From Sugiyamaella lignohabitans (lineage: Eukaryota; Ascomycota; Dipodascomycetes; Dipodascales; Trichomonascaceae): 64,000 nucleotides of DNA. Location of the stretch: the NCBI RefSeq assembly GCF_001640025.1, contig NC_031672.1:2976001-3040000 (forward strand). Reading direction: 5' to 3'. The notes below the pieces were generated by a model. The model was not told the origin of the DNA. It made no database searches and saw only the letters and a list, made by a program, of their open reading frames with translations. Position 1 is the stretch's first letter. Every line of letters begins with the position of its first letter. The position numbers and the translations under genes are program-made. Positions 1 through 64,000 of the stretch are shown in pieces.

Positions 1-4
1 TAAA

Positions 5-601
5 ATGACTGAGGTGGAAGAGAATCCAGTTTGGTCTCAAGATACCCTGTCTTTTTCCTGCTCCAGGACTAAATCGAATCCGTACTGTCAGCCAATTCAC
101 GGGCCTGCGAAGTATATAGCGCGCCTGTTTCCGTCCTGTGTTCACCCGGCGTCTCCTGTGATTGTCGAGCATCTTCTTTGCGAATCTCAATTATCTCCAT
201 TTAGTGCAATTTCATTAGCTGCTTGTGTTCTTGACACACTTTCCAACTCTTTTTACAGGTCCTGGATTGCCAGTATACCGAACTCGCTCGATCTTGTTTA
301 CCCCGAGATAATTCTCGTAGCTTGTCTATCTATTTCTACAAAATTTCTCGATGGTCAGAATAATTCATCTATGCCTGTTGATATTGTTACTACGAAACTT
401 TTGTCTACTTTCAATCACTATTTATCCAACTCTGCTACAAATTCGCATTGTTTAGCTACCAAAGACACTGTCAAGGATCTCGAATCGAGGATTCTCCGTG
501 ATATTAATTACAACTTCTGGCCTCTGCTGTCAAACAACGGACTGAAGTTTATGGTTCAGCAATTCAATCGCTACGGCGACATTATAGATTATTCCATCTG
601 A
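5..601 (+). CDS. Cyclin-domain protein, possibly PCL-type
   Basis: A 198-residue reading frame with a cyclin-box look: an N-terminal helix around YIARLFPSC, a central helix (residues about 65-120) containing PEIILVACLSISTKFLDG, which matches the cyclin pattern of a hydrophobic helix followed by ACL..S.KF, and a last helix with LESRILRDINYNFWPL, like the conserved LE..LL..L.W segment. Cyclins of this kind bind and activate a cyclin-dependent kinase such as Pho85. The sequence fits Pcl1/2-like G1 cyclins best, but the subfamily is inference. The start lies only four bases from the window edge, so an upstream exon or a longer N-terminus cannot be excluded. It is convergent with the next gene on the minus strand. 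Confidence 0.55.
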   Translation: MTEVEENPVWSQDTLSFSCSRTKSNPYCQPIHGPAKYIARLFPSCVHPASPVIVEHLLCESQLSPFSAISLAACVLDTLSNSFYRSWIASIPNSLDLVYPEIILVACLSISTKFLDGQNNSSMPVDIVTTKLLSTFNHYLSNSATNSHCLATKDTVKDLESRILRDINYNFWPLLSNNGLKFMVQQFNRYGDIIDYSI

Positions 602-780
602 TTCAATGCATTAAATTACTTTTATATATACATAGAGGCCCATAAAGTCCAAGATCATTAGTCTCTAATTGTTTCGATGGCTGCAGCACTGTCTCAGACC
701 CCTGTGGCCGCTCTCACTATAGTTGGCTAGCTATTTTGAATACCAGTACTACTGTACTGGTAGTATTGATTGTCGTCCAA

Positions 781-1818
781 CTACAGTTGCGGCAAAATAT
801 CCTTGAGGTTGACCTGGCCCGAACCTCTCTCTAGTGGTTTCTGTTGATTAGGGCTGGACTTCCATCCTATCATATAAATAACTCTAAATGTAGCAGGAAT
901 TGTGCCATCCTCGTCCCCATGCATTGACTTGTAAATAGCATTCGCGGCCATCAACATATCTCTAGGGATAGTGGCTGGTCGGATTTTTACTGCGTTAGAT
1001 TCTCCCATCGCCTGGAGGTCTTCCAATAATGCAAACATGTCGGGATAATTCACAATAATATCGTCCACATCGACTGTGAGAAGATTAAATTTCGCCTGCT
1101 GTAATAAGGCACCCATGTCTCTAACGTCTGCTAAAGGTGACAGTCGTGGAGACACTCGTCCGTAAAGCTCCATCTCTGCTAGCTGTAATGAAGTCCGTAA
1201 TTCATATAATGTGTCTCCTCCTATCATATTTCCCATAAACATGCCATCTGGTTTGAGAATTCGTTCGATCCCTTTAAGAACTCCTGGTAAGTCATTGATC
1301 CAATGCATGCTCATTGATGACAGAACTGCATCAAATGTGTTTGGTTGAAAAACTGGATGTTCAAATGTTTCTTCATCTGCCACCACCCGTTTCACTGATA
1401 GTTTACTATTAAATGGATATTGTGTTGGATCGGAGTCTCGAAACAGCATGTTCTCCGAACTGTCGAGCATTGTAACTTCACCCAGTCTACTCTGGATCAG
1501 ATCAGAGTCTGGGGTGTTTGGATCACAGATAATTTTTTCTAAATTTCCAGCCCCACTTCCAAGATCAAGAACATTTTCAAAATTCCGTGAGATAAATGCC
1601 AATCTCTCTGCTGTTCGAAGTGCTATTTCGTCCTTGATATATTCGACATTTCTTGATCCCTCAATGTTCCTTGCAGCTCGATTTCTCTGTACAGTCTTGA
1701 TATTTCTGTCAAAAACTTCATATGCCGATGAGCTGTAAGCTCGGCTTTTCCGTGGCAATCGCATTGATTTCGCCGGCCCTGAAAACAGAGTCTGACTAAA
1801 TCTGAGACCTTTCATCAT
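781..1818 (-). CDS. NDUFAF5: Mitochondrial complex I assembly methyltransferase-like protein (NDUFAF5 family)
   Basis: A 345-residue class I SAM-dependent methyltransferase-fold protein. The first 30 residues are basic and serine-rich (RLPRKSRAYSSSAYEVFDR), a typical mitochondrial presequence. Motif I is VLDLGSGAGNLEK (about residues 83-95), followed by an acidic residue in VTMLDSSENML and the SSMSMHWINDLPG segment typical of the NDUFAF5/BioC-like group. The known family member hydroxylates an arginine in complex I subunit NDUFS7 during early assembly in the matrix. Its presence implies that this yeast keeps a proton-pumping NADH dehydrogenase, unlike Saccharomyces. It starts at a Met-Met pair and is divergent from the PPR gene, with a shared promoter of about 190 bp. 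Confidence 0.85.
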   Translation of the reverse strand: MMKGLRFSQTLFSGPAKSMRLPRKSRAYSSSAYEVFDRNIKTVQRNRAARNIEGSRNVEYIKDEIALRTAERLAFISRNFENVLDLGSGAGNLEKIICDPNTPDSDLIQSRLGEVTMLDSSENMLFRDSDPTQYPFNSKLSVKRVVADEETFEHPVFQPNTFDAVLSSMSMHWINDLPGVLKGIERILKPDGMFMGNMIGGDTLYELRTSLQLAEMELYGRVSPRLSPLADVRDMGALLQQAKFNLLTVDVDDIIVNYPDMFALLEDLQAMGESNAVKIRPATIPRDMLMAANAIYKSMHGDEDGTIPATFRVIYMIGWKSSPNQQKPLERGSGQVNLKDILPQL

Positions 1819-2007
1819 TGCGATCTATATTTTTTCAAGGGGAGTATTGAATATTACTTTTTGGGTCTTCAAACTTCGGCCTGCAGGACATATTATCTGG
1901 TAGCCGCGGAGCGGGATGGACTGCAAATGCATTTCAACTGTATAAGTAGACTAAAGATGCAAAGATGGAGGTGGAGTTGCCAACCATTGAAATAGAGTCA
2001 AAGCTGG

Positions 2008-3984
2008 ATGACCGGCTTGAATATCACTCGTTGGAGGATAGGCTGTGTCAGATTTGCTAGAAATTTTCCAGCAGCACAATCCTTTTATACAAATGGGCTC
2101 AGGGAACAGCTGATAAGCAAGGAGTTTAAAAGATATCAACATATCCAGGCTCAGAAGGATGCGGATATAAAGATTGATCCATTAAGCCCAGCTCAGATTA
2201 GATCTCAAAATCAGCGTCAAGATGGTGATTCACATATTATTATAGAGAATATCACCAAATTCTCTTTAGAAAAGGACTTAATGTCTATGATAGCATATTT
2301 CCAGGAACTAAAACAGAAGGGGAAAACGATACCTTTAGAAGTGCTGCCACGGATCGAGCAGGTAGTCGAATGGGATTCTAATAGTATACTCAGTCATCCA
2401 TTGGCGCTAGACATTCTTATTTATGCTACAAATAGGCCAAATCTTCTAAAGTTAGAAGACTTTGCCAAACTACTATGGCGTTTAAGAAGTATTCCAGATC
2501 CATATATCAGACAAGAATATGAGAACCAGCTGCGAAGTTATATTCCTAAATATGCTTTGACTGGAGATGTTGGAATCAATGCTGATACAAAACGTTTGTA
2601 TTCAGATCAGGAGGTCTCACAATTATATGCTCGTCTTAACGAGAACTTGATTTTGTCTTATTTGGAATCCAATGACATCGAAATGGCCTTAGCGAAAGTC
2701 ATGGCTTTGATTGAAAAGAATGTCAGTGATATACCTTTAGACAGGGTGATTCAAGTGCTATGTAGACAAGCAGGTGCTTCTAAGGAGTCGATTCAAATTA
2801 TTGAGAGTCTGCTGAAGAACAATTTGCCGACAACTCTTGATCATGAGACCTGGATTTCGATAGTTGAAACCAGCCTCAGTAATGGAGATCACCATGGAGT
2901 CAGGTTTGTATGGGATAATTACCTTCACAAGACGGCTCTCACAGGATATTCTTCTAAAAGTCCTGTGTCAACTGGTTTGTACGCCCGAATTCTAGAATCA
3001 GCTGGCTTCTTCCAGGACTCGGAACTCGCAGAAGAAACAGCTCTTTTATTAGTCGAACAATTTAAACCGAGTTCCGATCACGGAATTGAAACTCCACTAG
3101 AAACTACTGTGCTCATTGCAGCAGTTAATGGTATCATAGGAACAGGAAATTTGAGCAGAGTATTCGAATCGTTAGAAATGATTATCAATAGCGGGTATAA
3201 CATATCTTGCAGAGATGTGGACAGTCTCGGAAACTTGCTTGAGCAACATTTTACACATGATCCACTACAACTCTCACAACAACTGATCGATTTCTTAAAA
3301 AGTTCATCTTATAGCCAAGACTTGAATTCTCTTGTCATGAATGTCCTATTGGATCACTTTTCGCACACTTGGGCAGCCAGCGGTGTTATGCACACGTATC
3401 GCCTGTTTATGAATGCCAACAACAGCGAAACAGCTGAACCCCCTATCTCGACTGAAGCCACGAACCTGAATACCGCTAAACTCTTTGTGAAGCCTAATAA
3501 CGACACTTTTCGACTTCTTATAAATGCGGCTTACCGACTAGGAAACTCGAAAAAGCTCACGTACACAATTTACGACGAAATGACTAACGACTATAACTTG
3601 ATCCCCTCACGTGGGATTCTCGAAACAATCCTAAAATGCCACATGGTAGGTCGCGACTATGGTAGCATATTCTATTTTTTGCGTGAAATGAGAAAGCACA
3701 AAATCGGTCTTCGCGACCATACTTTCCACTACCTAACTGGCCAGTTCAACCGCATCGATGACACACGACTGCGGGAAATATTTGCTCCCACACTTGGAGC
3801 AACTCTCGACGACAAACTTGCTTCTTATTCGGCTTTCCTGCCAGATGAAATTCTAGAGAAATCATCGAGCCGCCGAACGAAGCTGTACCGTAGATACAGT
3901 CACATCCGCGATACACTCAACTCCACGAGTTTTCTATCTGGATGGGACGAGAGCCACCTCCTCCTACCAAGATCAGTCTCATAG
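2008..3984 (+). CDS. Mitochondrial PPR-like RNA-binding protein
   Basis: A 658-residue protein with an Arg-rich, acid-poor N-terminus (ITRWRIGCVRFARNFPAAQ), consistent with mitochondrial import. It is helical throughout. Near the C-terminus (residues about 495-580) repeats such as DTFRLLINAAYRLGNSKK and REMRKHKIGLRDHTFHYL have the spacing of pentatricopeptide helices. Yeast relatives bind mitochondrial mRNAs or rRNA to control stability or translation. The exact orthologue (for example a Rmd9- or Pet309-type factor) could not be identified, so no symbol is given. Start chosen as the first ATG of the frame; no introns are apparent. Confidence 0.6.
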   Translation: MTGLNITRWRIGCVRFARNFPAAQSFYTNGLREQLISKEFKRYQHIQAQKDADIKIDPLSPAQIRSQNQRQDGDSHIIIENITKFSLEKDLMSMIAYFQELKQKGKTIPLEVLPRIEQVVEWDSNSILSHPLALDILIYATNRPNLLKLEDFAKLLWRLRSIPDPYIRQEYENQLRSYIPKYALTGDVGINADTKRLYSDQEVSQLYARLNENLILSYLESNDIEMALAKVMALIEKNVSDIPLDRVIQVLCRQAGASKESIQIIESLLKNNLPTTLDHETWISIVETSLSNGDHHGVRFVWDNYLHKTALTGYSSKSPVSTGLYARILESAGFFQDSELAEETALLLVEQFKPSSDHGIETPLETTVLIAAVNGIIGTGNLSRVFESLEMIINSGYNISCRDVDSLGNLLEQHFTHDPLQLSQQLIDFLKSSSYSQDLNSLVMNVLLDHFSHTWAASGVMHTYRLFMNANNSETAEPPISTEATNLNTAKLFVKPNNDTFRLLINAAYRLGNSKKLTYTIYDEMTNDYNLIPSRGILETILKCHMVGRDYGSIFYFLREMRKHKIGLRDHTFHYLTGQFNRIDDTRLREIFAPTLGATLDDKLASYSAFLPDEILEKSSSRRTKLYRRYSHIRDTLNSTSFLSGWDESHLLLPRSVS

Positions 3985-4206
3985 CATCGCAGATCTTGTA
4001 TATAAATATATTGCATTTTATGACATCCTTCCTGTCTAAAACCCACAATTGCACAATATTGGTTTTGAGAGGATACTTGACTCGGTCTAAGCGAAAGAAT
4101 AAGGGGAGACATGGAAATCTGGAGCTAAGCCCCAGCTCCCAAAAAAAACACAAAGTTTACAGGAAAATACATAGCCGTAAAAACACAAAATAATATTACT
4201 CGTAAA

Positions 4207-5185
4207 TTAAGAACGTAATGCTTTAAGTCGTTCATTCAAGCTGTCTTCAACTTGTTCAATGGCATCAACCCGAGTGGTCTGGGGTGTCTCCTTGGAATCG
4301 AGATCTTGGCGAAGCTCAAGTCCAGCTTCGTCAGCAATCTTCTGCATAAGGAGGTCAACATCTTCCTGTGGCGTGGAAACTGCATTGGCACTAGACGCTA
4401 CATTCTCATAGTACTGAGCTGTGGCATCGAGATCTTCAAATTGGCTCTCAAACTTGTCCATTACTAAGGAAATCTTTTCTGTATTCATGCTCTCCATGGC
4501 CTTATCCATGCCGTGAACTACGGTAGCCATGCTGCCTGTCACCTGTCTCATAGTCGTTGCCGTTCGTACTCTACTTGCAACAGCATCAATCCGTGAGGAC
4601 AATGTTAATAGATTGAGACGCTCCGACTGTTTTCTAATGGCGTTTTGTGCATATAGCTTGGCAATATCATTGTTTCCTTCTTGAATAGCCTAAAAAACTG
4701 TTAGAATATGGTTCTATCGCCACAGGCAGATACTAGACGACCTGGATATCTGGCAAATATGACTATAGCTTACCTTCTTGACTTTCTTCTTCTCACTTTC
4801 GCTCTCTTTACCTGCTTTCATAGCCTGTTTCTTGAGCTGTTTTGATGTAAACTGACCAGTGTTAGTATTGTGCTTAACCTAGTCCAGTTCTAGTCGCTAC
4901 TTGCGAAAAAAACGAACTTTGACATTCATATTGAAGCACTTGACTTTGATCACATTCAGTGAGGTATATACAGGTCTCAATCCTCTATTGGACTTGAAAT
5001 GTCCAGTCAGCTTGATTTGTCACTAGCTTCAGGTATTTGGACCCGAATGTTGGCACACATAGGACCATGGATTTATGACTACGTACCATCAGATTGAAGA
5101 GAGATTCTATTGGTTCTGTTAGTATCAAACCAGGAAATAATACAAGCTCGAGCTATACGCTCAACTTACTATCGAGTCCCGACAT
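4207..5185 (-). CDS. DID2: ESCRT-III-associated protein Did2/Vps46 (CHMP1), four exons
   Basis: Four exons on the minus strand join to a 198-residue protein: 5185-5170, 5106-5087, 4851-4774 and 4689-4207. Donors are GTAAGT, GTACGT and GTAAGC, and TACTAAC branch points precede two of the acceptors. Joined, the N-terminus reads MSGLDKSLFNLMFTSKQL, closely matching the CHMP1 start, followed by a basic helix and the core SSRIDAVASRVRTATTMRQV. The C-terminus EDSLNERLKALR fits the MIM1 motif (D/E..L..RL..L(K/R)), which recruits Vps4 and Vta1. The protein acts late in endosomal ESCRT-III disassembly and multivesicular body sorting. Length matches the family (204 residues in S. cerevisiae). The codon for Leu11 is CTG at a conserved leucine, which supports standard decoding. 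Confidence 0.93.
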
Positions 5186-5741
5186 TGTTGGCTGTGTTGG
5201 TCTATTCTTGAATAGATAGCTTGACGATATGTTGCATCAATGAGATCTTGAGGTTCACCTTATCAAGATAAGCTGCTAATGCGCGCTGGCGGATGAACAT
5301 ATGGAGGTATTCCAGTATAGTCTGTGAGAATAGGATTTGACGAACGTAGCAAAAAAAAAAAACCAGGATTATAATATTCTAAACAAGAAATTCAATTTCC
5401 ACAATATTCAACTTATTTAAGATTTTTGCAAAGTCCTTGCTGATTATAATGGAATATCCACGGGTAACGAATGTCGTTTTGAAGATCGACTATCTTTTGT
5501 CGATTCCTGCCTAATCTGAAATTCCAGTATCAAGGTTCAATATGGCACATTGATCTGATCAATTAACATCTCCACTGATTCCCCGGGTTTTGGGTGATCA
5601 ATGAAAATAATAATCTCTCGAATGACCTTGATTTTGGGCCTTATCCTCTTATTTTTGATCGGTGAAAGGGTGCAATTCGGAGAAGTTGGCAGCATGTTCT
5701 GCGACATATCAGCTGAAAATTATATATATTAAAGCAATAAT
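5186..5741. other. Intergenic region between DID2 and SKI2
   Basis: About 556 bp between two minus-strand genes, acting as DID2 upstream DNA and SKI2 3' flank. It holds an A-rich run near 5350-5363 and AT-rich DNA near 5400. No coding or RNA gene was recognised. Confidence 0.6.
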
Positions 5742-8700
5742 CTAAATATATAAACTGGCGCAGAAAACAATATCTCGCTTGATTTTTTCTTGAGCCAACA
5801 GCATCTTATCATACAGTGTTGAGTCACCAATAATACGGGCTGCTGCCATGACTTCACGACAGATTTCGTCCATTCTCGTGATAACTCGCACAATTGTACC
5901 TTCTTGTACATCAGTAAGTTGTGTGATCGAATTGAACGACATTCCTCGAGCCCATTCATATACTACTTCCATTAGACCAAAACGCATCCTCTCGGTGAAC
6001 TCAGCTTCATCTTGCGTCATGAGAACCTGGTGAGCCTCGAATACCTTATTGGTACTTGTGACAATATCAAGAATACGTGCTCGGCCCTGGTCCAGTCTTG
6101 GTGTCACTGTTTCAACGTCAATCTTTGTATTACCCTCAAATACAAATGCGGATAATAAAGCAACGATCTCCTCGGGCTCATACTCTCCAAGAAAGTTGTT
6201 TAACACCAATTCGGTAACAATGAGTTCGAATCCTGAGCTGATTTCACATGCTACTCGACCCTTGAGCAATACATTTAGATCCTCATCGATGTAATTCAAG
6301 TCCTTGAGAACTTGGATGCGCTGTTCGTAGTCTGGTAAAAGCTCTAGATTCTGGTCTGAAATAAGTTGCTTCAACGATGCTATTTTTTGCTTGATCATGT
6401 ACTCTTCATGTACTTGGGAGTACGTCTTCATAAAGTTTTTGCACTTAATAGATTTACTGGCAGTAATTATTTTGAGTGCTTCTTCTCGTTCGGTTAATAG
6501 AACAGTGAGTTGAGCATCCTTAAGTTTTGAAAAGGTCAATGGATGCCAGTTGGATTGAAATTTCAAACAAGTTTCAAGCTGTTCAGTGATTCGAGCGATC
6601 TCTTCTCGTTTTGAACGCACAGCATCACTGAAATTGACTCGAACTGACATGGAAGCAATTAGCTCAACTGCTGATATATCAATTGCAACCTCATGGAATC
6701 GTGTCAATAATGTGAACTGTTTCAAATTTCTGCTTGCAAATCCAGATACCATGGTCAAGTATGGAACCTTAGTCAATGCTTCAGACTCAGCCCTTGAATT
6801 TCCCATCTTTGCTACCAGCAAGACCAGAAATTTACGGTCACGAGCAAGAATCCTATTCAGTATACCTAGGCATCTTCTCTTTTTGAATTCATCGTAGAAG
6901 ACAATCAATCTTCCTGAAACTATTGCTCTTCTTCCTATAGGGGACTGAATTACTAAATTGAGGATTTCCGAAGACAGGTCTGAGTATTTGACGATTTCAT
7001 CATGGACCTGATCAATATCGATGTCACAAATAGGACAAGGGTCTCTCTTGAGGTTTTGCAGCGAAGCTTCGCTGGCTTTGACATTCTTTTCATGTTCTGG
7101 AAGCAGTACCTGACTAGAATTTTCACTAAACGACCTTTTAATCATATCCTCCACCTTTAGTGCTTCAATTCGAAGAAGATTTAAGATCATGTTGTAAGTA
7201 AGACGGAACTGACTTTGCAGTTTAGTTGGTGTTCCAAGCATCATGGCTCTAAGACCGGCCATTGGTGGTGCTTCTGGATCGTTGCACATGATTATTACTG
7301 TACCAGTAGGATCCAAACCTCTTCTACCAGCTCTACCTGCCATCTGTGTATACTCTCCAGGTAACAGTTGACGGAAACTTCGTCCATCGTGCTTGCCAGT
7401 ATTAGCAAACACAACTGTACGGGTGGGCAGGTTCAAACCCATTGCAAAGGTCTCAGTTGCAAACAGAACTTTAACAAGTGATTTTGAAAACAAGATTTCA
7501 ATAACCTCTTTCATTATAGGCAACAGACCACCGTGATGAATACCAATACCTCTCGATAATAAATCTCGTACCATCAGAATCTGTGGCAAGTCTCTATCTT
7601 CCTTTTTCAATCTAGACACAGCTTTGTCAATAAACATATGAACTTCAGACTTTTCTTTAGCACTCAGATAGTCAAGTGACGAGAGCATTAATGCAAACTC
7701 TTCACAACGCTTTTTAGAAAACACAAATATAACTGCAGGAAGAAGTGTATTCTTCTGGAGGTGGTGGCATAATTGTGTGAGACTAGTTTTGCCGGGAAAG
7801 TTTCCGTTTCTTCTAGCCCCACCTCCACCACCGGAGAAACCACCTGCTCTTCCAGGAGCTCCACCACCTCGTCCACCTCTGTTGCCTCCACCTCTATTAC
7901 TACCTCCCCTGCCGCCTTGAGCGCCTCCTCGAGCTCCTCCACGGCCAGCTTGAGCACCTCCTCTACCACCATTACCAGTAGATCCAGCTTGGTCGCTCTT
8001 TTTAGACAATACATCATTCGCAGCTTTCCATCCGGATTCTAAAAAGTTCTTGTTCTCGTCAACAATCTTGAACTTATTATTCTTCGCCCAAAGATAATGT
8101 TCTAAAGGAACTGGTCGATGAGTGGTAGAAATGACATAAATATCCTTTCTTTTGGTTCTGCCTATCCAATTTGCAAACTCGTAGGTATTAGGTACAGTTG
8201 CAGAAAGGAGAATAAACTTCACATGATCTGGAAGCATGATAATAACCTCTTCCCACACTACACCTCTATCTTGATCGTTCACATAATGCACTTCATCAAA
8301 TATGACAAACTCAACATCACGAATAAGATCCGCTCCTCTATACAACATACTACGGAGAATCTCAGTGGTCATAATCAAACAGCTGGCCTCTGGGTTGATC
8401 TGAACATCACCTGTCAAAATTCCTACATCATCATAGATTTGCTTGAAATCTCGATATTTCTGATTACTCAATGCCTTGATTGGTGAGGTATATATGGTTT
8501 TTGTCATATTTCTGTTGGCCATTGAAATGGCATATTCAGCTACTGCTGTTTTACCTGCCGAGGTATGCGCTGCCACAAACACAGAGTCACCTTGTTCTAA
8601 ATGATATACCGCTTCCTTTTGGAATGTATCTAGTTCGAAAGGGTATTCCTTAGCGGGATTGGGAACGAGCTCTTCAAAGTTGGTTATAGTCTTATTGACA

Positions 8701-9681
8701 TCAACAACATGAGCCCATTCTTTGACTTTAGTTGTCAGGCCTGCTGAACTCAGAGCAATAGATGTGGCAGTATCAGTTCTGCCAAAACTAATATCTTGAG
8801 GAAGTAGATCATCGATTGCAGAAGAAAATGACGAACCCACCTGTGCGGAGCTGGAATCATCGTCAAATTTAAAAGCATTAACCCCATTAGCAATGTCCTC
8901 TATTCCATCTTCAGCTTCTTCTTCGTCACCCTCGTCAATATCAGACCTATCGAGGTCATCATCATATGCCTCATTATCGATCTCATCGTTTGCTTCTTCT
9001 GTTTCCTTTTCTTTAAGAACGCCAACATCTTCTGCCTCTACGCCAACTCCTTCATTTTTAAGCCCACGGCTGAATCCTGGAGGAATGTCAAACAACCCAT
9101 CAGCGTCTCTATGCAAAATAAGGTTAGATTCAGGAATTTCTGGGGTATCAATACCACCAGGCGCAAATGGCATGAATCCTGCTCGACCACGGACAAAATC
9201 AAGTTTCGAGCCCATTTGTCTGTCCAATCTCAAGGAATTTTTGGCATTCGTTTCCTGGGGGTTGACAATGACCTGTTCGAATCCAACAATTTTACCATCC
9301 AAACCACTACGTTTGTATTTTACTTGTACTCTCGAGCCAAATTGTGGCATAGAAAACAGATTCTCAACAAATTGCATTTTATCGATATTTCCCAAGCTAT
9401 ATTATATGTTAGGAACCATCTGCACAATAAGCATAAAGCTTATATTCAATGAGTTTGAAATTGACTTACTCTTGTAAAGTGTTCATCCAATCCTCGCTAA
9501 ACTTCGTTTTTGGCGTGAGATACTTCTCAACGAGATACTCATCAGTGCGATTGATGTCAGGGGTCGGTCTATTCTTTGAGTTATTGTCAAGATAGTAGTC
9601 ATGAGTCACATCCAATTCTTTTCCTTGTAAACTCTCTAATTGAGTACGAATCGCCTTCAGGCTGTCTGCGATAGAACCCAT
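5742..9681 (-). CDS. SKI2: Ski2-type DExH RNA helicase of the Ski complex, two exons
   Basis: Exon 1 is 9681-9470 and exon 2 is 9396-5742. The intron has donor GTAAGT, a CTAAC branch site and a TAG acceptor. The joined protein is 1288 residues (1287 in S. cerevisiae). The junction reads WMNTLQD then LGNIDKMQF, the conserved Ski2 N-terminal arm. RecA1 carries Walker A AAHTSAGKT (about 349), FDEVHY (about 439) and LSATVPN. RecA2 carries FATETFAMGLNLPTRTV and QMAGRAGRRG. A winged-helix, arch and helical-bundle C-terminus follows. It feeds mRNA to the cytoplasmic exosome together with Ski3 and Ski8. A Gly/Arg-rich linker at residues about 540-605 lies between the two RecA domains. The frame appears to open at a TTG (9395), which is an internal Leu codon and not the start. 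Confidence 0.95.
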
Positions 9682-10431
9682 TTTTATCTTCTAATGGGAC
9701 TTATTTCTAACTAATGGTGGACATGAAGCAGACGATTGATCTGATATAGGAAGTAAATATCCTGTTATTCGAACATTAATCTTATAAGCGGAACAGGTTG
9801 TGTCTAAGTTGTCAAATAATTGTGAGGGATGGTGAGCAACTATCGAGCTATAAGTCTATCTAGCTCCTTTTTTACTTCATATAATGTACGTTAATAAATC
9901 GGGTCACGTTGGTTTCACCGAGCTCGTTGGAGAATGCAGCTCGCTAGAGTCTTGGACCCTGCATATTACATCTGCAGGGCAGTCAGGTCGTCATGCCCAG
10001 TTAATTATATGAAAAAAATACATCAGATTTAGAATTAATGATTTCTGTTGGATAAGATAAGGACGTCAATGATTGACAAATTGGTGGAATGGCCTGTGTC
10101 TTGTATTCCGTCAAATTAGCCTTCTTTCCTGTATTCTTTTTCTGGTATATGGTGCTCCAGTCTCATGGCTCCTGTTATTCACAACATTTTGGAGAAATTA
10201 TCAGCTAATATCGAACCAGGCCCGAATAGAAAGACCCGAGTGAGCTCCAGTACCCGAATTTGTCACCCGAGACCCAAAGCTGTAGTAGCTCCGGTATCGG
10301 CATTGACTCATTACAGGGGAACGTACGGCTGCATTTGATCAGAGCAGTATATATTCTCCGTGAAATGAAAAGTGATCTCAACTCCAGCGAAAGTGATTAA
10401 AGTAGTAGATATTTGATCGCAACAAGCCGCC
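9682..10431. other. Intergenic region upstream of SKI2
   Basis: About 750 bp between the SKI2 start and the acyl-carrier-protein-like pseudogene. It is moderately AT-rich. No convincing coding, RNA or repeat feature was seen beyond SKI2 upstream DNA. Confidence 0.5.
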
Positions 10432-10770
10432 ATGTATCGCCCTACTGCCATTGCTGCCAGAAGACTGGCCAACCTTAGTGGTAACTTTAGAACTGGTAAG
10501 TGAAGGAGTATGCTGTAATTAGCATTGGGTCTTTCTAGTGAATGTGAGGAGTCAGCAATTGAGATTGGATGAGCATCTTTCGGACGAAGCAGTGACAAGA
10601 GTTTTGGACGTTTGGGCTTGTCATTTCAATACTCCATGGCAAATAGGGTCAATTGCAGGGAAAGATGAGAATTGAGAGAGTAGGTTGCGACAGATAAGTC
10701 ACTGCTACTATGATGATATAGGATGCAATGGATATTGTAAATTTGCGTCTCTATTGGTTTTATTATTATA
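10432..10770 (+). pseudogene. Decayed mitochondrial acyl-carrier-protein-like gene
   Basis: ATG at 10432 opens a presequence-like exon (MYRPTAIAARRLANLSG). A 43-bp intron (10496-10538, donor GTAAGT, TAG acceptor) leads to NVRSQQLRLDEHLSDEAVTR and VLDV, resembling the first helix of mitochondrial ACP (LS.D.V..RV.DV). The frame stops at 10673. A one-base shift just before that stop restores IERVGCDR, where ACP has F.(D/E)LGLDSL. The following codons read VTATMMI, stop, DAMDIV, like the ACP helix VEVVMAIEDEFDI. The phosphopantetheine-accepting Ser of the DSL motif is lost. I read it as an inactivated ACP paralogue (complex I / mitochondrial FAS). A short spliced 66-residue product remains possible. 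Similarity was judged by eye. Confidence 0.45.
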
Positions 10771-12030
10771 CCTAATCACTGGAAGTGTCTTATTACAAGT
10801 GGAATTTCTATGGCCGTTTAATTGGTATTGGTTATTGATATCCACAAGTAGAGAACAATGCTATGCCTTTTGACGGATATCTTAATTATAACAAAGCGTG
10901 ATTTGACATACACCAGATCAAGCAGCTGTTGGTTATTTGGTATCTACCTCAGTTCAGGACTGTTCAGGACAATGCTATGAATCATCCACAGTATTTTTCA
11001 AGGCACTGAAAGTTCTTCTATTTGATTTAAGATATTACCCATGGTCTATCTCGTCTATTCGTTGACCCCCACAACCCCCACCACCTTCTCGTCAGCCATA
11101 TTCATACCTACATACACCTATGCTTGTAACAGAGCTCGAAAGCGATATCCACTGAATCTGTGCTCCGAAACCTGTCCGCAACTGGACAGGCGGATATATG
11201 TTCTACTCCAGATTACCAGCGAATCAGATCTTGCGAAAAGATGCATATGTCTTATGGCATCCGAGAATCGAAAATGTGGGGTTGAAGCATGTTATCGTAG
11301 ACCGAATCGGACCAATATCCACAAAAAACAATCATAATTCTAAGGGGACAAGCATCATCGGTAGCAGTGTTATCTAAAGTTTCGGCAGAGAATCATATGA
11401 TACCAAATTGAAAATCCCAGGAACTTTTCAACAGTTCATTTTATTTCAATGGCATCTCTCATTGACTTTACCATACCAACAATGTCACTAATTAATCGCA
11501 ATTATTACTCGTGTTCACGAACTAGTGGTTAAAATTAATTAAACTAGCGCGCTTAGCGCCGCCAACTTTAAATGATGCCGATGGATCAGCGAACAACTCC
11601 GTGTCGGACTGCTTAAGCTCCGATAAACGGCGGACACCGGTCAACACGATGGGTCTCGCAGCATATAAATACTCGATCCCTCGGAGTAGATTATTGCCAG
11701 GCGTTTGGTTTTTATATCCAATTTGACTTGTCATTCTATCCACACTTTCTACAGTCGTTTTCTGGTAGCTTTTACATCATACGCCAACCATTGACTAAAA
11801 CTCTCGTTCAGAGCTTTCTGCTACTCTTTCTCTATTTCTCTAATAGGTCCTGTTTGAGATATTGAATATTCAAGTTCATCCTCATTACCTGTTATTGAAT
11901 CTTTATTTATATCAGGAGTCCAATTCCACTCACTCGCAAGCTTTGTGCCTCAATTGTTGACATTCTCGTCTCAAATCTACTTGACATCACCCATTTCGTT
12001 AACATTTCGTTAATATCCAGCAAACTAACA
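10771..12030. other. Promoter and leader region of the isocitrate dehydrogenase gene
   Basis: About 1.26 kb without a recognisable gene. The part next to the coding start (11750-12030) is pyrimidine-rich and ends in CAAACTAACAATG, typical of a strongly expressed yeast gene. A TATA-like GCATATAAATAC lies at about 11660. Short ORFs at 11041-11337 (plus) and 11522-11743 (minus) look like chance. Confidence 0.5.
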
Positions 12031-13278
12031 ATGACAGTTGCTACTACAGCCACCAAAATCAAAGTTGCCAATCCCATTGTCGAGCTCGATGGTGATGAGA
12101 TGACCAGAGTCATCTGGAAGTCTATTCGTGAAAAGCTCATTCTTCCATACCTTGATGTCGATCTCAAGTACTACGATTTGGGTATTGAGTACCGTGATGA
12201 GACCAACGACCAAGTCACTATTGATGCTGCCAATGCCATTTTGAAGTACCAAGTTGGTGTCAAGTGTGCTACCATCACTCCTGACGAGGCCCGTGTCAAG
12301 GAATTCCACCTCAAGAAGATGTGGCTCTCTCCCAATGGTACCATCCGTAACATTCTTGGTGGTACTGTTTTCCGTGAGCCCATTGTCATTCCTAGAATCC
12401 CTCGTTTGGTTAGTGGCTGGGAAAAGCCAATTATCATTGGTCGTCATGCTCATGGTGATCAATATAAGGCTCAAGATGCTGTTATCAAGGAGGCTGGTAC
12501 TCTTGAATTAGTCTTTACCCCCAAGAATGGCGGTGAGGCCCAAAAGATCAAGGTCTATGAATACAAGGAAGATGGTGGTGTTGCTCTTGCTATGTACAAC
12601 ACTGACGAGTCCATTCGTGGCTTTGCTCATGCTTCTTTTAAATTGGCTCTTGAGAAGGAGTTGCCTCTTTACATGTCTACTAAGAACACTATTCTTAAAA
12701 AGTACGATGGTCGTTTCAAGGATATCTTCAACGAGCTTTACGAGACTACTTACAAGAAGGAGTTCGAGGCCAAGAAGATCTGGTACGAGCACCGTTTGAT
12801 CGATGATATGGTCGCCCAAATGATCAAGTCGAGTGGTGGTTATATCATGGCTCTCAAGAACTATGACGGTGATGTTCAATCTGACATTGTTGCTCAAGGT
12901 TTCGGTTCTTTGGGTCTTATGACTTCTGTTCTTATTACTCCTGATGGCAAGACTTTCGAGTCCGAGGCTGCTCACGGAACTGTCACCCGTCATTACAGAC
13001 AATATCAGCAAGGAAAGGAGACCTCTACCAACTCCATTGCTTCTATCTTTGCTTGGACTCGTGGTATCATTCAACGTGGTAAACTCGACAATACTCCTGA
13101 TGTTGTCAAGTTCGGTGAGGCCCTCGAGAAGGCCACTGTCGACACTGTCCAAGTTGACGGCATCATGACCAAGGATCTTGCTCTCGCCTGTGGCAAGACT
13201 GACAGATCCAGCTATGTTCTCACTGAGGAGTTCATTGACGCCGTTTCCTCGCGTTTCAAGAAGACCTTCTCCTCTTAA
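12031..13278 (+). CDS. IDP2: NADP-dependent isocitrate dehydrogenase (cytosolic type)
   Basis: A 415-residue eukaryotic NADP-ICDH (Idp2 is 412). It converts isocitrate plus NADP+ to 2-oxoglutarate, CO2 and NADPH. Visible family signatures are [13 protein letters not shown] at the start, the substrate loop [18 protein letters not shown] (about 95-112), GRHAHGDQY, and the metal/substrate segment [19 protein letters not shown] with [18 protein letters not shown]. No mitochondrial presequence is apparent, and the end (KKTFSS) is not a PTS1 peroxisomal signal, so I infer a cytosolic enzyme. Codon choice is strongly biased, suggesting high expression. A solitary GC-hairpin half-element begins 55 bp after the stop. 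The gene is convergent with the small mitochondrial protein gene. Confidence 0.95.
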
Positions 13279-13332
13279 ATATTTTTGTGAATAATATAAT
13301 GGACAATGCCTTTTATTTTGCTGTCCCCGATC

Positions 13333-13393
13333 TGCCTCCGGCGGCTGGGGCTCCGCCCCAGACCCCGCTGCTCCTCTCGCTGCGCTCGAGTCG
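13333..13393 (+). repeat. GC-hairpin half-element (solo), 3' of IDP2
   Basis: Head TGCCTCCGG, core hairpin CTGGGGCTCCGCCCCAG, then the tail ending in CTGCGCTCGAGTCG. The head faces the IDP2 stop codon, 55 bp away. Confidence 0.9.
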
Positions 13394-13485
13394 GCCGTCT
13401 AGGGACCAGAGTAACTTGGATATGTGTGAGCTGGTTTTCATGTTGAGTTAACAGAGATGTGAATAAATACAGATCATTAGAAATG

Positions 13486-13765
13486 CTATTTTGACTCGGG
13501 AGAGGAGTCTGTAAGGGCAACTTTTGTACCCTTGAGAACGCCGAATGTTATGAGTGACAGACCAATCACTTTGACCAACGGTTTGCCAAACTGGATATAG
13601 AATGCTGCCTGGAATATTGTCAGTACCAGTGTGAGACTCAATTGATCACAATTAGAAACTTACATGCTTGGAGGGACCCTCAGGATGCTGTGAACTACTG
13701 TAAAATCTTGCACTTTGAAAACGCGGCCCCGCAGTCCTTGACAACCTTCTGTAAATCTGAATCAT
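13486..13765 (-). CDS. Small mitochondrial single-span membrane protein, two coding exons
   Basis: Exons 13765-13664 and 13608-13486 join to 74 residues. Donor GTAAGT and acceptor TTCCAG; the reading frame runs through the junction in phase 0. The N-terminus MIQIYRRLSRTAGPRFQSAR plus FYSSS is a classic mitochondrial presequence. The mature part has one hydrophobic span, FGKPLVKVIGLSLITFGVLKG. Size and shape suggest an inner-membrane subunit or assembly factor of a respiratory complex or the ATP synthase, but I do not recognise the family. A further upstream intron (donor near 13865, acceptor near 13814) seems to lie in the leader; its splicing would create an in-frame ATG across the junction, 16 codons upstream. 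The gene sits between two inverted hairpin half-elements (13333 and 14231). Confidence 0.65.
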
Positions 13766-14947
13766 TGTATCCGTAGTAGCTACAATGGCTTCTGCCCGTT
13801 GAATAATACCCACTGCAAATTCCACTCAGATTAGACTTTTGTCCAACTTCTTCCAAGGCAAACTTACTCGAATCAAGTGGTGATGTTGATACGCTGAGCC
13901 GCGATCCGCCAAATTGACATTTCCCACGCAGATCACTGCCAACTTAGGCCAGGGGTAGAACCACAAAACCGAGTCTTTCAGTTTCAGTTATAAAATAATC
14001 TATCAATATCACTTGATTATTCGCTCGGTCTATGACTCGTTCCAACAAAGACTCATCTGTGTAGTTTCTGGAATACTACTTACCGAGCGGTGTACATAAC
14101 CGCCCCCGTTGCATATTTTATCGCACCTCAACTTCTGATAATAATGACTAACCATCCCAAATTCCGGTTCTCATGATTCGACCATGGTCTTTAGACCCGG
14201 AAAAAAGTCCGGTCCGGCCCCCAACGGTGACTCCTGCGAAGCAGGAGCAACGGGATCTGGGGCGGAGCCCCAGCCGCCGGAGGCAGGTAGGGGTAGACCC
14301 ATATATATTGCAAGCTGGAGAAGATCAGGCAACCGGATTCAATGTAACATGTGCCAGGCTGACTAGGTACAAGGGCCAAGTTAAGCGTTTGACCTGATAA
14401 GGTTAAGGTTGGGCTAGGGCGGAGGTCGGAGTCCGGTTTAGTCACCGGCGTGGGATGCAGGACTGAATATGTTCAGGAAACGTCTGGGGGTTCGTAACCA
14501 GCCTGTTTTAGCGAACAAAGATAGCACAAGAATTCAAGAGGTTATGAAGGGTAGATTCTGGCAATCAGAGACCGCATACATGCAAAGGAAGTGGGAATCA
14601 TGAGACATTTATGACAGTCAGTTTTGATTGTGACTGTGAAGGATATGCAACAATTAATATAATTGTGCAGCAAAGCAGTGGAAAATCTCGCCTAAACCGT
14701 TAAGATCGCACTTATCTTGCAGAGAAAACCCCCACACATGTGCTTTACGAGTCCATTACGGCATTGCATCAGCACTGGCGTCGGTGCTGAATGGGTGGAT
14801 TTTGGGTCAGAATGGGGGGGTGCTTTTTTCTTTCTCTTCTTTTGTTTCTTCCCTTTACCTATATTTGATAGATTATTACTTAGACAGGTCGGCAATAGAA
14901 TCATCTCCATTAATGGAAAGAGAATATTCTTTTCGTTCCAAGCCATT
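13766..14947. other. Divergent promoter region with one hairpin half-element
   Basis: Upstream DNA shared by the minus-strand mitochondrial protein gene and the plus-strand DMT transporter. It holds a candidate 5' leader intron of the former (about 13815-13865), the half-element at 14231-14285 and a T-rich tract (14822-14860). No other gene was seen. Confidence 0.5.
14231..14285 (-). repeat. GC-hairpin half-element (solo), CTCCTGC-tail variant
   Basis: On the plus strand it reads from the tail hairpin CTCCTGCGAAGCAGGAG to the head CCGGAGGCA. The core is slightly altered (GGGATCTGG in place of GGGGTCTGG). Confidence 0.85.
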
Positions 14948-16390
14948 ATGAAAGTATCTACAGAGGTCGAAGCTCGGCCGTTGCTCAACGGAGATGATAC
15001 ACCATCATCATCAGTTCCGAACAGCCCTGTTACCAACGCTAAAAATCTCATAAAAACCAAAGATCGGATTATAGACAATACCTCGAGGACAAATCTCGAT
15101 GCCATTTTGCAACAACTAGAAGAGGGAGGGGGTAGTCGGTCCCCCAGTATAGACTTTAGTCGAGGAGATGTGGAATTAGGTGCTGATAGTAACTTGAAGG
15201 AGTATATCTTGACTAAGAGAACAAGCATACGAGCCAAAGTTGTGGAAATTAAGAATAGTCTGATCCATCAGAACACAGGTATCAAGCTCATGATGGCGGC
15301 TCAGATATTTGGGTCCGGTATGGCCGCAACCACTCGTCTGTTAGAAACCTCAACCGAACCTCCATTCAAACCATCTCAAGTTTTGTTTGCTCGAATGAGT
15401 ATAACATACGCTTGCTGTTTGGGGTATATGTTTTATAAGAGAGTGCCAGATCCTATTCTCGGTCCAAAGGGTGTACGCTTTTTGCTGTGTTTGAGAGGAT
15501 TTTTTGGATTTTTCGGAGTATTTGGGTTCTATCATGCTCTGATATACCTGGACTTGTCGGATGCCACGGTGATTGGGTTTCTTTGTCCGTGCGTCACCGG
15601 GTTTCTAGCATGGATATTTTTAGGTGAGGAATTTGGTTCTGTCGAGATAAAAGTGGGCATTGCTTCGCTGTTCGGAGTTATCGTAATTGCTCGGCCGACA
15701 TTTTTAATGGCAATCTTCAGCAATGGAGAGAGCAGTGATACTAGTACAGGCTCGGACGGAATCTCATCAGCTGGTCGTTTGTTTGGAGTTGCCATGTCTC
15801 TAGTCGGTGTTCTAGCATCAGCATTGACATTTGTAGTCATTCGAAAGATAGGAGACCGGGCACATTCGTTAATGTCAGTATCATATTTTGCTCTGTGGTG
15901 TGTTATTGTGTCGAGTTTAGCACTGATATTCATGCCTGGTGAGAGTCTGGTATTGCCACAAAACATGAAGCAGTGGGGACTCCTACTTGCGCTAGGAATG
16001 TTTGGATTCATATTCCAGTTTATGATGACAGCCGCCATTCAGCGAGAGAGCGCAGCGGTTGTCACCTCAATCAATTATACCGGAATCCTGTGGGCTCTAT
16101 TATGGGAAAGAGTAATCTGGGGACATGTCCCCGATTTGTTATCGTGGGTCGGCGGCTCATTCATTCTCTGTAGCGCCATCTGGATGGCATATAAAAAGTA
16201 CCACATGGCCAAAGCCAAGGAAATCCTGAAAGAAATCTCCGAAGACTACTCCTACGAGCTGCGAGACAACTACGATAACGAACCAGATGCCCAAGAAATA
16301 ATGGTTATAGACGAGGACGAAGACGACGAAGCCATCGAACTCCCGGTGGCCAGCACCCTATCTGACGTCTCACCAGCACCAAAGTCGTGA
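14948..16390 (+). CDS. DMT-superfamily (EamA) membrane transporter, YPL264C/YMR253C-like
   Basis: 480 residues from the ATG at 14948. The frame is open further upstream, but the extension is unlike the family. A hydrophilic N-terminus of about 120 residues (MKVSTEVEARPLLNG) precedes about ten hydrophobic spans in two EamA repeats. The first repeat includes FFGFFGVFGFYHALIYLDLSDATVIGF with CPCVTGFLAWIFLGEEF; the second ends with the matching INYTGILWALLWERVIWGHVPDLLSWVGG. The tail is acidic (DEDEDDEAIELP). Relatives in yeasts are uncharacterised drug/metabolite-type carriers, so the substrate is unknown. A complete composite hairpin unit begins 71 bp after the stop codon. Confidence 0.8.
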   Translation: MKVSTEVEARPLLNGDDTPSSSVPNSPVTNAKNLIKTKDRIIDNTSRTNLDAILQQLEEGGGSRSPSIDFSRGDVELGADSNLKEYILTKRTSIRAKVVEIKNSLIHQNTGIKLMMAAQIFGSGMAATTRLLETSTEPPFKPSQVLFARMSITYACCLGYMFYKRVPDPILGPKGVRFLLCLRGFFGFFGVFGFYHALIYLDLSDATVIGFLCPCVTGFLAWIFLGEEFGSVEIKVGIASLFGVIVIARPTFLMAIFSNGESSDTSTGSDGISSAGRLFGVAMSLVGVLASALTFVVIRKIGDRAHSLMSVSYFALWCVIVSSLALIFMPGESLVLPQNMKQWGLLLALGMFGFIFQFMMTAAIQRESAAVVTSINYTGILWALLWERVIWGHVPDLLSWVGGSFILCSAIWMAYKKYHMAKAKEILKEISEDYSYELRDNYDNEPDAQEIMVIDEDEDDEAIELPVASTLSDVSPAPKS

Positions 16391-16460
16391 TACAATGCAT
16401 TTACTTACTTTATATATATTTATATTCAATTCATTCGCTCTTTACACAGGGGAGACGGAA

Positions 16461-16599
16461 CTGCCTCCGGCTGCTGGGGCTCTGCCCCAGACCCCGTGGC
16501 TCCTGCTTCGCAGGAGATTGCTGGGACCGTATACGCCCGAGTCGAGCGCAGAGAGAGGAGCCACGGGGTCTGGGGCAGAGCCCCAGCTGCCGGAGGCAG
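16461..16599. repeat. Composite GC-hairpin unit (two inverted halves), 3' of the DMT gene
   Basis: Plus half 16461-16516 with tail CTCCTGCTTCGCAGGAG; a short spacer containing GCTGGGACCGT; then minus half 16538-16599 with the CTCGAG-type tail. Heads TGCCTCCGG face outward. Total about 139 bp. Confidence 0.93.
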
Positions 16600-16752
16600 T
16601 CCGTCCCCCCTGAGTTCATGCAGGGTCCACCAGGAGTGCATGCGGCATCAAATGTGCCTTACAGATGAGCGAAGGCAGATCTTCGTAACATCATCACCCG
16701 GTGGGGTTCTTTGCTGCTCAATTGATTCAACAAGCAACAAATAATTGGTAAT

Positions 16753-17472
16753 ATGGATTGTCGAAACGAAGACCACGATGACCATGGTCACGGCCATGGC
16801 GGACATGGACACGGCCATGATCACGATCACGATCACGTTCCTCCTCCAGACACAAATGCAGTCCAGTCTCTGTATCAGACTATCAACCATGACCACATAG
16901 TCACCCTCAATGAGAGTACTGTGGACTCTGGTAAAGAGGTTTTTAAGGAATGGGAGAAGAGATTGGATGTTTCTAAGATCCTGGAATCTGATGTAGACGA
17001 ACAATTGCTCATTCACGTACCATTCACAGGCCTGGTCCGACTTCATTCACTGCTAATTAGGACTACTAGTGACGACTACGCTCCAAAGACAATTAAATTA
17101 TTTAAAAACCGTGAGGATCTGGACTTTTCTACTGCGTCGGATCTGACTCCTACTGCTGCTTTCACACATCCATATGGCGTTGGTGGCGACGAGTCAGTGG
17201 AGTTAGAAGCCAGCAGCAACCGGACCATGGACGAAGAGGGCATTGCCGAGTACGCAGTCAACCGGGCCCATTTCTCGAACCTCACGAGCCTGACGCTTTT
17301 CATTGAAGACAACCACGGCGAGGACACCACCAAAATCCTCTACATTGGACTCCGTGGCGAATGGTCCAAAATGTCCCGAGCTCCTGTCGTGACCATGTAC
17401 GAGGCAGCTGCCAATCCCCGCGACCACAAAAACCTCGTCCCTGGCGAGCACTACGTATCCGAGAACCCGTAG
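16753..17472 (+). CDS. PITH-domain protein (PITHD1-like)
   Basis: 239 residues. The N-terminus is a His/Gly/Asp-rich segment (HGHGGHGHGHDHDHDH), also found in milder form in animal PITHD1. A full PITH domain follows (about 35-215): LNESTVDSGKEVFKEWEKR, ESDVDEQLLIHVPFTG, a variable loop, then DTTKILYIGLRGEWSKMSR and YEAAANPRDHK. PITH domains are found in thioredoxin-like TXNL1, which binds the proteasome, and in stand-alone PITHD1; the biochemical role of the stand-alone form is poorly defined. The His-rich tail could bind metal ions (inference). A composite hairpin unit starts only 29 bp after the stop. Confidence 0.88.
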   Translation: MDCRNEDHDDHGHGHGGHGHGHDHDHDHVPPPDTNAVQSLYQTINHDHIVTLNESTVDSGKEVFKEWEKRLDVSKILESDVDEQLLIHVPFTGLVRLHSLLIRTTSDDYAPKTIKLFKNREDLDFSTASDLTPTAAFTHPYGVGGDESVELEASSNRTMDEEGIAEYAVNRAHFSNLTSLTLFIEDNHGEDTTKILYIGLRGEWSKMSRAPVVTMYEAAANPRDHKNLVPGEHYVSENP

Positions 17473-17500
17473 TCACTAAATTGTGTGTTTATTAGGGTGC

Positions 17501-17639
17501 TGCCTCCGGCGGCTGGGGCGTTGCCCCAGACCCCATTTGCTCCTGCTTCGCAGGAGTTACAGTGGGATCTCGTCGTCCGACTCGAGAGGAGCGAGAGGAG
17601 CAGCGGGGTCTGGGGCGGAGCCCCAGCCGACGGAAGCAG
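17501..17639. repeat. Composite GC-hairpin unit, 3' of the PITH gene
   Basis: Plus half 17501-17556, with the core stem CTGGGGC/GCCCCAG kept but the loop changed to GTT, and tail CTCCTGCTTCGCAGGAG. The minus half is 17578-17639, with a diverged head (CCGACGGAAGCA) and a small insertion in the tail. It lies between convergent genes. Confidence 0.9.
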
Positions 17640-17750
17640 GCCACGACAGATTCAACAGAAATACAGCTTCATTAGATTCGTAAATCGTACACAAAACAAC
17701 ATAAGGACAAAGTGGTGGGTTATATAAATAAAGTAAAAGGTATCACATGT

Positions 17751-19337
17751 TTAGTGGAACTGCAGGGTCGAGTAGGGTCCGTCTGGGGCGTACTGGACTC
17801 TGCGGGGTGGTCTTGTCACGCTTGGTGGTGGTGCTCCTTGCAGTGGTGGAGGTTCGGTGACAGTTGGTGCTGGAGGGGGAGCAGGGGTTTCGGCAGGAGT
17901 TTGTTGTTGTTGGCCGTGAGAAAAGAACATGCGGGACAGGAAAGTTCGTGGCATGCGGAGTGGCGTCTCGGGAGGAAGGTTGGCTTCGATATCGCGACGG
18001 TCTTGCTCGGCTGCTGAATCGCTCTCGCCAGTTCGATCGGCTCCGGTACCGGCAGCAGCTCCTAGTTCCGCTTGTTGGGCAGCAGTCTCTTGTCGGTATC
18101 GGGCAGACGAAAAGTCCATTTTACACAGGGGACAACTGGCTCGTCGTGTCGTCAGCCAGGGCGTAATACATTCGTCGTGGAACACGTGGTTACAGCCAAG
18201 TGCTCGAATGTCGTGGTCTGGTTCTATAGAGTCCAGACAAACGGCACAAACATCACCGGATTCGGTGTTGTCTGGTGAAAAATGTGAATGTACACTTTCA
18301 TCGTCGCCGTGCTCATGTTCGTGTTCGTCGTCATGGTCGTTCTCTGTTTTGTTTTCTGTATCAGTAGGTGGAACAATTTGGTTATCGTCATGGGGATTTG
18401 AGGAAGAGGTGGTTGGGATAGCCTCCGGATCAGACTCATCGTCAGTGTCTTGGTGGTTTATAGTAGCAACAGATTGTTGACGAACAGGTTTAGGCTCTCC
18501 ATCTGTGGACACTGTGACTTGAGGTTCAGCTTTCTTTGATTCAGGTTTGGCTTCGGAGGTGCTGGTGGCTGTCATTATCGTTACATGTTTTGACTCGTCA
18601 GTCGATGGTGTTTCTTGTCGTTCTCGAATGCTTTCTACAATACCGCCGTCGATACTGGCTCTTCGGCTTTGAGCTGCCAAATCTGTTATATCGCGTGATC
18701 CATTATCGACACTGGGTCGAGAACTAGAATGGCCATTATTTACATGAACAGAAGTAACCTCTGCCATTTCATCCTCTGTTCCAGTAGTTGCCTCGACGAT
18801 GCTGGCGGGTCTTGAATTGGCAATCGCGGCATTGTGAGAAATACCTCCTTCTGTTGACAACCCAAGCTTTTCACGCTCTGCTCCCCATACTTTATACTTT
18901 TGAACAGGAAATCGTTCATTCAGCTCTTCAAACTTCATTAATCGACGCTCTCTACGTCTTCTGCGACTGAACTCTGGTGCAAGTAATGGGTTCATGTAAA
19001 AACCTATATCATCGCCTGTAAATGAATCTTCGTCAGGAATCTCGCCTCTAGCAATCATGGCATTTCTACGACGAGCTCGGAAACAGTACTTGAGTCCCAA
19101 AACGACCCAGATATTCGTAAACACTATACCCAAACCAAGGGCAATAAAATACAAGAAAGGTGTTTGTGATGAGCTATCGCCTCCTGAACCAGATGTTTGC
19201 GAAGCAGACGCTGTCGAAGTCAAGGAGGCTGAAGCATGAGCAGAAGTCGTAGCAGCAGCTGTTATTGAACTAGTAACTGCACTGGCAGTCGAATCCACTG
19301 CTCTCTGTACGAGAACCAATGTCGATGGTATTGACAT
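17751..19337 (-). CDS. Membrane-anchored RING-H2 protein, probable E3 ubiquitin ligase
   Basis: 528 residues from the ATG at 19337. The frame is open to 19421, but the shorter start is favoured. A Ser/Thr/Ala-rich N-terminus of about 60 residues precedes one transmembrane span (FLYFIALGLGIVFTNIWVVL, residues about 61-85), then a basic cytosolic stretch (RARRRN) and a long low-complexity region with an acidic/His run (DHDDEHEHEHGDDE). A RING-H2 finger follows (about 363-405): CAVCL..I, then GCNHVFHDECITPWL and CPLCK, with all eight zinc ligands. The C-terminus is Pro-rich. The layout resembles fungal single-pass RING ligases acting in Golgi, vacuole or endosome quality control. The substrate is unknown. 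Confidence 0.82.
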   Translation of the reverse strand: MSIPSTLVLVQRAVDSTASAVTSSITAAATTSAHASASLTSTASASQTSGSGGDSSSQTPFLYFIALGLGIVFTNIWVVLGLKYCFRARRRNAMIARGEIPDEDSFTGDDIGFYMNPLLAPEFSRRRRRERRLMKFEELNERFPVQKYKVWGAEREKLGLSTEGGISHNAAIANSRPASIVEATTGTEDEMAEVTSVHVNNGHSSSRPSVDNGSRDITDLAAQSRRASIDGGIVESIRERQETPSTDESKHVTIMTATSTSEAKPESKKAEPQVTVSTDGEPKPVRQQSVATINHQDTDDESDPEAIPTTSSSNPHDDNQIVPPTDTENKTENDHDDEHEHEHGDDESVHSHFSPDNTESGDVCAVCLDSIEPDHDIRALGCNHVFHDECITPWLTTRRASCPLCKMDFSSARYRQETAAQQAELGAAAGTGADRTGESDSAAEQDRRDIEANLPPETPLRMPRTFLSRMFFSHGQQQQTPAETPAPPPAPTVTEPPPLQGAPPPSVTRPPRRVQYAPDGPYSTLQFH

Positions 19338-19421
19338 TTTGAAAAAAGCAGATGTAACAAGGCTAGTAGCCAAATGCGAAAGTGAACTGAAATGAAATAA
19401 TAAACAAGAAGAAAATATCAA

Positions 19422-22215
19422 ATATGCTTGTCTGCTTAAAATAGTTACCTCTGATATCGACTCATAGAACCAGACACTAGATAATATTAAGTAAGTAACG
19501 AGCTGACGGCAATGAGTCCAATAGAAATAACCACTGATTTGATTTGTTCAAGCGACAAGTTTAGCCTGCAGTCTAACGAGCTAATCAACAGAACTTACCA
19601 AAACAATACGCAATACGAATCCGCAGTACGAATACGCAAAACGCTATCTTTGGCGAGTTTGACTAGAGATTCAGCTCCTAGCGCTCCCTATTCTTTCTTC
19701 TTCGTTTTTTTTTTTTTTGGTAATAGATAGCCAACCTTAAAAACACAAGGGGGGTCCGATGGTTCTAATTCGACAAATACGGCTGTCAAAACAAAGATTG
19801 GAATGACCGGTTCAACCGGACTGGGTTAATCTGGCAAACACTATCTATAGCTGAAGATTCTAATAGGTTTGATTCCAGTTCTGGCTCGAATGGTATCCCG
19901 ATATATCCCGGACAACTGGCTACAAAGCAAAGCAATAAGATCTCACAAACGTCTGTGCCTGTGCTTTCGTTTCCCTAGCAAATATGTATAACAGTATGGC
20001 AAAGATGGCGAATAGTGTGTTGTGAGGCCAATCGACAATCGACTTAAGTTAATATAAAATACCCAAGGAATTCAAACCAAAAAGCCGCAATAGCACCTGA
20101 ATACCGGTTAATAATCAAGCAACTGAGGGATTAATAAACAACGTCTAATAACCAATAACCAAGTTAAAAACAATCGAAATAAAACCCCTGGGCCAAAAAC
20201 AACAAACAATATCTATAGCCGATACTACTTAACAGTCCAGGCAATCAGGATTAATAATTGCAATAGATCTTTCCCTTCAGTACATACCAAGTATGATAAC
20301 CAAGCAACTTGTATAAGCTTAACAAAATAGTCAATCAAACAATCACCATTACCTTGAGAATCGAGAATAAACTAGTTGCCAAAACAAGATATATATATAA
20401 ACAAATATACCTATATATATGTTGAATATGACACAGTTTCGTTGTTACTCGTTTAAGATGAAGCAGTGAGGCAGCTTTTTATTCTTTTGTATACTATGCA
20501 GGTCGGCAGACTGATAGTCGATCTAGGTCCGGCAAGAGCAGTGGAGAGAAACTGCGGTTATATGTAAAGTGGGCGGTATATATTTTTTTCTTTTTACGAT
20601 TTTTGCGACTTACAAGATTATCCCGACGATTTACGAAGGTACAGAGCAAACCGGACGCACGATATTTATTACTACTAAGTACCCCAAACAGCCAGAAGCA
20701 GCGTTAGGGCGCTGAAAAGAGCGTGGTGCGGTGGGGGCAAAAAGAAAATTGGGGGCACAATCCTCGCATATATGCTGGATATCCCGCAAGGCTCATGAGC
20801 CTCACATACGGATTACCAGCAAAATTGACGCCAGAACTCACGCAAGGCTCAAGCAAGACTTCGGATTTGAGGTAACAGGCAACAGGGGGAGTCTACTGGC
20901 GGACGTATAATACACCGCACCGAGCTCCAGCAGCAATAGCTCGAATAGCTCCAACAAGAAAAACAACGCTTTTCGCATTTTTAACAGGGGTTTGAATGAA
21001 TTTGAATAAACTTTCCAACTAACGAAGTAACGATATTTCAATGTTGAGGTGAGGTATATCGGATGATGATTATATCTATAGTAGCATAGTAGTAGCGCGT
21101 GATTTGGGGACCAGATAGTAAATGGAAATTGGGGGTTGTTTCACTGATAATAGATGAATTTGGCTAGCGGTGTGGGCAAAAGCGGGGTGGATGGGCTATC
21201 CATGTGGGCTGTTTTTCTAGGGCTGAGGGGCATTCATTGCTGATTGTGGATAGGTCCGACGTGATTATATCCCCAGTAGCCTGTTCTGGCTATCAAAGTG
21301 GGGGAGTTCGGATGCCAAGTTTGTCCCATGTCAGATGGCAGTATCTCCGTGCATAAAGGAGAAGATAGCACAGAATCAACAAGCGAAAAGAGCCATCTGA
21401 CAATAGAATGACAAGTACAAGAGAACTTAACAGATCGGATAAAGAAATAAAATAGAAATAAAAAAGTTAAAACACTTAAAACACTTAAAAACTAAATAAA
21501 ATGAAATAAAACAAAAATAAAAATTAAATAACAATAAACGACAAGCCAATACCACGAAACTTATAAAATACTAAAATCGAACAAGTACCGAAACCAAACA
21601 TCAACCAATCACCCGTTCAAGATAGCATCAAAAAAATTAATTAGTGAAAACACGCAAAAACAAACGAACGCATCCTTATCCCTACCTCGACCAGTTCAAT
21701 TCACTATCTACTTCAGACGTGGTAAGTGATGAAGAACAGATTTTCTGAGAGATGCGATACTAGCTCGATGGAGCAGAAAGCCCTCACTTGCCTTCTGGGC
21801 GCCTAGCTCGGCGATACCCGCTGCCATCTCAGCTGACACTATTGCGTCCATGGCTATGACCAGTCGATATCTTTGCCCAAGATCTTGATACTTTTTGAAA
21901 CCCAATTCAGTTTTGACTTCACAACGGTCTTGGATGTCTCACATCCAGGTCCACAGTACCATACAGCAGACACACCCCCTGAAAACGACCTAAACCTGGA
22001 GCTAAGGTTACTGGGGGCACCGGGCGCATTCTGTAATTAAAATGTGCATACATGCATGCTAAGCCCCGTTAACCGTCAACGGCTTTCGTATTCCAGACAT
22101 ACATGTCGCCTTCTGTCCCTCCAGTTCCCGCATTCACGCACATATCACCACCTTCCAGAAGGGCAGTGCCTCGTATAGCATCTCGTATGTACCCCTCACT
22201 CAACCTCCTCGAACG
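19422..22215. other. Gene-poor AT-rich region
   Basis: About 2.8 kb without a convincing gene, upstream of the RING gene. It includes strongly A/T-rich blocks (about 20040-20460 and 21440-21700), a T-run near 19700 and a repeated GCAAGGCTCA word at about 20787 and 20841. A 65-codon minus ORF at 21708-21905 has no recognisable family. It may hold long regulatory DNA, an origin or an unannotated non-coding RNA; the sequence alone does not decide. Confidence 0.45.
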
Positions 22216-22338
22216 AGCGCTCGCGCAGCGAGCACAACCAGGTCCGGGCGGAGCCCGGCCGCCGGAGGCACGTCCGGGTCGTGGGTGTGCCTCCGGCGGC
22301 TGGGGCTCTGCCCCAGACCCCGTAGCTCGCTTCGCTCA
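22216..22338. repeat. Two GC-hairpin half-elements in head-to-head arrangement
   Basis: A minus half at 22216-22270 with the alternate core CCGGGC/GCCCGG and tail hairpin CTCGCTGCGCGAG, then a plus half at 22288-22338 with a standard core and a truncated tail (GCTCGCTTCGCTC). The heads face each other, opposite to all other pairs. It lies 50 bp outside the large inverted repeat. Confidence 0.85.
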
Positions 22339-22390
22339 GGCTTGGGGGTGGGTGACCGTGGACGTGGCAGGGGGAAGAAAAAAAAAAGTT

Positions 22391-23040
22391 CAGCACCTTC
22401 TGTTCACGCCTGGTCTCCCACGGCATTACTGATCAAGGCTCTCAGAGGCTTAAATATGATTGATCGGACGGGAAATCTTGTTTTACTCTGGATGTGGCCG
22501 AACTTGTGTGCTTTTTTTCTGGCGTTCGATACATGTTATACAACTTAGGTAAATTCAGGGGGTGTTATGCAGCTGTAGATTTGTGGTTTAAACTCAGTGA
22601 CAAAATCGGCCCACTCAATTGACAGCTGAACGGTGAAGAGCTTTAATTTTATTATTCAGTATCGAGTATCGAGGTTTAGTGAAATACATTGTTGTGTTTT
22701 TTTACGGGTGTAATATTTCCCTCGTAAAGTGAACAGGTTGGTGCGTTAGGGATTTTGATGATGGACTGGTGCTGTTAGACAAATCATTGAATTGACGGAT
22801 AAAAGTGGCCAGTTTACTGTATAGCAGGAGTCTAAATGAGGTCTCAGTGGACCTTCTTTATATAAATGAGGTATACTGTAAGATATACTGTGTGGTTGAT
22901 TAGGACGTTAGTTAACTCTGCTGCCAGTTACGGCCATATCCAGAGTAAAACAAGATTTCCCGTCCGATCAATCATATTTAAGCCTCTGAGAGCCTTGATC
23001 AGTAATGCCGTGGGAGACCAGGCGTGAACAGAAGGTGCTG
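22391..23040. repeat. Long near-perfect inverted repeat (110-bp arms, 430-bp spacer)
   Basis: Arm 1 (22391-22500) and arm 2 (22931-23040) are reverse complements with one mismatch in 110 positions. Each arm is preceded on its outer side by an A/T homopolymer run (about A11 at 22379-22387 and T9 at 23050-23058). The 430-bp interior has no ORF of note; it contains two copies of a TAAATGAGGT word near 22832 and 22863. It could be a non-autonomous foldback element or a recent local inverted duplication. A transcript across it would fold into a long hairpin. Confidence 0.9.
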
Positions 23041-23213
23041 TAACTCATCTTTTTTTTTGACTTTTACTGCCGAAGTATTGCTTCGTGGTTAGATACCTCT
23101 TGCGATGCGCAGACCGAGAGAAGCTGTTTACTGGTGCTGTACCCTAGCTGCCTGAGGCATTCTGGGCTTCGCTGAACATCAAAGAAAAATTATTTTTATC
23201 CCGTTATTACTAC

Positions 23214-24317
23214 TTAAATATTAACTACCACAAGCCACAGTAGTGGGGTGCTGGTGTATCCATGGCAGGAGGGACTGCAGTTATCCCCTCGAGACCTCGT
23301 CTGTAATCGCAGCATCGCCATGTCCTGCTGGATCCTATACATTTCACGTTCTTGTTCTTGGAGTGCGTTGACGACTTGAGTGTTTCTTGAGTCTCCTCTA
23401 TTAAATGCCTTGCTGATGTCTCGCTCGCTTTTTCTGTTAGCTCGGTCCAGGTTTCTCTCTAGTTTGTGCAGCTCTCTATCTTGCTTTCTGGAGAACCTCC
23501 TGTACTCTCTATCAGATCTTCTTTGCTCACATCTGGAGGGTCTGTGATCATGGCAGTATGAAGAGGTGACATGTTGTTGGGGCATAATATTTTGGAATGA
23601 AAACGTTTGTCTAGTGGGAGATGGAACGTCAAATGTCAGAGGAGAAATGAAGTTGCTGAGTTTGGAGAGTTCATTAGGACTTCCTACACTGATTCCACGA
23701 GGCAGATCCAGAACAGAATGTAACTCGGATGTAGTGCATATTTTCACCTGAAGCTGTCGTGGGAAGAATATATCATGATTAGCATGGTACAGGAACTGGT
23801 CCAAATTTTCACTGAATCCATCTAGGATTCCTGCTCTTGTGGCCATATTAGTGGCTCTATTTACTAATCCCGACACAATTGGCATATCCAGTCCCTGAAG
23901 AGGGTTGTTAAAACCCTTTCCTTTTTCAATATTCAGATTGTCAATGAATTCCATAAACTCCACTGCTGTAATGCCATATGATTGTAACAAAGGGGAGTAT
24001 GCTCTTGAGAATGGCTGACCCCTTGCTGTGGTCATTTGAGGAATGACAACTGGTTTCTGAAGAGGTTGCAGGCCCCTCTCACGGGAATGTCGTCTAGAGG
24101 AGCCACTATCCCTAGGTAGGCTGTGGACATAAGAGCTAGCCCGTTGATATTGATAATCGAGAGAAGAGGTTGGCCCCGGGAATCTGGGGCTATCCCTGCT
24201 ATTTATACTGGCATCTTCACCTTCCATTTCGGTGTACTTAGGAGGCGTATTAGAATATCCGAATTCCATGACCCCGGATTCCTGGCCCTGGACTGGATAA
24301 TAAGAGGCAGTCTGCAT
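23214..24317 (-). CDS. Fungal hypothetical protein with basic coiled-coil region
   Basis: 367 residues from the ATG at 24317. A low-complexity N-terminus with a PPKY motif (Nedd4/Rsp5 WW-binding type, PPxY) precedes a folded-looking block (about 100-210, FSRAYSPLLQSYGITAVEFM onward). This block resembles a domain seen in many filamentous-fungal proteins of unknown function that begin FxRAYSPxL. A highly charged Arg/Glu-rich helical segment follows (about 255-340, SDREYRRFSRKQDRELHKLE). The function is unknown. The extreme C-terminus is hydrophobic (PLLWLVVVNI). It is divergent from the C1-THF synthase gene across 1.2 kb. Confidence 0.6.
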   Translation of the reverse strand: MQTASYYPVQGQESGVMEFGYSNTPPKYTEMEGEDASINSRDSPRFPGPTSSLDYQYQRASSYVHSLPRDSGSSRRHSRERGLQPLQKPVVIPQMTTARGQPFSRAYSPLLQSYGITAVEFMEFIDNLNIEKGKGFNNPLQGLDMPIVSGLVNRATNMATRAGILDGFSENLDQFLYHANHDIFFPRQLQVKICTTSELHSVLDLPRGISVGSPNELSKLSNFISPLTFDVPSPTRQTFSFQNIMPQQHVTSSYCHDHRPSRCEQRRSDREYRRFSRKQDRELHKLERNLDRANRKSERDISKAFNRGDSRNTQVVNALQEQEREMYRIQQDMAMLRLQTRSRGDNCSPSCHGYTSTPLLWLVVVNI

Positions 24318-25534
24318 ATGAAATATTTTTGATGAGAAAGAAAAATGAGAACTGATAGTAAAATTAAGAATGGAATGGATGGCAATGGCGATGGCAAATT
24401 CTAACTCATGACTAGAAGTCTATCCAGACGTTTTTATAGTTAACGGGACTAGCTTCGTCGCCTAGTGCTGGCTGTACAGCCCGTTGCCGATCTTCAATCG
24501 ACAGGGACATTTTGGCGATTAGGTAAGCGCATATTGGCAACTTGACACCTAATTAAGCTTCTTCTATGCATATCCGTAAATTAAGCTCGCATGGAATGCA
24601 CTGCCCGTCTAAACCCCGGGCCTTATCGCCGCTAAGCTTCTTGTCTCTCTCTCTTGCTCAGCCAACACTACATTTTGGCAATTAACCCTTCTCGTCAACA
24701 GGCATACCAAACCACGGTGACTCACCTCCACCAGCCACAAACTTGCCTTTGGCCGAGCTCGGAGCTGGCCACACTGGCCAGTCAGGGTCAAATCCATCCG
24801 GTCAAACTTGTTTGATGCGGTGACGGACTGCCTCCGGCGGCTGGGCTCCGCCCAGAACTGGTTGTGCTCGCTTCGCGAGCTGCTGGGACCGTCTGGGTTG
24901 GGTGAAAAGGCCGGGGAGTGAGCTGTAATGCACTTTCACCCCCATAAAATCACCCCTGCAGAACCACAAACAGACCCGCACCCCGCGCCCGACTCGAGCG
25001 AAGCGAGAGGAGCCACGGGGTCTGGGGCGGAGCCCCAGCCGCCGGAGGCAGAGGTCCCCAGTCATGTGACTGGGGCCCGAGTCAAGAGAGATGCATATGG
25101 CGTGAGGTGCGGTGAGCGGATAATAGTGGTTGTTTGGAGGATGGTGGAGTGAGTGAGGGTGAATTCGTTGGGAAAGTTGCCGGTGGTGATGAGAATGATG
25201 GGGCTGGCGATGTTTATATAGGTCGGGTAGGAAAACTAAGGAGGAACAGAGTGGCCTGGGTCGGGGTCTGTAGCATGTGAATATGCAGGTGGACCTGCGA
25301 CCCCTGTTCCTGTTCGATATAGAAATGCGTGCCTAGCAGGATAAACGGTTCATACAGGCCAGGACTCCGACAGAGAGACTATCTGGGTGCATGAACTGCA
25401 ACCCGAGCAGTGGTGGACAACGGGGGTCACAAATCGGCACGAGAAATTTGTTTCTGGTCCGCTAGCTCATGACTGAATCTTATACCCGACTGAGTCAAAT
25501 CGAGTAAAATTCAGAAAACACACTAATTTGCAAG
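24318..25534. other. Divergent promoter region with composite hairpin unit
   Basis: 1.2 kb between two divergent genes. Apart from the hairpin unit at 24829-25050 I see no gene. Confidence 0.5.
24829..25050. repeat. Expanded composite GC-hairpin unit
   Basis: Plus half 24829-24880 has a shortened but still perfect stem CTGGGCTCCGCCCAG (one G and one C lost together) and tail CTCGCTTCGCGAG. The minus half is 24990-25050. The spacer starts with the conserved GCTGGGACCGT but is expanded to about 110 bp. Confidence 0.88.
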
Positions 25535-28500
25535 ATGGTCGCGGAACTAATTGACGGAACATCGATTGCTCGGTAAGTCAAAGTGCCGTTTGGCCGCTAC
25601 TGGTCCATCTAGGCAGGCATAGTACTAACAGCGGGTGAATAGTGAGATTCGCGCTAGAATCAACACCGAGATCAAACATGAGCAGTCGCTCAAGTCGAGA
25701 TTCCAGCCATCTCTTGTCATTATCCAGGTCGGCAGTCGTCCTGATTCTTCGACTTATGTTCGTATGAAACTCAAAGCTGCTGTCGAGGCTAATATCACTT
25801 GTGAATTGAAGAGTCTTCCCGAGGATATTTCCGAGGTCGAGCTTATTCAACATGTCAAGGCTTTGAACGATGATCCTGCTGTTCATGGTATTCTTGTCCA
25901 ATTGCCTTTGCCAAAGGGTATCAATGAGGCTGCTGTCACTGAATCGGTTATTCCTGAGAAGGATGTAGATGGTTTTGGTACTGTCAATATCGGAGAATTG
26001 GCCAAGAGAGGTGGAAACCCCCTTTTCGTTCCCTGTACTCCTAAAGGTATTCTGGTACTTTTGAAGGAATCTAAAGTCGAGATCGCTGGTAAGACTGTTG
26101 TTGTTCTTGGCCGTTCTGATATTGTTGGAAGTCCCGTTTCATATTTGTTAAAGAGTGAAGATGCTACTGTTACAGTTGTTCACTCCAAGACTAGAAACAT
26201 TCCTGAAATCGTCAAGACTGCCGATATTGTCATTGCTGCCATTGGCCAACCCGAGTTTGTCAAGGGAGACTGGTTGAAGCCAGGTGCTGTTGTCATTGAT
26301 GTCGGAACTAATTACATTAGTGACGAGACCAAGAAATCTGGGCAACGACTTGTTGGTGATGTCGAGTTCTCGACTGCTTCAGAGGTTGCTTCTAAGATCA
26401 CTCCTGTTCCAGGTGGAGTTGGTCCTATGACTGTTGCAATGCTTCTTGAGAATGTCTACTCTTCAGCCAAGAGATTCTACGAGTTAGAAAGCAAGCGAGG
26501 CATTAACCCCTTACCTTTGAAGGTTCTTACACCCGTTCCTTCTGATTTTGCCATTTCCCGTGCTCAAAAGCCCAAGCACATCAGTCAAGTTGCCAGTGAA
26601 ATCGGTATCTTGTCTGGCGAATTAGAACAATACGGAGCTCACAAGGCCAAGGTTCAATTGAGCATTCTTGACCGTCTTAAGCACCGTCAAAACGGTAAAT
26701 ACGTTCTTGTTACCGGTATCACCCCTACACCATTGGGTGAAGGTAAATCCACCACCACTGTGGGTCTTGTCCAGGCACTTGGTGCTCACTTGAATAAGAT
26801 GGCTTTCGCCAATGTTCGTCAGCCCTCTATGGGCCCCACTTTCGGTATCAAGGGTGGTGCTGCCGGTGGTGGTTACTCTCAAGTGATTCCCATGGACGAA
26901 TTCAACATGCATTTAACCGGTGATATCCATGCTATTGGTGCTGCCACCAACTTGTTGGCTGCTGCTATTGATACCCGTATCTTCCACGAAAACTCACAAA
27001 AGGACGGTCCTTTGTACCGCAGACTTGTGCCTGCTAAGAAGGGAGTCAGAAAGTTCTCGCCAGTCATGTTCCGCAGACTCAAGAAGCTTGGAATCGACAA
27101 GACGAACCCTGACGACCTCACCAAAGAAGAAATCGCCAAGTTTGCCAGACTCGACATTGACCCCGAAACCATCACCTGGAGACGTGTGGTCGACTGTAAC
27201 GACCGTCACCTCCGTGGAATCACCATTGGCCAAGCCCCTACCGAGAAGGGCCAAACCCGTGAGACCGGTTTCGACATCACCGTTGCCAGTGAATGTATGG
27301 CCATTCTCGCCCTTTCCAACAGTCTTGAAGACATGAGAGAGCGTCTTGGCCGCATGGTCGTTGCTTCCAGCCGAAGCGGCGAGCCCGTCACCTGTGACGA
27401 CATCGGCTGTGGAGGTGCCTTGACCGCTCTTTTGAAGGACGCTATCAAGCCCAACTTGATGCAAACTCTTGAAGGTACGTATTGGCTTTTGTGACGGTGC
27501 CTCCGGCGGCTGGGGCTCTGCCCCAGACCCCGTAGCTCCTCTCGCTGCGCTCGAGTCGTTGCGTCGACGGTCCCAGTCATCTCCTGCGAAGCAGGAGCTA
27601 CGGGGTCTGGGGCAGAGCCCCAGCCGCCGGAGGCAGTGCCACCCACCACTACGATTCTAACTGATTCCAGGTACACCTGTATTTGTCCATGCTGGACCTT
27701 TTGCCAATATTAGTATTGGCGCCAACTCTGTTTTGGCGGATAAGATTGCTCTTAAGCTCGCCGGTACTGAGGAGGACGAGGGTGAGGACAGAGCTGGATT
27801 CGTCGTTACTGAGGCCGGTTTTGATTTCACTATGGGTGGTGAACGTTTCTTCAACATCAAGTGCCGATCTTCTGGTCTGGTGCCCGATGTTGTTGTCATT
27901 GTTGCTACTGTTCGTGCTCTTAAACTCCACGGAGGTGGTCCTGATGTCACTCCTGGCGTGTCTCTTCCTGATGTGTACCTTCAGGAGGACACCGAACTCC
28001 TTCGTAAGGGCTGTGCCAACCTTGCTAAGCACATTGAGAATGCCAAGTCATACGGCCTTCCTGTTGTTGTTGCTATCAACAAGTTTGTTTCCGATACTGA
28101 TGCTGAACATGCTGTTATCCGTGAGGAGGCCATCAAGGCAGGTGCTGAGGATGCTATTGTCAGTAACCACTGGGCCGAGGGTGGTAGTGGTGCTGTCAAG
28201 CTTGCTGAAGGTGTTATCAAGGCTTCGCAATCGAGCCGTGACTTCAAGTTGCTTTACAGTGCTGAAGATAACTCGGTTGAGGACAAGCTTAACATCATTG
28301 CTCGTCAAATGTATGGAGCTGAGAAGATCGAGCTCAGCGAGTTGGCCAAGTCTAAGGTCGAGACTTACACTAGACAAGGATTTGGCAACTTGCCAATCTG
28401 TGTTGCCAAGACTCAATACTCGTTGTCCCATGACCCTGCTTTGAAGGGACGTCCTTCGGGATTCACCGTGCCCATTCGTGATGTCAGAGCTTCCGTTGGT

Positions 28501-28617
28501 GCTGGTTACCTTTATGCTTTGGCTGCCGAGATTATGACCATTCCTGGTTTGCCAACGCACAGTGGCTTTATGGACGTCGAAGTTAATGAAGACGGTGAAA
28601 TTGATGGCCTCTTCTAA
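25535..28617 (+). CDS. ADE3: C1-tetrahydrofolate synthase, cytosolic type, three exons
   Basis: Exons 25535-25572, 25643-27474 and 27671-28617 join to 938 residues (946 in S. cerevisiae Ade3). Intron 1 has donor GTAAGT, a TACTAAC branch site and a TAG acceptor; intron 2 has donor GTACGT and acceptor CCAG. It is a trifunctional enzyme: methylene-THF dehydrogenase/cyclohydrolase (about 1-300, with [17 protein letters not shown], the Rossmann stretch [13 protein letters not shown] and [15 protein letters not shown]), then 10-formyl-THF synthetase ([16 protein letters not shown] as the ATP loop). The N-terminus [16 protein letters not shown] has no presequence, so I infer the cytosolic isozyme supplying one-carbon units for purines. 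Intron 2 (196 bp) contains a complete composite hairpin unit. Confidence 0.95.
27498..27635. repeat. Composite GC-hairpin unit inside intron 2 of the C1-THF synthase gene
   Basis: Plus half 27498-27558 (CTCGAG-type tail), a spacer containing GGTCCCAG, then minus half 27581-27635 (CTCCTGC tail). It occupies 138 of the 196 intron bases, between the donor and the CCAG acceptor. Orientation is reversed relative to the copies at 16461 and 63823, which have the CTCCTGC tail first. Confidence 0.93.
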
Positions 28618-28852
28618 CTGCTATGACCACTGAAACCAAGTCAAAATAAAAGTGCTATTCAACAAGAAGCAGCTTTTTCCCCTTATTTATGACATTCAAC
28701 TGCGTATGTACAAAGATTTACAATAATAGATAATTTTTAAATGAATTTTAGGCGGGTTTTAGAGCGAGTCGTGAGCCCTTTTGCTTTGAGGCTGCTAATA
28801 GCAGTTTTCCATGTAAAAAAAAAGGTTTTCTGTCGTCTAAAAACAAAAAGTA
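28618..28852. other. 3' flank of ADE3 and tRNA-Ile downstream region
   Basis: A short intergenic stretch. It contains the minus-strand tRNA 3' trailer with a TACTTTTTG transcription stop. Confidence 0.5.
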
Positions 28853-28926
28853 TGGTCCCTGGCGGGATCGAACCGCCGATCCCCGCGTTATTAGCACGGT
28901 GCCTTAACCAACTGGGCCAAGGAACC
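28853..28926 (-). tRNA. tRNA-Ile (anticodon AAT)
   Basis: A 74-nt cloverleaf on the minus strand. The acceptor strand begins GGTTCCT and ends with AGGGACC plus discriminator A. The D-arm GCCCAGTTGGTTAAGGC holds box A, the anticodon loop is CTAATAA, and the T-loop GGTTCGATCCC is box B. No intron. Identical in sequence to the copy at 38445-38518. A T5 run follows the 3' end. Confidence 0.95.
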
Positions 28927-29414
28927 AAGATCTTGGTATGTGGATATTTTGAATTCTCCTGGGCTAAAATTTCAACAAAATAGGACGGTGTTGAGGTCCA
29001 TTTTTTTCGACTTTTGAAGGTTCTGTTGATAGCTGGTGCTTGTGAGAGATTGCACAATCCCCTATTAAGGTATACTGCTTGAATTAAGACTGTCAGGTTC
29101 AATTTTTAGACTTTTTATGCATACCTGGAATATGCAGTGAAATTTGTTCGCAATATTCGCAGCATATAAATCACAGTTTCTTTGACAAAAATAATACCAG
29201 TATGTTAAATTAAGAGCCCTATAGAATATTAAAGAAGTAAACAGCCCTAATTAGTTATTTATTTGTTAAAAATCTACGGGACATGACTCTAATTTATTCT
29301 GCTATTACCGTACGTGGCGCGGGAGCGCATGTTCCAGAACATAGAGTTCTCATGTTCACGCATGGAAGCTGCTTCGTGAACTTAACACTGACAAAATATC
29401 TTGTATAAACCGCA
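28927..29414. other. Intergenic region between tRNA-Ile and GET5
   Basis: About 490 bp of AT-rich DNA serving as tRNA 5' flank and GET5 promoter. No other feature was recognised. Confidence 0.5.
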
Positions 29415-30149
29415 ATGTCCACAACGGTAGCATCACAGGCGTCAATTGACGACAAAACGTTCACAAAGGCATTTTTGCATCTGTTGACTGTAAAGGTTTC
29501 CGAACCTCCACTTGCCGCCAACTATGTTGGAGAGCAAGTCTGGTCTGTATTGGTATGTACTCCAAGTCATTGAATCAAAGGGGTAGCATCTGGTTTAATA
29601 AATCGACTCAAAGTTGATATCTAACAAGAATTCTAGCCCTTACCAGCCATGCCACAGGCTAAAAAGAAAACCCTGCAATCAGATGATTCTAAAACCGAAT
29701 CGTCTGTTAGCGTTACTCTGAAGTCTATTCGAAACCCCAAGTTCGTCATTAGTTTTGATGATGTTCCTGCAAATGATACCGTGCTCAGTATCAAAGAAAG
29801 ATTGGTGGGTGATCCAGATGGACCACTAGCAGAAGGTGGATACGCAACCTCGAATGTGCGACTTCTCATTAAAGGCAAGGTCATTAGCGACTCCAAAACG
29901 GTAGGAGAAGTTAGTACCGCAACAGAAGGATCTGATGAGTTATCTGTTTCCTTTGTAGCAATGATTTCACAACCCGACAAAGAAGCTATTTCGAATAAGA
30001 AAGAGGTGGGATCAGAAGAAGAACCAGAACCCGTGCTGCCAACAGTCCTGTCAGAGGCAGCTTGGAACGACATCCACACCACTCTACAGAAACATCTATC
30101 ACATGATGAAGCCAGAGTAGCGCTTCAAAAGTTTAAATCTACTTTTTGA
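29415..30149 (+). CDS. GET5: Get5/Mdy2-like ubiquitin-like protein of the GET pathway, two exons
   Basis: Exons 29415-29552 and 29637-30149 join to 216 residues (212 in S. cerevisiae). The intron has donor GTATGT, a CTAAC branch site and a CTAG acceptor. The N-terminal helical region with FTKAFLHLL fits the Get4-binding domain. The middle (about 68-150) is a ubiquitin-like fold: VTLKSIRNPKFVISFDDV, then TVLSIKERL and VRLLIKGKVISDSKTV. The C-terminus WNDIHTTLQKHLSHDEARVA matches the homodimerisation domain. In the family, Get4-Get5 receives tail-anchored proteins from Sgt2 and hands them to Get3 for ER insertion. It is convergent with MRPL3, with one hairpin half-element between the stops. Confidence 0.82.
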
Positions 30150-30210
30150 GAATAATTATACAAGTTTATAGATGATAAATACCAGCATTGCCTTCAATAT
30201 GTGTGTCGGA

Positions 30211-30272
30211 TCTCCTCCGGAGGCTGGGGCTCTGCCCCAGACCCCGTTGCTCCTCTCGCTACGCTCGAGTCG
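30211..30272 (+). repeat. GC-hairpin half-element between convergent GET5 and MRPL3
   Basis: The head is slightly altered (CTCCTCCGGAGG) and the core hairpin is intact. It lies 62 bp after the GET5 stop and 73 bp after the MRPL3 stop, where it could serve both transcripts. Confidence 0.88.
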
Positions 30273-30344
30273 TTGCCGCGGTGGTGTCGACCGAAGAAAT
30301 ATATATAAAAAATAGGCATGAAATTATGTACATATTTACAGTGG

Positions 30345-31490
30345 TTAGATAACAACAGCTCCCGTGTCGATGAATGCAGGCTTGAACTCGGTGGACTCGT
30401 TGTGATCTGATGGAAGTTGGGAGTTGATGGGAGAGTACAGGTACCAGGCCTTCAAAGCATGGACTGCAGCTCTAGTTCTGGCTTCGTTCAGGCTGGCTCC
30501 TTGACCCTCACCAAGTTTACTGGATCCGCTGAAAACACCTACAACGAACACAGGGGCCTTGGAGTAACGACCAGTCTCGGCCAGTAATCGTGATACTGGT
30601 TGTTCGAGTCCTTCGCGGGAACACAAAACTGCCAATTCACGAGTGGGCTTGTCAAAACTCATGATTGATGCCATGTCGACTTTGCGGGGCAGGATGATAT
30701 ACTTGTGAATGAAGTCTCTAGCTTCCTCGAGGCCACCATGGGCGTAAACACCAGCAACAAGCGATCGCACAAAGCTGGCCATGGCTTCATTAAAGTCAAC
30801 GTGGTTCTTATCACTATCAACGACTTGAACCACACCAGGTTCTTGTTGAACCAGGTTTTCAGTAAATAGCAGACGTCCAAGAACATCTTCATCAGATTGC
30901 TCAGCCAGATATCTGGTGAATGAAGACCTGCTATCAGGCTCAACACCCCATGAAGTGCCTAATTTAGACAATGCCGGTAGTGATGTGTAAAGTTCCACAA
31001 CGTGACGAAGCACTTTATGAGGTAACCTGGGATATTTGACGAGGAAATATTCGTAAACATAAAATGACAAGACAGATTTACCAAAGTTGGCTAATCCAAC
31101 ATTGTCTGCAAATTTCACATTGCTAGAGCGACAAATCAGTGCTCTCGCTAATGTGGAATATAAAAACTTTTCCGAAAGACCCAGTCTAGCATGAAGAGCT
31201 CGCAACGCAGGGATCTTACTTGCTAACGATTCGGGGATCGCTTCAACCTCTTCCGATCGAGCATAGGCTCCAAAATTAAAAGGGTTTTCAGGGCTCTTAT
31301 AAGTGGCTTTGCTGCTCGCTGTGGCTGTAGTTTGGAATCTTTTCTGACTTAGACTGCCAGCATTTCTATTCTTCAATAGCAAACCAGCTGATCTAGAGTT
31401 CAATGAAGCAAGTGCCCGTTGGCTTTGGGCACTAATAGCAGCTCTTAGCGAAGCAGAACCGCAATTCGTCCGTAAAGCGTTGACTGACAT
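30345..31490 (-). CDS. MRPL3: Mitochondrial large-subunit ribosomal protein mL44 (Mrpl3)
   Basis: 381 residues (390 in yeast Mrpl3). A Ser/Arg/Ala-rich presequence of about 55 residues is followed by an RNase III-like fold (about 85-245: LGLSEKFLYSTLARALICRS, VANFGKSVLSF-like helix, LRHVVELYTS) that lacks the catalytic acidic signature. A C-terminal double-stranded RNA-binding domain (about 290-360) contains VGVFSGSSKLGEGQGASLNE and ARTRAAVHALKAWYLYS. It is a structural protein of the mitochondrial large ribosomal subunit. It is divergent from the complex-I-like gene across about 860 bp. Confidence 0.92.
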   Translation of the reverse strand: MSVNALRTNCGSASLRAAISAQSQRALASLNSRSAGLLLKNRNAGSLSQKRFQTTATASSKATYKSPENPFNFGAYARSEEVEAIPESLASKIPALRALHARLGLSEKFLYSTLARALICRSSNVKFADNVGLANFGKSVLSFYVYEYFLVKYPRLPHKVLRHVVELYTSLPALSKLGTSWGVEPDSRSSFTRYLAEQSDEDVLGRLLFTENLVQQEPGVVQVVDSDKNHVDFNEAMASFVRSLVAGVYAHGGLEEARDFIHKYIILPRKVDMASIMSFDKPTRELAVLCSREGLEQPVSRLLAETGRYSKAPVFVVGVFSGSSKLGEGQGASLNEARTRAAVHALKAWYLYSPINSQLPSDHNESTEFKPAFIDTGAVVI

Positions 31491-32347
31491 GACAAGATCG
31501 TGTAAAATCGAATTAAGATGTCAACCTAGAATTGGTACAATGGTGTCGATACTGTTGATTTTTATGGTCGGTAGTGAATCTTTTATTATTACGACCTCAC
31601 TCAAGTCGCTTATTCTTTTTATTTTATTTCTTAATTTTCTTTTTTGGTTGATTTTTTTCTTTTATTAGCTCCCCCTTATGGTTTGGACTGTTGCACCCCG
31701 GTCTTAGACCTATCTTCCTCGAGTCGGCTGCCTGGGATCACTTTACCGGTTGTTGATGTACGAAATTTTGAAATTTCACTGAAAAATTAGTATCACAACA
31801 CTTTTCGCCATTTTTGGATATTCATGCGGCTGGCGCCGCAAATGGCGCATGGATCTCTGTAAGGGTCTATAAAGCTCAGGGGTTCTCTCGACTTTCACAC
31901 AAATTCATAACAGGAAAGGTGGTCAGATTCAACCAGCTCTATATTTTCATGTTTTAATTATAAATTGATTTATTTATTTTGTCGGAGGTCGAGATCTTGG
32001 GCAGTGGAGCAAAACGAGGATACCTTAGTAACAATTTTGTCTGGAACGCTCAGTCGCCTGATTAGAGCTTATACCACTTAAAATGTTCAACAATCAATCA
32101 GTTTAGTAAGAAATAAATTTTATTTTGAATTGTATAGCTATTTTGATTTTATCAATTAACCTGCTTAGATTATAGAAAGCATATTGAACTAGCGGAGATA
32201 CCATAGATCTCGAGTGTGGAGTGCCGCGAGCGCGGAAGCTGCGTCACAAGCCAATCAAAAAATCAATATTTCAAGTATACAACGGCTGTCTCGAACGTAG
32301 TAGGAGTAGCATTCAATTTAAGAATCCACTGCTAGAAACTATTTAAA
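31491..32347. other. Divergent promoter region
   Basis: About 860 bp between MRPL3 and the small complex-I-like gene. It contains T-rich tracts (31610-31670) and a short GC palindrome around GGCGCCGCAAATGGCGC at 31831. No coding feature was recognised. Confidence 0.5.
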
Positions 32348-32742
32348 ATGGTAAGTACGATGTAGTTACTTGTCAGGGATGATTTTGACAGGCAATTTCT
32401 GGTGGTATCACGGAGGTTCTAAGAGGACTGGACCGGTCCTTGCCATAGGCATACTGTTGTTAATAGTACTAACAAAAGCTATAGGCTGGCGGACATCATC
32501 ACGTAGAGCACGCTTGGTCTCCTTCCGGAGGCTGGTTTTTCACTCCCAAGAACTGGAAATCCAATACTATTTATATTTCTGCCGGTCTTTTCGGTGTTTC
32601 AGTGCTTACCTACGCGTTAGGTCAGAAGCTGCAGTTTGATTCTGCTCGTGCTGTTGACGACGATACTATTGCCCGATGGAATAATGCTGCCAAGAAGGCT
32701 AGAGAAGCTTCTGCCATCGAGGATGTTGCTGGCAAGAGTTAA
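32348..32742 (+). CDS. Small complex-I accessory-like membrane protein; first coding exon is ATG only
   Basis: Exon 1 contributes only the ATG (32348-32350), immediately followed by donor GTAAGT. The 134-bp intron ends TACTAAC then CTATAG at 32484, and exon 2 (32485-32742) gives 85 more residues. The protein begins MAGGHHHVEHAWSPSGGWFF and continues TPKNWKSNT, followed by one transmembrane span (TIYISAGLFGVSVLTYALGQ) and a charged C-terminus. The His cluster, GGW..PKNWK motif and single span match a small fungal complex I accessory subunit of the NUUM type as I recall it. That assignment is moderate. It is missed by simple ORF calling because of the one-codon exon. Confidence 0.7.
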
Positions 32743-33001
32743 ATCAAAAGCATGAAGATTTAGAAAAAGCCGAGGAGAAACAACAGGAACACCTGCATCT
32801 ACTACGGGTTACATCTTCGAGCTTTCAATAAGCTCATGGTCATGGCATTTGTATTTGTTTTTATATGTATTTAGATAAAATAATATTCATTACATCGTAC
32901 AAGGTGGATTAATTGGCTGTGGGTGGTATTTCAGAGTGAAGCTAAATAGAACAGGGGTACCATGGGTATTAGAACTGGTACTCCAATAGCTTAGTTACCT
33001 T

Positions 33002-36000
33002 CTATTTACAGAAAAAGTCAAGCAATTGTCGTTGTCCTGTGCTAAGTTGTCCAATAACATTCTCTTGGAGAAATTCTTTATCTCTCTCATCTGAAACAAG
33101 TTGTCGCAATGTTACAACCAAAGGATATGTCTCTTTACGAATCTTTGTCTCTTCATGTCCAATATATGACATAATGATTGATGCGAGAGCTGGTAGCAGT
33201 GACCTCACATGCTCCTCTAGGCTATTTCTATCAGTGCTTGATGACAACAGCTGGTTTATAGCCGACACGATGAAAACAGATACTTCATTCGCATTGCTGG
33301 TCGCGTTGGTGGGGAGTTTACCAGAAGCAGCGTTGTCGTTAACTGTAATTAAACCGGATATCATTTTCATTCGTAACTCGATGTTATCAATGCCATCACG
33401 ATTGCATTTTGAAACAAGCAGAGCTGTAGTATCTGCCAATGCACCTAGTCCAATAATTGGACTCGAGACTCCAGCAAGAGTTGAAAACGACTTGATCAAC
33501 TCGACCTCAACGTTATCGAACGCTGCCGGTTCAGCTTCTAGTAATTGATAAACCAGTAACAATGATTGATTGGTCTCATTTTCCGATAAATCGTCACGAG
33601 AAATATACGACAAGATACTATTTTGGAGCTTTACTAACCACTTGCCCTGTCTCCATGTACTGTAAGCAGGTATAATGCCAGCATTACTATCAGCTGACTT
33701 GGCCCCCTTGACAATAGTGATCAATTTGCGAAGTCCATGCGAATCAATTGTTCTCGAATCGATTTGGTGGATCAGGGATTTGTATAGCTGGTTAGCATCT
33801 TCATCGGTCTGAGGTAGAGGTGATGAGCAAACATTCTTGTATGCTGCAACAGCATGCCAGGAAAGGATGGAATTGACATTTTCTCGGAGCTTAATAGGGG
33901 TTTGAACAGCCAACAATGACTTTTCAGGGGTATTGCTTCCAGAAGATGATGATTTCGAGTCTTCAAAGATGGAGAGTTTGGGAGGGTGAGGTGAGGTTGT
34001 GATAGTTGGCACCGCATGCAAAGGAGCTGCTTGAATTGTGAGATTTGTCATACCAGTAATCTCTATTGATTCTTCTGAAGCGTCCTCAGCCTCTTCCTGC
34101 TCAGTCTCTTCCTGTTGTTCTTCATCTTCACTCTTCTCAGTGTTATCGACGGCCGTATCCTCTTCGATATTAGTATCGACTTCGTTATTCTGCTCTTTGA
34201 CAACTGTATCATTGTCAGCCGTAATATCCATATCCACATCCTCTTCGTCTACATTTTCAAGAGCAGGTTCCGTGTCTGGTACAGCGATATCGCCACCGAC
34301 AATAGGAGTAGATTCTGTGTTAATCACTTCCGAAACATTAAGGGCTTCAGTTGACTCAGAAGCAATGTCCCTGGTCAGATCCTCTGTGACTTCTGTAGCA
34401 ATTTCAAGTGGTGCCTCAGTGTCTTGCTCTGAAATGGTTTCCTCTATCTTTGAAGCATTTTCAATATCCTCGGGTGACTGTGATGGAATCTCTGGGTCAT
34501 TTCCCTTCGATTCCTCTTCGGTATCAGAAACACTTTTAACCGGTCCATCTTTCTTCTCCTCTGGAATTAACTCGTCAACTTTTTCTGGCTCTTCAACATG
34601 AATATCATCAAGTTGCTGGACATCCTCTTGTTCCTTATCTTGTGCCAAAATACTATCAGATTCAGTATTGACCTCGTCAGTTTCAATAGCAGTAGTGTTT
34701 TCAACAGCCACTGGTTTAGTCTCATGGTCATCGACTTCATTCACATTTATCAGGCCTCTTTCCTTCAAAGTGTTATATATATCAGTTACCAGCTCCAATT
34801 CCCGGCCCTGGAAATCGGTAACACCTAATGTTTGAATAGCTTCGCTTACATTTGCATTGGAATCCAAATTCTCACTCACAGACTTGGCCAATTCCAAAAT
34901 TAATTGCTTTGATTGCCCCCTACCCACCAATTCTACCAAAACTGTGAATGCATCGCTAGATATCAGTAGTCGCCTTAGCGAATGTAAACTGTTTTCTAGT
35001 TCTTCACCCTCAAGGTTGTATGAAGCTCCATATAATATGTTCTTCACACCTACAAACTGCAGAACCGAACCTATCAGATCGGCTTCACAAAGCGTGGATA
35101 GGTGTTCGTGATGCCTGAAAAGAACCTCACCGTTATTATCATCAAAGGCAAAAACACGTTTAAGACTGGACTCGATGACTTCGGGTGTTGGCAAAGTAGC
35201 AGGACGCTGGCAGTTGATTTCCCAAGCAGGATCTTTACCCCGTAGTAAATAGGTCAGAGCACGCACACCAGTAGTAAATTTCGTATCATCCCTGCTCTGT
35301 AACATCTCTGTTACGCTTGGAGCAACCTCGATATCGGGTGTAGCCCTTGTCTTTTTCAAAGTGTTATTGGCATGACCAACGTGAGAACCAGATACAAGAC
35401 TCGATGCAGTATTGACAGTGCTATTATGAGTTGATCCATTTCCAGTCTGACTATAGCCATGCTCAGGGCCGTGAGTAGTCGGATTGTGGGGATTAATCGA
35501 AGGAACATGTTTCTTGCCGTACTGCGAAGCGGATACGGTAGATGATGCAACCGATGTTGACGAAGCAGGAGGGTGGGAACTCGTTGCAGCACCTGATCCA
35601 CCAACCATACCTACCTTCAGTCTCAACGGCTTCTTATTGGCCACTAATACGGGTTCTTTGGTTACACCTCTACCAGCTTCTCTAGACTTGGCGATAAACT
35701 CACGAATAGGGGGTCTGTTAGCAGCTAATGATCTGGTCACTTTTAATGGTGCATGATGAGAAGCGCTCATTCCCTGTGGTCTCACTCTCTCAACAGCCTT
35801 TTTCGTCGTGTTGTCCATTTTGCTGAGTGCTGTCTCCGCTGACTTTGACCATACTGTGTAATAGTCCCAGAATGCTAGCCTCATTCCTTCTCGCACAGCT
35901 GGATTTGCATCCGAAATGCCCTTCAAAATAATCTTTTCTAGTAATGAATCTCCTCCATTACCACCAGCTTTGCTACCGTGGGTAGATATTATTAGCCGGG

Positions 36001-37736
36001 TCCAAATGGCGGCGTATACTTTTGCTTGCGGAACCTTGTCATTAACTACCATCTGAATATGGTTTAAAAATTTGATAGAATATGAAGTGTTGATCACTAG
36101 CGCATTAATGACCATGGCAGCCACTTGAGCACTAATTTTCTTTGCCCCCTGAGTAATTCTTACCAGGTTACTGAGGTATGGCTCAACCACTGAGTCAAAA
36201 GAAGTAGTCATAATCATGCAACCTTCCTTGATAAACTGACAACCGTGATTTGAAAGCGATGTTCGCAGAGAGCAAATCGCCTTTACAAATCCATCCGAGA
36301 AGCTTTTAAACATCCATATTACTGCATCTGGGAAATCTGAAGGGGCGTTGCCTCGTAGCAAACTTCTTAGTCGAATGATACTCTTTTCTCGTTTACTCCA
36401 ATTGAACTCAGTTTCTTTTCCATCAAAGCATGGAGCCATATCCTCGACAATAATCTTGAAACTATCGCTGGAAGAAACATCCTCTCCATTAATTTCATCC
36501 ATCTTGTATCCCTCCATCTCAGTGACAAATGCAGTAGACAAGCTGGATACTGATGAGCCGTTACCCGATGTACTAGTCGTTGATGTCGCTAATGAGGCTC
36601 CCATTGAATTTGCTGATGAACTCAGTGTTGAGCTCGTTGAAGGTATAGTTGATGTAGTATTATTAGTTCCACTGATTGGTCTCGTTGTTTTAAGGGCTCT
36701 ACCAAGTCTTGATGAATTAGCACTGCCGGGTCTCTCTCGGTTGGTCTCTCTCAAGTCTCGAGAGTCACTGGTGTCCAAACCGATTTCTCTCAGAATCATT
36801 CTTTGAGTACTACTATTTGTTCCCTGCTCGACCAGCTCCCTATTCAAGTCTTGTTTAGCCTTGATATGGGCAGTTTGAAAAAAAGACACAAGTAGATCAA
36901 ATGCTGCATTGCGAACTTCTTCCGAAGTATCACTTAGTAGAGCCACCACACTAGCTGTAAATGGTCTGAATACAAATCGAGTTTCCTTCACCATGTGGAT
37001 ACGAGCAGAAAGCATATCCACACATTCAAATCTGACTCGCTCGTCAGGGTGAACAAACCCAACACTTCGTAATAGCATCTCGGACTCTGCAGGACAGCTC
37101 ATCCAGTAATCTTCAAACACCCTTCTGGCTGTCGTTCTCAATGATGGCTTCGCATCACTAAATTTATCAATCAAGAGCGGTAGTGCAATATGAGCTGGTG
37201 GACCCTGTAGCGCCTCGGGATTTTGTAAAATAACTCTCTTGATCAAATGGCACATACAACTAAAAGCCACTGGCCTTAGCATATTGGCATTTCCAGCATC
37301 ACCAGTTCCTGGCTCAATCGCCAACTTTAGAGCTTCAAAATACCTCGTAACAGAGTCAAGCTAGCAGTGTTAGTTGTCATGTTACAGAATACTATCTGAG
37401 GAGACTGGCCCTAGTCCAGTCTCCCGTCGCACCTTCTCCAGAAGAATTCAAGTGAATTTTTCAGCAAATATGAATATAGAGAAAGTGACTCACTTGCACT
37501 TGCACCGACTTGACGTGGTCCTTGGCTAAGTACTTACATCCACATATGAACGCTTGACATCAGCTTTGAAAGAAGCTACCGCCGCTGTTTTTTCTCCAAT
37601 CGCTATAAAATCGTTAGCAAACATTTCAGTTTAAACAATCCAGTCTCCATTCTAGAATTATCTCTAGAACACGGCATTTTCACTTACAGTCATTTCCCGA
37701 GAGGGCTATATATAAACTTTCAGCGTCTATGGTCAT
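33002..37736 (-). CDS. STU1: Microtubule plus-end/kinetochore protein Stu1 (CLASP), three exons
   Basis: Exons 37736-37688, 37602-37538 and 37360-33002 join to 1490 residues (1513 in S. cerevisiae). Donors are GTAAGT, acceptors TATAG and CTAG. N-terminal TOG-like HEAT repeats begin MTIDAESLYIALSGND and continue through SYVDLDSVTRYFEALK and PLLIDKFSDAKPSLRTTARR. A Ser/Thr-rich linker follows. A second TOG domain (about 330-480) includes WSKREKSIIRLRSLL and INALVINTSYSIKFLNHIQ. Then come a basic Ser/Pro-rich microtubule-binding linker, a third helical-repeat block and a very acidic stretch (about 1000-1200), and a C-terminal CLASP helical domain. It promotes spindle stability and kinetochore capture. 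The TTG at 37324 is an internal Leu. Confidence 0.93.
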
Positions 37737-38444
37737 GACAATTGTAGTTGTATGCCAATTTGTTGCAGTTACTTTTCACGTTTAAACAGACTTTAATATA
37801 TTTTTCACTTTTCTTTAGATTCTCGTGACCAATTTCTGTAAATAATTTTCTATGTTCGCGCTTTTTTGAGCATTCACTTCCATATACTGCTCTCCTGAGT
37901 GTCTTGAATCTGTTTGTTTACTTTATTTACACTCACAGCCCAAAACGCTAAATTATACATCTATCAGTTGGCATTAGTTTCGCGTGTTGGTAGGGTAACT
38001 TGAACACATAATCCGGTACGACAATATTTTTGAGTTCTGTGGCCTTGCCTACTACACTAATCCTTGATAATAGAATACTATGTGACCCACGATACATCTG
38101 AAAATTAGATAAAATAAAAAATAATTCTAAAGTTGAAACTTTGTCAGGCAATAAAATCCATATTTACCATAATTCATTGTTTCTGAATATCAGAGCTTGA
38201 CCTTCATTCATGTTAGCGCTAGCGGGAAGAAGCAGGGACTCTGTTGCCGGTCCTGCGAAGGAAAACTGACAGAACCTTTTGTGAATTTAGACCTATACCC
38301 TTCTATTTATCTAAATTCGTTAGATCTAAGCTCTATGGCTTGCCAATACTTATCTAAACTGCTAATTTGCCATTTTCTTAGGATTGGGACCCTTTTCCAT
38401 AAAACACCTCGTGTGGGTTCTGACGGACCGCATTCCAAGATCCT
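37737..38444. other. Upstream region of STU1, possible tiny spliced ORF
   Basis: About 700 bp between STU1 and the second tRNA-Ile. Apart from the weak candidate at 37948-38170, nothing is recognisable. Confidence 0.45.
37948..38170 (-). CDS. Possible 50-residue protein with ATG-only first exon (uncertain)
   Basis: ATG at 38170-38168 is directly followed by a GTAAAT donor. A 70-bp intron ends in a T-rich stretch and TTTTCAG. Exon 2 begins with its own ATG and encodes 49 residues (MYRGSHSILLSRISVVGKAT onward), with a stop at 37948. No family was recognised. The intron signals are good, but the protein is short, so this could be chance or part of a longer gene. Confidence 0.28.
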
Positions 38445-38518
38445 GGTTCCTTGGCCCAGTTGGTTAAGGCACCGTGCTAATAACGCGGGGATCGGCGGTT
38501 CGATCCCGCCAGGGACCA
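38445..38518 (+). tRNA. tRNA-Ile (anticodon AAT), second copy
   Basis: 74 nt, identical to the minus-strand copy at 28853-28926. The anticodon loop is CTAATAA, with no intron. The 5' flank CCAAGATC and the 3' trailer TACTTTTTG are also shared with the other copy. Confidence 0.96.
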
Positions 38519-38796
38519 TACTTTTTGCTCTTTCGCTCTTGTTAACTCATTTTTTTTGCTAATTAAATAATTATCTTGAAGGTTTCCCTTCTGTCGCTCT
38601 CTCTTTGTATCTTGTCGACAGATGTTGTGGATATCCTATGCAAGTTGCGATGATGGTTCTCCAGCCGCTACACACGTCTGTTTAGAGCTGTCAAAAAGAA
38701 TTTGACATTCCGTATTGAAATGGTGATGTAATTAATGCGATAGCGTTAATTCTAGTACTAAAAAAAATATAAATATAACGAAGAAATCAAAAAAGA

Positions 38797-38895
38797 TGCT
38801 CCGTGCCAGGCTCGAACTGGCGATCTTGGGATTACTTACTCTTGTAGAGTAATCATTCTATGAGACCCACGCTCTACCAACTGAGCCAACGGAGC
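38797..38895 (-). tRNA. tRNA-Met (anticodon CAT, elongator type) with 26-nt intron
   Basis: Acceptor GCTCCGT pairs with ACGGAGC, followed by discriminator A. D-arm GCTCAGTTGGTAGAGC; mature anticodon arm TGGGT-CTCATAA-TCCCA; T-arm GCCAGTTCGAGCCTGGC. Removing 26 nt between positions 37 and 38 gives a 73-nt tRNA resembling yeast elongator tRNA-Met, including the T-T pair closing the anticodon loop. The T-arm does not look like an initiator. A T6 terminator follows. Confidence 0.9.
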
Positions 38896-39389
38896 CGCTT
38901 GCGGAAATAAGTGCTTTTTATTCTACATGAGCAATTTTCTCAGGGTTGGGGTGACCCGTCAATATTGGCTAGTTCTTTCCGTATTTAATTTTTTTAGCTG
39001 TTTTGTAGCTATTTAACTAATATCCTGTAACATGTTTCTATTTCGATAGTTTTTTTATATTTTCAATCCTCTTGTTGGCCAGTATTTAGAGCTGTTTAAG
39101 GTTACGGCAATTGCGACCCATATTTTGCTGTTGTATTTATTTCTGCCGGGGAGTGGAAGGGTGAAAATTCAGTCTTAATCGATCCAACCAATCAAGGGTT
39201 GCTTCAGACTAGGATTTCTACCGGTCGGAACAGATATAGCCAGAGGATAACTCTAGCAGACATGTCAGGGATTCTGTCTAAAGCTGATAGGGGTTGCGTC
39301 TATACGCAACTTAAAAGAATTTACCAGCGAGGCTATTCAATTTGCTAAAGATATGAACGGAGGCCGATGCTTGGACGATAACCGGTAGC
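38896..39389. other. Intergenic region between tRNA-Met and POB3
   Basis: About 500 bp of AT-rich DNA. No gene was recognised. Confidence 0.5.
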
Positions 39390-39481
39390 TTCTCTCGCTG
39401 CGCTCGAGCAGTGCCTCGGGGTGTGGTTGCTCGCGAAGCGAGCACAACGGGGTCTGGGGCAGCGCCCCAGCCGCCGGAGGC
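39390..39481. repeat. Truncated composite GC-hairpin unit, 3' of POB3
   Basis: A fragment of a CTCGAG-type tail on the plus strand (39391-39408), then a minus half (39427-39481) whose tail hairpin is CTCGCGAAGCGAG and whose core loop is changed (plus-strand CTGGGGCAGCGCCCCAG). The head faces the POB3 stop codon, 64 bp away. Confidence 0.85.
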
Positions 39482-39544
39482 CGCCAGACTACAACTAACA
39501 AAACAGGCAGATACAGGAGAGTCATCAATTTAATATATATAAAA

Positions 39545-41335
39545 CTAAGTTCTAGCCTTTTTCAAAGCGGGACCGTTATCGGACTCACCACCACTGGCAT
39601 CCTCGTCTTCCTCGCCACTCGACGACTCGGCATTTGAATCAAACTCTTCGGCGACATCACTCTCATCTTCAGCCTCAAAGTCCTCATCAACACTTTCCTC
39701 ATCTTCGTCAGCAGAACCTCGATCAGCCATTTCGACATCAGAATCAGAGTCATCGTCTTGAAGAGCAGCCTTGAGCAGAACTTGCTCGGAAGCGACATCG
39801 TTCTTGAGCTTAATGGATTTCGATTTGATGAAATGCTCCAGACCCTGCTGTTCCTCTCTATCGATATTAGAAAACTGGTGCTCACCACCATTGTTCTTAA
39901 GGGTGATGGACATGTCGAAAGTCCGCGACGACGAATAACCAGCTCCATCGGCTCCACCTACACGGGAAAAGGTAATAAACGAGATCTCACTCATGGGAAT
40001 GTAAACAGTTGGTTTAGGTACAAACATGAAACTCTTCTCAAGACAGTACAGGTAGCCCTCACTAGCTTTAAGCGAGCAGCTGACAGCAGCCTGACCATGC
40101 GAACTGGTAAATGATCCAGGGAAAACAACCTTACATCCACTGAGACCTTTGAAAAGTTGACCAACCACTTGGTGGGCAGCTTCATCATAAGATTTCTTGA
40201 GCTTGTCAGCATACTTTTCTTGGAATTCCTTCTCTTCGAGGTTAAGCTCGACCTCAATTTCTTCTTCTCGGAGGAACTGAATAACAAGGAAAGGATATCT
40301 TGTCTGACCCTGACGAAGTGGTGGATCCAGTTGAATGACGATTATGTTGTGAGTGTCATCTGGCTTAGGAAGCAAGAATAGACGTTGAATGTTCTTGTAT
40401 GGGATCTTATAGTCGTAAGTCTTACCTCTAAGACGGAAGGAGGTGGGATACATGTCAATATCATAACGACCTCTAGGGGTCAAGAAGAGAATATCAACGA
40501 ACGAGACAATAGCTTCTCCAGCCACTTGGCCAATATCAGCACGGTCTTTCAAACTCTCATAAAATACTTGAGCGGCACTTTGTTCTTCATCTCCAGAAGC
40601 AGAGTCAGATTCGGATTCTGATTCTTCCTCTTCTTCAACCTCTTCGCCATTCTCTTTCTTGATAGCCCGTTCTTTCTCTTTCTGTTCTTTTCGTTCCTGC
40701 CTTCGCTTCTCACGTTCTTTCTCTTTCTTTTCCCTCTGTTCTTTCTTCTTGTCATCATCATCATCCTCACTCTTAATAGTCACAGTACCAGGAACATGGA
40801 ACCTGATCTCTACTAATTCATCACCACCTTTGATTCTCTCACCAGAAGCTTGGAGATTGAACTCCACTGCCACCTCAGTCTTTCCGATTATATTTGAATT
40901 ACTAACATCAGAGTATGGCAATTCAAAAGCAGGTCGATTGGCCACATTGAAAACCAATTCTGAACGCTCGAAATCACTGTTACCCCAATTCCAACCTCGT
41001 AATGAATGTTCACGGGCTTCTAAGTTGACACTGAACAAGTTTTTCAGGGCCGATTTCAGACCATTGAAGTCATCTGAATCAAACCCATCCAATTGTAAAA
41101 CGCCCTTGTTTTTCGTCTGTACACGGATCTCATAACCACGAGCACCTCTGCTCCAGTAGGCACCTTGAACCTCTTCAGATGGCAACAAGAACGGCTCTGA
41201 CAGAAGCTTGATCGAGCTACCTCCCTGTTGCAAAGACTTGTCTGAAACCTTCCAACCAAGACCAGACTCGGCCATACGGACCCTACCCGGGTATCGCGAT
41301 TGATTCAAAAAAATGTTGTCGAACTGCGTAGTCAT
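39545..41335 (-). CDS. POB3: FACT complex subunit Pob3 (SSRP1 family)
   Basis: 596 residues. The N-terminus TQFDNIFLNQSRYPGRVRMA followed by ESGLGWKVSD is the conserved Pob3/SSRP1 dimerisation PH domain. A second and third PH-like module follow (WNWGNSDFERSELVFNVANR; then FRLRGKTYDYKIPYKNIQRL and LFLLPKPDDTHNIIVIQLDPP). The C-terminal acidic tail (DEDEESVDEDFEAEDESD onward) is the usual histone-contacting segment. With Spt16 it forms FACT, the nucleosome reorganiser for transcription and replication. Unusual: a highly charged Lys/Glu/Arg insertion of about 60 residues (residues about 195-255) between PH modules. As in other fungi, there is no HMG box. Confidence 0.96.
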   Translation of the reverse strand: MTTQFDNIFLNQSRYPGRVRMAESGLGWKVSDKSLQQGGSSIKLLSEPFLLPSEEVQGAYWSRGARGYEIRVQTKNKGVLQLDGFDSDDFNGLKSALKNLFSVNLEAREHSLRGWNWGNSDFERSELVFNVANRPAFELPYSDVSNSNIIGKTEVAVEFNLQASGERIKGGDELVEIRFHVPGTVTIKSEDDDDDKKKEQREKKEKEREKRRQERKEQKEKERAIKKENGEEVEEEEESESESDSASGDEEQSAAQVFYESLKDRADIGQVAGEAIVSFVDILFLTPRGRYDIDMYPTSFRLRGKTYDYKIPYKNIQRLFLLPKPDDTHNIIVIQLDPPLRQGQTRYPFLVIQFLREEEIEVELNLEEKEFQEKYADKLKKSYDEAAHQVVGQLFKGLSGCKVVFPGSFTSSHGQAAVSCSLKASEGYLYCLEKSFMFVPKPTVYIPMSEISFITFSRVGGADGAGYSSSRTFDMSITLKNNGGEHQFSNIDREEQQGLEHFIKSKSIKLKNDVASEQVLLKAALQDDDSDSDVEMADRGSADEDEESVDEDFEAEDESDVAEEFDSNAESSSGEEDEDASGGESDNGPALKKART

Positions 41336-41492
41336 CCTGTCTATGTCTACTTCTCACACTCTCGGCACACGCTGTTCAGGAAGCAATTAACTCTCGAACC
41401 TGCTCTCAACTTCGCGTATTTTTCAATCACTCACACGCGTTCTAATACCGCTATACCGGGTAAGAAGTCACGTGATATAGATCTGAGTGTGA

Positions 41493-41541
41493 CTCCGGCA
41501 ACCGGGCTCCGCTCGGATCTGGTTGTGCTCGCTTCGCGAAC
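41493..41541 (+). repeat. Diverged GC-hairpin half-element
   Basis: Degenerate head (CTCCGGCAA), core CCGGGCTCCGCTCGG with one wobble pair, then CTGGTTGTGCTCGCTTCGCGAA. It belongs to the CCGGGC-core subfamily. Confidence 0.7.
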
Positions 41542-41698
41542 GGCCGAGATCGTGGGGGGAGGGCGGTAGATAGGACAGGGAGTGGCAATGTACTGGGTAC
41601 TTTTAGTTTGTATTATGGGATGTGTAATGGAGAACATAGTTTAATGCAGGGTCTCCCAGAGTGCTGCTGCAGGGACAGAGTACCCCTGCCCCCAGGCA

Positions 41699-41751
41699 AG
41701 CTCGCAAAGCGAGCACCACCAGGTCCGGGCGGAGCCCGGCCGCCGGAGGCC
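41699..41751 (-). repeat. GC-hairpin half-element, CCGGGC-core subfamily, 3' of the YIM1-like gene
   Basis: The core CCGGGC/GCCCGG replaces CTGGGGC/GCCCCAG. The tail hairpin is GCTCGCAAAGCGAGC. The head faces the stop codon at 41785, 34 bp away. Confidence 0.85.
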
Positions 41752-41784
41752 CACACACACAGAAATAAAAAGAATTAAATTAAA

Positions 41785-42855
41785 TTACTCAATAGCGATG
41801 ACGACTTTGCCTCGGCTCCGCTGGCTATCTAGCTTGGTCCAGCCCTGTTTCCAGTCTTTCAGGGGGTAGACGCTGTCAATAGTGACTTTGATGTGGTTTT
41901 GTTCAAAGATATCTTTGGCCTTTTTGACCCATTCATGAGTGGGCGAGACAAACCTGATATGATAGTTTATGCCGTACAAGCGGCCAAAGAAAATTCTCGT
42001 GGCCATGAATGGCAAACGGTATAAATAAGACAGGATATGGCTTGCTGTGTAATCCGACGAGCTCACATCTCCGACAATTGAGATAAAAGCGGACCCCGTT
42101 CTACTGGGGAGCAGAAGCTTTGGAAACTGGGACACAACCTCATAACCTCCTATACAGTCAAGTACAAAGGCGAACCTTTTTCCATCCAAGTCTGTATTAA
42201 CAACGTTTATGATATCCTTAGCGAGATCCTTAGACTTTCGATAATCGACAGTAATATCAGCACCTAGCTCACGTACATAAGATTCACTCGATGTAGAGCA
42301 TGTCGCAACAACTTTGTCGACACCAAAATGCTGTTTGGCGAGTTGGATAGCAAACGAGCCTACAGTAGTGGCTCCACCGAGAATGAGAACTGAAGAGTCA
42401 GGTCCTCTTAGAAGTTTGGGATCAGCTGCTGCTAGGGCTTGGTATGCGGTTCCAAAACATAAAGGGAATGCGGCAGCCTCTTCGTACGAGAGTCCATTTG
42501 GAACCTTGATAACTGCCTGTTTGTTGATATCGATTACAATATGAGTAGCAAGAGTGCCTGTGCCCCAAATCTTGGCGAGCATGCCACATACTCTATCACC
42601 AGGTTGGAACTGGTTAGTGATAGCATCACCCACTTTGACAATATCACCAGAATAATCTCTACCCACAGCCTTTTCACCAGGAACGAAACTGAGAGGTGCA
42701 AGGTTCGCCAATTTAATATCAACAGGGTTAAGAGCAGCACATCGGATCTTGATCAGAACTGATGTAGGTCCTATATTCGAAGGAATGGGGTTTTTGACGA
42801 ATCGTAGCTTGCCAGCCCTCTTATATGTGAGTGCTTCAAATGATGTAGTAGCCAT
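41785..42855 (-). CDS. MDR-family zinc-free oxidoreductase, YIM1-like
   Basis: 356 residues of the medium-chain dehydrogenase/reductase fold. The N-terminal GroES-like part has VLIKIRCAALNPVDIKLAN and VGRDYSGDIVKVGD. The nucleotide-binding part has ILGGATTVGSFAIQLAKQ with a modified Rossmann glycine pattern. Catalytic zinc cysteines are absent, as in quinone-oxidoreductase-like members. Size and layout match the Yim1/Ast family of yeasts (Yim1 is 365). NADPH-dependent reduction is expected, but the substrate is unknown. Confidence 0.8.
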   Translation of the reverse strand: MATTSFEALTYKRAGKLRFVKNPIPSNIGPTSVLIKIRCAALNPVDIKLANLAPLSFVPGEKAVGRDYSGDIVKVGDAITNQFQPGDRVCGMLAKIWGTGTLATHIVIDINKQAVIKVPNGLSYEEAAAFPLCFGTAYQALAAADPKLLRGPDSSVLILGGATTVGSFAIQLAKQHFGVDKVVATCSTSSESYVRELGADITVDYRKSKDLAKDIINVVNTDLDGKRFAFVLDCIGGYEVVSQFPKLLLPSRTGSAFISIVGDVSSSDYTASHILSYLYRLPFMATRIFFGRLYGINYHIRFVSPTHEWVKKAKDIFEQNHIKVTIDSVYPLKDWKQGWTKLDSQRSRGKVVIAIE

Positions 42856-43369
42856 GGTCAGAATTCCTAGTATATACTATCTGAAAAATATGATAGTGGC
42901 GTAAGTTTCAAGTCGATACAGGGAGAATACAATAGAAAAACGCCTTGGAGATGAGTATCAAATACTAATCAAAAAGACAGAGATGAGTATAAATACTATT
43001 CAAAGACTAGTGTTGGAATTTCAGTATTTTATCGCATCAGGAGAAGGACTGGCACAGTTTAAATATTCTTAAGGTCTAAGATCACCTTCGGACTTATTAC
43101 TCCGCTCCTCGGGATTCGGTCTGTCAAAATAAACTCACCTGCATGTGAGGATGGATTTATTCTGTCCCGCTTCTGGTTAACGGTGTTGACTATGCGTATG
43201 CCAGCCGCGGTATAGCGATTCAGTTAACACTACTCTGGGACTGGTGTACTCAGGCGCGCTTTCTTCGTTTAGAAGAGCACAGTCAACAGATTAAGAGTCA
43301 CACAGTCAACAGATTAATTATCAAATATATTAATCCCGATCTATAACGGTTTTATAGACAGCAGTACAA
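42856..43369. other. Intergenic region with a short tandem repeat
   Basis: About 510 bp between divergent reading frames. It contains a duplicated CACAGTCAACAGATTA word (at about 43278 and 43302). No gene was recognised. Confidence 0.5.
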
Positions 43370-43843
43370 ATGGTCAACATCACAGCAATTATCAGTTTCT
43401 TCAACTGCATCAATAACACAGAAATCAATTACAATTTTACTGTATATGATAACACCTTTCTAACGATACTACCAAGCACATTCCGTAGTCTCGATCTCGA
43501 TGGAGTTGACGCTGAACTCAGTAAATGCCGAACTAAGTACAATTGGTACATACCGATTATATTACAGAGTAGTGATTATGAAGCTGAACATACGTTGACT
43601 AGCCAAGCGATCACACATGCTGAGATCAACAGTATTGCTGATGCTGTAGATGGCAACAGTTATGAAGAACGGTACCCCAACCGCGGACCTACTTTAAATA
43701 ACGGAAACACAACCATGCCGGAAGATATCAACATTAAGATACGCACAGTCAACAAACGGCGTGTGAATAGTGGGCCCGAGCTCATCTCCGGAGGTCAGGG
43801 TCATCTTTCGCCACACCAAACTAAATTAGTAAGTCGTTCCTAA
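43370..43843 (+). CDS. Hypothetical ORF of 157 residues
   Basis: An uninterrupted frame with unremarkable yeast-like composition, Asn/Thr/Ile-rich, with no motif or family I recognise. A short hydrophobic start (VNITAIISFF) is too weak to call a signal peptide. It lies between repeated DNA on both sides. It may be a lineage-specific gene or a chance ORF. Confidence 0.3.
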   Translation: MVNITAIISFFNCINNTEINYNFTVYDNTFLTILPSTFRSLDLDGVDAELSKCRTKYNWYIPIILQSSDYEAEHTLTSQAITHAEINSIADAVDGNSYEERYPNRGPTLNNGNTTMPEDINIKIRTVNKRRVNSGPELISGGQGHLSPHQTKLVSRS

Positions 43844-44413
43844 CCCGGCCGGGATCTAACGTGCGGTACTCCGCATCTCTGTGGCGACATAACTTTTGAC
43901 GACAAATATCACGTGATTCTCCAGGGCTTTCATGTAGGGTTGAAGGCTAGATTACGGTCGGATAGAAAGATAATGAGAACCCTTAAACGGTACTTACTTT
44001 ATCTCCTATCTGATTCAATCCTTGAATATTGGACGGTACTTACTTTATCGACTATCTGATTCGTGATTCAATCCTGGAATATTCGAGTTCGCTAGCCGTG
44101 ACTGTATGACCTCAATTTTTTAAACAAATGAAATAGATCATGCAATGAATCAGACGCAGGGTTCGGGACTCTGGTGTCGAGAAGCATTGTAACGACTCAA
44201 GCTCAATGAATGAGAAGAAGAGGAGCAACGAATCAGGTGATAGCCGAGTGCCGGAGGCAGCCAACCTTATCATATATAGCACTGAGACAAAATAAATAAG
44301 GACACTGAATATGATGTCGAATGGGAGTGGTAGAAGAACATGAATATGAATGTCAATAAATAATATAAGGGCATGTGATACCCGTTAAATGAATGGTATG
44401 GTGAAATATGTGT
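43844..44413. other. Intergenic region with a tandem duplication
   Basis: About 570 bp. It contains the tandem repeat at 43988-44086; otherwise no feature was recognised. Confidence 0.5.
43988..44086. repeat. Imperfect tandem repeat, two copies (about 46 and 53 bp)
   Basis: Both copies start CGGTACTTACTTTATC and end GATTCAATCC.TGAATATT-like. The second carries a 7-bp insertion that duplicates GATTC. It lies between the hypothetical ORF and APS2. Confidence 0.85.
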
Positions 44414-44952
44414 CTATGGCATCTTTTCAAACTGCTCTAGTCGCTGGAGAATGACCTTTTTAGACGTTTCTTCAACCTCACCAGCGAGAAACACCTCATC
44501 TAACACACCATATACTTTGTGGAAATTGAAGACAATATCTAGTTCACATACATTTCCAAAAAATGTATCAAGAATCTCGACAAATAAATGCAATGCTTCC
44601 AGGTAATAAAGCTCGTTATCCGACTCGTCGATACAAGCACAGAAGAACAGTCCTGCGTACCGCCTGTATACAATTTTATAACTTCGAAACTCGACAAAGT
44701 TACTCTGGAATTTTTGGTCTCTTGAAGCCACTAATCTATGCACTTCGCCTTTAATTTTGAGCTTTTCAGAATTCTGTTGAGATGTAGTTAGTACCCATGG
44801 TTGACCGGAACAGTACGGCATGATCTGGCCGCGACTCCCGTCTAGGAAAAAGACGTCGCAGTAAAAATTATACTTACCGTATATGGAGAATACCATTTTG
44901 CCACACGGGTCTTTCCCTGACGATTCTGAATTAAAATAAACTGGAGAACCAT
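44414..44952 (-). CDS. APS2: AP-2 adaptor complex small subunit sigma (Aps2), two exons
   Basis: Exons 44952-44878 and 44773-44414 join to 144 residues (142 in human sigma-2). The donor is GTAAGT; a TACTAAC branch site and CAACAG acceptor follow. The joined start [20 protein letters not shown] plus YSPYT then [15 protein letters not shown] aligns across the whole longin-fold family. Downstream, [37 protein letters not shown] and [14 protein letters not shown] match AP-2 sigma better than AP-1 or AP-3 sigma. It acts in clathrin-mediated endocytosis by binding dileucine cargo. Intron read-through would give a misleading 160-residue frame starting at 44896. Confidence 0.95.
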
Positions 44953-46139
44953 TCTTCCAAATTGTCTCCTGCTGTTAGTCGCGTAATAAGTCAGGATAGT
45001 TGACAACCAGGTTTCTTGCATATCATGTTGATCCTTCTAAAGGAGCTACCAATCGCTTTTAAGAGACTTGGTAGTAGTAGATAACATCCAGAACTTGACC
45101 AAGACATGGGATATCAAGCTGGTGCCTTGGAGTTTATCTCTGAAATATAGTTTTTCTTGAATTGTCACGGATTCACTGTCCTTTCAGCTTCTTCACTGAT
45201 ATTATATTCTATGACCAGTAGCAACGATGCCCGAAATCTACTCTGCATTGTGACTAGCCCATGACTAGGAAAAAAGATAGCACTAGACTGTTTTTCATAG
45301 CATGATATCATTTATATTATATTATAAGTGCGAGAGACTTGACCCTTTATTTCCTCAGCCAAAAGCTGTCAGCTGTGGCCGGAATATACTATCCTGCATG
45401 AACTACACCTACGACATGCAGGTGTACTTTCTGCAGGTATTACGAGCTTATATATCAGGACGTAAGGTGGATGAGTTTTGTTACTATCTACTGGGCCTGC
45501 GTGCCTCCGGCAGCTGGGGCTCTGCCCCAGACCCCGTTGCTCCTCTCGCTGCGCTCGAGTCGAGCATCTCGGATCTCCTCTTTCGTATACTGAGATCCGT
45601 TCAGGAGTCAAAGGTCGCCTATGGCGGTTTGTCCTCATTTGATTCACATCCTAATCTCCACTCATTATCCTTTGTGAGGTTATGAAAAATAAAAGCACCT
45701 TCTTTACTTTGTAAATGAAGCAATACTTGCTTGCTAAGCTGTATCAATTCCTCATGAAAATACTGCTATTATTTTCAGGCTGTGAACTTGGAGTAAAGGC
45801 TCGTATCCTACGCCATATAATTGCGAGAATGAATGTTTAGAGGGAAGATTTTATATTGTAGATCATCATGTCATAAGACTGGTTCATACTTGTCCTAACA
45901 ATAATTTTGAGAAAAAAAATAGGGTAAAACGACAGGTTAAATGCTCCCTTCTCATATTTATAAGCATGGATCTACCATCAGGGTCTAACGATCATCACTG
46001 TGCTAATGACAGCAAGAGCTGTACACCAGATCTTTCAGCTTCTTGGAAGCAGAAGACTCCTGAGTAGTGATGCATGTACCTACTGAAGAAGTAGCAGAGT
46101 TAAAATCTATATAAACTGTCCGATGAAACAAAAATCCTG
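44953..46139. other. Gene-poor region upstream of APS2
   Basis: About 1.2 kb of AT-rich DNA with one solitary hairpin half-element (45502-45562). No gene was recognised. Confidence 0.5.
45502..45562 (+). repeat. GC-hairpin half-element (solo)
   Basis: Head GTGCCTCCGGCAG, standard core with TCT loop, CTGCGCTCGAGTCG tail. No gene end is nearby. Confidence 0.9.
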
Positions 46140-46790
46140 AGATAAAATATTGTCCCTGCTATGCATGGAATTTCCAGCTCATGCAATGCAGAGTATAGCA
46201 TACCCAGTAATGCAAAATGTGTGTACAACAATGCACTCAGTCTATTATTTCGAGCTGATGGTCTTGAGGGCCATGATGTCCAGCCTATGTAATGAACGTC
46301 TAGGCTAATAGTTCTCGCTTCAGTTTATGTAATACAACGCCCAATTATAGCACTAAACGATTTGTAGAGCGGGATTCTCTGTGGATTGAGGGTTGGTATC
46401 TTCAGGTGCAGTTCGGAGTGCCTCCAAGGCTCTCAATGGGCAATTCTTTGCACCAGTTGTAGTTGATTTTGTTCTGGTAGGGCAGAAGTTAGAATACCAA
46501 GAGTGAAGCGGATTCTAATATGTATCTCACAAAGCCAGATAGAGCCTGTTATGAGAGGTGGGGCCAAAGCTGCTCATAGTGTTCCTAGTGGTGAGATCCC
46601 CTCAGAGTCGCTTTGCCAAGGGACCCTACTGATCTCTATCGTCAGTGGTCGCCAGATCCAGATAGGAGGCAGACAGTTTCATGATCTTTACATTAATCCC
46701 CTTAGGCTCTCAACATTTGGTTGAGATATGTTCTCTTGCTAGAACACCAACCTATAGCCATTCTAGTTCAGTAATCTCCATTTCATCTTC
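46140..46790 (-). pseudogene. Decayed tyrosine-recombinase-like element (DIRS/Crypton-like)
   Basis: On the minus strand, fragments in three frames and interrupted by stops follow the order of a tyrosine recombinase. NVESLRGL then RPLTIEI (46580-46720) resembles the end of the N-terminal SAM-like domain. GFVRYILESASLL (about 46500-46540) resembles the GFLR..EL box. RTKSTTTGAKNCPLRALEAL (about 46405-46465) resembles KT...G.....CPVRAL. A possible HxxR-region relic (ARNNRLSALLYTHFALLGML) lies near 46220. No intact ORF remains. The assignment is by eye from order and spacing of short matches, so it is moderate. Confidence 0.42.
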
Positions 46791-47001
46791 GAAATTACTA
46801 TATACACAACCTGATATGTAGCAGCTCCATGAGAAGATGTTAGAAGCAGAGCTTCACATCGATATCTCGAAGAATTTACAAAAATATGTCAAGAGTAATC
46901 TTTCAATTCTTATCATGAAGATAAATTATACAGCATACACATAAAACATGTAAAAAAATAAAAGACGAGTGATATTTTTGGATAAATGGGCAGTACTGCA
47001 T

Positions 47002-47848
47002 TTAGAATTGCAAGGCTTGACCCTTTTGCTTCTTGTCACCACCAAGTTCGAAGTGCTTACATCTCTTCAAGGGGAGTTGAGCCTTGGTCTTGCAGACAGT
47101 GCACTCAAGACGGAGGACGACCTTCTTGGTGGTCTTAGCCTTCTTGTGGAAAACTTGCTTGGTTTGACCACCATAACCTCTTTGCTTACGGTCATAACGT
47201 CTCTTACCTTGGGCAAAGAGAGAAGCCTTACCGGCCTTGTATTGGGTGACCTTGTGTTGGGTGTGCTTGCGGCACTCCTTACCCTTGCAGTAGGTTCTTC
47301 TAGTCTTTGGGATATTGACTGTGATGTGTTAGTAAAGTCTTGAAAATAAAAGCGTTGATGTTATTAGACAGAACGAATAGACAAGATGATAACACGCTAT
47401 GCGAAAAATAAAAAAAAATAGAAGGGGGTCGATACATTATTCGAATAAAGTTAATAACGTCGATATTGTTGATGAGAAGATAGATTCGAGTTTCATAACC
47501 TGAGACTGTGTCCTAGGATCCAATATACCTTCCACTCCACATATTGACTGTAATTCGGGGAATACTATCTTGCACTCTGACAATTCGAGCAGTTCATTGT
47601 AAAGCATCATTTAAAAAGAACTCGGTTAATAGTGTCGAAGTTTCTGTCGAGTTTAGAAACATTGTATCTTAATCTGACGAGCTCCAATGGCAAGGAATCT
47701 TCACGTCATAGGTCACGTCTCATCGTCTGGTCAAAAAGTTGTACAGCAAATTCGAATCCAGTTTACACATTTACATTCACAATACAGTCGATTAATCAGT
47801 CTTGTCGTCTTCATTCTGTCTCATTTGTTCATTTCTAAACATACCCAT
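47002..47848 (-). CDS. RPL42: 60S ribosomal protein eL42 (Rpl42) with Gln56
   Basis: Exon 1 is only ATGG (47848-47845, donor GTATGT). A 526-bp intron ends TACTAAC then CACAG. Exon 2 is 47318-47002. The product is 106 residues, the same length as yeast Rpl42, with near-identical sequence ([38 protein letters not shown], then the end [20 protein letters not shown]). The four zinc cysteines are present. Residue 56, in [11 protein letters not shown], is Gln (codon CAA at 47157-47155) in place of Pro. This substitution is known to confer cycloheximide resistance in several yeasts. An antisense frame at 46969-47343 is a shadow. Confidence 0.97.
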
Positions 47849-48260
47849 TGTTGATTATTTTATGTGTAGTTGGTTTGTCGAAGCTGCAAATATCACACAC
47901 AAAAGGCTTGGGCTTGACTTGACTGAGCTTCCCAGTACCTGAAATTTGCGTCGCTTTGAGTTGCAAACTCACGTTTCCTATTTAGGTAATATGTGATTTG
48001 GATAGCTGTGACTGCATTTACCACATATGTATGTATTCACTAATTAATGAATCGATATGCACGTGACTTAGAAATGAGGGTAAGGGTCTATGTATACAGG
48101 TCGATGCAAGGGTCCACTGATGCGGAAATCAGTCCTCGAGCCTGGTACGACAGTTCTGTATTTGAGTAACAAGCGGATAAATTATGGCTTGTAACTAAAT
48201 AGCTGATCAGGACTAAGATTATTTTAGATTATTGTAAGCCAAAAGTAGAGGGAACAAGTC
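47849..48260. other. RPL42 promoter and intergenic region
   Basis: About 410 bp. It is presumed to hold ribosomal-protein gene promoter elements; none could be named with confidence. Confidence 0.4.
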
Positions 48261-48321
48261 CGACTCGAGCGGAGCGAGAGGAGCCACGGGGTCTGGGGCA
48301 GAGCCCCAGCCGCCGGAGGCA
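48261..48321 (-). repeat. GC-hairpin half-element (solo), 3' of DUR3
   Basis: CTCGAG-type tail, standard core with GGGGCAGAGCCCC. The head faces the DUR3 stop codon, 122 bp away. Confidence 0.92.
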
Positions 48322-48442
48322 CCCTTCCCGAGCTGAATATAGTTATTTCAAAAACATAAATTAAAAACAAAACCCGAACTAAATAAATATCTAACTAGAC
48401 CCAGAAATCACATGCTTGGTTTAAGCTACATATGATCATTTT

Positions 48443-50593
48443 TTACTCCTTTTCTTCTCTTTCAGAGAGCTCAGGAGGGGGACTTCCTGGAGCATTGAAG
48501 ATCTGGGCATCCACTCCTCGTTGGACGTGACCATGCATTTCCTCGGGGTGGGCATTTTGCCAGGCCCGTAGTTTGTAAGACTGTCCAGTAAGGTCCCAGA
48601 AGATACCACGGAGAGTATGGGCAATAGCCAATCTACTCTCAATCAGTGGATAAACTCCAACAGCAAGTAATCCCATCATTCCCCAGATGACAGCAACGAC
48701 CACCCAACCGGTGAAGAACTTCTTGCTGAAAATGTATCCTGATCCGTACATGGGCATTGGCCAAATAATGAGCAGGGAAAGTGCGATAACAACAGTCAGA
48801 ATTCTGGCTATCTTGGAATACTTGTGCAGGATCAGTTGATCAGCAGCATCTCTGGCGGCAATGGCCTCTTCATTGACTACAGCCATAGTCTTGGACGCTT
48901 CGGTGCTGTCAATGGTGGTCTCCTCTTCAACGGGGTAGTCATCTTTAACACTCTTGATATTCTTCAACTCTTCGAAATCATAGTTGTCCATCTTGAAAAT
49001 CAAGGTAAGGACAGGGACAATAACAAGAGGAGAGCAAAGAGCTACTACGTTTCCTGCCAACATAGGCATCTCAGATCCAGTGGTAGTAACATTCAAGGTA
49101 CCAAACAAGCCCTTGGTTGTACTTAACCATGAAGTAATGGCGAAGATGAATCCAATAACAGGAGTAAAGGTGGCAGCATGCCAGTTAAGTCCTTTCCACA
49201 TCAAGGTCAAACAAAGAGGAATAACACCAGCAGAAATAATAACACCCATCAACAAATAAAGGTAACCCATAGAAACACCGGCGTAGAAAAGACCAACGGA
49301 AAAACCAGCCATTACCAGACCGTAAGCAATGACGGTGGTATGGGTGATCCAAATCAGCCTCTTTCCACTGGCAGTAGGGTTGAAGTAGGTCTTGTAAATA
49401 TCAAAGGTAAAGATTGACGAGACAGCAATAAGTTCGGCAGAACTGGCAGAAGTGACTGCCATGAACACCAAAATAAGAGCAGCGCCAGCACCACCCTTTC
49501 CGAGAAGAGCCACAGCAGCATTTGGAAGAACAAGTCCAGCACTGACATCAGCAGCAGACATAGGATTGGGGTAGGTGGGCCAAGCAGGGTTGTGTTGAAG
49601 AGCCAAGGCAGCCAATCCCAAGGTAGTAGCGAGCAGCCATGGGATGGAGAACCAAGCCAAGCCACCCATAACATAACCAGGAAGAGCAGAAGCTGGCGAA
49701 GCAGCAATAGCCTTGTTCCAGTATCCATTATCCAAAAAGACAGTACCGAAGTTACCAGCCAAATTGATAACATAGAAAATACCGCCAGATCTGGATTTCA
49801 TAGTCAAGTAAGAACCTTCAGCATTACCAGCCAATGGAGAGGTCTCAGCCAGTTTGACGAGCAAGTCATACAAACGACCAGGTGATCCAATAAGGTCAGA
49901 GGTGGCATACACAGTAAAGGCAAATACGAGAATAATAACATAAATGATTACGGTGTGAATGTAATCAGTGAGGAAAGTGGCACGAATACCACCAAATAAA
50001 GTATAAATAACAACACCCAAAGGAAGCAAGAAACATGCAGCAACGGTGTTCATACCAGTTAAGTCGCTTACAACAGCAGAACCACCAGTGAGCAACATAG
50101 CAGTAACAAGAATATTAGTAGCCAAACCAAAACATAGGTACACAATGTGAGTAGCAGTGCCATATCTCTGCCTGACAACTTCCAGGAAAGTATGGGCAGT
50201 AGGAGCCTTTTTCTTGAGTTCTATTGCCATAGTAGCAAAGAGGATGATCTATTCATTTTGTTAGCATTTGATTAGAGAGACAGGGGTCTTGGAATTACAA
50301 CTTACTTGTACGGTTGCACCAGCGGCATAGGAATAGGCTCCCATGACACCATTCTTGTAAACTTGAGCAGTGGATTGTAATAGAGTTGCAGCCCAAGTCC
50401 AACTACTGACAACAGCACAGGCAATCAAACCAGTCTTGACAGATCTTCCCGCAGTCGAGAACTCTTCTGAAGTCATAACTTCTTTCTGGTAACGACGCAG
50501 AGAAGCAGTGGTCAGAATCATACCAATTGCGAAGGCGAAACCAACGCCCACCACGACACCATAGCCAACTCCTTCTGATAATGGGGCTGTCAT
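48443..50593 (-). CDS. DUR3: Urea/polyamine transporter Dur3 (SSS family), two exons
   Basis: Exons 50593-50306 and 50248-48443 join to 697 residues (735 in S. cerevisiae). The intron has donor GTAAGT, a GCTAAC branch site and an AATAG acceptor. There are about 15 transmembrane segments of the sodium:solute symporter fold: [18 protein letters not shown] at the start, then [40 protein letters not shown] and [20 protein letters not shown], with conserved [20 protein letters not shown]. It is a plasma-membrane high-affinity urea uptake carrier. Genes of this type are typically nitrogen-regulated; the binding sites were not resolved here. A hairpin half-element lies 122 bp 3'. Confidence 0.96.
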
Positions 50594-51991
50594 TGTGCTA
50601 TAAACTGTTTCTTAGATGTCTATACTATTCGATATTCAAGTTATTTAGGTAACTATTTATATAAATGGAAAGATCGTTAATCGCCGACCATACTAGACAG
50701 AGCATTCATGTCAGGGATGCAAAATAAAATTTCATGACCGGCCAGATTCGGCTTGTGTGTTGCTGACGAGATAGCTGATCGTTTCAACCGTCAGATCCAC
50801 CAACCACACTTTTCCGAGGGTGTCAGCGGCGATCAGGTCTGAAAGTACAATAAGATAGAACATGTCGATCCATTAATGGGATTCGCCCGAGGAGAATGAT
50901 TGACATAAACTTTATTAAGAAATTATTAAAACACAATTTACAATCTGAAAAATTGGAATTTCAACTGATAACTCCAAAAAAATGTATTACTTGGAAAATA
51001 TTTTCTCCTTCTTGTAACCATTGTGCATTCTTGATATGACTACGGGTATAAATTCTACCAATTTGTAAGTCAATTGTCTGTCCATAGCAGTTGGATGTGC
51101 CTGACAAGTCTCCGACATGTCTCACTGATACATAATTTAATGCAGTTTCCAGTTGAATTGAGATTTTTTTTGACAACTAGGGCGCGCGCGTCAGCCGGAA
51201 ATATGTGACCGACACCCCTATTTCATATCCTCTCAACTACTATTGGATGGATGCGACATCAAATCAGTCTGCGATAGCAACGCGATGCAGTATGTCATGA
51301 TGAGCGTCAACACGAACCAGGCAGCGATCGACGGTTTATTGCATGATAAGATAACGTCGATGCAGATGATTGGACGATAGGCATTGCCAGAGATAAGATA
51401 CTGATTGTGCGTTATCGGAGGTGGGACTTGTTCTCCCGAGCTTTCGGATGGTATGTATTCACCAGGGTATAGTTTCAAACCTTAAGCAGGGGTCATTTAC
51501 GCATTGAGCTGTAAAGATACTCCCAAACGAGCTGCCTGACATAACGTGCCAAGTCATCAGGTCAAACGACCGGTCCCTACATTTCAGGCAATATCTGCAT
51601 ATCACCAGGGCCTGGTTACCCCCGCGCATCTTACGAAAAGCTTGTTATCTAATATCTTCATTAAACGGGTCGTGGGGGTTTGAGGCGGGGGTCGGCCTCC
51701 GGCGGCTGGGGCTCTGCCCCAGACCCCGTAGCTCGCTTCGCTCGTTCCATTAAAGCTGGTTTCTTTGTAATAATTGACGGGTCTCCGGGAAGTGGAATGG
51801 TTGGTAATTTAATGTGCGGTATTAGTAATTCATTGTATATTGGAAATTTACAGCCAGTGTCGAGATAATCATGATCGACAGGGTTCACACTGCACGCGGC
51901 TGAACTAAGTTTTGAGATCGCGAGATGATCTCCAGATCCAGACTTTAATATCAAATATTAATATTTGTTTTCCAGGCTAAAGGTGGATCAA
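50594..51991. other. Divergent promoter region with one half-element
   Basis: About 1.4 kb between DUR3 and the NDP-glucose dehydratase gene. It holds the half-element at 51694-51744 and an AT-rich stretch at 50920-51000. No gene was recognised; small minus-strand ORFs (50961-51176, 51233-51478) have no recognisable features. Confidence 0.5.
51694..51744 (+). repeat. GC-hairpin half-element upstream of the dehydratase gene
   Basis: Head GGCCTCCGGCGG, standard core, short tail GCTCGCTTCGCTCG. With the inverted half at 53400-53461 it brackets the dehydratase gene. Confidence 0.88.
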
Positions 51992-53215
51992 ATGGTCGAC
52001 ACACGAACGATAGATGATGCGCCGATTTTGACAGGGTGGACCCAGTTTGAGCAGGATCCTAACATTAAAAATATTCTTGTTACTGGAGGATTGGGATTTA
52101 TGTGAGTAATAGCAGCACATGTGGTCTGCTTTTAATATGCAGCCAGATTTAATTCAGTATTTACGAAAGAATATAGACTAACGGTATATTATAGAGGGTC
52201 ATGGTTGGTAAGGCATTTGGTGGTCAAGTACCCCTTTTACAACATTGTCTGCTTTGATAACTCGGGTTATTGCGCGTCACAACGAAACATTGACGTGCTC
52301 AAGGGCCACTTCAACAACTACTGCTGGGTGCAAGGAGACATTACGAATCCAAGAGAAGTAGACAAGGCAATGTTTGAACACAACATCGATACTATTATCC
52401 ATTTGGCTGCCGAGAGCCATGTAGACCATTCTTTCGGTAATCCATATCAGTTTACTCTGACGAATGCATTAGGAACACAGGTGATTTTGGAAGCTGCAAA
52501 GAAATTCAAAGTAACACGGTTATTACACATGTCAACAGATGAGGTATATGGAGAAGTCAGCTCCACTGAGAAAGATTTGCTGGAATCCTCGATCCTAATG
52601 CCCACAAATCCGTATGCAGCTTCAAAGGCATCGGGTGATTTATTAGTGAGTGCATATGTCAAGTCGTTTAATCTTCCTGCTGTGACGATACGATGCAACA
52701 ATGTATATGGACCACATCAATTTCCAGAAAAAATAATTCCCAAATTCATTTGTTTGCTCAATAGAGGAGAGAAATGTTTTCTTCATGGAGATGGTACAAA
52801 CACCAGACGATACCTGTATGCCGCTGATGCAGTCAGTGCAATAGACACGGTACTTCACAAAGGTGAAGTGGGTCATATTTACAACGCAGGATCGAATGAC
52901 GAGTTATCAAATCTTGATATACTCAAGTTCATCCTAAAGGTTTTTGGTGTGGATAGTACTGACGACAAGGTTTTGGGCAAGTATACTGAGTTCACAGAGG
53001 ACAGACCGTTTAACGACTCAAGATACGCAATAGATAGTGAGAAGCTACAAAAACTAGGTTGGACGTACAAAACCAGTTTTGAAGACGGTTTGAAAGTTAC
53101 CACGTCTTGGTACTCAAAATATGGAGAAATATGGTGGGGCGATGTCACTAATATTCTCAAGGCATTTCCTGACACATTGAAGACAGATCTTGATAAATTT
53201 ATGAACAGACAGTAA
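51992..53215 (+). CDS. NDP-glucose 4,6-dehydratase (RmlB/UDP-glucose 4,6-dehydratase family), two exons
   Basis: Exons 51992-52101 and 52195-53215 join to 376 residues. The intron has donor GTGAGT, an ACTAAC branch site and a TATAG acceptor, and it falls inside the glycine motif, giving ILVTGGLGFIGSWLVRHL. It is an extended short-chain dehydrogenase with bound NAD+: catalytic STDEVYGEV (the DE pair typical of 4,6-dehydratases), YAASKASGD (Tyr/Lys pair), VTIRCNNVYGPHQFPEKIIP and GDGTNTRRYLYAADAV. It converts UDP- or dTDP-glucose to the 4-keto-6-deoxy sugar, the first step to rhamnose-type sugars. The nucleotide preference cannot be read from sequence. S. cerevisiae lacks it; filamentous fungi have it. 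The eukaryotic intron argues against a very recent bacterial transfer. Confidence 0.93.
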
Positions 53216-53399
53216 TTTAGATGATCCAGTGATCATCAAATAATTAATTAATTTGTAGTGGGCAAACTGGATTAATCCATTTGACCATTTGTATTTTATA
53301 GGAGCATACATAAATAATAGCATGGACATAGATAGAGTATATCACACGGAAGCCCGTTTTCCAGGTTAAAAGACATACTCTGATCTGGGACCACGAGCC

Positions 53400-53461
53400 C
53401 GACTCGAGCGAAGCGAGAGGAGCAACCAGGGTCTGGGGCGGAGCCCCAGCCGCCGGAGGCA
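53400..53461 (-). repeat. GC-hairpin half-element downstream of the dehydratase gene
   Basis: Standard tail and core with GGGTCTGG. The head points away from the dehydratase stop (185 bp upstream) and towards the minus-strand phosphatase gene end, 151 bp away. Confidence 0.9.
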
Positions 53462-53611
53462 GTCAGGCAATAGAAGTAATCATGAGCAAATGTATTTTAG
53501 GCAGTATTTTTTGTTGAGTAACTCCAAAAACAATTCCATGCAAGTAATTCGTGGCCGAGCATAATAAAAATAATGATAGCAAATAACTTAAGAGCCAGGG
53601 TGGTGGCAAGG

Positions 53612-54796
53612 TTACTTACCAACAGCGGTCGAGGGAGGAGTGCCGATCGAGTGATTTCGGATGTACTGAGGTCTTGGGGGCTCTTCCTCGGTATTTGGGA
53701 CAGAGGCGTCAGTGGTGGCGAGTCTCTCGTCATGAGTGGCAAAATATGACTCCTTAGCAGCGAACTTTATAGGGTCTAATGGTGTCGTAGTGGCAGGTTG
53801 TGTGAAATGGCTGGGGATGCCACTGAGAGCAGATGTAGGGGTGGCGTGAGGTGGAGGTGGAGTGTTGCTAGTACCAATGGCTCCAGCAGCAGCAGCGGCA
53901 CTGGTAGCATTTACAGCAGCTGAAGGAGCGGGAGGAGCAGATGGAGCTACACCAGCTTCTTCATTGATTGAAACCGAGCTAGGACTGTTAACCTCGGAAG
54001 GAGAAACAGTACCATTAGGATCGTGATACTCATTACCACGGACTAAAGCACGGATATCGACAAGAATATCAGCAAAAGAATCGTAAGGAACATAAGGGAA
54101 ACGATGTTCAATACAGTATTCCTCGAATTTCAGTCCACGTCTGGCAAAGATGATATCAGCTTGACTGGCAGCAGCCAAATCGGAGACACCGTCACCGATA
54201 AAAACAATCAGAGGTTGAACACCAGTAACAGACTCTCTGAATTCAATAACAGATTTAGCCTTATCGTGGCCCAATTCCGAGTCATGTCTCCAAATAGGTT
54301 TCCAAGAAGAACCATCAGCGGAAATTTCACCGTCGTTTGAAACAATGTTGATCTGAGAAGACAATTCAGTGCCCAAAAACTCATCCAAAGCAGCTCTTAA
54401 CAGAGGCTTAATACCGGCCGAAATGACAGAAAAAGGAATATCATGTTCTTGGCAGTAAGCGAAAAAAGCCCTGAAATCTTTGTCAATGACAAGGTTCTTC
54501 TTCAAAGTGACAAGAGCATCTTCCAGAGTAACATTTAAAGAACCCCACATAATTTCAGAGGCCTTTCTGAAACTTAATTCTTTTCCGATGGCCCCGTCTA
54601 GGTATTCACGCTTTTCTGGGCCACATCCATGGTTATCAAATAAAATGTGACCAGTGTCCTGGTGAAAAATAGTACCATCGAAATCCGAGAAAATGGCAAT
54701 TGGCTTGTGTCGTTGTTTGAGCGAAGCGATCGAAGGGATCGATGGTTTAGGGATAGCCAAATCGCTTAAAATTACTGGTACCGGAGGGTTCGACAT
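53612..54796 (-). CDS. HAD-family phosphatase, Pyp1/YNL010W-like, with long C-terminal tail
   Basis: 394 residues. The HAD core (about 30-255) shows motif I FSDFDGTIF, motif II ISAG, a lysine in GHDKAKSVIEF and motif IV FIGDGVSDLAAASQADIIFA. This is the MDP-like subfamily of phosphoserine-phosphatase type that in yeast includes Pyp1 (241 residues), a small-molecule phosphatase. The C-terminal 150 residues are an Ala/Pro/Ser-rich low-complexity tail absent from Pyp1. The last codons (GTT GGT AAG TAA) overlap a GTAAGT donor-like sequence. A spliced 3' exon could therefore replace the stop, but I found no clear acceptor. Confidence 0.85.
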   Translation of the reverse strand: MSNPPVPVILSDLAIPKPSIPSIASLKQRHKPIAIFSDFDGTIFHQDTGHILFDNHGCGPEKREYLDGAIGKELSFRKASEIMWGSLNVTLEDALVTLKKNLVIDKDFRAFFAYCQEHDIPFSVISAGIKPLLRAALDEFLGTELSSQINIVSNDGEISADGSSWKPIWRHDSELGHDKAKSVIEFRESVTGVQPLIVFIGDGVSDLAAASQADIIFARRGLKFEEYCIEHRFPYVPYDSFADILVDIRALVRGNEYHDPNGTVSPSEVNSPSSVSINEEAGVAPSAPPAPSAAVNATSAAAAAGAIGTSNTPPPPHATPTSALSGIPSHFTQPATTTPLDPIKFAAKESYFATHDERLATTDASVPNTEEEPPRPQYIRNHSIGTPPSTAVGK

Positions 54797-55806
54797 GGTG
54801 AGCAGTGGTTGATAAATAAGGGATCAGTCGAGTGATTGAACACCAGTTAATAAAAAATTGAATAAAAAAAAGATCAATAATGAACAATAACAGCGCGGTT
54901 TTTGTTTGCGTGATTTACTGCTAGTTATGATAATATGCAGTAATGGCTTATCTGAGTGATACCGAGACAACTATCGAATCCTAAAAAAAGTGAGTCCTGG
55001 TAAAAAAAAATACAACCAGAATAATAACACTCGGGAACGAAAAAAAAAATAGAGATCGGAAAAAAATATGGTGCAAATAATAGTACAATTATATATATTC
55101 CGACGAATACTTAATTAGAAAGAAGAAAGACGAGGGAATAGTATAATCAACTTTGATCTCGGATAAATATATATATCAATAATGGTTGATATATTTATTT
55201 TTTTGATTGGCGAGAAATTTTTTATAATTTTTGATGAAAATATATAAAAGAAATATAAAAAAGTAAAAGGAATATCATCGGTACTTATATAGTTTTGTTG
55301 CTGCTCAATCTATTATAAAGGCATGGTTTTAAAAAGGTTCGAGAAAGCCCCGGGATATCTCACTTGTCACGATATATCGATATGCATTAGCCGGCCAGGC
55401 ACGACAAAACCAGTTACTTTTAGCAAGCTAGCTTTGTACGTCATGTCATAATCCGAATCAAACCAGATACTGAGGGCGTCGATCAGGCGTCGATCCAGCT
55501 GAGCCCTTACCCTTATCCATAATGGGTCACGAACCGGCGAGCGAAAGCGCAGGTCCCTGCTGAAGAGCGGTGCATACAAACTCTAAGAATATGCGACCAA
55601 CTATCGGACAAACTTTTCGAGTTTAGGTTAGATGCTGCTATGGTTGCTTCGCTTGGCTTGGCTACAGGACTGAGAACCAAGCCCGATTAAACCAGTAGTG
55701 TGGTGACCCGCTCGACCAAACAACCGACTCCAAATACCCTCCCCCACCTTTCATCGCCCCTTCCCCTTCCCCTCCTCCCCCACCCCACCCGCGGGACCCC
55801 CTCGAC
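54797..55806. other. AT-rich promoter and gene-poor region
   Basis: The phosphatase gene promoter followed by a strongly AT-rich stretch (54850-55320) with many A and T homopolymers and TATATA words. No coding feature was recognised. An origin or nucleosome-depleted region is conceivable. Confidence 0.45.
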
Positions 55807-55867
55807 CGACTCGAGCGAAGCGAGAGGAGCAGCGGGGTCTGGGGCGGAGCCCCAGCCGCCGGAGGCA
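55807..55867 (-). repeat. GC-hairpin half-element (solo)
   Basis: Standard head, core and CTCGAG-type tail. It is embedded in a C-rich stretch (55738-55803) and has no neighbouring gene end. Confidence 0.9.
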
Positions 55868-57094
55868 CACACACACCGCATGCCAAAAAGGTAATAAAGC
55901 GATGTTCCGCGAGCAATAGCGAAGGGCACAGCACACGAACAGAGAAGCAGAAAGAAGACCACGACGGTATCATCGATACAGGTTCGTGAGATGAGAATGA
56001 CGTAACTACGGCGATGGGGAGGATGTATGCAGCGGGAGATTATGAAACACTACGGTAAAACGTTGCATTAGCTCGCGGCAATGGCGGCTTAAGTGCCATG
56101 AAACAGGTAGGAGGGGGAGGGGCAAAGAGGGGGAGTGGGAGGGGCACTTAGAGACGAGTGGGAGGGGTATCTACAGGGAATCATGGAAGAAGCCGGAGGG
56201 ATGGTGATAACACAGCATCTGGGACGTTGACTGGTCGCCGGCTTCCTGCCGTGCAGCTACTTAATTTCTAACTTTATTTGTTATGTAATGTTGAGTAAAA
56301 TATGTACATTTCAGGGCCAATAGAAGGACTGTGAATAAGCTGGTATACTGGGAGGCGCCGCCAGAAAACGGTAAGTACCACACCTTAAAAAATAGTGTTT
56401 AACAAATTAAATGTAGATAGTCGTCGATAGTAACATCAAAAAATAATCAAGATACATGCTGAGTGATTAAACACTAGGTTCGGACACGGCTCCGAGGTCG
56501 CGTCGAGCCCGATACGGGCGTGGGGTTCTATAGACTGCCTGATTAGTTAATCCAGATCTAGCCACCATGGCTTCACGCGAACTAGATAATAATAAATGAA
56601 GATAGTATCCGAAAGGTAACAGGTAACTGAAACCGAGCCGAGTAACTCAGCCCGTTGCGGAGGCAGTCGCAGCAGCAGAGCCACCACATGTAACATCAAG
56701 CGAAATATCTCTCACCAGAAGCTAAATAATAGTCACTGTTATCGTACATGAACGACAAACCTGCAACCAGAAACCGGCCAATAACCCGCTTCTCAAAACA
56801 GACTGGATGGTATGAGATAGGGATGGTATGTAATAGGGAGGGGGGCTACAAATCTCGCTGACGTCATGGAAGCACCGCACCGATCGGCACCCAGGTCCTG
56901 CCGTTTCCAGCACACTACACCACTTGTAATTAAATCAGAGTCTCCATCACCCTAACCGGCAGGTGGGTAGCTGATCAACGGAGGCCTGGCACCTTTAGCA
57001 AACGGCGAACAGGTATCGACAGGGGAAGCGGCAAAACAGGGTTAACCCGCTGCACCGTCCCCCTCCTTCCGCACGTGTAGGCGGGTTGGGAACG
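55868..57094. other. Gene-poor region
   Basis: About 1.2 kb. It contains a G-rich repetitive tract (AGGAGGGGGAGGGGCA-like, 56108-56170). No gene was recognised. Confidence 0.45.
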
Positions 57095-57234
57095 TGCCTC
57101 CGGCGGCTGGGGCTCCGCCCCAGACCCCGATGCTCCTCTCGCTGCGCTCGAGTCGTTTTCGTCCACGATCCCAGCAATCACCTGCGAAGCAGGAGCTACG
57201 GGGTCTGGGGCGGAGCCCCAGCCGCCGGAGGCAG
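57095..57234. repeat. Composite GC-hairpin unit
   Basis: Plus half 57095-57154 (CTCGAG-type tail), a spacer with GATCCCAGCAATCA, then minus half 57180-57234 (CTGCGAAGCAGG tail). About 140 bp, in the middle of gene-poor DNA. Confidence 0.93.
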
Positions 57235-57714
57235 GCCCCCCTCCCCCAGGGGTCAATGGTAGGTTGTGTAATTAGCGCAATTGATGGGCTGGCGGTAGGT
57301 TGGCCGTGGAGGAGTTGTTTTAGTGGGCCCGAGGGGTGTTAGTTAGCTGGGTTCGAGCAAGTGGGCCCGGTCATAGCGAGTCTAATTGGGCTTGTAGCGG
57401 CCTGAGGGGTTTGATTTGGTCGGACTAGTTCGGTACGCCCGACCGATTGACTCTAAAACGCCTGCCAAAACACTGAGAGCAACCACTAAAAAAACACTGG
57501 ATTACCGGTGACACTCAGTGTCATCTGACAACCGACCAGACTCCCCAAACGATACTCGGTCTGGGCCCACTTGCCCCACTATGGCGCTCAACTGTCATAT
57601 GCACCCGCAAATTGGCCGTCGGCAGAAAGTGGAAATTCCAGGGGTAGGCTAGTGCATGTGAAAAAAAGAGGGGCCCCTGATACCGTACAACGGGCTTATG
57701 GTGGGTCCGGGGAC

Positions 57715-57775
57715 TGCCTCCGGCGGCTGGGGCTCCGCCCCAGACCCCGCTGCTCCTCTCGCTGCGCTCGAGTCG
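57715..57775 (+). repeat. GC-hairpin half-element (solo)
   Basis: Standard head, core with TCC loop and CTGCGCTCGAGTCG tail. Confidence 0.9.
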
Positions 57776-58212
57776 GGCGTCGGGGGCCCTGGATGCTGGG
57801 AGTCCAGAATCTAGTCGTGACTGTTTGTCGCCAGGGGCTCTTTTAAGCTTTGGAGGTACGCTATTCTGGGACTTTGGGGTACATTATTTGTATAGGATCT
57901 TTTCACTTATGTTTATACTGAGCCCTCGTCCATTTCTCAAACATCAACCAGTCGGTAAATGTGCTACTTATTTCGAGAACCCACACTGCAGGTTACAGTA
58001 GTAGATATTGTGATCTTACGAGACAGAGACTTTCTTCTTGCGAAGTTACAGATCAATCAAGAAGAACGTATATATACTAATGGAGACCAGTATTATGACT
58101 GCGATAATCATAGTATACAAAAACCCACGAATGGTTCCCAGTAGAGGGTCACGGAACTTCGGCAGCAGAAGCCAATCCCGGACCAGAAAATGCTACTGGC
58201 CCCCCCGACGCC

Positions 58213-58274
58213 CGACTCGAGCGCAGCGAGAGGAGCAGCGGGGTCTGGGGCGGAGCCCCAGCCGCCGGAGGCAG
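58213..58274 (-). repeat. GC-hairpin half-element (solo)
   Basis: Inverted relative to the half at 57715, about 440 bp away. Standard core and tail. Confidence 0.9.
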
Positions 58275-59353
58275 CGTCACCCCAGAACGATTCCGTCGGT
58301 CCCTTACGATATATCTCCAAGAGTGAGAAGTGTGTGCTCGAGACATGCCGGCGGTGTTGGAAAGCCTAACTGGTTGAGGACCAGCCCCTTGTCAGACGCC
58401 CTGTTTGCACTGCCTCGACAGCTCCCGATAAGAGATCTAGCGGCAGGAGGGTGGGAGGTGAGGTTGTTGGTGCATTGGATGGAGGAGAAGCAATGACGTT
58501 CGTGATCAGATATAATTGAGGGTCACCGGAGAAACGAGAGAGGGTTGACGTTATTGATAGTATTGGATTGTCAAAAAAAAATTACAGAGAGCAAGCATAG
58601 TACGGTTGTAGTTTGTATGTAAAGTCCCAACCACTATCTAATCGATGGGCAGCAGTTACTCGATAAGATAATACCGATGGATAAACAGTTAATTAAGCTC
58701 ACCTAACAATCGAGAGCTAAACTCAAAACAGTACGCATTTAGGTCCCGAGTCGCAGGGTTCGAGTTGTATTAAGCCAAATTCAGCCAGCCCCTTTATATT
58801 CGAGTTCCATAACACAACACAACCAGATTGGATATTCAGAAACGTTGCTGCAGGAGTACTTGAATTTCCAAGTATTTTTTTATCTTGTATCGCTGGCGAG
58901 ACTTGTTTCAATTGTGATTGTGATATTTCAAGTTTGTTTTGGTTTTTGATCGTGCAGGCGAGACAAGACGAGACGAAACGGAGATACGGACTAGAGGGTG
59001 TAGATATTTTTATTTTGCCCAATCGTCGATTTTGTATTTTACTGCCGTGAGCAGATTTTCAGGCCTTTTCATTTTCAAGCGATTGTTTTTGAGTCGATTT
59101 TTAGCTCGATTCTTTAATTCAATATCGTATTGCTTGGTTTTAGCTTGATATTGAATTGATATTGAATTGACATTCGATTTGACACTCTATTAGCTTGAGA
59201 TTTGATTTGACAATCGACTGTTTTTCGATTGACTTGATTGAATTCTTTCGTGGGATTGACTCTGGATTGAATTCAATTGAATTGAATTAAAGGTTCTTTT
59301 GACTACACACATTCACTTGGTATTTCGCATTTCCACAGTCGTAGCGTCTAGAA

Positions 59354-60529
59354 ATGACTGAAAACACCCCGCTTCTCGGATCGAGACCAAGACCCTCGTT
59401 GTCTTACAAGCTCAATGCCATTCTGTTCACCAGCTATGTGAACATTTTACTTGTATTTGTGCCAATTGGCTTGATAGCAGGTTATTATGATATGGGCGCA
59501 GTGACTGTGTTCAGCACTAATTTCCTGGCCATCATCCCTCTAGCAGCTTTACTTTCGTTTGCTACTGAGGAATTGGCTGACAAGGTCGGACAGACTATTG
59601 GTGGTCTTTTGAATGCGACATTTGGCAACGCCGTTGAGCTTATTGTAGCAATTGTGGCCTTGACTAAAGGAGAAATCCAGATTGTTCAAGCTTCAATGCT
59701 AGGATCCATTTTGTCGAACATTTTGCTTGTTCTCGGATGTTGTTTTGTGGCTGGTGGTTATAACCGTGTCCAGCAGAGTTTCAACCAAACAGCTGCTCAA
59801 ACTATGTCGTCTTTGATGGCCGTAGCCACTTCTTCGTTGTTGATTCCTGCCGCGTTCCATGCCACTACCCCATCTTCCCGTGGTGACGAGGCTGTCCTAG
59901 CTCTTTCCCGAGGAACATCAGTGGTTCTGCTTGTTATCTACATTCTTTACCTGTTTTTCCAGATCAAGACCCATGCTCAATTCTTTGAAGAGACACCTTC
60001 TGCTGCTACTGGTGCCGAGGTTGTCGAGGACGAGCACGAGTCGACTCTGGAGCCTGTGGAGGCCGTTTTCATGCTGTTTGTGGTGACTATTGCCGTTGCA
60101 TTTTGTGCTGAGTACCTCGTGGACTCTATTGACTCGATTGTCACCAAGACCGGTATTTCCAAGACTTTCATTGGTTTGATTCTCCTGCCTATTGTCGGCA
60201 ACGCCGCCGAGCACGTCACTGCCGTCATTGTCGCCATGAAAGACAAAATGGACCTTGCCATTGGCGTCGCAGTGGGTTCGTCGATGCAAATTGCGCTTTT
60301 CCTGACCCCCTTCTGTGTCATTCTCGGCTGGTTCATCGACCAACCCATGAGCTTGTACTTCGACACTTTCGAGACCGCCGTGCTCTTCGTGGCTGTGTTC
60401 ATCACCAATTACCTCATCCTAGACGGCGAGTCCAACTGGCTCGAGGGCGCCATGCTCATTGCTACCTACATTATCGTAGCCATCTCCTTCTACGTCTACC
60501 CCGACAGCCCCCTCCCTCCTCCTAACTAA
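59354..60529 (+). CDS. VCX1: Vacuolar Ca2+/H+ exchanger Vcx1 (CAX family)
   Basis: 391 residues (411 in S. cerevisiae). A short N-terminus with TPLLG (dileucine-type vacuolar sorting signal, inference) precedes about eleven transmembrane segments. The two alpha repeats carry the ion-coordinating motifs [17 protein letters not shown] (about 95-112) and [20 protein letters not shown] (about 280-300), followed by [18 protein letters not shown]. An acidic central loop ([13 protein letters not shown]) separates the halves. It exchanges cytosolic Ca2+ for vacuolar protons. Yeast homologues answer to calcineurin; no Crz1 site was verified. An expanded hairpin unit begins 36 bp after the stop. Confidence 0.96.
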
Positions 60530-60564
60530 TCGAACTACTGATGTGAACTCTCCCGGTGCGGGTG

Positions 60565-60826
60565 TGCCTCCGGCGGCTGGGGCTCCGCCCCAGACCCTGG
60601 TTGCTCCTCTCGCTTCGCTCGAGTCGGGCGTCGGCGTTCCCTGTTTATCTGTTTATTTATACGGTCTTGGCTCACTGGTGGTGGTGACAGAAACTGCCCG
60701 GCCGGGACGAGCCAAGTCCGCCAAGCGGAGCCAAGCACCCAAGCAGCCCCACTTCCCCCACGCCCGACTCGAGCGAAGCGAGAGGAGCAACCAGGGTCTG
60801 GGGCGGAGCCCCAGCCGCCGGAGGCA
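60565..60826. repeat. Expanded composite GC-hairpin unit, 3' of VCX1
   Basis: Plus half 60565-60627 and minus half 60765-60826, both with CTCGAG-type tails. The spacer is about 137 bp. The left head is 36 bp from the VCX1 stop. Confidence 0.9.
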
Positions 60827-62556
60827 GACCCCTTCTCCCCCCTGAAAACCCCGGCACGTGACCCTAAAAGGGTTAGTAGCTTGGCGAGGAAGGGAGGGGG
60901 CCCGCCCGAAGCAGTTGGGCTTGCGGTGGCTGCAGTTGGCGGCAGGCTGATGCAGCACATGGTCCGGTCGGAGGACGCTAGTGGCCCTGCTAGAGGCAGA
61001 GAAACGCCGGGACGTGCAGATTGTGGCTGGGATGAGACCGATTGGCGGGAATGTAGGGTCGCTGGGGTATGCAATGAAGAAGCAGGCGCGTATTAGTTGA
61101 ACCGGCTGGGCTGGGCTGGGTTGGCTCTAGGAGTGGCTAGTGTCCAGGAGCTAGCCAGAAGCCCCTGCTGGATTCCAGCGGGGAGGGTTGAGCGTGCGGG
61201 CTGCTTCTGGGAGGGTTAGCTCGTCCCGAACAGACCAACCACCGCCTGAAAGCGCATTTGGCAATCGCTCGGCTCGTATGGTGCTGCAAAAGTAGCCCGT
61301 TGACTGCTTTGACACTTGAGCCGCCCCCGACCGGTTTTTTGTCCGCCTCAGTTCAAACGTTAATTATCAGCCCAGGTTTTTTTTTTTCTCGCTGTGGTCG
61401 CTGTCCTCATTGACATCATTAATACTACCCTTACAGCTGCTCCAGCTGCTGCTAATACAGGTTGGCAGATTTAATACATGCTCGAACCAGCTGCAATCCA
61501 GACAGCCACAGATCTCTACAGCTACAGCAACAGCAGCACCGCTCACTACAGACAGATACAGATACAGATACAGATACAGATACAGATACAGATACAGATA
61601 CATTACATCAGCAGCAGCAGCAGCAGCAGCATCAGCAGCACGCTATGAGACGCTAAGGGCACCTAACATTGCACAGCGAACGATAAATGCCGATCGATGT
61701 CTAAATATATATATAAATAGTTTATAACTGTCAAATATTAACAACGATCTTTCGTGTTTTCGAAAATACACTATTTTTCAGATTCGAGCTTGTTTTTCCG
61801 GGGGAGTCTGAGTTTATATTTTTTTGGCCAGGAATTTTTGCTAAGTGGACTTTTTTTGTTTGCTTGACAAGATTATAGTTTGTCGATTTCGAAGCTAATA
61901 ATAGACAGACCCTTAAAAGGCGCGGAAAGCATATTTATTGTTTTGGTGTCAAATTCAGCGTCGGATTTGTCGTCCAAACCCAATCACAAGTCTGTGTTTT
62001 TTTTATCATTCGCTAGAGTTTAGTTTGTTTTTTTGATTTTTTTTTGGTTGATCTGGCTTTTTTTTTGGTTTCTTGACTGTTGTCACTGGTACTGACTATT
62101 TTGTTGAATTGATTAATTACTTGTTCTGTTTGTTCTGATTTGGCTGTTTGTTCTGTTGGCTGTCTTTGATTTAATTTTCATTTCATTTCTTTCATTGTTC
62201 CGAGATCTAAATCGCGATTTAGGACATAACCGAACTGGATCTGACGTCAGTAAAAGCTTATCTAAGTTCATTGTTGTTATCTAAGATCTATCGTCTGTTA
62301 ACACACGTATACATATTAGCAGTGATTTGACCTGGTTATTATTTTTATCACTGTTTTTGTTACTGTTGTAATTGCATTGTCATTGTCTCAATCGTCGTCT
62401 TTTCCATTGGCTGCTCGATACTGTTAAATTAATTGCAGAACTGGATTTTGTCAATTTGCTTAATTAAAATCTTGACCCTTCATTCTTTCTCACCCCTCAC
62501 CTAATACTAATAGTACACCTACTCTTATAACTACGACTACTACAACTACAATTACC
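60827..62556. other. Long upstream region of the nucleotide-sugar transporter
   Basis: About 1.7 kb. The first part is GC-rich; then comes the microsatellite at 61549-61633, followed by a T-rich, pyrimidine-biased leader (61740-62556) with several T7-T9 runs. No coding feature was recognised. Confidence 0.5.
61549..61633 (+). repeat. Compound microsatellite: (GATACA)n followed by (CAG)n
   Basis: About nine copies of the hexamer GATACA (61549-61601), a short break, then seven CAG triplets and further CAG/CAT triplets to 61640. The resulting ORFs (DTDTDT or YRYRYR runs) are artefacts. Confidence 0.95.
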
Positions 62557-63735
62557 ATGTCGTCAGCTCCTACATTATTCGGTGTTCCTCTGAAATACCT
62601 GTCACTGGTCACATTGACTGTACAGAACTCATCACTGATTCTGGTGATGCACTACTCCAGAGTCATGCCGGGATATACTGCAGACTCTAGATACTACGCA
62701 TCCACTGCTGTGTTATTAAACGAAATCATCAAGTTCGTTTTCTGTACCATTGTATGTGTTTATCAACAAGGATTCAAATCTGCTTTTGAAGATGTGTTTT
62801 CTGGCGATTGCTGGAAACTGTCGATTCCTGCTTTCCTATACACCCTGCAAAACACCCTGCAATATGTGGCAGTCTCTAATTTAGACGCTGCCACTTTCCA
62901 AGTCACCTATCAATTGAAGATTCTGACTACTGCATTTTTCGCGGTTACTATTCTGCACAAAGACTTGTCGAAGCTTCAATGGCTGTGTTTGGTATTATTG
63001 ACGTTTGGAATTGGTTTGGTTCAAATGCCTCCTGAGGCATTCAATGGCTTAGTGGCTTTTGTTATTGAGAGTGCCACTACTGCTGTTGGCAAGGGCTCGC
63101 CAGTTGCTGAGGGTCCTGGGTCTACTAAACCTGCTGGCGGAAGTGCCAGCAAGCTCGGAGCCAAGGCTGCCAAGGTAGTAAGAGAAGTTGCTGCTGCCGT
63201 TGTCGAGAAGGAGGAAATGAACGGACTTATTGGTTTTGTTGCCGTGTCCATTGCTTGTATCCTTTCCGGTTTGGCTGGTATCTACTTCGAGAAAGTGCTC
63301 AAGGGATCTAAGAAGGTTTCTCTGTGGACTCGTAACGTGCAATTATCCATGTTCTCGCTGATTCCCGCTCTTTTCCTGGGTGTTCTTGCTAAAGACGGAA
63401 GCAAGATTGCCGAGAACGGGTTCTTCCACGGCTACAACAACGTCGTCTGGGCTGCCATCTGGCTGCAAGCCATTGGTGGTATTGTCGTAGCTCTCTGTGT
63501 CAAGTTCGCCGACAACATCGCCAAGAACTTCGCGACCTCCATCTCCATCCTCATCTCCTTCGTGGCCAGCGTCTACTTCTTCGACTTCGCGGTCCACGTC
63601 AATTTCCTCATCGGAGCCACCGTCGTCGTCGGCGTCACCTACCTCTACTCGCTCTCCCCGGCCTCTGCCCGACGCCCATCCTCCAGCGACGAAGAGTACA
63701 AACCACTCCCCGATCAGCGATCCCGCTCCGACTAA
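62557..63735 (+). CDS. Golgi nucleotide-sugar transporter (UDP-galactose/UDP-GlcNAc type, SLC35A)
   Basis: 392 residues with about ten transmembrane segments. Family marks are LVTLTVQNSSLILVMHYSR in TM1, LNEIIKFVFC, then LYTLQNTLQYVAVSNLDAAT and FQVTYQLKILTTAFF (the conserved nucleotide-sugar segment), and GLAGIYFEKVLKGSKKVSLW with NVQLSMFSLIPALF in the second half. A low-complexity Gly/Ala/Lys loop (about 175-220) is larger than usual. It resembles S. pombe Gms1 and Kluyveromyces Mnn2-2 most. It imports UDP-sugar into the Golgi in exchange for UMP; the exact sugar cannot be read from sequence. It has a long T-rich leader and a composite hairpin unit 88 bp after the stop. Confidence 0.9.
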   Translation: MSSAPTLFGVPLKYLSLVTLTVQNSSLILVMHYSRVMPGYTADSRYYASTAVLLNEIIKFVFCTIVCVYQQGFKSAFEDVFSGDCWKLSIPAFLYTLQNTLQYVAVSNLDAATFQVTYQLKILTTAFFAVTILHKDLSKLQWLCLVLLTFGIGLVQMPPEAFNGLVAFVIESATTAVGKGSPVAEGPGSTKPAGGSASKLGAKAAKVVREVAAAVVEKEEMNGLIGFVAVSIACILSGLAGIYFEKVLKGSKKVSLWTRNVQLSMFSLIPALFLGVLAKDGSKIAENGFFHGYNNVVWAAIWLQAIGGIVVALCVKFADNIAKNFATSISILISFVASVYFFDFAVHVNFLIGATVVVGVTYLYSLSPASARRPSSSDEEYKPLPDQRSRSD

Positions 63736-63822
63736 ACCACCCCACTATGGGGTTTAATTTAATTTAGAGGCTGAACACCTCAGCACGTAATATACCTTAA
63801 TACTCTACTTCTGGCCGGGGTG

Positions 63823-63962
63823 TGCCTCCGGCGGCTGGGGCTCCGCCCCAGACCCTGGTTGCTCCTGCTTCGCAGGAGTTGGCTGGGACCCGACACGAAA
63901 CGACTCGAGCGCAGCGAGAGGAGCCACGGGGTCTGGGGCAGAGCCCCAGCCGCCGGAGGCAG
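63823..63962. repeat. Composite GC-hairpin unit, 3' of the nucleotide-sugar transporter
   Basis: Plus half 63823-63878 with tail CTCCTGCTTCGCAGGAG, a spacer with GGCTGGGACCCGACACGAA, then minus half 63900-63962 with the CTCGAG-type tail. Flanks share GGGGT outside both heads (as reverse complement), so the inverted repeat extends a few bases further. Confidence 0.93.
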
Positions 63963-64000
63963 ACCCCTGCAAAAACTTTCACGAAGAAAAAAATCGATTA

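Follow-up and report, generated by a model that had tools for sequence, protein, structure and literature searches.

A high-copy family of REP-like hairpin elements in a yeast nuclear genome and its counterparts in bacteria

The nuclear genome of the yeast Sugiyamaella lignohabitans carries thousands of near-identical copies of a short hairpin element in unrelated surroundings, and repeats sharing its head, hairpin and GACCC reach high copy number in Solidesulfovibrio, two sphingomonads and a Myxococcota MAG. We propose that these are short non-coding elements spread by insertion, which would work like bacterial REPINs without being REPINs, depend on an enzyme supplied in trans and have been shared horizontally between yeast and bacteria, a reading that we hold with about as much conviction as doubt. 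Hairpin repeats of the REP kind are familiar from bacteria, where they are tied to RAYTs. A high-copy eukaryotic nuclear family with the head of bacterial repeats would point to exchange between domains and also, because the yeast and three of the four bacterial carriers have no recognisable RAYT, to a new way of moving hairpin DNA; the element may be mobile DNA that crossed between domains of life.

Copy number and distribution

The window, the whole 64-kb stretch of DNA that was analysed, gave 35 local matches to the head, and exclusion of seven opposite-strand echoes (at 17541, 22328, 27538, 27595, 39442, 51734 and 57193) left 28 half-units (Table 1), while three Markov shuffles of the window gave no match. 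The core hairpin CTGGGGCTCCGCCCCAG, allowing up to three mismatches, gave 52 strand-matches, located at 25 places with an element and at a single unrelated site (4119), against a shuffle mean of 0.04. Four contigs of 2.3-5.9 Mb, 15.9 Mb in all, were covered by a genome search in which the 35-nt head occurred 3165+3211 times with at most three mismatches and its exact 13-mer 2918+2889 times; neither reversed control occurred at all. A first-pass annotation of the window had described the family as about 29 half-units between 13333 and 63961, one per ~1.7 kb, and had called for a genome-wide count. The family exists as described there and is genome-wide, the coordinates, density and account of head, core hairpin and linker were correct, and with thousands of heads a motif restricted to the window is ruled out. 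None of the 28 half-units lies inside a recognised gene-like exon of the window, again as described, although the copy in an intron of the C1-THF-synthase-like gene had been missed.

Table 1. Half-units, pairs and full elements in the window
Feature	Position	Strand	Remarks
R-type half-unit	13333..13393	+	55 bp past stop of isocitrate-dehydrogenase-like gene; inner end approximate
L-type half-unit facing 13333	14225..14285	-	inward-facing pair of 953 bp; inner end approximate
Full L-R element, 137 bp	16462..16598	.	72 bp past stop of ORF 14738-16390; flanks partly inverted
Full L-R element, 138 bp	17501..17638	.	29 bp past stop of PITH-domain gene
Variant half-unit, core stem CCGGGC/GCCCGG	22219..22270	-	
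Half-unit	22288..22348	+	inner end approximate
Inward-facing pair, 222 bp	24829..25050	.	variant half-unit (+, core CTGGGC) and R half-unit (-)
Full R-L element, 138 bp	27498..27635	.	within intron 27475-27670 of C1-THF-synthase-like gene
R half-unit	30212..30272	+	63 bp past stop of putative-gene ORF 29649-30149; inner end approximate
Half-unit, apparently decayed partner	39383..39482	-	63 bp past stop of POB3/SSRP1-like gene
Inward-facing pair, variant half-units	41490..41751	.	left decayed, outside the 28; right 34 bp past a stop
R half-unit	45502..45562	+	inner end approximate
R half-unit	48261..48321	-	122 bp past stop of sodium:solute symporter gene; inner end approximate
Half-unit, short tail	51694..51740	+	inner end approximate
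R half-unit	53400..53461	-	151 bp past stop of HAD-family gene; inner end approximate
R half-unit	55807..55867	-	inner end approximate
Full R-L element, 139 bp	57095..57233	.	
Inward-facing pair, R half-units	57715..58273	.	arms identical over 73 nt; interior single-copy in sample
Inward-facing pair, R half-units	60565..60826	.	36 bp past stop of Na/Ca exchanger gene
Full L-R element, 139 bp	63823..63961	.	88 bp past stop of nucleotide-sugar transporter gene

Architecture of the element

The unit has a sharp outer end, TGCC, and consists of TGCCTCCGGCGGC, a hairpin, GACCC and a second hairpin, in that order. It is frequently doubled as an inverted element of ~138 bp (L + R), and half-units also occur alone. 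The first-pass annotation took the half-unit as the basic thing, but in a 264-kb sample of the yeast genome 112 of the 188 heads stood in inverted pairs of less than 200 bp and 76 were unpaired; the second hairpin-like tail of that description is one of three hairpins. There were 56 such pairs, 41 of them with one L and one R. The last copy in Table 1 folds as a single hairpin with a DNA energy of -60.9 kcal/mol (z about -10).

Conservation is concentrated in the heads, which are 94-96% alike, against 63% for the centre, 56-57% for the flanks and a shuffled level of 53%. The R-hairpin loop was TNC in all 95 copies with an intact stem. The core loop, read on the bottom strand, began with a purine in 187 of 188 cases and was GNA in 122; as DNA, mini-hairpins with GNA loops have exceptional stability (PMC4686876). 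Compensated double changes were found in none of the 22 altered core-stem pairs. The arms of R-R pairs (n=11) resembled each other slightly more than random R units do (score 0.746 vs 0.679).

The ends carry no sign of target-site duplication, with at least three matching bases in 2 of 61 pairs of less than 300 bp (shuffles ~3.5), and a wider search of 55 pairs gave a few more long direct matches than shuffles did, though at no consistent position. The outer flanks are G-rich; instead of a target, their G-tracts could represent element sequence that has eroded. Their origin from telomere repeats was rejected, as the contig ends have no GGGGTC repeat; the contig ends carry other hairpins. Pairing of the outer flank with the internal GACCC linker was rejected too: the consensus sequences are complementary, but shuffling partners among copies alters nothing, so there is no copy-by-copy covariation of the two. 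A general excess of hairpins was also considered and set aside; outside the heads, stems of at least 7 with 3-nt loops numbered 41 against 20 expected, and the GAA/AGC cases listed among these extra hairpins are partly decayed family members.

Where two unpaired heads were neighbours at a distance of 200-900 bp, they faced inward in 16 cases, outward in five and in the same direction in one. Long inward-facing pairs were rejected as a larger element family, since 19 of 23 interiors had no match in the sample and two of the four that did matched rRNA genes or other elements. One inward-facing pair (C1 82745/83087) consists of two half-units in two separate introns.

Position relative to genes and introns

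Among the 56 pairs of less than 200 bp, 23 start within 100 bp past a stop codon, nine lie between splice signals and 24 elsewhere; the distance past the stop was 4-86 bp for 23 of the 53 placeable pairs. Where an unpaired head lay no more than 150 bp from a gene edge, its TGCC end faced the gene in 18 cases and pointed away from it in two; there was no bias in L/R order relative to the gene in 3' UTRs (LR 8, RL 7).

Splice signals surrounded nine of 112 element orientations compared with 10 of 6000 random positions. Solitary half-units also occur in introns, one in each of two introns of an ITPase-like gene. The intron donor lies 12-42 nt before the element and the branch point 15-42 nt after it, both outside the element and in flanks that differ from copy to copy. 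The element thus seems to have inserted into introns that were already present and that measure 48-97 nt without it. Introners are repeat families that recur inside spliceosomal introns; the yeast element is like them in being found there repeatedly, but it does not supply the intron boundaries. Its intron copies are a natural test of stem-loops shortening effective intron length. Counting against the reading proposed here, 24 heads lie within open frames of at least 150 aa. Two of these frames, both with support from Pfam, were followed up: L027 has splice signals on either side of the element, and its exons join, whereas in L011 the element is likewise flanked by splice signals, yet the frame is also open through it.

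Occurrence in bacteria

Copies in the four bacterial carriers numbered 244, 91, 326 and 192, against 6, 12, 10 and 37 for the reversed controls. Of 31 exact heads in the best-scoring loci, 28 had the hairpin and 26 continued with GACCC, which lay outside a query that ended before the loop. Sampled relatives were mostly near background, and this patchiness makes the enzyme findable by comparing carriers with repeat-free near-relatives. Four other genomes with a coincidental 20-mer gave 24, 7, 17 and 15 copies (controls 22, 14, 5 and 10), and the unit was absent from four of the nine 20-mer matches scanned. Bacterial core loops do not follow the GNA pattern seen in the yeast, and the flanks also differ. 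A stop lay within 150 bp on the TGCC side of 32 of 65 bacterial heads and on the inner side of 22 of 65; single heads near stops faced outward in 17 cases and inward in nine, an orientation to genes less clear than in yeast.

Searches of mobile DNA gave little. A plasmid collection held one weak match, in Roseivivax (37 bases of the query), and none to a sphingomonad copy; a phage collection held no match to the element. Viral contigs had neither the exact 20-mer nor the R-hairpin pattern, and the full head pattern occurred in five stretches on four contigs.

Candidate enzymes and known families

Y1_Tnp (PF01797) had no match in the yeast genome; among the bacterial carriers there were two in G001 and none in G002-G004, and the control search matched in five of 14 genomes, E. 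coli included. The Helitron N-terminal domain (PF14214) matched neither the yeast nor any control genome. DDE_1 (pogo/Fot1-type) matched the yeast genome twice, at C2:1705346 and C1:5904871; the open frames concerned measure 800 and 974 aa. DDE_3 had no match there. A known transposon family with an encoded transposase was the competing identity raised in the first-pass annotation, and no transposase was tied to the repeat. Among known RNA families the only matches to the element were two miRNA families, below their cut-offs.

Helitrons and IS200-IS605 elements have terminal hairpins, leave no target duplication and transpose as single strands. The terminal hairpins and missing target duplication of the yeast element would fit such transposition; the absence of a Y1_Tnp match in the yeast sets it apart from IS200-IS605.

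The RAYT literature defines REPs by their GT(A/G)G head and by the Y1 transposase that accompanies them (PMC2817692). The resemblance to REP, REPIN and BIME elements (PMC3116915, PMC2817692) is one of form: all are short, non-coding, high-copy extragenic palindromes with inverted doublets that fold as one hairpin. The bacterial elements have GT(A/G)G heads and a RAYT transposase, whereas the yeast element has its own head and no Y1_Tnp gene match; their singlets are clearly more decayed than doublets, whereas 0-1 mismatches were found in 64 of 76 unpaired yeast heads and 95 of 112 paired ones. The yeast element also lies in a eukaryotic nuclear genome and often in introns. A REP proper with its RAYT is ruled out by the missing Y1_Tnp and the missing GT(A/G)G head, so the REP/BIME-like reading of the first-pass annotation holds for form and not for membership. 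The likeness is nevertheless closer than the window alone revealed: several bacteria have a high-copy repeat built from this head-hairpin-GACCC unit. The palindromic GC clusters of yeast mitochondria (PMC5499181, PMC4478555) are also GC-rich intergenic hairpins, patchy between species and of unclear origin; the present elements are nuclear and composite.

No description of the family was found in the accessible portions of open-licence PMC literature on yeast nuclear palindromes, REP/RAYT in eukaryotes, introners or cross-domain repeats. Where head strings occurred in that literature, the titles and abstract starts were not about repeats, and the searchable text of two papers on related yeasts (PMC12232646, PMC13130702) yielded no palindromic repeats by word search.

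Origin and spread

The bacterial match could reflect convergence, by which unrelated GC-rich hairpin repeats would have reached the same head by chance or through the same biophysical rule. GC-rich words are common in GC-rich genomes, the unit was missing from four of the nine scanned matches, and bacterial loops and flanks are unlike those of the yeast; agreement, however, extends over a 13-nt head, a hairpin arm and a GACCC outside the query (26/31), with high copy in carriers against near background in most sampled relatives, and we regard convergence as somewhat unlikely. Spread with no enzyme of its own, host replication or repair copying the hairpin DNA by template switching between inverted arms and gene conversion, as may occur in mitochondrial GC clusters, appears unlikely. 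It would suit the contrast between uniform heads and a centre and flanks near the shuffled level, as well as the slightly greater likeness of R-R arms, and arm-homogenising template switching is described for yeast in PMC8604942; the fixed outer end, the fixed L-R doublet and the clustering near stop codons and in introns speak against it, and undirected repair is not expected to give an identical head in three bacterial phyla.

The sharp TGCC...GGCA inverted ends, the ~138-bp size, the very many copies near genes and the two DDE_1 matches recall a MITE family, derived by internal deletion from one of the yeast's own cellular DDE (cut-and-paste) transposons, whose transposase would lie elsewhere in the genome. 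This is improbable given the 61 pairs with no target-site duplication, the solitary half-units, the lack of a DDE_3 match and the bacterial copies, which it leaves unexplained. Selection for a function at 3' ends, in transcription end or mRNA protection, would make the elements something other than selfish DNA, and the pairs 4-86 bp past stops, the 18 to 2 orientation of nearby unpaired heads and the bacterial heads close behind stops (32/65) agree with it. Yet 9/56 pairs lie between splice signals and 24/56 elsewhere, L/R order shows no bias, 22/65 bacterial heads have a stop on the inner side too, and position may reflect tolerance rather than use; we consider such a function very unlikely.

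Under the proposal of REPIN-like elements shared with bacteria, something acting in trans is likely. The trans-supplied enzyme would recognise a folded single strand, probably that with GNA-type loops, and would insert it beside G-rich DNA where non-coding sequence is transcribed. In introns and 3' UTRs, copies might survive because the rod would fold away and keep the splice signals near each other. Together with its enzyme, or with the enzyme's preference, the element would have moved horizontally between bacteria and the yeast lineage. A bolder version, in which a bacterial-type hairpin element with a new single-strand mobilising enzyme crossed between bacteria and the yeast nucleus, multiplied to thousands and entered a large share of short introns and many gene ends, is offered tentatively, as one we would sooner doubt than accept. 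Points against the proposal are the missing enzyme match, the bacterial loops, the 0/22 compensated stem changes and the absence of the 20-mer and R-hairpin from viral contigs. We infer the enzyme, the direction in which transfer ran, mobility at the present day and, since no empty site was seen, insertion itself. Unpaired half-units, most of which border DNA with one copy in the sample, are nearly as conserved as doublets; the unit that moves may therefore not be the doublet.

Abundance and anatomy of the hairpin family

The hairpin family is real, abundant and spread throughout the yeast genome (15,932,016 bases in four contigs). The window, which covers positions 2,976,001-3,040,000 on contig C1, held 28 half-units, once seven opposite-strand echoes were discounted, against none in three shuffles. 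With a 35-nt head and up to three mismatches the whole genome gave 3165 forward and 3211 reverse matches, and the exact 13-mer TGCCTCCGGCGGC occurred 2918+2889 times; reversed controls gave none. PMC5499181 describes strain CBS 10342 of Sugiyamaella lignohabitans as having a 16.0-Mb genome on four chromosomes, with 5S genes that are dispersed and with 5% of genes containing introns.

Anatomy was studied in a sample of 264 kb, the window plus two 100-kb stretches, which contained 188 heads when up to seven substitutions were allowed. The half-unit opens with the 13-mer, followed by a core hairpin, (C)TGGGGC-NNN-GCCCCA(G), counting the head's last C, then a linker, ACCCCG or ACCCTGG, and a second hairpin of three possible types: L (CTCCTGC-TTC-GCAGGAG, 54/188 heads), R (CTCTCGC-TNC-GCTCGAGTCG, 106/188) or X (GCTCGC-TTC-GCGAGC, 14/188), with 14/188 fitting none of these. 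The sample contained 56 inverted pairs that spanned less than 200 bp, and 41 joined one L and one R. Their lengths ran from 41 bp, a head-to-head fragment, to 195 bp, and 38 measured 135-144 bp (35 of them L-R). Across those 38, similarity fell from 94-96% in the heads and 87-88% in the second hairpins to 63% in the centre and 56-57% in the outer flanks, compared with 53% for shuffled centres. As single-stranded DNA one 139-nt element (see table) folded into one rod of about -61 to -63 kcal/mol, with z about -10 on both strands; a single 61-nt half-unit folded barely beyond shuffles (z -1.28 and -0.78).

All 95 copies that have the R-hairpin stem carry a TNC loop (TTC in 54, TGC in 27, TCC in 9 and TAC in 5), which reads as GNA on the opposite strand. 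On the strand bearing GNA R loops the core loop was GNA in 122/188 and purine-first in 187/188, a preference that is weaker as a statistical test because the subfamilies are inherited. AGA- and AGC-type loops are also closed by sheared pairs. GNA loops on G-C stems are described in PMC4686876 as making DNA mini-hairpins exceptionally stable and nuclease-resistant. Only 22 of 1316 core-stem pairs were altered and none of the 22 was compensated, so that stem covariation gives no support within the main family. A few variant copies have a core stem that differs yet stays paired, both arms having changed jointly; they are a possible older subfamily.

A target-site duplication was sought, and not found, at the ends of 61 pairs shorter than 300 bp, where zero bases were shared in 35 and one in 20, as in shuffles. 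Runs of at least five G or C reached 19 per kb within 20 nt outside heads, against 0.95 per kb elsewhere, with G on the head strand in 67/71. Left flanks resembled inverted right flanks somewhat more than shuffled flanks did. The G-rich outer flanks could be either a preferred target or an eroded outer arm.

Position relative to genes and introns

Genes were taken as open frames, without annotation. With frames of at least 150 aa, 23 of the 56 pairs began less than 100 bp after a stop codon, 9 lay between intron signals and 24 elsewhere; with frames of at least 200 aa, 53/56 were placeable and 23 lay 4-86 bp past a stop. Among random intergenic points 745/9982 were less than 150 bp from a stop. 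Unpaired heads (72/76 placed) less than 150 bp from a gene edge had the TGCC end toward the gene in 18 cases and away in 2. Adjacent unpaired heads spaced 200-900 bp faced inward 16 times, outward 5 times and in the same direction once. When the interiors of the 23 pairs that face inward and span 200-3000 bp were compared with the rest of the sample, 19 had no match and 4 did.

Intron signals, defined as a donor at most 45 nt before the element and TAAC...AG at most 90 nt after it, surrounded 9 pairs (112 orientations tested) and 4/76 unpaired heads, compared with 10/6000 random positions. With the element subtracted the nine introns would measure 48-97 nt. Exon joins were read by translation for five introns in four genes. 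The presumed ITPase-like gene carries one half-unit, in opposite orientations, in each of two neighbouring introns; half-units therefore enter alone, and two heads that face inward do not necessarily belong to a single element. A strict signal pattern found 8 ordinary short introns, where chance would give about 2, and surrounded 5 elements; the fraction of introns with a copy may therefore be large. In the predicted RNA fold of the C1-THF-synthase-like intron the element forms a single rod, with the donor before it and the branch point after it, which may be why intron copies are tolerated. A frame of the MYST family continues through an element also flanked by splice signals, possibly as a retained-intron protein.

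Coordinates of features (C1, C2, contigs of the yeast genome G000; L-numbers, individual sequence stretches)
Feature	Location	Strand	Detail
Full element, folded	window 63823-63961		139 nt
Variant core stems	window 41490-41751, 22219-22270, 24829-24902		CCGGGC/GCCCGG or CTGGGC/GCCCAG
Intron, presumed C1-THF-synthase-like	window 27475-27670		LEG joined to 12-residue continuation
Intron, SAPS-domain protein	L027		...ID joined to AQKLIPSLI
Intron, presumed KGD2-like	C2 51285		Y joined to AEIVKVPDMAESITEG
Two introns, presumed ITPase-like	G000:C1:1082690-1083170 (82690-83170 of sample)		VTG-NKNKLKEV; AAKL-IGGPVIVEDT
MYST-family acetyltransferase frame	L011 5407-8217	-	
DDE_1 matches (pogo/Fot1-type)	G000:C2:1705346-1705858; C1:5904871-5905413		transposase-like
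Bacterial repeat, inverted pair	L077 (IMG/VR) 407-534		between terminase-like genes
Head with different hairpin	L080 732		TGCCTCCGGCGGC, CCAAAGGGG...CCCCTTTGG, then AATCCC
5S rRNA genes	window 22385-22505; 22926-23046	-; +	inverted to each other, among protein genes
tRNA-Ile(AAT)	window 28853-28926; 38445-38518	-; +	near-identical, inverted
Third tRNA gene	window 38797-38895	-	longer, probably intron-containing
Direct repeats	G000:C1:1057556-1057801; 1062297-1062543		247 bp
Contig-end hairpin arrays	first ~250 bases of L029, L031, L033, L034; L030 about 2000-3000		tandem in L030

Matching repeats in bacteria and viral contigs

The exact 20-mer TGCCTCCGGCGGCTGGGGCT was found in nine stretches of the prokaryotic collection. 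In five of them the sequence continues into a hairpin that closes on CCCCA(G), with AGACCCC next in four of the five; the remaining four stretches do not continue in this way. Copies of a 19-mer with up to three mismatches numbered 244 (reversed control 6) in Solidesulfovibrio aerotolerans (L035, Thermodesulfobacteriota), 91 (12) in Polymorphobacter multimanifer (L037, Sphingomonadales), 326 (10) in a Sphingomonadales MAG (L039) and 192 (37) in a Myxococcota MAG (L040), host assignment being less sure for the last two because both are metagenome bins. Genomes of the four non-matching stretches gave 24, 7, 17 and 15 against controls of 22, 14, 5 and 10, the third exceeding its control. The query stopped short of the loop and did not include GACCC; among the best-scoring loci 31 distinct exact heads led to 28 hairpins, 26 with GACCC immediately after.

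Bacterial copies likewise form inverted pairs, of about 97-326 bp. A stop lay within 150 bp on the TGCC side of 32/65 heads and on the inner side of 22/65, and of the single heads near a stop 17 pointed outward and 9 inward. The outer flanks are A/G-rich, without yeast-type G-runs, and the loops are not GNA. Related bacteria mostly do not carry the repeat. Among 198 genomes of the phylum of Solidesulfovibrio the exact 18-mer occurred 116 times in the carrier, 8 times in one other and in none of the rest. The full pattern was confined to the carrier among 385 genomes of the class of the Sphingomonadales MAG, and exact 13-mers in 118 genomes of its order numbered 138 in the carrier and 0-4 in others. 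In IMG/VR the full pattern was found in five stretches on four contigs, one of which (L077) has genes around the pair that were judged by eye to be phage-like. The relative in L080 hints at a wider bacterial superfamily.

Enzyme searches and relation to REP elements

A Y1_Tnp profile, which matched in the E. coli control, found nothing in the yeast genome or in three of the four bacterial carriers. A Helitron profile matched neither the yeast nor any control genome, and a DDE_3 profile had no match in the yeast. The two DDE_1 matches belong to long open frames, one of 800 and the other of 974 aa. The first-pass annotation had called the yeast hairpins REP/BIME-like, and this holds for their form, which is REPIN-like, but by the defining features tested they are not REPINs. 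Mobility of the family is suggested by the pattern of its copies. The unexpected part of the finding is the head common to yeast and bacteria, for which horizontal sharing appears likelier than convergence.

Other features of the window and genome

Contig ends share AT-rich hairpin arrays with GC-TTC-GC loops (e.g. stems ending TAGGC-TTC-GCCTA), and 20 GAA/TTC-loop hairpins with a stem of at least 8 were counted across six contig-end stretches. The direct repeats on C1, 99.6% identical and 4.7 kb apart, are perhaps retrotransposon LTRs.
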